From a virus, in IMG/VR virus record IMGVR_UViG_3300027704_000085, positions 1 to 32,949 of that record: a stretch of 32,949 nt of DNA; one strand, 5' to 3'. The position numbers were made by a program, and so were the translations under genes. Shown here piece by piece: positions 1 to 32,949 of this stretch. Each line of letters opens with the position of its first letter. Position 1 is the first letter of the stretch. The notes below the pieces were generated by a model. The model searched no databases. It was not told the origin of the DNA and saw only the letters and a list, made by a program, of their open reading frames with translations.

Positions 1-1
1 C

Positions 2-997
2 TCTAACGCCATGGTTCAGCGTATTACTGACTTAACTAAAAGTGAAAAGGGCGCACGCGCTGTTTTAACTTTGCTAGCTGACTTGTCTGGCGACGGTGTG
101 GTAGGTGACTACACTCTAGAAGGCAACGAAGAAGCGCTTTCTAGTTCTGACATCACAGTTCGTATCGACCAGATGCGTAATGCAAACCGTTTGGCTGGCC
201 GTTTAGCCGACCAAAAGTCTATCGTAAACTTCCGCGAAGCCTCTAAAGATTCATTGGCTTACTGGATGGCTGACCGTATGGACCAGTTAGCATTTTTAAC
301 TTTGTCTGGTTTGGCATACACCAAGAAGAACAACGGTGGTGCTCGTACTGTAGCTGCAACTGGCCAGAACTTGTCTAACCTTGAGTTTTCTGCAGACGTT
401 ACTGCTCCAACCAACAAGCGTACGTTAGTTGCAAAAGCTGACGGCACTGTTGGTACTGGTAACCTTACTGCTACTGGAATCTTGGGATACAAGAACATCG
501 TCAACCTAAAGGCTTACGCTAAAGATCACTACATGCGTGGTGTTCGTGGCGCAGGTGGTGACGAAGGTTTCCACATGTTCGTTACTCCTCAAGGCATGGC
601 TCAGCTGAAGTTAGATGCTGACTTCCTAGCCAACGTTCGTAACGCAGGCAACCGTGGACCAGTCAACTCTTTGTTCTCAGGTTCTTCTTCCGTAATGGTA
701 GACGGCGTAATGATTCATGAGTTCCGTCATGTATATGACACTTCTGGTGAAGCGGCTGATGGTAAGTTCGGTGCTGGCGGTGCAATAAACGGGCAACGTG
801 CTTTGTTCTGTGGCGCACAAGCATTGGCAATGGCTGACATTGGCGACGCTGACTGGGTTGAAGATACTTACGACTACGGAAACCAGCATGGTATCTCAAT
901 CGGTAAGATCTTAGGCTTCCGTAAGCCAAAGTACACAAGCATGGTAACTGGTGACGCACAAGATTTTGGTGTAATCACACTAGACACTGCCATTTAA
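2..997 (+). CDS. Major capsid protein, N4 gp56/DUF4043-like (5' end outside window)
   Basis: The reading frame is open to the left edge, and the visible part is about 330 residues. The segment GDGVVGDYTLEGNEEAL, followed by a run ending in ADRMDQLAFLTLSG, matches my recollection of the N4 gp56-type major capsid family (DUF4043), which has an HK97-like fold and builds the icosahedral shell. A central part containing FVTPQGMAQLKLDADF and a following VDGVMIHEF segment also fit that family. Members usually have some tens of residues before the LTKSEKGARAVLTL segment, so the ATG at 11 is probably internal and the true start lies upstream. The gene is followed at once by a strong terminator, as is common for capsid genes that need high expression. 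Family call is from recognition, not from a search. Confidence 0.85.
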   Translation, partial: SNAMVQRITDLTKSEKGARAVLTLLADLSGDGVVGDYTLEGNEEALSSSDITVRIDQMRNANRLAGRLADQKSIVNFREASKDSLAYWMADRMDQLAFLTLSGLAYTKKNNGGARTVAATGQNLSNLEFSADVTAPTNKRTLVAKADGTVGTGNLTATGILGYKNIVNLKAYAKDHYMRGVRGAGGDEGFHMFVTPQGMAQLKLDADFLANVRNAGNRGPVNSLFSGSSSVMVDGVMIHEFRHVYDTSGEAADGKFGAGGAINGQRALFCGAQALAMADIGDADWVEDTYDYGNQHGISIGKILGFRKPKYTSMVTGDAQDFGVITLDTAI

Positions 998-1013
998 GTA
1001 ATTAGGGCCTCTT

Positions 1014-1040
1014 CCCCCAGCAGTACGCTGGGGGCTTTTT
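1014..1040 (+). terminator. Rho-independent terminator after capsid gene
   Basis: An 8-bp perfect GC-rich stem (CCCCCAGC at 1014-1021 with GCTGGGGG at 1027-1034), a 5-nt loop AGTAC, then C and five T. It lies 16 bases after the capsid stop and before the next gene, so it would separate high-level capsid transcription from the downstream virion genes. Confidence 0.9.
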
Positions 1041-1053
1041 GGAGTTTTTTTAT

Positions 1054-1425
1054 ATGTTGATTTCTGATAAGGCAATGCACGTAAGCAGTACAACCGGCCA
1101 ATCGGCTTGGTTTGAAGCAGGTGTTGCGCAAGAAGTCCCACCACCTTTGGTGGACGAATGTATTGCTATGGGAGCATATCCTGTAGGCGAGAAAAAACCA
1201 GCGCAAAAACCTGCTGCTGAAAAGGTCGAAGTAGATGAGGTCTCAGACGAGGACCGCACTATGGAGATAGTCACTGCCATCGAGCAGTTGGTAGAGCTAG
1301 GCGACACTAAAGCCTTCTCAAAAAATACGGGTGAACCTAAAGTTCGTAGCATAGAAAAAGTTCTAGGTTACGACATCACTCCTGAGCAGCGCGATGTAGC
1401 GTGGGCTGAACTTAGCGAGGCGTAA
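1054..1425 (+). CDS. Small head-region protein of unknown function
   Basis: This encodes 123 residues from ATG 1054. I chose this start over the TTG at 1039 because GGAG at 1041-1044 sits 9 bases before it. The middle is rich in Lys, Pro, Ala and Glu (about residues 44-65) and looks like a flexible linker between a short N-terminal domain and a C-terminal helical part ending DVAWAELSEA. The stop overlaps the ATG of the next gene by one base (TAATG), so the two are translationally coupled. Its place between capsid and adaptor genes suggests a head completion or decoration role, but I do not recognise a family. Confidence 0.75.
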   Translation: MLISDKAMHVSSTTGQSAWFEAGVAQEVPPPLVDECIAMGAYPVGEKKPAQKPAAEKVEVDEVSDEDRTMEIVTAIEQLVELGDTKAFSKNTGEPKVRSIEKVLGYDITPEQRDVAWAELSEA

Positions 1426-2078
1426 TGGCCATTTCATCGAACGATATTATTAGTAAAGCCCAAACGGTTTTACAGGATGTAGCAGCAGCGCGTTGGACAA
1501 CAACAGAGCTGCTTTCTTGGTTAAACGACGGACAGCGTGAAATCTGTTTGCTCAAGCCTTCCGTTAGTGCAACTAACCAGTCGGTAACTTTGGTCGCTGG
1601 TACAAAACAATCCATCCCTGCTGTGGGTTTGCAGGTGTTGCGAATTGTACGGAATTTAACTGGGGCCGGTGTCGGCGGAAAAGTGGTTAGTGTTATTAGC
1701 CGTGATGTATTAGATATGCGTCAGCCTATGTGGCACACAGCTGCAGCCACTGCGGTTGCGGATCATTATGTGTTCGATGAGTTAGACCCCAGGACTTTTT
1801 ATGTATACCCGCCTAACGATGGAAATGGTTACCTCGAAACTGTATATGCAGTAGAACCTGCCCAGGTTTCAGTTGGAGGCACTATTACTATTCCAGACAT
1901 TCACTCAAACAACTTACTAGATTACATCCTTTACCGTGCATATTCTAAGGAAACGGATTCCCTAAATGAGCAACGTAGCGCTCAACATTACAAAGCAATG
2001 CAGATGTCTCTGGGCATAAAGATTCAACTAGATGCTGTTACTAGCCCGAACACACGCACAGTAGCACAACAGGGGTAA
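1425..2078 (+). CDS. Phage adaptor protein, DUF6682-like
   Basis: This encodes 217 residues. The N-terminal pattern (AISSNDIISKAQTVLQDVAA, then WTTTELLSWLNDGQREI) and the later segment DPRTFYVYPPNDGNGYLETVY match what I recall of DUF6682 adaptor proteins. These sit between the portal or connector and the tail in short-tailed phages. The C-terminal part is helical (LLDYILYRAYSKETDSLNEQ), a shape often seen at the portal-binding end of gp11-like adaptors. The gene overlaps its upstream neighbour by one base and is separated by three bases from the next gene, so it belongs to the head-tail joining operon. Assignment is by pattern; function as an adaptor is inferred from family and position. Confidence 0.75.
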   Translation: MAISSNDIISKAQTVLQDVAAARWTTTELLSWLNDGQREICLLKPSVSATNQSVTLVAGTKQSIPAVGLQVLRIVRNLTGAGVGGKVVSVISRDVLDMRQPMWHTAAATAVADHYVFDELDPRTFYVYPPNDGNGYLETVYAVEPAQVSVGGTITIPDIHSNNLLDYILYRAYSKETDSLNEQRSAQHYKAMQMSLGIKIQLDAVTSPNTRTVAQQG

Positions 2079-2081
2079 TTT

Positions 2082-2708
2082 ATGAATTACAAAGACATGG
2101 TCAGCCTTCTTCCTTATCACATAGCAGGTTGCCCTGATTTTGTAGTGGAAAAAGCAATCAAAGATGCTGTGCTGTCGTTTTGTAAACGCAGTAGCGCATA
2201 CCGCTTTACCTTAGACCCTATCCTCACAGTTGCAGGGTTGTTTGAATACGATATTGAGCTACCTAGAAATACGAGCATCACGGATACATATTCCGTAATA
2301 CATGCCAAAAAAGAGATATTCCCTGACACCGAGCAAGGAGCAACTCACGCAAACCCTGAGTGGCGCACTGAGAAAAGCACCCCAACGCATTACATACGTC
2401 CAAGCAACAAGACTATTTTGTTGGTGCCTGTACCTATCTTGTCGGGACAAAGCGTCAATATTCACGCTGCTTTAAAACCAACTCTAAAAGCGACCAGTAT
2501 TGCTGATGATTTTGTTGAGGATAACGTCGACGGAATAATGGCTGGAGCGATGGCTAACTTATTTAACTCTCATGATATGCCATGGGCTAACCCACAGCGC
2601 GCAATGAAACATGAGGCAGAGTTTGAAGCCCACATTTTAATTGCAAAGGGTAAGGCTGATGGACGCAATGGCCCGACTCGCAGAACAGTAAAGTACGGCG
2701 GTATTTAG
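2082..2708 (+). CDS. Putative head-tail joining or tail tubular protein
   Basis: This encodes 208 residues starting MNYKDMVSLLPYHIAGCPDF, three bases after the preceding adaptor gene. The order of parts is similar to that adaptor: N-terminal helices, a beta-rich centre ending KTILLVPVPILSGQSVNIHA, and a C-terminal helical region with a basic tail. This resembles gp11-type tail-tube or second adaptor proteins, and the position directly after the DUF6682-like gene supports a role in the connector. It ends TTTAGTG, so its stop overlaps the GTG start of the next gene. I do not recognise a specific family with certainty; the role is inferred from position and shape. Confidence 0.7.
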   Translation: MNYKDMVSLLPYHIAGCPDFVVEKAIKDAVLSFCKRSSAYRFTLDPILTVAGLFEYDIELPRNTSITDTYSVIHAKKEIFPDTEQGATHANPEWRTEKSTPTHYIRPSNKTILLVPVPILSGQSVNIHAALKPTLKATSIADDFVEDNVDGIMAGAMANLFNSHDMPWANPQRAMKHEAEFEAHILIAKGKADGRNGPTRRTVKYGGI

Positions 2709-3142
2709 TGCTTGAGTTAGTAGCTGCAACTAAGAATGAAGTTCGAGAAAACTACTCTTATTTTGAAGGCGGGATGCGAGACATCATCCATAAGGTAAAA
2801 GCAGAGTTTTTGGTTGCTGATATTTACCATCACCTGATGCAGGAAAGTATTCACCTCTATTGGATCGAGGAAGGCATGGATCGTTTAGGATTCGCGATAC
2901 TCAGCCAATACGATTCTGGGTATGAAAAAATACCTACTTTAGTGATTGACCACCTGTGGCTTAGCCCCGGTGTTGATGTGTTCTCAGAGACTCTTGCGGC
3001 AGGTTACGATTTAGCCAGCACACTAGGCGTCGAGCGAATAGAATTTAATTCTGCCCGTTTGGGTTGGGGCAGGCGTGTTATGCAGATGGGTTTTCGACCC
3101 GCCTATGTAACATACCATTGTCAGGTAAACAAAAATGGGTAA
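2708..3142 (+). CDS. GNAT-like protein at the position of T7 gp13 (internal virion protein A-like)
   Basis: This encodes 144 residues from a GTG start overlapping the previous stop. The protein has the outline of a short GNAT acyltransferase fold: N-terminal helices, a central strand (IHLYWIEEGMDRLGFAILSQ), a strand LVIDHLWLSPG, then a helix and the ending MQMGFRPAYVTYHCQV. T7 gp13 and similar marine phage proteins have this fold and are needed for assembly of the ejection complex. I cannot see a convincing acetyl-CoA loop (Q/RxxGxG/A), so activity is doubtful and a purely structural role is likely. The next gene begins within the last eight bases. Confidence 0.65.
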   Translation: MLELVAATKNEVRENYSYFEGGMRDIIHKVKAEFLVADIYHHLMQESIHLYWIEEGMDRLGFAILSQYDSGYEKIPTLVIDHLWLSPGVDVFSETLAAGYDLASTLGVERIEFNSARLGWGRRVMQMGFRPAYVTYHCQVNKNG

Positions 3143-3758
3143 TACAGCAAAAAAAGCACCGCAGGGTGAATACGAAAAGGCTCTAATCGAGAATGCCACC
3201 ACAATTTCTGACCGTAATAAAAGACTTTATCGACCGCTTGAAGCTGGCTTTGTTAAGGAGTCAGGGCGAGATTTTTCTCAAGTCCTTGGCGGTCGAGCAA
3301 ACGCTGATGCGGCACAGGCATTTTCTTCAAGTCAAGGTGCCGGATTGGGTACTTCCAATACTAGTGGTGGCTTTGGCAGCGGTCGTTCTATGATGGGTCA
3401 GACCAGACAGGGGGTCATCCAAAATGATGCTCTTGGCGGTGCCTTGGGTTCAGCATACTCTAAAGCTCAAAGTGTAAAAGATACCTCACAGCTAGGTGCT
3501 TTAAAAACGGGTCAAGGTGGCCGAAGTATAGCTATGCAAGGCTTATCTAATGCAGCACGGGCTCAAAACTCTGAGCTTGTGTCTAAAGCCCGAGCAGCCA
3601 GCAGCATGCAGTCAACTAATATGGCACTCGGTAATGATCTTGGCGCTGGTCTCTACCAAAAGCATTTCAAAAAAACTGATACGACTGAACTCGATAAACT
3701 ACAAAAGCAGATTGACGTCCTGATGCGTCCAGACCGTAAATTTACAATGGGGCCGTAA
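3135..3758 (+). CDS. Putative internal virion (ejection) protein, small, gp14-like position
   Basis: This encodes 207 residues, overlapping the GNAT-like gene by eight bases. The N-terminal 50 residues are charged. The middle is rich in Gly, Ser, Ala and Gln, with little predicted order (for example GGFGSGRSMMGQTRQG), and a helical C-terminal piece (TTELDKLQKQIDVLMRPD) follows. Low-complexity Ala/Gln/Gly proteins in this place are typical of ejection proteins of short-tailed phages, which leave the virion and help form a channel across the envelope. Family not recognised; assigned by position and composition. Confidence 0.65.
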   Translation: MGNTAKKAPQGEYEKALIENATTISDRNKRLYRPLEAGFVKESGRDFSQVLGGRANADAAQAFSSSQGAGLGTSNTSGGFGSGRSMMGQTRQGVIQNDALGGALGSAYSKAQSVKDTSQLGALKTGQGGRSIAMQGLSNAARAQNSELVSKARAASSMQSTNMALGNDLGAGLYQKHFKKTDTTELDKLQKQIDVLMRPDRKFTMGP

Positions 3759-3760
3759 CG

Positions 3761-4411
3761 ATGATACTAGGTAAAATATTTGACGAGTTGACGAGTGATG
3801 AAACCAAGGGCCCTAATACTGGACCTCCATCTAGTGGTTTTGCAGACGGAGATGCATACGTTGACCGAGGCACTAATGACAAAGAAGAAGGTGCAAACAA
3901 AGTTGCTCAGTCCGATGAAGGCACAAAAGCTGGAAAAGCTCTTGCGAACATTACGCGCGACGAGCTAAAAAATTACCTAGACACTTACGGTAAAACTGAA
4001 GAGCAGATGCTAGCAGATACAAATAGCACTGCAATGATTGACTCAGCAAAAGGAGCATCAACTTTAGGTCAGCAAGTTTCTCAAGGTATGCAGCAACGCA
4101 CATTGGGCCGTTACGGCGCAAGTATGACGCCTGCTCAAATGGCATCCCAGCAACGTATGAATTCACTTGGCAACGCCTCCTCATATGCAGGGGCGGTTAA
4201 CAACTCCGCAATAGATCAACGTGACCGTAACTTCGGCCTAAAAGCCCAGTTAATGGGTATGGGTAAAGAACAGTTAAACGTTGCTTTGGGCGGACTGAGC
4301 TCAGCTGCGAGTATGGAAGCAGATAGAGAAAACGCGTATCAACAAGCCAGAGCAGGTGCCTACGCATCGAATATGCAAATGCTAGGTACAATCATCGGTT
4401 TTGGAATGTAG
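3761..4411 (+). CDS. Putative internal virion (ejection) protein
   Basis: This encodes 216 residues. The first 70 are acidic and Gly/Asp rich. The rest is helical and rich in Ala, Gln and Met (QQVSQGMQQRTLGRYGASMT, then a run of small residues), and it ends with a hydrophobic stretch (MQMLGTIIGFGM) that could insert in a membrane. Its composition is much like that of the gene just upstream, so the pair may act together as gp14-like channel proteins. The spacing is two bases, and the next gene has a strong ribosome site (TAGGAGAAG overlapping this stop). No family recognised. Confidence 0.65.
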   Translation: MILGKIFDELTSDETKGPNTGPPSSGFADGDAYVDRGTNDKEEGANKVAQSDEGTKAGKALANITRDELKNYLDTYGKTEEQMLADTNSTAMIDSAKGASTLGQQVSQGMQQRTLGRYGASMTPAQMASQQRMNSLGNASSYAGAVNNSAIDQRDRNFGLKAQLMGMGKEQLNVALGGLSSAASMEADRENAYQQARAGAYASNMQMLGTIIGFGM

Positions 4412-4420
4412 GAGAAGAAC

Positions 4421-6613
4421 ATGGCTTATAACAACCCCATTTTACAGGCTGTACTGGGCAACCAGCAGGCAGAGATGCAGAACAAGCAGTTTGAAACTAG
4501 TCTCGGACTACAAATTGCTCAGTTTGCTGATAGAAAACAAAACGCCCAAAAAGATCAGGACTATCGCCAAGCGGTTTTGGGCGAGGATATAAGACAGAAC
4601 TCGGTAACAGAAAACGCAGCGGCAGATGCGGTTACATTGGAGAAGGAAAGATACGACGGTTTGAAAGATCAACGTGCTGCAACCCTAGCGGGCACTAAAG
4701 CCACTACTGCGTTTAATAATGCTTCTACACTGGCTCAAGATTTAAAAAACCAAAAGGAACTATTTAAACCAGCTGCAGGCTTATTTTTCCAAACCATGAT
4801 GAACTCAGATGGAACTACAAAGAAATTTTCTGACGGACCTGAAGTGGAGGAGGCTTTCGGAGCTATTATTAATGATCCCGCCGTAGCCAAAAAAATATTA
4901 CAGGGAGCTGACGGCACAATTTATCGTTTCGCAGGTGCTGTTGATCTTGGTGATGGGCGTCGTGCGATACAAATTGAGGACCCCAAAAATCCTGGCAAAG
5001 TCATGTACATGTCAAAGAATCGAACCGCTGTAGAGGGTGATGATCTAACAGCTATGGACCTTATGGGTTTTGATCTTTTAAAGGAGAAGGTGTCAATCGC
5101 AATGCATGACGCAATTGGCCGGCCATTAAGTGGTGACTTAAAGGCCATAGCGGAAGGTATGAATGCAGTAAACGGTGTCCCAAAAGGAACTGGTTTAGTT
5201 CTTAATAATAACACTGTCCAAGACTCAGCAGATCTAAGCCAAGCAATTCAGGCTGATCAGCAGGCGCAAGTAACACCAGCAGTAGCACCAGCACCAGCAC
5301 CAGCAGACCCAGACACTAAGTATGCTGACAACTGGAATAGTGCAGTCAAAGCTTCTGAAAAACGTATGGACCTAATGAGGGAACCGATCGCCCAAATTGA
5401 TACTAGAATTGCAGAGAACAAAAAACGATTAGAAGATGTCCAAACAAGGGTTGATGCCTATGGCAGCAAAGTCCCAAAATCGCTACAAACTCAGTTAACA
5501 ACTTTAACTAAACTAGGCCAACGGTTGGATGATCGCAAAGCGGCGGGTAATGACACGTTTGACGAAGCACAGCTAGCACACAATAATCTGCTAGATACAA
5601 AAGACTACGCTAACGGCATGGCCCCAATGAAGAACGCTAAGGCTAAAGCGAAAGCGGCGGCTAACATTGTCAAACAAGGAAAGATCAAACCTCAACAAGT
5701 TAAAGACCCTGTCCTTAAAGCTGCTGTCAATGCAGCAATTGTTGCAAACCCACCACCAGCTGCACAAGTACAAGAATCAATTCTAAAGCCGCAGAAAATG
5801 ACGCCTGCTTTGCTTTACCAACTGCACGTTGCACAAGCCTTGGGTATGATTGATGATGAAGCTATTGCTCGGGTGGCTGATTTAGGGGTGTTATCTAAAA
5901 GCGGCGTAGAATACATAAAACAACAGATGATAGAAGCAGGAGAGATAACACAAACCGGCATGAACAATCAGACAGACCTTCTCAAAAAAGCAATGGATAT
6001 TGCAGGTACTGCAGCCACACCTTATATGACGACAGCGGCGGATGGCACCTTAATAGCCTTAGATAAGACGACAGGCGAAGAACGCTGGAGGGTATCGGAT
6101 AGTACTGATGGTAGATCTCAGGCTGATAAAACTAAAATTATGCGACTCCATACTTCGGACGACGATGGCGCATTAGATTCAGAAGACTCTATGATGACAT
6201 TAGCACGCGAAGGTACTTTGATGGAGTTGCCTGAACTTGAGCAGAACATATTGGGTCAACATCTTCAGTCCCATTTAATTGATGAGCTTGCCATTACTGG
6301 GATCGGTAGCTTTATTGATTGGGTTCGCGGATCTGACGAAGACGATGTGCATAATCAGTTACAACATGTGCAGAACAACTTTGCATACGATCCAAATACA
6401 AAAGAGATTATGCTTTTCGACGCAAAGGGCAACCAACATGGCGATCGGGATTATTACTTAGATAACTTAGATTCAGACGCAATCAAACTCTTGATAACCG
6501 ATAAAAATCTGTTAAAAACACCTACACAAGTTCAACGCGCTATAAAAACGAGATTAAAAAAGAAAGTAGACGCCCAAATTGCGGAGATAAAGCGGCTACA
6601 GGGGATTAAATAG
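4421..6613 (+). CDS. Large internal virion protein, gp15-like position
   Basis: This encodes 730 residues from ATG 4421, with GGAG at 4411-4414 as ribosome site. The N-terminal 120 residues are Gln/Ala/Asp-rich helices. Residues about 130-240 form a mixed domain (DGTIYRFAGAVDLGDGRRAI). A Pro-Ala linker (VAPAPAPADP) lies near residue 290, then a coiled-coil-like segment (RIAENKKRLEDVQTRVDAYG) at about 325-345. The remainder is largely helical and charged, ending KKKVDAQIAEIKRLQGIK. Size, helix content and position immediately before the giant ejection protein match T7 gp15. I saw no lytic transglycosylase or other enzyme motif. The stop is followed two bases later by the next ATG. Confidence 0.7.
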   Translation: MAYNNPILQAVLGNQQAEMQNKQFETSLGLQIAQFADRKQNAQKDQDYRQAVLGEDIRQNSVTENAAADAVTLEKERYDGLKDQRAATLAGTKATTAFNNASTLAQDLKNQKELFKPAAGLFFQTMMNSDGTTKKFSDGPEVEEAFGAIINDPAVAKKILQGADGTIYRFAGAVDLGDGRRAIQIEDPKNPGKVMYMSKNRTAVEGDDLTAMDLMGFDLLKEKVSIAMHDAIGRPLSGDLKAIAEGMNAVNGVPKGTGLVLNNNTVQDSADLSQAIQADQQAQVTPAVAPAPAPADPDTKYADNWNSAVKASEKRMDLMREPIAQIDTRIAENKKRLEDVQTRVDAYGSKVPKSLQTQLTTLTKLGQRLDDRKAAGNDTFDEAQLAHNNLLDTKDYANGMAPMKNAKAKAKAAANIVKQGKIKPQQVKDPVLKAAVNAAIVANPPPAAQVQESILKPQKMTPALLYQLHVAQALGMIDDEAIARVADLGVLSKSGVEYIKQQMIEAGEITQTGMNNQTDLLKKAMDIAGTAATPYMTTAADGTLIALDKTTGEERWRVSDSTDGRSQADKTKIMRLHTSDDDGALDSEDSMMTLAREGTLMELPELEQNILGQHLQSHLIDELAITGIGSFIDWVRGSDEDDVHNQLQHVQNNFAYDPNTKEIMLFDAKGNQHGDRDYYLDNLDSDAIKLLITDKNLLKTPTQVQRAIKTRLKKKVDAQIAEIKRLQGIK

Positions 6614-6615
6614 TA

Positions 6616-9600
6616 ATGGCCTCATTAGCTGAGTTAGAAACCCTAAGTGAGCAACTTCGGGGTCAAATAGAAGAAGCTGATAGTGGACTGTCTGATGAAC
6701 TAAAAGGTCTGGAAGATCAAAGTGCTTCATTACAGATCGACATTGACCAAGGCACAAGTGTCACACCTACAGGCTTATCACCTGCTGCCGCTGGTCGAGC
6801 TGCTGGATGGAAAGGCTTGGGGTCGTCATATTATACATTTAGAGCCGCAGGCAATTATTTAATCGGTGATAAGGAAGACGCCGCAAGGGATCTTAAAACT
6901 GCTGGACAGTTGGACAACCAAGCTGGACGAATAGGCCAACATCTAGTTAAGTTCGAGGATTTTGTAACGGACGTTTCTGAATCTTACAAAGGTATAGGCG
7001 AAAACAAAGAAGCGGTAGACCTACTCAGCGAATTCGGAGAACTTACTGCATACACTGCAAACCAAGCGATCCCGTCGGCGTTAGACTCGCTGGCGTGGAC
7101 ATTAGGCGGTTTTGTTGCAGGTGGTTTAACCACAGGTGGTGCAGGTGCAGCGCCCGGTGCTGTCGGAGGTCTGGTTGCTAAAGGCCAAATAAAACGTGCT
7201 GTAACAAAGGCAGTAAAAGCCTACGCAAAGGGTGAGGGAACCCCCGAAGGAGACATGGTTGCGCGGGACGCGATAAAGAAAATGGCTGCAGAAAAAGCTA
7301 GGTCAAAGTTTGGCGTAGCTGGTGCAAAAAAGGCTGGAAAAGCAGGCGCCCTTACTTCAGGTTATATTCAAGGTACGGCATCGTCATTCGATGAATCTAT
7401 GGAATCTGATATAGAAAAGAAAGACGCTGCAGAGTTGGCTTTTGCTATGGGTGTCCCTTTTGCTGTAATGGATTACCTGCCAGAGCTGGCATTTTATAAA
7501 TCTGTCAAAGGTTTGATCAAAGGAAGCCACATAAAAAAGGGCAGTTATCTACGCAATTTAACAGGCGGCGTTGCTAAAGCAGGCGGCGTTCAGGGCTTAA
7601 AAGAATTGGGAGCAGAAGCAGGTCAAGAAGGTTTGATGATCGCTCAGCGTTTCATACAAGACCCAAACTACGATATTAAAAGTGCCACGATGCGAATGTC
7701 CCAAGCGGCATTTTCAGGTTTTGTTGCAGGCAAATCTTTAGGTGGAACAAGCAAGCTTGCTGGCAACTTGGCTGGACAAGTGCGAGACACCGCTGGATCA
7801 GTCAAAGATATTTTAGCAGGGCGTCGATCAGAAGCTGGAACCGAAGTCTCGCTAAGAGAAAGTCCGCCTGTTAATGGACCTACACCTTTGCTGGAAGGGC
7901 CAAACGACGGAACACGTTCAGCTGGTATGGCCACAATGGACGGGGAAAACTTATCCGCACTAGAACAGGCAAAACAAAGGGCAAAACAAACAGCGCAACT
8001 TAGTCCTGAAAATATAGCACAGACGCCACTCGTTGATTTGTTGGCAGCAATCCCAACAGACGAAGACGGGAAGCCCATTGCACCAGACGTAAATACGGAT
8101 GCAAATGCGGCTGCTGCGACACAAGAATTAAATCGGCGTGCTGACGAGATGGGACCAAACAAGTATTTTGTGCTTGTGCGCCAAGCCCAAAAGAAGTTAG
8201 CTGGAAAGCCTAAACTAGAAGACGATGGTAAGACAGAAATTGACCGTGAAATCTTTAATGATCCACTCGAGCAGGCGAGCACTCTACCTGAAGCAGGTGC
8301 TACTGAACAACGGACTCCACAAGGAGAACTAGAAGAGCAGCCTCCAGGTTATGAAGCGCGCCTTATAGGGAAAAACAAAAAAGGTACGTCGGTTGTAGAG
8401 GGTGATGGATACAAAATAAATGGTAATGGCGTCAAAAAAAGAATGGCGAATTTGCAGGAAGAAAATCCTGGCATGCAGTATCGCATCGTGCAACTAGACG
8501 GCCTTGCTTATATTGAAGAGGTTGTGGAAAGCAGTTTTGACGTTAGCGACATTGTTAATGATGGTGTAAAAAAAGCGGTTGCGGGTGTACAAAGGAAAGG
8601 TGTAGATCGGACGCTTCCAGCGACAGATCCGCAAGGCAAAGAAACTACTTTAGCTCCGATAGAATTAACAAAAGCTGGTGAGCGCGCGAACAACAAGGAT
8701 AAGGCTAACGCGTCGTCTATGACGTACCCTCAGTTACTCATGTCTGGTTTTTTACGAATGAACCAAGAGTTGGCGGACAGGGGTTTCAAAATTGACCTCG
8801 ACAATTTGCCTGACACAACCGTGATAGCAACAGCTAATGGTAAATCTTACACATGGCTTGATCTAAAAAAAGTATGGGCTGATAGAAAGACTACAGAGGA
8901 CGGCTCAGCATTTGATGGTGAAGATGGCAGAGCACAAAGATTAATAAAGATCGAAGAGAAGATCAAAAACCTCCAAGCTTTCATAGAAGGTCTTGACGAC
9001 CCAGACGGCGTTGTAGGATTAGAAGCGTTGCAAATGCTTAGCGACGCGCTAGGCAACTACGAAACATTGGTCGCTGAAGGCGACGCTAAAGCAGACGCCA
9101 GTTTAGAAACTGACACTACAGTCATGGGCGAAAATCAAAGCAAGAGCGACGCCAATAAAAACAGGATTTTAGACGAAGATGGCAAACCCATTATCTATAG
9201 TAATAAAAGAGGCACAAAGCCGAAAGTAAACATACCGCAAAGTATTGATAACAGGCGCAAAGATAGTAAAGATCGAGCGGAAGATCAAAAACCAATGGCC
9301 ATGTTGAGAAGCCAAAAACGCCAAGAAGCAAAAAGTAAAGCGGATCAGAAAAAAGCAAAAGCGGCTAGGGCGACTGTTAATAAAGCAACCAAACCTGAAC
9401 CAAAGCCTCAAGCAGAGAAGAAGCCACTAAAAAACCCCAAGCCTAAAGTGGAAGCTGGGGCAAAGCCTAAAGTACAAAAGAAAGCAAAGCCTAAAGTGGA
9501 AGCTAAAACTCAAACGGGCGAACGCACCTCGAAAAACGGCACAACCGCATGGGGCAGTATCCCAGATGTTTTCCAGAATTACATTGATGCTATAACGAAG

Positions 9601-12279
9601 TCTTTAGGTTTGGACAGCGGTATTAATTTGTTTTACTACGACGAAATGGAAGGACTCAACTTTCCAGTTGAAGTTAAAGAAGTGTTCCGAAGGCAGTTTA
9701 GTGACGGCTCAGCAGCTGCAGTAGTGCAGTTTAGGGGCAAGAGATACATAGCGTTAAAACTGCAGACAGGTAAGAAAGACAACGCGTATCAACAGGCAAA
9801 ACAAATATTTGCGCTCGGTCATGAGATAGGTCATATCGTGATGTGGGATATGTGGAAGTCTCTTCCAAAGGCCCAGCAAGATAGACTTTGGAAACAGTTC
9901 AGTAAAGAACGGCTGGTTAAAAAAGCAGGTTCTTATACTTACACAGACGACACCGCTGGTTTTGAAGAATGGTTTGCTGACCAAGTAAGCGCATGGGCTA
10001 AAAAACAATCAGAAAAACCTAGTGATTTTTCTGGAGCGTTCTTTAAAAAAGTAGCAAAACAGATTACTCAGATCTTTAACCGTTCACGACAGTTTGTAAG
10101 ACAGCAGCTGGAAGAGGGGCAAAGTGCAGCGAGCCGATCCGCATTACGGGATACAAAAGAACGCGCCACTTTGAATGAAACCTTTGAACAGTTTCTGGAT
10201 GAAGTTGCTGGTAAAAAACCAGATGGGTCAGTTAATTTTGTTCTGGTCGGTGGTCCTGAGTTTGTTAGTCAAACTACAAGGCAGAGCACTCCCCGCAACC
10301 GAAAACAAGCTGTTGCGGAAAATAAAACTAAGGTTCCAGACTACAAAGAGTTTTCTAAAGACCCTATCGCGTTGGCTATTGCTAATCTAATTGATTCAAA
10401 AGCGGTGGCCAAACTTACTGAACTATTTAGCCAAATGTGGGGAAGCGATATTGTCTCCCAGATGTTAAAGGTAACATTGTCTGCCGACCAGTACGCACGT
10501 ACTAGGTTAGGTAAAAACGGCCCTGCGTTTGCCAACCTCTTTTACAAACGTAGCCAAGAAGCAGGGCAGGATGGTGATATGCTAAATAAGCAGAATCACG
10601 CGATGGATAAATGGAACGCTCAGTACGGTGAAATAATTGGAGAGGATGAAGCTCTTTCAGCGAAAGTCCTTGAAGAAATGCAAGCTGGTGTTCCCATACA
10701 AGAATCAGTCGACCCTAAAATGCGCCAAGAACTAGCAAGTTTTTTCGAGCGTTTCCATAAGGATTATCTTCAAAAAAGAATACCTAAAATTGGCTTTATC
10801 CAAAACTATTTTCCAGTTGTCTACAACACGGTTGCGATGGCCGAAAACCCACAGGCAATGCTCGATGAACTAGAAAAGGCAGGTCTAACAAAAGGCGAAG
10901 CAAAAAAAGTGTTTTCAAAAATAATGCAGAACGAAGGTGCGTTTGTAGATCAAATGCCTATACCAGATTCTGAATTAGCAGGTGCTAAGTTCGATGCAAA
11001 GCTACAACGCACATTAAAAAACATGGATAAAAAAGCGATGCAGGAACTGGGGTTTTATAAGACCCCGGCTATTGCAGTGCAGTCGTATTTAAAGCAAGCA
11101 ACTAAACACGCCGAATACAGTGTAGTAGAAGCGAGAGCAGCGGCGTTAATAGAGCAAATGAACCCGCAGCAAAAAACCCAAGCTAGAAAAATAGTAATGA
11201 GTTACATGGGGCAGTTGGGTGCAGACATAAATCCAAAATGGAATAAATTCCAGTCATACATTGCAGCATTACAGTTTGCCACAACATTACTTTTTGCCAC
11301 AGTGGCATCACTTACTGATGCGGGTAATCCAATTATCCGAGCAAAGGATATGGATGGGTTCAAGAGCGCGATGAAAGCGTGGCGTGGTTATATAAGTAAG
11401 CAGTCACGGGAAGAGCAAATTGCATTTGCTGAGCGTATTGGTGCAGCGGGACGCGCAGCAGTGCAAGACGCGTTGATTGCATCTTACAGTTCTGACTTTA
11501 TGGACGCAGGTGCACGTAGGTGGTCGGACAAATACTTTACAGCAATTGGCCTCGAAAGTTGGACCCGTATGACGCGAGTTATTTCAGCGAACATGGCTAG
11601 AGACTTTATTAGAACTCATGGCGCAAAAGCGGCTGCAGGTGATAAACGTAGCTTGCGCTATCTTGACGAACTTGGCCTAACGCCAGAAATGGTCGCTAAA
11701 GGTTTTGATGTTGAAAATGACTCAGTTAACCTAACAACACCTGAAGGTCTTGCTGTGCAAGATGCTATTTTAAGTTTTGTTGATGAGGCTATTATTCGAC
11801 CTAACCCAGCGCACCGACCTGTTTGGGCAAGTGACCCACACTACATGTTGATCTGGCAGTTAAAAAGTTTCTTCTACTCGTTTGGGCAGGTTGTTGTCGG
11901 CGGCGTTGTTCGAGAAGCAAAGGCACGTTGGAAAGAGGGCGATAAGGTGGGCGCTATGATGTCGGCTGGTTTGTTGTTTGGCGCACTTATGCCACTAGCA
12001 GCACTTGCTCTCCAGGTTCGTGAATTAATTAAAGGCGTGCTGGGCAAAAATGTGGGTAACGAAGACGAAGGAATTCTAGCTTACTTGTTCGACTTAATGG
12101 ATCGTTCTGGAATATTAGGCCCATTATCTATTATAAAAGCTATGTTTGACGCTGGAGATTATGGACGTAGTGCAACTGTTTCTTTGCTTGGCCCGACGGC
12201 TGGAACTATTGAAACTTACTTTACCCGAGACACTTATAACTTAGCAAAACGGCTAACTCCCGTTTACTCTCAGTTATAA
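6616..12279 (+). CDS. Giant ejection protein (gp16-like) with embedded HEXXH zinc-peptidase motif
   Basis: This encodes 1887 residues. The N terminus has a short coiled coil (1-50), Gly/Ala-rich hydrophobic stretches at about 156-190 and 274-294, then a long charged, probably disordered region (about 400-930) and a Lys-Pro repeat linker (AKPKVEAGAKPKVQKKAKPK, near 940-960). A compact domain at about 975-1165 carries H1069-E1070-I-G-H1073, followed by FEEWFAD at 1116-1122, where E1118 would be the third zinc ligand: a gluzincin-type peptidase signature. The C-terminal 600 residues resemble the LPD38-type ending of giant phage polyvalent or ejection proteins (HRPVWASDPHYMLIWQLKSF at about 1733) and include a hydrophobic segment at about 1781-1802. 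T7 gp16 instead carries a transglycosylase. The protein probably enters the cell with DNA; the peptidase could clear a path through the envelope or cut virion or host proteins. Activity is inferred. Confidence 0.8.
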   Translation: MASLAELETLSEQLRGQIEEADSGLSDELKGLEDQSASLQIDIDQGTSVTPTGLSPAAAGRAAGWKGLGSSYYTFRAAGNYLIGDKEDAARDLKTAGQLDNQAGRIGQHLVKFEDFVTDVSESYKGIGENKEAVDLLSEFGELTAYTANQAIPSALDSLAWTLGGFVAGGLTTGGAGAAPGAVGGLVAKGQIKRAVTKAVKAYAKGEGTPEGDMVARDAIKKMAAEKARSKFGVAGAKKAGKAGALTSGYIQGTASSFDESMESDIEKKDAAELAFAMGVPFAVMDYLPELAFYKSVKGLIKGSHIKKGSYLRNLTGGVAKAGGVQGLKELGAEAGQEGLMIAQRFIQDPNYDIKSATMRMSQAAFSGFVAGKSLGGTSKLAGNLAGQVRDTAGSVKDILAGRRSEAGTEVSLRESPPVNGPTPLLEGPNDGTRSAGMATMDGENLSALEQAKQRAKQTAQLSPENIAQTPLVDLLAAIPTDEDGKPIAPDVNTDANAAAATQELNRRADEMGPNKYFVLVRQAQKKLAGKPKLEDDGKTEIDREIFNDPLEQASTLPEAGATEQRTPQGELEEQPPGYEARLIGKNKKGTSVVEGDGYKINGNGVKKRMANLQEENPGMQYRIVQLDGLAYIEEVVESSFDVSDIVNDGVKKAVAGVQRKGVDRTLPATDPQGKETTLAPIELTKAGERANNKDKANASSMTYPQLLMSGFLRMNQELADRGFKIDLDNLPDTTVIATANGKSYTWLDLKKVWADRKTTEDGSAFDGEDGRAQRLIKIEEKIKNLQAFIEGLDDPDGVVGLEALQMLSDALGNYETLVAEGDAKADASLETDTTVMGENQSKSDANKNRILDEDGKPIIYSNKRGTKPKVNIPQSIDNRRKDSKDRAEDQKPMAMLRSQKRQEAKSKADQKKAKAARATVNKATKPEPKPQAEKKPLKNPKPKVEAGAKPKVQKKAKPKVEAKTQTGERTSKNGTTAWGSIPDVFQNYIDAITKSLGLDSGINLFYYDEMEGLNFPVEVKEVFRRQFSDGSAAAVVQFRGKRYIALKLQTGKKDNAYQQAKQIFALGHEIGHIVMWDMWKSLPKAQQDRLWKQFSKERLVKKAGSYTYTDDTAGFEEWFADQVSAWAKKQSEKPSDFSGAFFKKVAKQITQIFNRSRQFVRQQLEEGQSAASRSALRDTKERATLNETFEQFLDEVAGKKPDGSVNFVLVGGPEFVSQTTRQSTPRNRKQAVAENKTKVPDYKEFSKDPIALAIANLIDSKAVAKLTELFSQMWGSDIVSQMLKVTLSADQYARTRLGKNGPAFANLFYKRSQEAGQDGDMLNKQNHAMDKWNAQYGEIIGEDEALSAKVLEEMQAGVPIQESVDPKMRQELASFFERFHKDYLQKRIPKIGFIQNYFPVVYNTVAMAENPQAMLDELEKAGLTKGEAKKVFSKIMQNEGAFVDQMPIPDSELAGAKFDAKLQRTLKNMDKKAMQELGFYKTPAIAVQSYLKQATKHAEYSVVEARAAALIEQMNPQQKTQARKIVMSYMGQLGADINPKWNKFQSYIAALQFATTLLFATVASLTDAGNPIIRAKDMDGFKSAMKAWRGYISKQSREEQIAFAERIGAAGRAAVQDALIASYSSDFMDAGARRWSDKYFTAIGLESWTRMTRVISANMARDFIRTHGAKAAAGDKRSLRYLDELGLTPEMVAKGFDVENDSVNLTTPEGLAVQDAILSFVDEAIIRPNPAHRPVWASDPHYMLIWQLKSFFYSFGQVVVGGVVREAKARWKEGDKVGAMMSAGLLFGALMPLAALALQVRELIKGVLGKNVGNEDEGILAYLFDLMDRSGILGPLSIIKAMFDAGDYGRSATVSLLGPTAGTIETYFTRDTYNLAKRLTPVYSQL

Positions 12280-12291
12280 GCACAGCTTATA
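12275..12291. promoter_or_regulatory. Palindrome TATAAGC-ACA-GCTTATA, copy 1 (candidate operator)
   Basis: A perfect 7-bp inverted repeat around a 3-base spacer, starting at the stop codon of the giant ejection gene. It opens the 72-bp gap (12280-12351) before the receptor-binding region. AT-rich sequence with TATAAT at 12290-12295 and TATACT at 12301-12306 follows and could supply a -10 box, but no good -35 box is visible. Three near-identical copies and one weaker one lie in other gaps. Confidence 0.7.
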
Positions 12292-12351
12292 TAATAATGA
12301 TATACTGTTACGGCATGTCAATGCTGAGAATAACCCTTACATGAGGTAAAA

Positions 12352-12726
12352 ATGGCGTTTTACGAAACTATAAACTTAGTTAAAGGCGATACGTTGCCTG
12401 AACTAAATCTAACACTCCGCGATTCTAATACAGCCGCTGCAGGTTATACCCTGGATCTTGATAATTCATTGACGTGGGCTCCAATCGATTTAACTGGTTC
12501 TACAGTTGTCCTCAAGTTTAAAGCACTAGGCTCTAACACTGTCAAAGCGACAGTGTCTATGTCCCAACATTCCCCTTCAACAGATGGCAAAGTCTTTATG
12601 CAATGGCCTGTTGGTGCGCTTGATACAGCGGGAACTTTTACAGGGGAAGTTGAAGTTACTAATAGTTCCGGCGGCATACAAACAGTTTTTGATCAGTTGA
12701 AATTTAAGGTACGTGGCGACTACTAA
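12352..12726 (+). CDS. Baseplate/tail domain protein, BppU N-terminal-like
   Basis: This encodes 124 residues with ribosome site GAGG at 12343-12346. It starts FYETINLVKGDTLPELNLTL and continues with a beta-strand pattern (PIDLTGSTVVLKFKALGS, then GTFTGEVEVTNSSGGIQTVF). The layout is like the N-terminal domain of BppU-type baseplate upper proteins, a beta-sandwich that anchors receptor-binding proteins to the tail. Here it is a stand-alone domain. It is the first gene after the operator-like palindrome and overlaps the next gene by one base (TAATG). Family recall is moderate. Confidence 0.7.
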   Translation: MAFYETINLVKGDTLPELNLTLRDSNTAAAGYTLDLDNSLTWAPIDLTGSTVVLKFKALGSNTVKATVSMSQHSPSTDGKVFMQWPVGALDTAGTFTGEVEVTNSSGGIQTVFDQLKFKVRGDY

Positions 12727-13325
12727 TGGCTATTCATTTACAACAAAATGTAGCAAAAGCTGAGCTTGCTGAACGTATATATAAACGAATGGAAGCAGCA
12801 GGCATTTTCACTGATGCCTCCCCGAAAAACAGAGTGCTGGCGGATATTTTTAATGCCATAGAAACTGTATCGCTCGCTATGAATCGGGGGGTAGCTGATA
12901 GCATTAGTGCAAACGATGCTTCTTCAATAGACCTAAGCAGGCCAGTAGCAGATACGTTTAGCGTTTCTGAGACACTTACCAAAACAGTCGCGCAAATTCT
13001 CAACGACAATGTTTCTCACCAAGAAATTACCACGTTTCTTTTAGCTCAGAACAAATCAGACAGTATAAGTTTGTCAGAAGATCTTGGTTGGTCCGTGCAA
13101 ACCGGGAAAAGCGACACTGTCTCCAACAGCGACACTCTTTCAGTACAGGCTTTTTATTTTAGAACGTTGTCTGACACTGTGAGCGTTGGCGAACAAATCG
13201 GCATGAACACCCCAAATTATTATAACGACAGTCTGAGCGTAACTGACGTCGCAACAATTATTCACCGTCGCGGCGGTTCCGCAATTTTAAACTTCTCTCA
13301 ATTAAACCAGACCACTTTAGGCTAG
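12726..13325 (+). CDS. Tail protein with seven 18-residue D-S-hydrophobic-S repeats
   Basis: This encodes 199 residues. After a helical N terminus (1-50) the protein has seven copies of a pattern (A/S/N)-D-(S/T/N)-hydrophobic-S-x-x-(D/E), with the key Asp at 58, 76, 94, 112, 130, 150 and 168. The spacing is exactly 18 residues except for one of 20. Examples are SDSISLSED, SDTVSNSDT and NDSLSVTDV. This looks like a repeat fold such as a solenoid or an elongated beta-rod, perhaps with metal-binding Asp/Ser turns. It lies between two tail genes and overlaps the upstream one by a base, so a virion role is likely. No family recognised. Confidence 0.7.
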   Translation: MAIHLQQNVAKAELAERIYKRMEAAGIFTDASPKNRVLADIFNAIETVSLAMNRGVADSISANDASSIDLSRPVADTFSVSETLTKTVAQILNDNVSHQEITTFLLAQNKSDSISLSEDLGWSVQTGKSDTVSNSDTLSVQAFYFRTLSDTVSVGEQIGMNTPNYYNDSLSVTDVATIIHRRGGSAILNFSQLNQTTLG

Positions 13326-13335
13326 GAGCAACACT

Positions 13336-13764
13336 ATGCTACATGATTCAATAAAAGTAAAAGGGGCGCTTTCTATCTCGAAGAATGGCGTTGTAGTTCA
13401 AGAAATTAACAACCTTGTTGTTGACGCAGGTAAGGCATTAATTGCTTCGCGTTTACAAGGTGGCGGCAGCGCAGTTACCTACATGGGTGTAGGAACAGGG
13501 GCTACAGCAGCGGCAGCGGCCAATACTGCATTAGTGACTGAACTTGACCGTAATGCATTAACTGTAAGTGGTGGCACATTGGACGGTACGAAAGTTACGT
13601 TTGCTGCTACATGGGCAGCGGGTGATGGCACAGGCGCATTAACAGAAGCTGGTTTATTTACTGCAAATGCCGGTGGAACTATGTTGGCGCGCACAGTATT
13701 TGCAGTAGTCAACAAGGGTGCGTCAGACGTAATTACGATCACCTGGGACATTACTATTCTGTAA
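13336..13764 (+). CDS. Tail-associated beta-rich structural protein
   Basis: This encodes 142 residues with ribosome site TAGGAG at 13324-13329. The sequence runs as beta strands separated by Gly/Ala-rich turns (AVTYMGVGTGATAAAAANTA) and ends with TEAGLFTANAGGTMLARTVF followed by a strand (DVITITWDITIL). I recall similar short proteins in the tail gene clusters of marine phages, but no Pfam name. It lies in a tight run of tail genes (10 bases after the repeat protein, 13 before the next), so a role in the tail or fibre base is inferred. Confidence 0.7.
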   Translation: MLHDSIKVKGALSISKNGVVVQEINNLVVDAGKALIASRLQGGGSAVTYMGVGTGATAAAAANTALVTELDRNALTVSGGTLDGTKVTFAATWAAGDGTGALTEAGLFTANAGGTMLARTVFAVVNKGASDVITITWDITIL

Positions 13765-13777
13765 ATAGGGAATCGAC

Positions 13778-14629
13778 ATGTCAATTAAGTATTCTAACAA
13801 TGCGGCAACTACAGTTGCTACGTCTTTTAGTAACAGTGCAACCGCTCTAGTTGTAGCTGATGCATCCGAGTTCCCTACCCTTACTGGTAGTGACGAGCTG
13901 CGCATCACACTGTCTGATGTGACAAATACTGTATTTGAGATTGTGACTTGTACAGCGATTGCAGGAACTACTTTAACTGTCGTTCGCGCTCAAGAAAACA
14001 CAACAGCAGCAGCATGGGCAATTGGCACTGATGTGTCACTGCGTATTACTGCGGCAGGTTTAGAAGCAAAAGCAGACAAGACCCAGGTTCTTACAAATGT
14101 TCCTGCTGGGGCTTTGTTTACTGACACTAACACTGTTTACAGCTTACCTACTCAGGCCTCTAACGCTAACAAGTTTTTAAAGACCGACGGAAGCAACGAG
14201 AGTTGGGCTGTGGTAGAAGCGCTGCCAAGCCAATCGGGCAATACAGGTAAGTTCTTAACGACTGATGGAAGTGCTGCAACTTGGGCAACACAAGGAGCCA
14301 ACGGCACCGCTGAACGCACAGTGTTTACTGCAACCGCAGGACAAACATCGTTTGCAGTAACTTACACATCGGGTTTTGTAGACGTGTATTTAAACGGTAT
14401 AAAACTGCAGATCGCAATAGATTTTACTGGCACTTCAGGGTCAGCGGTTGTCTTAGCTGTCGGTGCGTTGGTCGGTGATATTGTGGATGTTGTTGCTTAC
14501 GGTACGTTTACTTTAGCGAACCATTACACAAAAACTCAAACAGATAATTTAATTAGATTTGAAATAGATGGGGGAGTCTCTAACTCTACTTATTTAGCAA
14601 CTCAATTAGTAGACGGAGGAACAGCATAA
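13778..14629 (+). CDS. Tail fibre-like protein
   Basis: This encodes 283 residues with ribosome site AGGGAA at 13767-13772. N-terminal 90 residues form a beta-rich domain ending in SLRITAAGLEAKADKTQV. Then come two repeats of the form NKFLKTDGSNESWAVV and GKFLTTDGSAATWATQ, a motif common in shafts of phage fibres. These are followed by a domain (about 180-245) with VFTATAGQTSFAVTYTSGFV and VDVYLNGIKL, also found in tail fibres of marine phages. It ends in a one-base overlap with the next fibre gene. The arrangement suggests an anchor plus short shaft for the distal fibres encoded downstream. Confidence 0.75.
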   Translation: MSIKYSNNAATTVATSFSNSATALVVADASEFPTLTGSDELRITLSDVTNTVFEIVTCTAIAGTTLTVVRAQENTTAAAWAIGTDVSLRITAAGLEAKADKTQVLTNVPAGALFTDTNTVYSLPTQASNANKFLKTDGSNESWAVVEALPSQSGNTGKFLTTDGSAATWATQGANGTAERTVFTATAGQTSFAVTYTSGFVDVYLNGIKLQIAIDFTGTSGSAVVLAVGALVGDIVDVVAYGTFTLANHYTKTQTDNLIRFEIDGGVSNSTYLATQLVDGGTA

Positions 14630-15603
14630 TGGCTAGCATTATTCAAATTCGTAGGGACACCGCTTCAGATTGGACAAGCGCAAATCCTACATTAGCTCAA
14701 GGCGAATTGGCCCTAGAGACAGACACACTAAAATTAAAAGCCGGAGATGGCACAACCGCTTGGACTTCGCTGGCTTACTACACACTAGGCTCAGTAGGAT
14801 TCCTAGCCTCCACAGGTGGGGCACTCACAGGAGCATTAACGACTAACTCTACTATAGACGGTCGTGATGTAGCCGCTGATGGTGTATTGGCGACTAATGC
14901 CATGCCTAAAGCAGGTGGTGCTTTTACAGGAGCCGTAACAACTAACTCTACTATAGATGGAAGAGATGTAGCAGCTGATGGTGTACTAGCAACTAACGCA
15001 TTACCTAAAGCTGGGGGGGCCATGACAGGCCCGATAACGACTAACTCCACTTTCGATGGGGTGGATATTGCTACCCGCGACGGAATCCTTACGTCTACTA
15101 CTGCAACCGCTAACGCTGCTTTACCAAAGGCAGGAGGCGCACTTACAGGCCCGATAACGACTAACTCAACCTTTGATGGAAGGGATGTGGCGGCAGACGG
15201 AGTACTAGCTACTAATGCATTACCAAAGGCTGGCGGTACAGTCACAGGGTTAATCAATCACTCTGACCAGATACTACAGCGTACAGTTTTGAAAGATTAT
15301 GGTGAGACTAAAGTTGCTATGTCGGCTCATGCTGTAGACCTTGAGTTGGGTAACGTATTCACCTACACCCTTTCAGGTGGACAGACAGTAACATTCACTA
15401 ATCCTCCTGCTTCTGGCACTGCTGGCTCATTTACCATGATCGTCACGAATGGTGGTAGTGCTACGCTCACGTGGCCTACATCAGTCGATTGGCCTGCTGC
15501 TACTGCACCAGCACTCACAGCCAGTGGAGTAGACCTTCTATTCTTCACAACCTGTGATGGTGGAACCATTTGGTACGGAACTGCTGTATTGGCTATGGGG
15601 TAG
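14629..15603 (+). CDS. Trimeric tail fibre with Mtd-like N terminus and 33-residue repeats (fibre A)
   Basis: This encodes 324 residues. The N terminus (IIQIRRDTASDWTSANPTLA, then GELALETDTLKLKAGDGTTAW) matches the N-terminal anchor domain seen in major tropism determinant-like and other fibre proteins. Residues 63-200 are four repeats of about 33 residues with LPKAGGALTG and TTNSTFDGRDV, like phage tail-fibre repeats. The C-terminal 120 residues (DQILQRTVLKDYGETKVAMS to the end) form a globular domain nearly the same as the end of the 250-residue fibre at 17797-18549. The next gene, a DUF7483-type protein, begins three bases after the stop. Fibre A is probably the shaft partner of that protein. 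Confidence 0.8.
   Translation: MASIIQIRRDTASDWTSANPTLAQGELALETDTLKLKAGDGTTAWTSLAYYTLGSVGFLASTGGALTGALTTNSTIDGRDVAADGVLATNAMPKAGGAFTGAVTTNSTIDGRDVAADGVLATNALPKAGGAMTGPITTNSTFDGVDIATRDGILTSTTATANAALPKAGGALTGPITTNSTFDGRDVAADGVLATNALPKAGGTVTGLINHSDQILQRTVLKDYGETKVAMSAHAVDLELGNVFTYTLSGGQTVTFTNPPASGTAGSFTMIVTNGGSATLTWPTSVDWPAATAPALTASGVDLLFFTTCDGGTIWYGTAVLAMG
14815..15231 (+). repeat. Four tandem repeats of about 99-120 bp in fibre A
   Basis: Each unit encodes GGAxTGxxTTNSTxDG(R/V)D followed by a linker ending LPKA or MPKA. Units are 33, 33, 40 and 33 residues. Identity in DNA is high enough for copy number to vary by recombination or slippage. A single related unit is present in fibre B at about 18037-18174. 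Confidence 0.85.
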
Positions 15604-15606
15604 AGT

Positions 15607-17538
15607 ATGACTATTGAAAGAAAAGTAGGCATGGGGATTGCTGGTCAATCCAGTGGTGATGGCCCGACTGATGTGGCAGATGTATTTAGTACATTTTTGT
15701 ATACCCCTGCAACAAGTAATTCTAATGTACCAATCGTCAACGGCATTGATCTTGCTGGTGAAGGGGGTATGGTTTGGATCAAACAAAGGGACACCGATCG
15801 GTATCCCGTTATTGTAGATACGGAGCGAGGAGGGAATAAGGTCTTACATCCTCACGAAAATTATGCAGGGTACACGCAAGTTATCGTTCAGAGTTTTAAT
15901 AGTAATGGGTTTACAACAGGCACATCATCATTCGTTAGTGTTGCTGACGAAGATACAGTCGCATGGACATTCCGCAAGAAGGAAAAGTTCTTTGACGTAG
16001 TGACCTATACGGGTAATGGCGCAAATCGGACAATAGCTCATAGTCTAGGTGGCGATGTGGGTATGATGTTTATTAGGCAGACAAACGCCACAAATGATTG
16101 GATTGTATATGTAAAATCGCTAGGTAACGACAAACTTATGTACCTAAATCTTACAAACTCCATAGGTAATGACCCTACTGGTGTGATGTGGAACACAACT
16201 ACGCCAACTAATGACTTATTTTCTATTGGAACACAAGGGGCAGTTAATACTAATGGAGCAACATACGTAGCCTACTTATTCGCTGACAACTCCTCTGAAG
16301 ATGCAGAAGATCAGATGATCAAGTGTGGCAGCTATACGGGCAATGGAACAGTAGGGCGAACTTTAGATTTGGGTTGGGAGCCTCAGTTTATATTATTAAA
16401 ACGAACAGACTCAGCAGACAATTGGTTTATATTCGACACCACAAGGGAGCAAACTACAGGTATATCTGCATACATACGAAATTTAAGACATGAAGAAGGC
16501 AGAGGTTTTTATTATATTCCACCAAATCCAACTGGAATTACGTTTAATGCTGCAAATGGTGGAGCTTTTAATACTAATAATGCTAAGTACATGTACATGG
16601 CAATTCGTGCGCCTATGATGGTCAAGCCAGAAGCGGCTACTGATGTGTTTAGTGTTAAATCTTACACAGGAAATGGCGCTACTCAAACATTAGATGCTGC
16701 ATTCGGGCCTGTTGATATGGCTATAGTAAAAAATAAAGAATCTGGTGTTGGCATGCAACCTGATATAACAACTAGATTAACCCATGCTGAATTATATACT
16801 GATTCCTCTACTGAGGAAGGTTCACGTAATTTTGTAACGTTTGATAGCAATAGTTTAGTACTTCCAGCACAAAATAATTCAAATACTTCTAACATACCTT
16901 TTTCGCTTTTTTCATGGAAACGGGCAAAAGGCTATATGGACTGCGTTGCTTATTCTGGTACTGGTTCTGCTAGGACACAAACACATTCGCTTGGTGTTGT
17001 TCCAGAAATGATTTGGGTAAAGAGTAGGGCTAACTCTAAGAATTGGGCAGTATATCATCCGTCAAGTCATGCCGCTGGAAATACACTTTTTCTTAATTTA
17101 GATAATGGTGGCTCTGGTGTTGGTGGTTTTCAATCAACCGCTGTGAGTGACACCACATTTAATGTAGACACTGCTGAAGAGACAAATAGTAGTGGTTGGA
17201 CTTACGTAGCTTACCTCTTCGCAACACTGGCTGGCATATCTAAGGTCGGCAGCTACACTGGCAACGGCTATAACCAAACTATTAACTGTGGGTTTTCAGC
17301 AGGTGCTAGGTTCATTCTAATCAAGCGTATTGGAGCTACGGGTGATTGGTACTTATGGGATTCTGCTAGAGGAATTGTTGCAGGTAACGACCCACATTTT
17401 AGTTTAAACACTGATGCAGAACAAATAACCTCAAACGATTCAATAGACCCTGCAAACTCAGGATTTATTGTGAATCAAGTATCTGCAACTAACATCAACG
17501 TGTCTAGCGGCACTTACATCTTTTACGCAATCGCATAG
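15607..17538 (+). CDS. DUF7483-type tail/receptor-binding protein, paralogue 1
   Basis: This encodes 643 residues beginning MTIERKVG. After an N-terminal anchor (ADVFSTFLYTP, then NGIDLAGEGGMVWIKQRD) there are about five beta-rich repeats of 90-110 residues. Each opens with a form of SYTGNG or YSGTG and continues (H)(S/N)LG...PxMxxxK.....NW.vy, for example VVTYTGNGANRTIAHSLGG and VGSYTGNGYNQTINCGFSAG. I recall this repeat as DUF7483, common in tail proteins of marine phages and perhaps lectin-like. Two paralogues follow at 18553 and 20457; the scaffold is almost the same while surface segments differ. It follows fibre A after three bases, with the 78-residue gene next. Role as a receptor- or glycan-binding tail protein is inferred. 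Confidence 0.8.
   Translation: MTIERKVGMGIAGQSSGDGPTDVADVFSTFLYTPATSNSNVPIVNGIDLAGEGGMVWIKQRDTDRYPVIVDTERGGNKVLHPHENYAGYTQVIVQSFNSNGFTTGTSSFVSVADEDTVAWTFRKKEKFFDVVTYTGNGANRTIAHSLGGDVGMMFIRQTNATNDWIVYVKSLGNDKLMYLNLTNSIGNDPTGVMWNTTTPTNDLFSIGTQGAVNTNGATYVAYLFADNSSEDAEDQMIKCGSYTGNGTVGRTLDLGWEPQFILLKRTDSADNWFIFDTTREQTTGISAYIRNLRHEEGRGFYYIPPNPTGITFNAANGGAFNTNNAKYMYMAIRAPMMVKPEAATDVFSVKSYTGNGATQTLDAAFGPVDMAIVKNKESGVGMQPDITTRLTHAELYTDSSTEEGSRNFVTFDSNSLVLPAQNNSNTSNIPFSLFSWKRAKGYMDCVAYSGTGSARTQTHSLGVVPEMIWVKSRANSKNWAVYHPSSHAAGNTLFLNLDNGGSGVGGFQSTAVSDTTFNVDTAEETNSSGWTYVAYLFATLAGISKVGSYTGNGYNQTINCGFSAGARFILIKRIGATGDWYLWDSARGIVAGNDPHFSLNTDAEQITSNDSIDPANSGFIVNQVSATNINVSSGTYIFYAIA
16915..16958 (+). repeat. 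44-bp direct repeat shared by DUF7483 paralogues 1 and 3 (copy 1)
   Basis: This stretch is identical to 21735-21778 and encodes WKRAKGYMDCVAYSG. The matching part of paralogue 2 (about 19822-19865) starts the same but differs in the middle. Repeats like this could support recombination between paralogues. Confidence 0.85.
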
Positions 17539-17549
17539 GGAGGAACATC

Positions 17550-17786
17550 ATGAGTAAAGCAAGAGACTTTGTTGAAAACAATAGAGGTGTAACCTCAAAC
17601 ATACAAACACAATTAACAAGCGGTGGTGCTATAGCTAGTAAAGTTATATCCGCCAACACTACAGTTGCTGGAGATTCCCGATTTGAAACGGGTAATGATC
17701 TTGATATAGCAGCAGCAGCAACTTTAGAAGTACCCTTAACTAGCCTAATAGAAGTTAAGTTATTCGGCACAATTAAACAACTTTGA
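17550..17786 (+). CDS. Small tail-fibre-associated protein
   Basis: This encodes 78 residues with a strong ribosome site (GGGAGG at 17538-17543). It begins MSKARDFVENNRGVTSNI, a type of start I recall from short marine phage fibre proteins. A beta-rich segment with a Gly turn follows (GDSRFETGNDLDIAAAATLE). It sits between the first DUF7483 gene and fibre B, 10 bases from the latter. It may be a detached N-terminal anchor of fibre B, which lacks the Mtd-like N terminus of fibre A. Function is not known. Confidence 0.7.
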   Translation: MSKARDFVENNRGVTSNIQTQLTSGGAIASKVISANTTVAGDSRFETGNDLDIAAAATLEVPLTSLIEVKLFGTIKQL

Positions 17787-17796
17787 GGAAAATACA

Positions 17797-18549
17797 ATGC
17801 CTTTAAAACTTTTAACAACTAATGGCTCCATTACCTTAACCGCAGAAGATGGTTCTGGTAATGTATCTGCAACTCTTCCACGGGCTGGCTTCCTAGCAGC
17901 TAATGGAGTAACTAATGCCAACTTTACTGGCGCAGACCTAGAGATAGGCAAAGGAGGCACAGGTGCTTCCAGCGCAGGTGCAGCACGAACTAACCTAGAT
18001 GTAGACCAGGCAGGTACTAATTTACCTAAGTCTGGTGGGGCCATGACAGGTGCTATCACTACCAACTCTACCTTTGATGGAGTAGACATTGCAGTACGGG
18101 ATGCAGTATTAACATCTACGACTACTACTGCAGGAAATGCTAATACCCTTGCAGCAGCAGCTTTACCTAAAGCTGGTGGCACTATGTCTGGATTAGTCAA
18201 TATGGCTGATCAAATTGTACAGCGTCCAGTGTTAAAAGACTACGCAGAAACCAAAGTAGCTATGGCTGCACACGCAGTTGACCTTGAGCTAGGCAATGTA
18301 TTTACATACACATTATCTGGTGGGCAGACGCTTACCTTTACTAATCCAGCAGCTAGTGGCACAGCCTGTAGCTTCAGCCTTATTATAACTAATGGTGGTT
18401 CAGCTACTCTCACGTACCCATCAAGTGTTGATTGGGCAGCAGCAACAGCCCCTACGCTAACAGCGTCAGGCATTGACATACTTACGTTTACTACTATTGA
18501 TGGTGGCACGATCTGGTATGGAATAGTTTCTGGCTTGGCAATGGGGTAG
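17797..18549 (+). CDS. Trimeric tail fibre, shorter paralogue of fibre A (fibre B)
   Basis: This encodes 250 residues with ribosome site GAGGAA at 17785-17790. It starts MPLKLLTTNGSITLTAEDGS and lacks the Mtd-like N terminus of fibre A. Residues about 80-130 hold one copy of the fibre repeat (LPKSGGAMTGAITTNSTFDG) and LPKAGGTMSG. The last 120 residues (DQIVQRPVLKDYAETKVAMA to the end) align closely with the end of fibre A, including the final GTIWYG motif. As with fibre A, a DUF7483 gene starts three bases after the stop, with the same GGGGTAGAGTATG junction. It is therefore the second half of a duplicated fibre/DUF7483 cassette with a different anchor. Confidence 0.8.
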   Translation: MPLKLLTTNGSITLTAEDGSGNVSATLPRAGFLAANGVTNANFTGADLEIGKGGTGASSAGAARTNLDVDQAGTNLPKSGGAMTGAITTNSTFDGVDIAVRDAVLTSTTTTAGNANTLAAAALPKAGGTMSGLVNMADQIVQRPVLKDYAETKVAMAAHAVDLELGNVFTYTLSGGQTLTFTNPAASGTACSFSLIITNGGSATLTYPSSVDWAAATAPTLTASGIDILTFTTIDGGTIWYGIVSGLAMG

Positions 18550-18552
18550 AGT

Positions 18553-20445
18553 ATGACTATCGAAAGAAAGTTGTTAGGTACTAGCCCCAGTGGTGGTGGT
18601 GCGACTGATGTTGCAGATGTGTTTAGTACGTATTTGTGGGCGGGTAATGGTGGTAGTCAGACTATTACTAACGGCATAGACCTTGCGGGTGAAGGGGGTA
18701 TGGTTTGGATAAAAAACAGAACTAGCTCCAGTACCCATTCTGTACATGATACTGAGAGAGGTGTTCATAACGCCATACGGCCCGACACTACTCATGCATC
18801 AGGAAGCCAAGACCCATATGGCGTGAGTGCGTTTAACTCAAATGGGTTTTCTTACGGTAGTGGTGGACACAACAATAACCAAACTGGGCAAGACTACGTA
18901 AGCTGGACATTCCGTAAGAAGAAAAAGTTCTTTGATGTTGTAACCTATTCTGGAAATGGAGTTACAGGTCGTCAGATAGCACATAATCTTGGTGGGCCTG
19001 TGGGCATGATTCTTATCAGATCTACTAATACTAGTAACGATTGGCAAGTGTGGCATACAACTACTGGAGCAGCAGGTGCTATGCAATTAAACACAACTGC
19101 TGCTGTAAACAATAGTGTATATTGGTGGAACAATACCAATCCTACCAGCACCCACTTTACATTAGCCGCACGAAACCAATCAAATAATAGTGATGCAGTA
19201 TACGTGGCCTACCTATTCGCTGACAACTCCTCAGAAGATGCAGACGATCAGATGATCAAGTGTGGTGGCTATACGGGCAACGCTTCCACACTACAAGATA
19301 TAAATCTCGGATGGGAGCCGCAGTTTCTAATAGTTAAAGATTCCTCTGCTAGTGGCGGCTGGTATATGTGGGACAGTATGCGAGGTTGGTTAGGTGGCGC
19401 AAATAATGGTGACGGACACCCTTTATATACAAACCAAGCTAGTGCTGAATTTAATAATGATGATGTAGGCTTATTATCAAATGGTTTTCAAGTAGCAGAT
19501 GCTCTTAACACTAACAGTAATTCATACATCTACATGGCAATACGTGCCCCAATGATGGTTGAGCCAGAAGCGGCTACTGATGTGTTTTCTCTGACCAACG
19601 CCACTGGGGCTGTTATACACAATGTTGGATTAGTGCCAGATATGGCAATCTGGACAAACACAGCGTCATCAGGAAACAACCGACAGATAGGTAGCAGATT
19701 AATTGGTGATTCATATTTAAGAACTAATACTAGTGCTGCTGCATCTAATGCTGGTCAGGGATGGGATGAGAAAACTGGATATTGGCAGAACCCTAATCAT
19801 GCTTCAAATATAAATCTTTTGTGGAAACGGGCAAAAGGCTTCTTTGATGTGGTTGCTTATTCTGGTACTGGTTCTGCAAGAACTATACCTCACTCTCTTG
19901 GTGTAGCTCCAGAGATGATATGGGCTAAAAAGCGAAATAATTCTAGGGATTGGGGTACAGGTTTTGCTTCGCAAGGATGGACTAAAAGAGGGCCAGCTTT
20001 AGACCAAAATGAGACGTCCTATGTTACTAGCGTTTTATGGAATAACACAGCCCCAACAGATAGTGTTTTCTCTGTGAGTGGTTTAACACATATAAATGGT
20101 TCAGGCGACACTTACATAGCCTACCTCTTCGCCACACTAGCTGGCATATCTAAGGTCGGCAGCTACACTGGCAACGGCTCTAGCCAGACGATTAACTGTG
20201 GGTTTTCAGCAGGGGCAAGATTTGTCTTAATCAAGCGCACTAACGCTACTGGCTCTTGGATGGTCTTTGATACAGCAAGGGGTATTGTCGCTGGTAATGA
20301 CCCTTATTTTTACTTGGATTCTTCTTCTGCTCACATTACGGACGAAGATGCTGTTGACCCTCATAGTTCAGGTTTTATTATAAATCAAACCAATGGAGAT
20401 CAGAACGTGTCTGGCTCAACTTACATCTTTTACGCAATCGCATAG
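18553..20445 (+). CDS. DUF7483-type tail/receptor-binding protein, paralogue 2
   Basis: This encodes 630 residues and has the same design as the protein at 15607: MTIERKLLG start, NGIDLAGEGGMVWIKNRT, then about five SYTGNG-type repeats ending in SGSTYIFYAIA. Regions such as YVAYLFADNSSEDADDQM and LFATLAGISKVGSYTGNGSS are nearly unchanged from the paralogue, whereas segments between them, such as the stretch around GSRLIGDSYLRTNTSAAASN, are unrelated. That pattern fits a conserved scaffold that displays variable binding surfaces. The stop is followed after 11 bases by paralogue 3 with its own GGGAGG ribosome site. Confidence 0.8.
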   Translation: MTIERKLLGTSPSGGGATDVADVFSTYLWAGNGGSQTITNGIDLAGEGGMVWIKNRTSSSTHSVHDTERGVHNAIRPDTTHASGSQDPYGVSAFNSNGFSYGSGGHNNNQTGQDYVSWTFRKKKKFFDVVTYSGNGVTGRQIAHNLGGPVGMILIRSTNTSNDWQVWHTTTGAAGAMQLNTTAAVNNSVYWWNNTNPTSTHFTLAARNQSNNSDAVYVAYLFADNSSEDADDQMIKCGGYTGNASTLQDINLGWEPQFLIVKDSSASGGWYMWDSMRGWLGGANNGDGHPLYTNQASAEFNNDDVGLLSNGFQVADALNTNSNSYIYMAIRAPMMVEPEAATDVFSLTNATGAVIHNVGLVPDMAIWTNTASSGNNRQIGSRLIGDSYLRTNTSAAASNAGQGWDEKTGYWQNPNHASNINLLWKRAKGFFDVVAYSGTGSARTIPHSLGVAPEMIWAKKRNNSRDWGTGFASQGWTKRGPALDQNETSYVTSVLWNNTAPTDSVFSVSGLTHINGSGDTYIAYLFATLAGISKVGSYTGNGSSQTINCGFSAGARFVLIKRTNATGSWMVFDTARGIVAGNDPYFYLDSSSAHITDEDAVDPHSSGFIINQTNGDQNVSGSTYIFYAIA

Positions 20446-20456
20446 GGAGGCATATA

Positions 20457-22361
20457 ATGACTATCGAAAGAAAGTTATTAAGTACCAGCCCTAGTGGTGG
20501 TGCGACTGATGTTGCAGATGTGTTTAGTACATTTTTGTATACTGGTAATGGCGGCACTAATGTTATTAATAATGGAATAGACCTTGCTGGTGAAGGCGGT
20601 ATGGTCTGGATTAAATGTAGAAATGTTACCAATAACCATTACATTGTTGACACTGAAAGAGGTGCTTCTAAGCTTTTGTATGGCTTGGGGACTGCGGGTG
20701 AAACTACTTCAGCAAATTCATTAACCTCATTTAACTCAAACGGGTTTACTCTTGGTGCAGATGATACCGATGGAATAAATAAAAACACTAGGTCGCAAGT
20801 CGCATGGACATTCCGCAAGAAGGAAAAGTTCTTTGATGTTGTAACTTGGACAGGAAATGGCGCTGATGATCGCCAGATAGCGCACTCTTTAAATTCAGCA
20901 CCAGCTATGATGCTTGTAAAACGGACAGATTCGCCAGAGAATTGGGCCGTATATCACAAAAATGCTAATGGCGGTGATGCTTATCTTAAATTAGACATAA
21001 CAGCAGCACTAGATAATAGAGGGGAACTTTTATGGGGAAATGGTACAAATTTTATAGCCCCTACATCTACAGTCTTTACGATAGGATCATTTGGCAGTTT
21101 AGCTAACGCTAACGGAGGCACTTACGTAGCCTACCTATTCGCTGATAACTCTTCTGAGGATGCAGAAGATCAGATGATAAAGTGCGGTAGCTATACTGAA
21201 GCAAGTGGCGGTGTTTCTGTAAATCTTGGATGGGAACCTCAGTGGTTACTTATAAAAACTTCAAGTGAGGCAGGAAATTGGTGGATTATTGACAAGCAGC
21301 GTGGTTGGACAGCCGATGGGGCTGTTGATCTATTAGCACCTAACACAACTGGCGCAGAAATAGGCCCAGCTAGTGGCAATTGGAAACTAACAAGTACGGG
21401 GTTTGAAAGTCCTCCTTCATCTTCGACCCCAACCTACATTTGGATGGCCATACGTGGGCCAATGATGGTCGAGCCAGAGGCTGCTACTGAGGTTTTTGCT
21501 GTTGATAATGGCAACGGCTCAGATGTTCCTGCATTTAACTCAGGCTTTCCTGTAGATATGGCTTTTTGGTCAGGTACAGATGGAGGTAATACAAAAATAG
21601 CTTCACGCTTGACAGGTGGAAAATACCTAGAAACTGAAGGAACTGGTGCAGAACAGGCTGATACGACTTATACCTTTGACCACCAAAGTGGTTGGTATCA
21701 ATCGGCTCAAGCGGCTATTCAATACTCTTGGATTTGGAAACGGGCAAAAGGCTATATGGACTGCGTTGCTTATTCTGGGTCTGGTGCTAACAGGACTTTG
21801 CCTCATTCGCTTGGTGTTGTGCCTGAGATGATATGGGTAAAAGCTAGAAACTCAGGTGCTCAGTCGTGGCGTGTTTATAATGCGTCATCAGGAGCTACTC
21901 ATGGCCTTAATCTAAATGGTGACAACGCAGCTTTTGCCCTCAATCGTTTATGGAACGACACAGCACCAACAAATTCTAGTTTTACAGTTGGCAATCATGG
22001 TTCTACAAACGATTCATCCCTAACTTACATAGCCTACCTCTTCGCCACACTAGCTGGCATATCTAAAGTTGGCAGCTACACTGGTAATGGCTCTTATCAA
22101 ACTATTAACTGCGGCTTCTCAGCAGGAGCTAGGTTTATTTTAATCAAGCGTACTAACGCAGCAGGAAATTGGTACGTGTGGGACTCATTGAAAGGCATTG
22201 TAGCGGGTAACGACCCCCATTTTCAACTCAACACTACAGCAGTAGATGTAACCAATGACGACTCAGTAGACCCTCATAGCTCTGGATTCATTGTCAATCA
22301 AAATTCACCCACCAACATTAACGTGTCATCTGGCACATATATATTTTATGCAATAGCATAA
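20457..22361 (+). CDS. DUF7483-type tail/receptor-binding protein, paralogue 3
   Basis: This encodes 634 residues; it is the third copy, lying directly after paralogue 2 without a fibre gene between them. The start MTIERKLLSTSPSGGATDVA matches paralogue 2 closely, and the end NINVSSGTYIFYAIA matches paralogue 1, which suggests a mosaic origin. It has the same repeat order and the WKRAKGYMDCVAYSG segment of paralogue 1. Its variable segments (for example GFESPPSSSTPTYIWMAIRG and WSGTDGGNTKIASRLTGG) are its own. Three such proteins may let the virion bind several receptors or form a hetero-oligomer; that is inference. Confidence 0.8.
   Translation: MTIERKLLSTSPSGGATDVADVFSTFLYTGNGGTNVINNGIDLAGEGGMVWIKCRNVTNNHYIVDTERGASKLLYGLGTAGETTSANSLTSFNSNGFTLGADDTDGINKNTRSQVAWTFRKKEKFFDVVTWTGNGADDRQIAHSLNSAPAMMLVKRTDSPENWAVYHKNANGGDAYLKLDITAALDNRGELLWGNGTNFIAPTSTVFTIGSFGSLANANGGTYVAYLFADNSSEDAEDQMIKCGSYTEASGGVSVNLGWEPQWLLIKTSSEAGNWWIIDKQRGWTADGAVDLLAPNTTGAEIGPASGNWKLTSTGFESPPSSSTPTYIWMAIRGPMMVEPEAATEVFAVDNGNGSDVPAFNSGFPVDMAFWSGTDGGNTKIASRLTGGKYLETEGTGAEQADTTYTFDHQSGWYQSAQAAIQYSWIWKRAKGYMDCVAYSGSGANRTLPHSLGVVPEMIWVKARNSGAQSWRVYNASSGATHGLNLNGDNAAFALNRLWNDTAPTNSSFTVGNHGSTNDSSLTYIAYLFATLAGISKVGSYTGNGSYQTINCGFSAGARFILIKRTNAAGNWYVWDSLKGIVAGNDPHFQLNTTAVDVTNDDSVDPHSSGFIVNQNSPTNINVSSGTYIFYAIA
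21735..21778 (+). repeat. 44-bp direct repeat shared by DUF7483 paralogues 1 and 3 (copy 2)
   Basis: Identical to 16915-16958; see that entry. Confidence 0.85.
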
Positions 22362-22382
22362 ACAACATAGGAAAAATCAACT

Positions 22383-22871
22383 ATGAATTATCGTAATAAA
22401 ACCACAGGCGAAATCAGCACTCAAGGCGAACTACGCCAAGCTAACCTGCACCGTTCATTCCCTCGAGTATGGGACGCAGACGTATGTACATTACTAGACA
22501 TTGATCCTATTCTAGCTTCACCAAAACCTTCTATTACAGACCTTCAAGTAGTTAGTGGTAATGGAGCAGTGACAGATGCTAGGGGTAACTGGGTAGAAGC
22601 ATGGGCTATTTCTGATAAGTTCGCTGACACTACAGATGAAGATGGTGTAGTCACAACAAAATCTGATTACGAAACTGCATACACTGCATCGCTTGTTGCT
22701 GCTGTTGCTGCTAGTGCTCGTACTACCCGTGATGAATTGTTAGCCGCCACTGATTGGTCTGGGAATTCCGACGTGACAATGGCATCGGGTATGACCACAT
22801 ACCGTCAAGCTTTAAGGGATGTGCCGGCACAAACAAACTTTCCTTCATCTATTACTTGGCCGACGCTATAA
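22383..22871 (+). CDS. Tail assembly chaperone-like protein
   Basis: This encodes 162 residues. The C-terminal part (ARTTRDELLAATDWSGNSDV, later TTYRQALRDVPAQTNFPSSI followed by TWP) has the pattern R..LLA.TDW...YRQ.LRD.P....FP..I.WP of phage tail assembly chaperone or DUF4376-type proteins, often encoded directly after tail fibres. The N-terminal 50 residues resemble the short start of the same group. It probably helps fibres fold or attach rather than being part of the virion. Ribosome site AGGAAA lies at 22370-22375. Its stop lies inside the second palindrome (22867-22883). Confidence 0.75.
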   Translation: MNYRNKTTGEISTQGELRQANLHRSFPRVWDADVCTLLDIDPILASPKPSITDLQVVSGNGAVTDARGNWVEAWAISDKFADTTDEDGVVTTKSDYETAYTASLVAAVAASARTTRDELLAATDWSGNSDVTMASGMTTYRQALRDVPAQTNFPSSITWPTL

Positions 22872-22883
22872 GCCTAGCTTATA
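22867..22883. promoter_or_regulatory. Palindrome TATAAGC-CTA-GCTTATA, copy 2 (candidate operator)
   Basis: A perfect 7-bp inverted repeat with a 3-base spacer, in the 25-bp gap before the 92-residue gene. As in copy 1, the stop codon of the previous gene is the TAA at positions 3-5 of the motif. The GAGG ribosome site of the next gene follows at 22886. Confidence 0.7.
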
Positions 22884-22896
22884 AAAAGAGGTAGCT

Positions 22897-23175
22897 ATGT
22901 CAATCACATACAGGGGTATAACGTTCGCTGGTTATAACAAACCGAAGCGAACGCCTAGCCATCCTAAAAAATCCCACGCCGTTCTTATTAAAGACGGCGG
23001 CAAGGATCGGATGATTAGGTTTGGTGAGCAGGGCGCTTCTACTGCTGGCAAACCAAAAGCTGGCGAGTCGGATAAAATGAAAGCAAAACGCAAATCATTT
23101 AAAGCACGTCATGGCAAGAACATTGCCAAAGGTAAAACTTCAGCGGCCTATTGGGCCTCACGTACGAAATGGTAG
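22897..23175 (+). CDS. Small basic phage protein (marine phage type)
   Basis: This encodes 92 residues, about a quarter Lys or Arg. It begins MSITYRGITFAGYNKPKRTP, then has SHAVLIKDGGKDRMIRFGEQG and a C-terminal run with KSFKARHGKNIAKGKTSAAY. I recall close relatives in many marine phages, always uncharacterised. The basic C-terminal half could bind DNA or RNA. It has a strong ribosome site (GAGG at 22886-22889) directly downstream of palindrome copy 2, so it may be under separate control from the tail genes. Confidence 0.8.
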   Translation: MSITYRGITFAGYNKPKRTPSHPKKSHAVLIKDGGKDRMIRFGEQGASTAGKPKAGESDKMKAKRKSFKARHGKNIAKGKTSAAYWASRTKW

Positions 23176-23184
23176 GGGGTAATC

Positions 23185-23328
23185 TTGAGTCTGTATAAAA
23201 ATATCCATGCAAAGAAAAAAAGGATCTTAGCAGGGTCTGGAGAAACCATGAAAAAGGTTGGAGCAAAGGGTGCTCCAACTGCAAAGAATTTTAAAACCGC
23301 TGCTAAGACAGTAAAGAAGAGGAAGTAA
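23185..23328 (+). CDS. Tiny Lys-rich protein of 47 residues, TTG start
   Basis: The translation starts MSLYKNIHAKKKRILAGSGE, with a second part KKVGAKGAPTAKNFKTAAKT. It begins at TTG 23185, chosen because of the strong AGGGGG at 23174-23179 and because the N terminus up to AGSGE matches a short protein type I recall from many marine and cyanobacterial phages. It has no hydrophobic segment. The job is unknown; a virion-associated or nucleic-acid-binding role is possible. It is too short and too oddly started for ordinary ORF listing. Confidence 0.75.
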   Translation: MSLYKNIHAKKKRILAGSGETMKKVGAKGAPTAKNFKTAAKTVKKRK

Positions 23329-23331
23329 ATT

Positions 23332-23439
23332 ATGGTAGTAAAAAAGAAAGTCCCCAAAAAAATGCATGTAATGCCTAACGGCAAACTCATGAAAAACTCA
23401 GCCATGCCTAAGAAGAAGAAGGCAAAAAAAAGTTATTAG
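23332..23439 (+). CDS. Tiny Lys/Met-rich protein of 35 residues
   Basis: Starts MVVKKKVPKKMHVMPNGKLM and continues KNSAMPKKKKAKKSY. It has a good ribosome site (GAGGAA at 23319-23324) and follows the 47-residue gene after three bases. About 40 per cent of the residues are Lys, with several Met. Similar MPNGK...K-rich miniproteins are, as I recall, frequent in marine phages beside the 47-residue type. Function unknown. Confidence 0.65.
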   Translation: MVVKKKVPKKMHVMPNGKLMKNSAMPKKKKAKKSY

Positions 23440-23449
23440 AGTGTAATTA

Positions 23450-23632
23450 ATGTGGTCTAGCCCTTTAGAATTATACCCAGTGCATGTGTCTCCGACTCTT
23501 GCACCTGAAGGGCAAAGACCATTAATTGAACCTACTACACACACAGTAAATGCAGAATATCTTGTGGTGCAGCCGTCGAGGGAGCCCTATGGGATTCCCC
23601 AAGAATACACACGGAGATTATGGATATGCTAG
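23450..23632 (+). CDS. Hypothetical 60-residue protein
   Basis: Starts MWSSPLELYPVHVSPTLAPE and ends QEYTRRLWIC. It fills the gap between two better-supported genes and overlaps the next start by a few bases. The composition is ordinary (Pro-rich, balanced charge). There is no convincing ribosome site, only a weak GAG at 23439-23441. I think it more likely real than not; no family recognised. Confidence 0.55.
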   Translation: MWSSPLELYPVHVSPTLAPEGQRPLIEPTTHTVNAEYLVVQPSREPYGIPQEYTRRLWIC

Positions 23633-24048
23633 CAGAATTAATGGTTGCGAATGCAGCCTTTGCAGTTATCAAAAAAACGCTAGCTAATGGCAAAGAGATA
23701 GCGGACGCTGGCTCTGCGCTCACCAAATATTTTGGGGCAAGCCAGGCGATTGAACAGAAAGTTAAAACTGGTAATGGCGATGTGTTGGGCGCTTACCAAG
23801 CGAAGCAAGCTATAGAGCGACAGGAAAAAGAGCTAGAGTTTATGCTGAACAAACAAGGGTTGCTAGGCTACTACAAGTACTGCCAATTCCGTGATGACTT
23901 TTATAAAAAGCAGAAATCAGCGGCTAAGAAACATAAGGTTAAAGTTAATCAACGTAAAGAAAAATGGGCAACAGGTCTGTTAGTAACAATTATAATTGTG
24001 GTGATGATACTAGGGGTTCTTTTTGGTGTAGCCATTTATACGAGGTAA
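23626..24048 (+). CDS. Membrane-anchored protein with helical N terminus, near lysis genes
   Basis: This encodes 140 residues if started at ATG 23626. GGAGA at 23613-23617 lies 8 bases before this ATG but only 2 before the alternative ATG at 23620, so I prefer the second. The N-terminal half is helical (VANAAFAVIKKTLANGKEIA), and a charged region with YKKQKSAAKKHKVKVNQRKE follows. One clear membrane segment lies near the C terminus (LLVTIIIVVMILGVLFGVAI). I recall proteins of this outline in marine short-tailed phages, annotated as hypothetical. No lipobox is visible, so it is not an evident outer spanin. It may be part of lysis or the virion. Confidence 0.75.
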   Translation: MLAELMVANAAFAVIKKTLANGKEIADAGSALTKYFGASQAIEQKVKTGNGDVLGAYQAKQAIERQEKELEFMLNKQGLLGYYKYCQFRDDFYKKQKSAAKKHKVKVNQRKEKWATGLLVTIIIVVMILGVLFGVAIYTR

Positions 24049-24051
24049 CAC

Positions 24052-24498
24052 ATGGGTATTTTAAGTTTTTTAAATCCTATTGCAAGCTTAGGTAAAACTT
24101 ACCTAGAAGGTAAGAACCATGTCGCCAAGGCTAAAACTGCAGCTGCTATAATAAGTTTAGAAGCCGACGCAGATGTTAAGGTAGCTGGTGCTAAAGCTGC
24201 ACATAAGCTAGCGGACAACGGACAGACACAAGAATATAACCTGGACCTTGTAGCTATGCAGGCAATGGACAAGTCTTTTTTAGATGAGATTATGATTGCG
24301 CTACTGCTGGTGCCTATTGCAGCGTCGTTCTTAGGTTACCAAGCTGAAGTCACAGCTGCTTTTGAATCCTTTGCCTCAATGCCTGATTGGTATCAATACT
24401 TAGTACTTGGCGTTTACATTGTTAAATTTGGTATGCGCGGTTTATTGACTAAGCTAGTGTCTGGCAGGCTGGGCGTCCTAAACGCGAAAACTCCTTAG
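24052..24498 (+). CDS. Holin-like membrane protein
   Basis: This encodes 148 residues with ribosome site GAGGT at 24040-24044, four bases after the previous gene. An Ala/Lys-rich amphipathic N-terminal half (KAKTAAAIISLEADADVKVA) is followed by KSFLDEIMIALLLVPIAASF, a likely membrane segment, and a second hydrophobic stretch ending WYQYLVLGVYIVKFGMRGLL. The pattern K.F.DE...LLLLP......P.WY.Y.L resembles three-segment holins of the gene-transfer-agent type. With the XhlA-like and M15 endolysin genes downstream it forms a lysis cassette. It would control when the endolysin crosses the inner membrane. Confidence 0.7.
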   Translation: MGILSFLNPIASLGKTYLEGKNHVAKAKTAAAIISLEADADVKVAGAKAAHKLADNGQTQEYNLDLVAMQAMDKSFLDEIMIALLLVPIAASFLGYQAEVTAAFESFASMPDWYQYLVLGVYIVKFGMRGLLTKLVSGRLGVLNAKTP

Positions 24499-24511
24499 CT
24501 TTAATATATAA

Positions 24512-24528
24512 TATAAGCTGTGCTAATA
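24512..24528. promoter_or_regulatory. Palindrome TATAAGC-TGT-GCTAATA, copy 3 (candidate operator)
   Basis: Same as copies 1 and 2 except one base in the right half (GCTAATA instead of GCTTATA). The matching half-site read on the other strand is TATTAGC, which is also the variant half of copy 4. It occupies the 43-bp gap before the XhlA-like and endolysin genes. AT-rich sequence (ATATATAATATAAG) runs into its left side and could hold a -10 box. Confidence 0.65.
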
Positions 24529-24541
24529 TATTGGGATTGAC

Positions 24542-24763
24542 ATGTCAGATTTAGAAAAACGTATGACCAAAGCTGAGTACGTTCTTGAAGCCCAAGCAGA
24601 GCAGATTGAAGAGCTTGAAGAAGCCTTTAAGGGGCTTAGCACAACTCTTAATGGTATAGAAAAACTTCTAGCCCAGATTAAATGGATCGCAGTTGGCGCA
24701 TTACTTGTCGTTGCCGTTAGCGATCATACTTTTAGTGCAACCTTAATGAAGCTACTATCATGA
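24542..24763 (+). CDS. XhlA-like small membrane protein
   Basis: This encodes 73 residues. A coiled-coil-like N-terminal part (ALEAQ-type heptads, visible as VLEAQAEQIEELEEAFKGLS) is followed by one membrane segment (IKWIAVGALLVVAVSD). This coil-plus-TM layout is that of XhlA-type haemolysin or holin partner proteins. The stop overlaps the start of the endolysin gene (ATGA), so it is translationally coupled to it. It probably helps holin action or membrane disruption. Confidence 0.7.
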   Translation: MSDLEKRMTKAEYVLEAQAEQIEELEEAFKGLSTTLNGIEKLLAQIKWIAVGALLVVAVSDHTFSATLMKLLS

Positions 24764-25134
24764 GCGATTGGAAATATTTTACCGAAGACGAGTTAAAATG
24801 CAGCCATTCTGGAAAGTGTCTGATGGACCCTGGCTTTATGATTACGCTTGAAGCCATCCGTATTAAATGTGATTTCCCTTTCACAATAACCTCTGCATAC
24901 CGTGACCCTACCCACCCTATAGAAGCTAAGAAAGCAAAGCCTGGAACACATGCCAGTGGTCGTGCTGTTGATATAGCTGTGCGCGGTGACAAAGCTATTA
25001 AATTAATAAAGGTAGCTTTTGAGTTCGGCATTACAGGGCTCGGTGTTCAGCAAAAAGGTGGCGGTCGATTTATACATCTTGACGACCTAACAATTGATGA
25101 TGGGTTTGCACGACCAAATATTTGGAGTTACTAA
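24760..25134 (+). CDS. Endolysin, peptidase M15-like
   Basis: This encodes 124 residues. The start (WKYFTEDELKCSHSGKC) and the segment ITSAYRDPTHP match the M15A/M15_3 family. The zinc ligands are visible as H64 and D71 in HASGRAVD and H106 in FIHLD, giving the family's H...D...H set. The enzyme cuts peptide links in peptidoglycan, here to lyse the host at the end of infection. No signal peptide is seen, so export should depend on the holin-like protein upstream. It overlaps the XhlA-like gene by four bases and the next gene by one. Confidence 0.85.
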   Translation: MSDWKYFTEDELKCSHSGKCLMDPGFMITLEAIRIKCDFPFTITSAYRDPTHPIEAKKAKPGTHASGRAVDIAVRGDKAIKLIKVAFEFGITGLGVQQKGGGRFIHLDDLTIDDGFARPNIWSY

Positions 25135-27152
25135 TGGCTAATTTTAGCGTCTCACAGTTCAACGGCATTGCCCCTAAGATTGCTCCTCGGTTACTTGCCG
25201 AATCAATAGCGCAGTCAGCACTTAACGTGCGTTTAGATTCAGGTCGTTTAGAGGCGTTACCTGACCACTCTGCGTCAGTGACTACAGTACCAAGTGGAAC
25301 CAACACAGTTTATCTCTACTCTGGCTCCATCTGGAAAAGCTACGCTTCACAAGTCGACATTGTTGAAGGTCCGATTGTGAATGACGTAACTGAACGGGTG
25401 TACTACACAGGTGAAACGTACCCAAAAGTATATCGAAATGACGGAGGTCCATACCGACTCGGTGTGCCAGCTCCTACAGCTGCGCCAACTGTTTCAGTAA
25501 CAGGCGCCGTATCGCCAGATGAACTAGAAGAGAGTAGAAGCTATGTCGTTACATTTGTCACTAGTTGGGGAGAAGAGGGCCCTCCATCATTTGCAAGCAC
25601 AGCAGTTGCGTTTAGAAACGGACAGACTACAACGCTCAGCTTACCAGCTATGCCTTCTACTTCTGGCCTTAATTTTACTACAGGTTCTCTAAAACGTATT
25701 TATAGAACTAACACAGGCAGCTCTTCTACAGGTTTTCAGTTTGTTGCTGAAGTGGCTTACACTGCCACATCGTATGTGGAGTTAGGCACAGCCAATTCAA
25801 GCTATGCATCCACAACAACACCCACAATGGTCGGTGGTGTTGTTTCCGCTCAGGCGACAACTAGCACTGCACTAGGGGAATTAATCCCTTCAGTAACTTG
25901 GATGCGTCCACCTGATGACAATGCAACATTGTTTCCAACAGGTCCAATGCAAGGGATATGCTCTATAGGCAACGGCATCATGGCCGGGTTTACTGGCAAG
26001 ACACTTTGTTTCAGTGTGCCTTATTTACCACACGCTTGGCCTACTAGCTATCAGCTAGCAACAGAATCAGATATTGTTGCGATCAAGCCAACGCCCGGTG
26101 GACTAGTAGTTGGTACTAAGGGCAAACCGTACATCGCCCAAGGTTCAGATCCAGCGTCTATTAGCCTCATCCAATTGGAGAGTGACCAAGCCTGCGTCAG
26201 TAAAATGTCCATGGTAGATATGGGCGGGTATGTAATTTACGCCTCTCCTGATGGGTTAGTCACAGTGCAAGGTCAACAGATACAGTTAGTGACCGAAGCA
26301 TTGCTTCGCCGCTCACAGTGGCAGGCTTACAACCCAACTACTCTAAAAGCCATGAATTATGAAGGCACGTACATCGCCTCTAATGCTACAGAGAGTATTT
26401 TGTTTGACCCCCGTGGGGGCAAGAACGCTTTGTCTACAAGTAGTGAAACCTATGACGGTGCTTACAATCATTTGGAAAGCGACTGTTTGTATTTTGTCGA
26501 CGGCACAGCGGTCAAGAAATTTGGGCAGGGCAGTGGTTTTGCTAACTACGTTTGGAAATCTAAATCTTACGTTAGCACCAAGCCACGCAATTTAGGTTGG
26601 GCGCGCGTTGACGCTGACTCTTATCCTATTACGTTTAAGTTGTTTACAGACGTCACACCGCCAGCTCTAACTACATTTGCAGTTACAGTTTCTAATCCAG
26701 GTTCAGGAAATAAGTACTACATCGACGGAGTGATGCAAGCTACAGTTAGTTTAAAAGAAGGCTACACTTATAAATTTGATCAGTCAGCATCAAGCAACAG
26801 TGGCCATCCTTTAAGATTTTCAGCAACGTCTAATGGCACACATAACAGCGGTTCTGCTTATACCACTGGCGTCACAACAGTAGGAACTGCTGGTAGTGCT
26901 GGGGCTTACACGCAGATTGTTGTTGCTGCAAGTGCCGCAACATTGTACTACTACTGTACTAATCACAGTGGTATGGGTGGGACGGCAACGACGCCAGCGA
27001 ATGCAAATCTTGCATATACTTATAGCGTAACTAGCAATGATCCTTTTCATTTGCCCTCGGGCAGTCGCGTAAAGCAATGGGAATTTGAAGTGGCAGGAAC
27101 AGCGCCTGTAAACAGTATAAGCATTGCAGACAACGTGAACGAACTATTATGA
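25134..27152 (+). CDS. Large virion protein with beta-propeller-like body and C-terminal cupredoxin-like domain
   Basis: This encodes 672 residues from ATG 25134, with TTGGAG at 25121-25126 as ribosome site (an upstream TTG is in frame but less likely). The N terminus (FNGIAPKIAPRLLAESIAQS) and parts such as VYYTGETYPKVY match a widespread phage virion protein type; a tail-nozzle role like T7 gp12 is possible. Residues about 520-630 form a separate domain. It begins near YYIDGVMQATVSLKEGYTYK and has H558 in SGHPLRF and C608, H611, M614 in YYYCTNHSGMGG. That spacing (His, then C-x2-H-x2-M) matches a type 1 copper site of plastocyanin-like cupredoxins. Copper binding is inferred. Confidence 0.75.
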   Translation: MANFSVSQFNGIAPKIAPRLLAESIAQSALNVRLDSGRLEALPDHSASVTTVPSGTNTVYLYSGSIWKSYASQVDIVEGPIVNDVTERVYYTGETYPKVYRNDGGPYRLGVPAPTAAPTVSVTGAVSPDELEESRSYVVTFVTSWGEEGPPSFASTAVAFRNGQTTTLSLPAMPSTSGLNFTTGSLKRIYRTNTGSSSTGFQFVAEVAYTATSYVELGTANSSYASTTTPTMVGGVVSAQATTSTALGELIPSVTWMRPPDDNATLFPTGPMQGICSIGNGIMAGFTGKTLCFSVPYLPHAWPTSYQLATESDIVAIKPTPGGLVVGTKGKPYIAQGSDPASISLIQLESDQACVSKMSMVDMGGYVIYASPDGLVTVQGQQIQLVTEALLRRSQWQAYNPTTLKAMNYEGTYIASNATESILFDPRGGKNALSTSSETYDGAYNHLESDCLYFVDGTAVKKFGQGSGFANYVWKSKSYVSTKPRNLGWARVDADSYPITFKLFTDVTPPALTTFAVTVSNPGSGNKYYIDGVMQATVSLKEGYTYKFDQSASSNSGHPLRFSATSNGTHNSGSAYTTGVTTVGTAGSAGAYTQIVVAASAATLYYYCTNHSGMGGTATTPANANLAYTYSVTSNDPFHLPSGSRVKQWEFEVAGTAPVNSISIADNVNELL

Positions 27153-29203
27153 GCAGACCTACAAAAGTAACAGCTATACCAGCCGTACCATCTCAGGTAG
27201 ACCCTAACCTTAAACCTATATTGACTGCCGTAAAGGAAGCCTTAGAAATCCAAGTAGGGCAGCGCGGCGAAGCGCTGGACAAAGCTGTTACCTTTCGAGA
27301 CCTGACCGAGGCTGGCATAGCTACGTTTAGAGCAAACGCCATCGCAAATGGCGGTGGAACTCTTTTACCAGCAGATGCAACGATTAGCGACTCGGCAGTG
27401 CCGCAAAGTCCTTCTAACTTATCTGCAGCTGGTGCTTTTACTAACGTTCTATTGTCTTGGAACGGAAGCTTTGCAAATAGAGCTGTTGCATCCGTAGAAA
27501 TATTTCGCAGTTCCACTGACGTTTTAACTGCGGCAACACACATTGGTAGCACTCCTGGCAGCATTTATGTAGACACTGTTGACCCCGGCAGTACTTTTTA
27601 TTATTGGGTGCGTTTTGTGTCAAACTCAGGTGTGATTGGTCCATTCAACGCCACTGATGGCACAGTTGCAACCACTAACAAAACAGTCGCATCTATTCTA
27701 ACTGACCTAAATGAATCCATTGGTATAAGTTCCTTAGATACTGCTTTGTCAGAAAACATTGCTACCATTGGAACTATTGGTACATCAGTTACCTCACACA
27801 CATCAGCTCTAGGCGCTCTTGAAGGGGAACAGTACATTAGAATTAATGGCGCAAACGAAGTTGCAGGATATGGCATTGCTGCTGGTGCTACCTCTAGCGA
27901 GTTCACAGTTAACGCAGGCTTATTTAAAGTCGGTAATGGACTTGGCGGCAGCACTATACCGTTTTTTATTGTTTCAGGTCAGGGTATGACCGTTGCTGCA
28001 AACGGCACAAAATATACAAATACTCCTCAAAGCTATCAACTAGCAAACCATCCATCAGGCAAATGGTTTGCTGCTGGAACATACATGGACACAGCAATGA
28101 TTGCTGATGCCTCCATAGACACCGCAAAAATTAACAACCTGACTGTTACTACAGCTAATATTGTAGGCACATTAACTGCTGCTCAGATAGGCGCGGGAAC
28201 AATAACCGCTGATAAAATCGGTGCTGGCGCTATAACAAGTAACAAGATTACGCTTGATGGCAACTTAGCTTTTAGCAATGCTGGTTCAGGAATTCACTTT
28301 ACTAAGACAGCGTTAGCTAGCACTACAACAGGCGCTTATTTTGGGAGAGGTGTTGGAGCCCAAGCAGGGTTTGCAGGCATTAACATTTCATCACCAAGTG
28401 CAGGAATATACGCAGATACAACGGGCAACGTGTCGTTGAACAACGTTAATTTGTACGCTGGTGAAGCAGGTCAAGCGCTAGAGTTTATAACGAGTGGTTA
28501 TCACATTGCTAACGTCTCAGCATTACAAACTAACATAACAATAACTTTAGTTGGAGCAGGAGGCGGCGCGTGTAACAACGCTGTTGGTTCTGTTCTTGGA
28601 AACCATACAAGAGCAAGTGGCCAAGATGGTCAAAACTCTTGGGTTGAGTTTTGGTCGGGCCCCGATGCAACAGGTACTGCAATAGTGTCTTTTACGGCAA
28701 CTGGCGGCACAGGTTCAGCTCATTCTGTTGGACCAAACAATTCTCCTGCTCCTGGTCAATCGGGGCAAGCATCTTCACAAGCAGGATCTGGTGGCGCAAG
28801 TGGATCAGCAGGCGTTGCCAACGGACTACCCCCTTTTAATACAAACATGAACGGGTCAAAAGGCGGCGGTGGCGGTGGACCAGGAGGCGGTTATACCAGC
28901 GGTTTTCCTTATGGCCCAGTTAATGTTCAAGCCCAAGCGGGGGCTACAGTTTCTCATGCGTCACTTGCTGTACCGACATTTAACGGTGCTCGAGCTCAAA
29001 GCTATAAATGTTTTATAGGCACAGGTGGAGTCGGCGGGTCTTACACAGCAGCAGCGACTGCTAATCATGCTGCAGTTTTTACAACTCCAGGGGGAAACGG
29101 GGGTAATGGTTATCTAGCTATGACAAATCCAAACGCGGGTGGTGTCGAAATCGATTTAGTTGCCCTAATAAATAGGGTGTCTGTTTTAGAGACCAACCAT
29201 TAA
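27149..29203 (+). CDS. Tail tip/adhesin protein with FN3, gpJ-like and glycine-rich parts
   Basis: This encodes 684 residues, overlapping the previous gene by four bases. Residues about 86-175 form a fibronectin type III-like domain (LSAAGAFTNVLLSWNGSFAN, then YYWVRFVSNSGVIGPFN). Residues about 200-380 resemble the DUF1983-type end of lambda gpJ (QYIRINGANEVAGYGIA, FIVSGQGMTVAANGT, MIADASIDTAKI). Residues about 475-660 are very rich in Gly and Asn, with runs such as GSKGGGGGGPGGGYTSG and TPGGNGGNGYLA. This resembles the polyglycine-helix receptor-binding tips of gp38-type adhesins. A short coiled coil (VALINRVSVLETN) ends the protein. It is a good candidate for the main receptor-binding tip. 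gpJ-like parts are unusual in a short-tailed phage. Confidence 0.75.
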   Translation: MSRPTKVTAIPAVPSQVDPNLKPILTAVKEALEIQVGQRGEALDKAVTFRDLTEAGIATFRANAIANGGGTLLPADATISDSAVPQSPSNLSAAGAFTNVLLSWNGSFANRAVASVEIFRSSTDVLTAATHIGSTPGSIYVDTVDPGSTFYYWVRFVSNSGVIGPFNATDGTVATTNKTVASILTDLNESIGISSLDTALSENIATIGTIGTSVTSHTSALGALEGEQYIRINGANEVAGYGIAAGATSSEFTVNAGLFKVGNGLGGSTIPFFIVSGQGMTVAANGTKYTNTPQSYQLANHPSGKWFAAGTYMDTAMIADASIDTAKINNLTVTTANIVGTLTAAQIGAGTITADKIGAGAITSNKITLDGNLAFSNAGSGIHFTKTALASTTTGAYFGRGVGAQAGFAGINISSPSAGIYADTTGNVSLNNVNLYAGEAGQALEFITSGYHIANVSALQTNITITLVGAGGGACNNAVGSVLGNHTRASGQDGQNSWVEFWSGPDATGTAIVSFTATGGTGSAHSVGPNNSPAPGQSGQASSQAGSGGASGSAGVANGLPPFNTNMNGSKGGGGGGPGGGYTSGFPYGPVNVQAQAGATVSHASLAVPTFNGARAQSYKCFIGTGGVGGSYTAAATANHAAVFTTPGGNGGNGYLAMTNPNAGGVEIDLVALINRVSVLETNH

Positions 29204-29218
29204 AAAGCAAAGTTTATA
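29202..29218. promoter_or_regulatory. Weak fifth copy of the palindrome (AAAAAGC-AAA-GTTTATA)
   Basis: It matches 11 of 14 conserved positions of TATAAGC-N3-GCTTATA, with the right spacing, in the 27-bp gap before the PhoH-like gene. Its position in a gap is in line with the better copies, but the match alone would not be convincing. Confidence 0.35.
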
Positions 29219-29230
29219 AAGGTAATAAAT

Positions 29231-29962
29231 GTGGCATCAGTCAAACGGCAGCGCATTAGCACCCAAGAAGCACGAATGAAATCGTCGTTAAAATTTGCAG
29301 AGGAACGAGAAAGACCGCCGTTACAACCGAAGACACCTAATCAAGATAAGTATCTTAAAGCATTAAAAAACCCACATTGCCCGGTGATCATTGCATCGGG
29401 TGTGGCGGGGTCAGGTAAAACCTTCCTAGCGTGCGCTTATGCCGCTGATCAATTCATGCAGAACCGTGTACAGAAGATCATTCTGTGTCGCGCCAACATT
29501 CCTACTGGCCGAAGTCTCGGCGCATTCAAAGGTGACAAAGACGACAAGATGATGAACTGGGTTATGCCTATGGTCGACGTACTCAAGCAGCGCATGGGTG
29601 CAGGCCGTTTTGACACAGCTTTGGCTAATGGCAACATCGAGCTGCAACCTTTAGAGACGATCAGAGGGCGTAGTTTCGGTGGTGAGAAAGAAGGTGCGAT
29701 GGTGCTCATCGATGAAGCACAGCAGATGACTGTTGAAGAAATTAAAGCGGTGACTACTCGGATCGGTGAGAATTGTGTGTTGGTATTGATGGGCGACTTG
29801 GCCCAATCAGACATTAAACAATCGTCAGGGTTAGGTGTGTTAATCAAACTACTTGATAAACATAAGCTGCCGATTACAGTTATTGACTTTGAAATCTCAG
29901 ACATTCAACGCAGCGATATTTGTCGTATGTTCGTGGAATTATTCTATAAAGAGGGGATATGA
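29231..29962 (+). CDS. PhoH-like ATPase
   Basis: This encodes 243 residues from GTG 29231, with AAAGG at 29218-29222 as ribosome site. It has Walker A GVAGSGKT (57-64), a Walker B-type MVLIDEAQ (157-164, D161, E162), TPNQDKYLKAL at the start of the core, and RSLGAFKGDKDDKM and LMGDLAQSDI later. All fit PhoH family proteins. These are P-loop NTPases common in marine phages. Their role is unsettled; links to RNA processing or phosphate starvation have been proposed. Size is close to other single-domain phage PhoH proteins. It is not the large terminase, which would need a nuclease domain and more than 400 residues. It is coupled closely to the next small gene. Confidence 0.85.
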   Translation: MASVKRQRISTQEARMKSSLKFAEERERPPLQPKTPNQDKYLKALKNPHCPVIIASGVAGSGKTFLACAYAADQFMQNRVQKIILCRANIPTGRSLGAFKGDKDDKMMNWVMPMVDVLKQRMGAGRFDTALANGNIELQPLETIRGRSFGGEKEGAMVLIDEAQQMTVEEIKAVTTRIGENCVLVLMGDLAQSDIKQSSGLGVLIKLLDKHKLPITVIDFEISDIQRSDICRMFVELFYKEGI

Positions 29963-29963
29963 T

Positions 29964-30173
29964 ATGGAAGCATTATGGGAAGCGTTAGCATTTTTAGTAC
30001 AGGCAATTACAGTGGGAGGGATAGCTGGCGTTGTGCTAGCGATCATTGGTATAGTGCCTGTAGAGATTCACCGTAACATAGAACTGCACGTTAACAACAA
30101 GGAAGAAGGCGAGAGGATTCTAAAATCCTGGGGGCTAGCTTTAGGTACTGAACCAGAGGACGAAGAAGGCTAA
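29964..30173 (+). CDS. Small single-pass membrane protein next to PhoH
   Basis: This encodes 69 residues from ATG 29964, with GAGGGG at 29951-29956 as ribosome site. One membrane segment covers about residues 7-31 (AITVGGIAGVVLAIIGIVPV). The C terminus is charged and acidic (TEPEDEEG). It begins one base after the PhoH stop, so the two may work together, but no family is recognised. It is the last plus-strand gene before attP. Confidence 0.7.
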   Translation: MEALWEALAFLVQAITVGGIAGVVLAIIGIVPVEIHRNIELHVNNKEEGERILKSWGLALGTEPEDEEG

Positions 30174-30186
30174 ATAGGGCTTAAAA

Positions 30187-30380
30187 ATTGCTGCGGGAAT
30201 TGCTGCGGAATTGACCTTAAACTACCCGTATTTACCCGCAGCAATGGTCTTAGCATTGGGTTAAGTCATTGAAATATAAGCTTATTTAGTAGGTATTAAA
30301 AAGATCGAGTCTCTCCGTCCGCACCATTTAAGTACTTGATTTACAAGAATTTTATTTTCAAAGCTGCGGAATTGCTGCGA
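30187..30380. other. attP: attP region with five arm-type sites around a tRNA-derived core
   Basis: The 227-bp gap between the convergent late and integrase genes has no gene. It holds five copies of an ATTGCTGCGG-like motif: direct at 30187-30196 and 30199-30208, inverted at 30236-30245, and direct at 30360-30369 (8 of 10) and 30371-30380 (9 of 10). Pairs are 12 and 11 bp apart, near one helical turn. The core lies between the two groups. This is the layout expected for a tyrosine integrase with an N-terminal arm-binding domain. The motif assignment is inference from layout. Confidence 0.75.
30305..30326 (+). other. attP core: 3' end of a tRNA gene (probably tRNA-Leu)
   Basis: The 22 bases read as the end of a tRNA: TCGAGT of the T-loop, CTCTC of the T-stem, CGTCCGC of the acceptor 3' strand, then A and CCA. 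There is no matching GCGGACG 5' acceptor strand nearby, so it is a fragment and not a tRNA gene. Leu is my best guess because I recall GCGGACG-starting tRNA-Leu (UAG) genes with this ending in marine gammaproteobacteria. The host locus would be restored by the identical segment on integration. Confidence 0.75.
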
Positions 30381-30400
30381 AAAACAGCTATTTTATGTAC

Positions 30401-31576
30401 CTATTTCGATAAAAACTCTTTGTAAGCCGCTTCCATTTTTGATCCATGTTTGACCCCAGTATTTTTAATAAATCGTGCGTAATACTTTAGCGTAGTCGAA
30501 CTGTCAGCATGTCCCATTTGTTTTGCAATATAGGTAAGCTCTTCACCCGCATTTAACATCTGCGATGCGTAAGTGTGTCTGGTTTGATAAGGTATTCTGT
30601 AGCGAACCCCTGCTTTCTTTAATGCTTGTTTCCACTGCGCTCGTATTTTATTAGTCGTACTCCAAGGCTGGCTAGTGAGCGGATTCATAAACACAATGTC
30701 ATTTGGCTCTACTCCTTTGAGGAAGGAATACTCTTTGTACGCTCTTAGACATTGGATTGCAGGGCCAACTAAATCAATTGTTCTATAAGAGGCTTGTGAT
30801 TTAGGCGGCTGAAATTTATTGGGACTTGCATCAACGATGACCTGATCGATTAGAACAGTGCAGCCAATGAAATCGACACGGCTCCAGCATAACCCTCGAA
30901 TCTCTTCTGGTCGCATTCCCGTAAAGAACTGGAACATTAGCTGCAATCCAAGTTGTTTAGAGGCGGCTCCAATAATAGCTTCTCGTTCTTCCCAAGAGAA
31001 AGGGTCAATTCGCGTGGCTTCAGATTTGATAACCACTGTTTGTTTTTTGAGTTTCTTACCTAATAGGGGATTCACAGAGATAATCCCTTCTTCTACCGCT
31101 GCGTTAAGTACGTCGCGTAGCACGGCAATTCGTTGAGTGCGTGTCGAGGGGAGCACTTGCATGGCTAATGCCCAATCTTTTACCATAGGCCATGTTAGAT
31201 TGACCACTTTAGTTTTTGCTAAAGAAGATTTCTTAACTTGGCCCTCGATGATTCGTTTATAAAAGGTGTAAGTGCCTGGTCCAATACTGTAATGACTGTT
31301 CAGCCAGTGTTTTAGGAAAGTATAGACCTGTCGCTTGTTGACGAATAACGCGGCTCTTTTAGAATTTGGGAAGGTAGCGGCGTAATCAAAGGAGCCATTC
31401 TTAATGGCATCTTTGATTTGCGAGAGGTGTACAAAACACCGTTCTAAATTAGCGGGGGTGGGCTCAAGTTCAATGCGCTCGCGTTGTTCTGTTTTGGAGT
31501 CTGGGTAGTAAAATCGTACTTCGATTGAACTTTTAGACGCTTTTGCGACCCCCTTGTACGTTTTTGGTCTACCCAT
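30401..31576 (-). CDS. int: Tyrosine integrase with arm-binding N terminus
   Basis: This encodes 391 residues from ATG 31576 with ribosome site GGAGG 8 bases upstream. Residues 1-75 match the arm DNA-binding DUF3596 type (SSIEVRFYYPDSKTEQRERI). The core-binding part runs about 80-175, followed by the catalytic domain. Visible catalytic residues are R222 (TGMRPEEIRG), K259 (PPKSQASYRT), R333 in YQTRHTYAS, H356 (GHADSST) and nucleophile Y366 (YYARFI; Y365 is the alternative). The first His of the usual H-x-x-R box is Tyr (Y330), a change seen in many phage integrases. It lies directly beside attP and overlaps the excisionase gene by 133 bases. It should catalyse site-specific integration at a tRNA gene. 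Confidence 0.92.
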   Translation of the reverse strand: MGRPKTYKGVAKASKSSIEVRFYYPDSKTEQRERIELEPTPANLERCFVHLSQIKDAIKNGSFDYAATFPNSKRAALFVNKRQVYTFLKHWLNSHYSIGPGTYTFYKRIIEGQVKKSSLAKTKVVNLTWPMVKDWALAMQVLPSTRTQRIAVLRDVLNAAVEEGIISVNPLLGKKLKKQTVVIKSEATRIDPFSWEEREAIIGAASKQLGLQLMFQFFTGMRPEEIRGLCWSRVDFIGCTVLIDQVIVDASPNKFQPPKSQASYRTIDLVGPAIQCLRAYKEYSFLKGVEPNDIVFMNPLTSQPWSTTNKIRAQWKQALKKAGVRYRIPYQTRHTYASQMLNAGEELTYIAKQMGHADSSTTLKYYARFIKNTGVKHGSKMEAAYKEFLSK

Positions 31577-31740
31577 GCTTCGTATCCTCCGAGGCTAATC
31601 AATATCCTATTGTCGGGTGCTCTAGAGAATACTTCATTCTCTTGCCACACACCTTCACTTATTTTAGAACGTATGGCTATTTCTGTATAGCCTGATAATT
31701 CTGAAAACTTACTAATCGTTACTCTATCTAGCATCTTCAT
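31444..31740 (-). CDS. xis: Excisionase-like protein
   Basis: This encodes 98 residues from ATG 31740 (MKMLDRV...; ATG 31734 is the alternative; a longer frame from 31785 overlaps the DUF3310 gene more). Residues 4-56 read DRVTISKFSELSGYTEIAIR and then KISEGVW...APDNRILISLGGYEAWV. This is the winged-helix excisionase pattern (IRxKIxxGxW...PDGRIxIxxxxYxxW) of the DUF1233 type. The C-terminal tail is basic and low in structure. It binds attP/attR DNA and steers integrase to excision. The last 133 bases overlap the start of int in another frame, and the start overlaps the end of the DUF3310 gene, so the three genes are tightly linked. Confidence 0.75.
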   Translation of the reverse strand: MKMLDRVTISKFSELSGYTEIAIRSKISEGVWQENEVFSRAPDNRILISLGGYEAWVDQKRTRGSQKRLKVQSKYDFTTQTPKQNNASALNLSPPPLI

Positions 31741-31951
31741 ATGATTCAACCAATTTATTGAGATACCACGCTGCCTTTTTGGCATCCTCTGCGGTGTCCC
31801 ATTTCTCCCTCCATAGGTATTTAATTACGGTCGCTCTGCAATGGGCCCGGAATCCTTCCGGTCCTAGTGCAGCGCGTATGGCGTCAATGCATTGCATTCC
31901 TGTATCGGATTGATAGTGCATTGGTTGTTTAACCATATCGTGTTCTTTCAT
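31724..31951 (-). CDS. DUF3310 protein
   Basis: This encodes 75 residues from ATG 31951. It has the DUF3310 signature: HYQSDTGMQCIDAIRAALG, then FRAHCRATVIKYLWREKWDT and an ending with KAAWYLNKLVE. DUF3310 is a short helical domain found in many phages and at the end of T7 gp1.7, a nucleotide kinase; the function of the stand-alone form is not known. It sits first in an operon with xis and int, an unusual place. Copy 4 of the palindrome lies 3-19 bases upstream of the start, and its AGGG, read on this strand, could be the ribosome site. Repressor binding here would silence DUF3310, xis and int together. Confidence 0.85.
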   Translation of the reverse strand: MKEHDMVKQPMHYQSDTGMQCIDAIRAALGPEGFRAHCRATVIKYLWREKWDTAEDAKKAAWYLNKLVESYEDAR

Positions 31952-31953
31952 GT

Positions 31954-31970
31954 TATTAGCCCTGCTTATA
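31954..31970. promoter_or_regulatory. Palindrome TATTAGC-CCT-GCTTATA, copy 4 (candidate operator)
   Basis: Same design as copies 1-3 with one base changed in the left half (TATTAGC), the same variant half as in copy 3. It lies just before the DUF3310 start on the minus strand, in the 38-bp gap between two lysogeny genes, and is the copy closest to the repressor gene. Confidence 0.7.
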
Positions 31971-31989
31971 TTTGGAGGTTTAAAAAAAG

Positions 31990-32190
31990 TTAATTAGGTG
32001 GCCCTTGCTGGCACTGTTGGTTTTGGTTGTTGCCAAAGTTCGTTTGCATAAACGCAAATTCTGGACTACTAACTGCAACACGCGGAATTAAGTGGCTATA
32101 CGCATCAACGAGAAATAACCAATTAGGCCAATCCTCCAGCATCCAAGCTAACTTTTTACAGCGCATTTTACTAAAATTAAAGTTGTTCAT
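31990..32190 (-). CDS. Hypothetical 66-residue protein after the repressor
   Basis: Starts MNNFNFSKMRCKKLAWMLED and continues WPNWLFLVDAYSHLIPRV, then a Gln/Asn-rich tail. It begins two bases after the repressor stop, so they are probably co-transcribed. The GGGG at 32202-32206 (other strand sense) serves as a loose ribosome site. The Trp-rich N-terminal half looks folded. It has no recognised family; its place suggests a helper or regulator of lysogeny. Confidence 0.6.
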   Translation of the reverse strand: MNNFNFSKMRCKKLAWMLEDWPNWLFLVDAYSHLIPRVAVSSPEFAFMQTNFGNNQNQQCQQGPPN

Positions 32191-32192
32191 AA

Positions 32193-32870
32193 CTAAAATT
32201 GCACCCCTCGAATGACACCGCGTACGGTGATCTTTGGGTCTGCTAAATTAATCGTTGTACTTATGCCTACGACAGTCGGATGATGGGTCTCTACCTCATC
32301 TCCATTGATACTGGTAACGACACGAATAATGCAGGAGTCTTTTCCATAACGGACTAGAACCTGATTACCTTTTTCCCACTTTGCTAGTGGCTCTATTATG
32401 GCGTATTCGCCCACACTGTAGCGTGGTGAGTACTCGTCTGTATCAATCTCGACCGCAAAGGCTTCTGAGATTGCTAACGTCATGATATTTACTGTTTTCC
32501 CTGTAACGGTTCTCCCCGTTAATGTTAATGACACTGGAATTTCCATACTCTTTGTCGGCGTAACTGCATGTAGGATCTTGTACTCATCAAGTCCTGCTAC
32601 CAACAAACTCAAATCGCATCGAATCAGGCTTGCTAAAGAAAGCACCATCATCGGATTAACTGCAACTGTGCCGTGCAACATCTGACTAAACATTGGCTGG
32701 GTAATGCCAAGTTGTTTAGCTGCGTTTTGTTGAGTAAGGTCTTGTCCAGACTTCTTGTTCTTATAGTCATTCCATGAGTTAGTAATACGCCGCGACATCT
32801 CAAGGGAATCCTTGGATAGACTTCGTTTACTGGAGGGCGGTGCGCCCGTTTTTGTTTTTAATGTGGTCAT
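32193..32870 (-). CDS. Phage repressor: XRE-type HTH plus S24-like domain lacking the catalytic dyad
   Basis: This encodes 225 residues from ATG 32870 with GGAGG 9 bases upstream. A basic N-terminal arm (1-40) is followed by an HTH (about 45-95; LTQQNAAKQLGITQPMFSQM). The C-terminal domain (about 132-222) has the S24/LexA layout, with strand AFAVEIDTDEYSPRYSVGEY, then GNQVLVRYGKDSCIIRVV. The usual GDSM Ser is E146 and the usual Lys (VKR) is I182, so autocleavage seems impossible and the domain probably serves only for dimerisation. It is the best candidate to bind the TATWAGC-N3-GCTWATA palindromes. Induction would have to come from another factor. Confidence 0.8.
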   Translation of the reverse strand: MTTLKTKTGAPPSSKRSLSKDSLEMSRRITNSWNDYKNKKSGQDLTQQNAAKQLGITQPMFSQMLHGTVAVNPMMVLSLASLIRCDLSLLVAGLDEYKILHAVTPTKSMEIPVSLTLTGRTVTGKTVNIMTLAISEAFAVEIDTDEYSPRYSVGEYAIIEPLAKWEKGNQVLVRYGKDSCIIRVVTSINGDEVETHHPTVVGISTTINLADPKITVRGVIRGVQF

Positions 32871-32949
32871 CTGATTCCGCCTCCATACAGTGTTGAATTA
32901 GCCAACGAGCAATGTCCTTTGCTGGTAATACATTAGCTTTATTCAAGAC
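32827..32949 (-). CDS. Possible partial gene upstream of the repressor (5' end outside or at window edge)
   Basis: An open frame runs from the right edge to a stop at 32827-32829, reading NKANVLPAKDIARWLIQHCM and then EAESDDHIKNKNGRTALQ. A TTG lies at the edge and the frame may extend beyond it. It overlaps the repressor start by 44 bases and contains its ribosome site. The first part (AKDIARWLI) looks like a real protein segment, but support is thin. Confidence 0.35.
   Translation of the reverse strand, partial: VLNKANVLPAKDIARWLIQHCMEAESDDHIKNKNGRTALQ

Follow-up and report, generated by a model that had tools for sequence, protein, structure and literature searches.

Dispersed repressor sites have been documented for a few phages, namely P1, phiC31, L5 and SPβ. 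The sites of phiC31 are conserved intergenic inverted repeats. In phage Lambda, the operators are confined to OR and OL, and the late and lysis genes are controlled through Q and not by CI directly. For P1, the cited passages describe a C1 repressor with 22 operators of 17 bp that are dispersed over the genome and through which lytic genes are repressed (PMC8546580). More than 20 sites are found in promoters and short intergenic spaces of L5 (PMC9283540, PMC4557955), and for phiC31 and L5 together 18–30 dispersed repressor sites are quoted in the passages cited here (PMC4557955). In SPβ, the repeated intergenic element SPBRE was found in silico and, as far as the cited passages go, later shown to be bound by MrpR at promoter regions (PMC10516654).

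Podovirus-like temperate phages, including one within a cultured gammaproteobacterium, appear to combine this design with a Lambda-CI-type repressor, and their network takes in late and lysis genes. We analyzed a stretch of 32,949 nt (IMGVR_UViG_3300027704_000085, hereafter the window), a fragment of a larger marine phage genome whose tyrosine integrase gene (30401–31576, minus strand; phrog_1, PF00589) indicates a temperate phage. The palindrome TATWAGC-N3-GCTWATA has four exact matches in the window and the reversed control pattern none, so that all four palindromes of a preliminary description, with their arm variants, were recovered. The candidate operator copies 1 (12275–12291, plus strand, TATAAGC-ACA-GCTTATA) and 2 (22867–22883, plus strand, TATAAGC-CTA-GCTTATA, present too in contigs L085 and L087) have symmetric arms; the candidate copies 3 (24512–24528, plus strand, TATAAGC-TGT-GCTAATA) and 4 (31954–31970, minus strand, TATAAGC-AGG-GCTAATA) combine one TATAAGC with one TATTAGC arm. 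Copy 1 overlaps the stop codon of the gene for a 1887-aa virion protein (ORF 6616–12279), with 60 nt to the next ORF (12352), and copy 2 overlaps that of the tail assembly chaperone gene (ORF 22383–22871), with 13 nt to ORF 22897–23175. Copy 3 is followed after 13 nt by a small ORF (24542), itself 5′ of the M15 endolysin gene, and copy 4 lies 2 nt before the start codon of the DUF3310 gene (31724–31951, minus strand; PF11753), the first gene after it, and separates the repressor operon from the DUF3310-int block. The location of one copy before the DUF3310-int block and of others in late-region gaps was described correctly, with the correction that 12275 and 22867 are not wholly intergenic, both running into the stop codon of the preceding ORF.

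In 20 Markov-1 random sequences generated for the window, exact matches averaged 0.0, and matches with no more than one mismatch averaged 0.1. When 300 permuted half-sites were searched as exact N3 palindromes in the window, only TATAAGC occurred (twice), the others having 0 matches. A blind search for repeated palindromes did not make the window alone outstanding (2 copies; random maximum 1–2), and the related contigs G006, G008 and G032 stood out in it, with the window motif ranked first.

Exact copies number 4, 9 and 9 in the window and its two longest relatives, G006 and G008 (61–64 kb), and copies with at most one mismatch 4, 16 and 16, on both strands in the two relatives, compared with random means of 0 and 0.05–0.1. 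As in the known dispersed-operator systems, a single short element recurs many times, for the most part in gaps or promoters. Most copies are noncoding (4/4 in the window, 12/16 in G006, 9/16 in G008, 10/14 in G032 and 4/7 in G010), and noncoding positions make up just 3–9% of these sequences, which means that noncoding copies are strongly enriched. The remaining copies in the relatives lie inside automatically called ORFs (4/16, 7/16, 4/14 and 3/7, respectively), some of which are over-long or doubtful. The preliminary description had found no copy within a gene, which is right for the window and does not extend to these relatives; two of the outcomes that it named as refuting were checked and did not occur, since copies are less frequent in genes than between them and relatives carry them. 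The position of copy 1 is occupied by an exact match in G001, G003, G005, G008 and G009, by one with a single mismatch in G002 and by one with two mismatches in G006, and similar flanks point to likely counterparts of copy 3 at G006 6801 and G008 53768. At the place of copy 4, all 19 repressor loci hold an exact copy. A copy is found upstream of the capsid gene in 24 of 27 close capsid relatives, and the remaining 3 loci begin 112–159 bases before that gene; among distant capsid loci, 48 of 53 were examined, the other 5 having too short an upstream stretch. Megablast of 12000–24800 against named phages gave no match, and in a scan of all viral contigs for TATAAGC-N3-GCTTATA one or two matches per contig, among the matches listed, mean little.

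The proposed binder of the palindromes is a 225-aa protein encoded at 32193–32870 (minus strand; phrog_4) that resembles Lambda CI by profile and fold. Its N-terminal helix-turn-helix is of the Lambda type (Lambda CI profile match E 2.8e-5; hhalign probability 94%), and its best PDB relatives are Lambda CI (Foldseek 7jvt 2.1e-5, 1lmb 4.6e-4); the AlphaFold model, with a mean pLDDT of 48.7 and block means of 67–87 at residues 21–100, is usable for the DNA-binding domain only. For a self-cleaving Ser-Lys C-terminal domain, hhalign on sequence only placed no serine opposite the Lambda NSM motif, the serine of which is catalytic, and the model has a pLDDT below 50 in this part. A divergent cI/cro pair around OR is absent; the repressor gene points the same way as the phrog_35651 and phrog_2402 genes upstream of it and in this resembles the L5 repressor, which according to the cited passages is likewise transcribed along with its neighbours (PMC9283540, PMC4557955). 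Compared to named phages, the window repressor gave just one weak Rhizobium phage match and the repressor of contig G020 none. A peptide-pattern scan of one genome per species, based on the repressor alignment, detected no relative and missed the repressor of Motiliproteus coralliicola, which was found later by profile.

In all 19 repressor loci, some of which are near-identical, the gene has sites on either side. Site pairs 34 bp apart occur near the gene in all 19, and pairs 25 bp apart in 15, with 3 of the other 4 loci too short to reach; this spacing suggests cooperative binding and autoregulation. The 25-bp pair is close to the OR sites of Lambda, spaced by 23–24 bp, and the resemblance extends to a homologous DNA-binding domain, to 17-bp operators and to the half-site, which in OR1 and OR3 also starts with TAT, whereas the candidate operators described here are spread genome-wide. 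One repressor and many 17-bp sites genome-wide are shared with P1 as described in the cited passages (PMC8546580), in which the operator is asymmetric, unlike the symmetric palindrome and Lambda-CI-like protein found here. The phages resemble phiC31 in their multiple, here candidate, repressor sites dispersed across the genome (PMC4557955, in the part cited), yet that phage belongs to another host phylum and has a repressor with three isoforms. With SPβ they share a repeated intergenic element and a candidate master repressor, and the difference lies in the tyrosine-recombinase-like fold of MrpR and its 15-bp motif, as given in the cited passages (PMC10516654).

Across 15 contigs, the density of sites with at most one mismatch is 1.2–4.0 per 10 kb in the 7 with a phrog_4 repressor and 0–1.2 in the 8 without; the repressor-free G013, G015, G016 and G018 were counted for the TATTAG class only, and the MAG G039 was kept out of the clean negatives. 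The window itself, at 1.2–1.5 per 10 kb, is near the repressor-free fragments G026 (1.2) and G011 (1.0). This TATTAG class, TATTAG-N5-CTAATA, fills G020 and G031 with 7 exact sites each, where symmetric TATAAGC sites with at most one mismatch number zero and where the blind palindrome search ranks the class first, either in this form or widened by one base. At matching positions, before the capsid gene and around the repressor, the site is kept while TATTAG takes the place of TATAAGC as its half-site, and the recognition helix differs along with it, reading QGAISQYL in G020 and QPMF(S/N)QML in the window group. The copies form one network, and co-occurrence with the repressor, in the M. coralliicola genome too, and co-variation with it make the protein at 32193–32870 the best candidate binder, as had been proposed. 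Since repressor type and phage lineage vary together, other co-inherited proteins could conceivably be the binders.

Judged from these sequence patterns, the palindromes are probably the operators of a genome-wide lysogeny switch run by the Lambda-CI-like repressor, and the predicted arrangement is an immunity network of dispersed operators, of the kind known from P1, phiC31, L5 and SPβ, with a Lambda-type repressor. A repressor dimer would sit on each 17-bp site, with one helix-turn-helix per TATAAGC half. Many copies would lie between the −35 and −10 elements of σ70-type promoters and cover the −10, and the bound repressor would thereby deny host RNA polymerase access to early, late, lysis and integration promoters at the same time, early and late genes being assigned by their content. 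The paired sites near the repressor gene would serve cooperative binding and autoregulation.

Alternatively, the copies could be true stoperators as in L5, where elongating RNA polymerase is stopped by repressor sitting in the gaps between genes, with only a few copies in promoters. Of 79 non-redundant sites, 23 have a TTG that starts precisely 11 nt upstream, with 0–6 occurrences at each of the other 26 offsets. At copy 2 it belongs to a −35-like TTGGCC (22856–22861, plus strand), which 17 nt separate from TTATAA in the right arm, and the right arm of copy 3 is readable as the −10 hexamer TAATAT. A TTG at 11 nt with the right arm on the −10 argues for a considerable share of the copies being operators in σ70-type promoters, and this fixed distance is expected of promoters and not of roadblocks. 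The L5 sites, moreover, are asymmetric 13-mers oriented with transcription, as stated in the cited passages (PMC9283540), and the L5 repressor is predicted to bind them as a monomer, while the sites here are symmetric 17-mers, which implies a dimer. On the other side, copies overlap stop codons or directly precede start codons, 56 of the 79 sites have no TTG at 11 nt, and a copy inside a primase-like gene is conserved in 4 contigs with a synonymous conservation of 0.91 versus 0.57 overall (16 of 817 windows higher). For the site pair inside the phrog_35651 gene, synonymous conservation is unexceptional (0.92 versus 0.73, 22 of 150 windows higher, some frames being extended upstream). On sequence grounds, promoter occlusion is hence better supported than elongation-blocking stoperators, which we consider unlikely as a general explanation, and the stoperator label of the preliminary description, with polymerase stopped away from promoters, does not hold as worded. 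The majority of copies, those without a visible −35, could be roadblocks or stoperators.

Promoter occlusion does not fit every copy equally well. With a −10 in the right arm, transcription at 22867, 24512 and 31954 would begin some 6 nt ahead of the ATG or beyond it, which makes these copies poor promoter candidates except for a leaderless mRNA, and a consensus promoter scan of the window listed none of the four sites. TTGACA scores of at least 4/6 at 10–12 nt occur in 12 of 31 type A sites, not clearly above shuffled flanks (mean 8.0; 45 of 500 reach it), and in 12 of 26 sites of the distant set, above shuffled flanks (mean 6.2; 4 of 500 reach it). After removal of near-identical contexts, type A comprised 39 sites, or 31 for the TTGACA score and 34 for the TTG offset, as cut-offs differ and the latter set took in one contig more; in both tests the class B set extends to contigs that lack a repressor match (G011, G014, G026), and the flank and arm analyses leave out sites close to a contig end, by 40 bases on the left and 57 on the right. 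The one-base asymmetry of the arms agrees with gene direction in 20 of 34 asymmetric sites from six contigs, disagrees in 6 and is unclear in 8, a trend that is only a hint because orthologous sites are recounted and the three disagreeing type A cases depend on doubtful antisense ORFs; a de-duplicated listing of 16 sites was read by eye. Beside copy 1, the promoter scan reported a candidate on the minus strand, with 3 bases between its end and the palindrome; such candidates arise at about the chance rate.

MerR-type activators bind a dyad between −35 and −10, and the palindromes might be sites of such a protein, of a late activator, of Cro or of another phage regulator. A weak helix-turn-helix in a 93-aa frame of G008 and a second helix-turn-helix protein in G020 and in G031 would suit this explanation, which we regard as improbable since MerR_1 gave no match above cut-off in 7 contigs, the single HTH_3 match of the 64-kb record G006 is the repressor, and regions transcribed in opposite directions both contain copies. 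Bacterial regulators, too, typically have palindromes of this size, so that the phage might exploit the sites of a host protein. In the 4.2-Mb genome of M. coralliicola, however, 17 of 21 TATTAG-class sites, including all 6 exact ones, lie inside a single prophage-like stretch of 60 kb, with copies between 1,362,364 and 1,422,531, where the sole repressor-profile match of the genome is located too (E 6.9e-10); 4 of the 21 are outside, none exact, and the reversed control pattern has 16 matches genome-wide. Five other cultured host genomes show 0–7 scattered matches (controls 1–5), and a host regulator is very improbable. Within the prophage-like stretch, the TTG at 11 nt is weak (2/19), and arm asymmetry agrees with gene direction once, disagrees three times and is unclear three times. 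RNA hairpins, either terminators or processing sites or promoters of the N4 virion RNA polymerase, which are superficially alike, would match the 7-bp stem and 3-nt loop and are just as improbable, since unequal arms break one stem pair in 30 of 67 sites, the TATTAG class alters stem and loop, the window copies have no following T-run (a stem with two G-C pairs falls outside the terminator scan, which demands 3), and none of the PHROG/Pfam matches of the scanned window proteins is named RNA polymerase.

Beyond the operator function itself, we tentatively consider, as a possibility that we would not favour, a family-wide design with about 16–19 scattered operators under a dimeric repressor of the Lambda type that has switched specificity. 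Early and late promoters would be silenced directly, some conserved intragenic copies would be roadblocks, and operator and recognition helix would have changed together at least once, with the capsid-gene site staying put. If true, the group would be a natural record of a whole regulon switching specificity; conserved positions with a change of half-site and helix allow asking how about 15 operators and one protein switch together. M. coralliicola C34 makes the network testable, and the palindrome may mark immunity groups among metagenomic phages.

With up to three mismatches, the window holds 12 matches versus 6.6 expected (sd 2.5), and 2 of 100 shuffles reach 12. A weaker copy at 29202 and a lone half-site at 30275, counted as members before, need three mismatches each and were rejected as being at chance level; they carry no weight because the four exact copies make up most of this excess. 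The half-site at 30275 sits in a probable attP stretch, which has its own repeats.

All four copies of the palindrome TATWAGC-N3-GCTWATA claimed in the preliminary description (12275, 22867, 24512 and 31954) proved to be exact matches at these positions, and its two weaker items (29202 and 30275) are at chance level. The copies had also been placed between genes, which agrees with their location in gaps, except that those at 12275 and 22867 overlap stop codons. Markov-1 random sequence yielded a mean of 0 exact copies and 0.1 at up to one mismatch, and among 300 permuted half-sites tried in the window TATAAGC alone occurs. A site lies upstream of the capsid gene in 24 of 27 close relatives (capsid protein 83–100% identical), the remaining three loci having only 112–159 bases before this gene. 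G006 (63.7 kb) and G008 (61.3 kb), the longest of the relatives, carry 9 exact and 16 one-mismatch copies apiece; at up to two mismatches the counts are 20 and 18, respectively, versus 0 and 3 for the reversed control. Copies in the relatives are largely noncoding and are found both in the minus-strand block with the primase-like and repressor genes and in the plus-strand block with the capsid and other virion genes. We regard this network of palindromes as real, and it is best read as predicted repressor operators scattered genome-wide, a good part of them within promoters.

A capsid search of species genomes led us to a cultured host, Motiliproteus coralliicola C34 (4.2 Mb), in which a 60-kb stretch contains 17 of the 21 TATTAG-class sites, including all 6 exact ones, the reversed control pattern giving 16 matches across the whole genome. 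The TATWAGC pattern has 12 exact and 19 one-mismatch sites in a 74-kb stretch, all inside the same 60 kb, which also holds the sole repressor-profile match of the genome (E limit 0.1), with copies on either side. Next to this repressor gene are phrog_2402 and phrog_35651 genes, the same neighbours as in L085, a 20,434-base contig whose repressor, integrase, DUF3310 and PhoH are 100% identical to those of the window and which extends beyond the repressor, making its upstream operon visible. From its gene and site content, we call the 60-kb stretch a putative prophage. No cluster was seen in the genomes of two Vreelandella, Spirabiliibacterium, Aggregatibacter and Shewanella, which have other related capsid genes and gave 0–7 matches, with 1–5 for the controls. 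On the capsid contig of a sixth genome, the gammaproteobacterial MAG G039, two one-mismatch sites are separated by 6.5 kb, and this MAG may have a TATTAG-class network. Taken together, these host genomes speak for a phage-encoded binder rather than a host factor.

The window repressor (32193–32870, minus strand; 225 aa) matches phrog_4, and a profile built from seven relatives matches lambda CI structures (7jvt, 2.8e-5; 1lmb, 1.1e-4), with an hhalign alignment to CI across 164 columns. Its structural model, confident only for about residues 21–100 (block means 67–87), matches lambda repressor structures in Foldseek. Upstream of window-type repressor genes a site pair 34 bp apart is present in 19/19 loci, several of them near-identical, and a second pair, 25 bp apart, lies farther upstream in 15/19, three of the other four loci being too short to reach that point. 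Since hhalign of the C-terminal part placed no serine opposite the NSM motif of lambda CI, prophage induction through repressor self-cleavage looks unlikely on sequence grounds.

In 11 of 48 more distant capsid loci, the equivalent position ahead of the capsid gene holds TATTAG-N5-CTAATA or a one-base variant. Each of the contigs G020 and G031 contains 7 exact and 14 one-mismatch TATTAG-class copies, and neither has a symmetric TATAAGC copy within one mismatch. The CI-like repressor of G020 has an HTH that is homologous to that of the window (E 1.5e-6) but differs in its recognition helix; the G031 repressor is 71% identical to that of G020, the helix being read, of these two, in G020 only. 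Among 15 contigs, the seven with a phrog_4 match have 1.2–4.0 sites per 10 kb and the eight without have 0–1.2, ranges that touch: 4 or 5 sites (1.2–1.5) in the window, a fragment mostly from the late region, against 3 (1.2) in G026 and 4 (1.0) in G011. An integrase match is absent too in seven of these eight, and because all 15 contigs are possible fragments, an absence taken singly is weak evidence. The 56-kb relatives G014 (L272–L274) and G015 have neither phrog_4 nor phrog_1 (integrase) matches, yet carry 4 and 3 TATTAG-class operator-like copies, as if derived from temperate ancestors.

In 23 of 79 non-redundant sites a TTG begins precisely 11 nt ahead of the palindrome on one strand or both, compared with counts of 0–6 at each of 26 other offsets; by class, these are 7/34 TATAAGC-type, 14/26 TATTAG-type and 2/19 M. 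coralliicola sites. A -35 hexamer at this position is 17 nt from TWATAN in the right arm, so that spacer and -10 would be covered by the operator and bound repressor would shut out polymerase. For the TATTAG class the score of the whole hexamer exceeds that of shuffles (4 of 500 shuffles reach it); for the TATAAGC class it does not clearly do so (45 of 500). The single-base variant arm pointed out in the preliminary description, CTAATA, yields a better -10 (TAATAT), and in 20 of the 26 cases that could be scored it is the downstream arm; as M. coralliicola does not follow, we take this as no more than a hint. The weak point of the promoter model is at palindromes abutting a start codon, where the predicted transcript would be nearly leaderless or, at 31954, start past the ATG.

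The best stoperator candidates, which may act as roadblocks, are copy 31954, 2 nt ahead of the DUF3310 start, and a copy within a primase-like gene (phrog_24712; weaker DNA primase matches) kept in G006, G008, G010 and G032 (L115 3376, that is, G006 23376; L118 10435 in G008; L122 1976 in G010). Synonymous conservation at the latter is 0.91 versus 0.57 overall, 16 of 817 windows being higher, and in three cases compared by eye it had no TTG at 11 nt. The centre of copy 31954 (31961–31963) reads AGG on the minus strand, with AGG or AGA in 19/19 repressor loci, and may double as part of the DUF3310 ribosome-binding site.

Dispersed sites are a layout common to this phage group and to P1, L5, phiC31 and SPbeta; with lambda, whose annotated OR sites are 17 bp and spaced 23–24 bp, it has protein type and site size in common. 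In P1, 22 asymmetric 17-bp operators scattered over the genome are bound by C1 (PMC8546580), L5 has more than 20 asymmetric 13-mers serving as operators and stoperators (PMC9283540), phiC31 and L5 are described with 18–30 dispersed sites and the repressor outside any divergent pair (PMC4557955), and MrpR binding to the SPbeta repeated element at promoter regions was shown by ChAP-seq (PMC10516654). Among the matches listed for dispersed or stoperator-type repressor sites, marine temperate podoviruses and Motiliproteus prophages, with subscription literature mostly outside scope, there was no account of such a system in these phages.

The 32,949-base virus record is that of a temperate podovirus-like phage, with capsid, virion and tail-fibre genes, a tail assembly chaperone, an M15 endolysin, an internal virion protein, PhoH, integrase, DUF3310 and the repressor. 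A 730-aa ORF in the virion block (4421–6613) matched nothing in PHROG and nothing above cut-off in Pfam. Named-phage relatives, judged by one structural protein, are mostly phages of about 57–63 kb, every one below 60% identity, among them Erwinia PEp14, Burkholderia BcepIL02, Aeromonas phiARM81mr and some Stx-converting phages. Three direct and one inverted copy of ATTGCTGCGG lie in 30184–30382, the probable attP, within which the half-site at 30275 falls; ARAGORN found no whole tRNA there, and the stretch 30307–30326 amid the repeats resembles the 3′ end of a serine tRNA gene. The tail-fibre cluster (14629–22361) comprises three large ORFs with phrog_19943 and phrog_24898 modules in common but in differing order, and an Mtd N-terminal domain at 14629–15603; domain shuffling among receptor-binding proteins is likely here.
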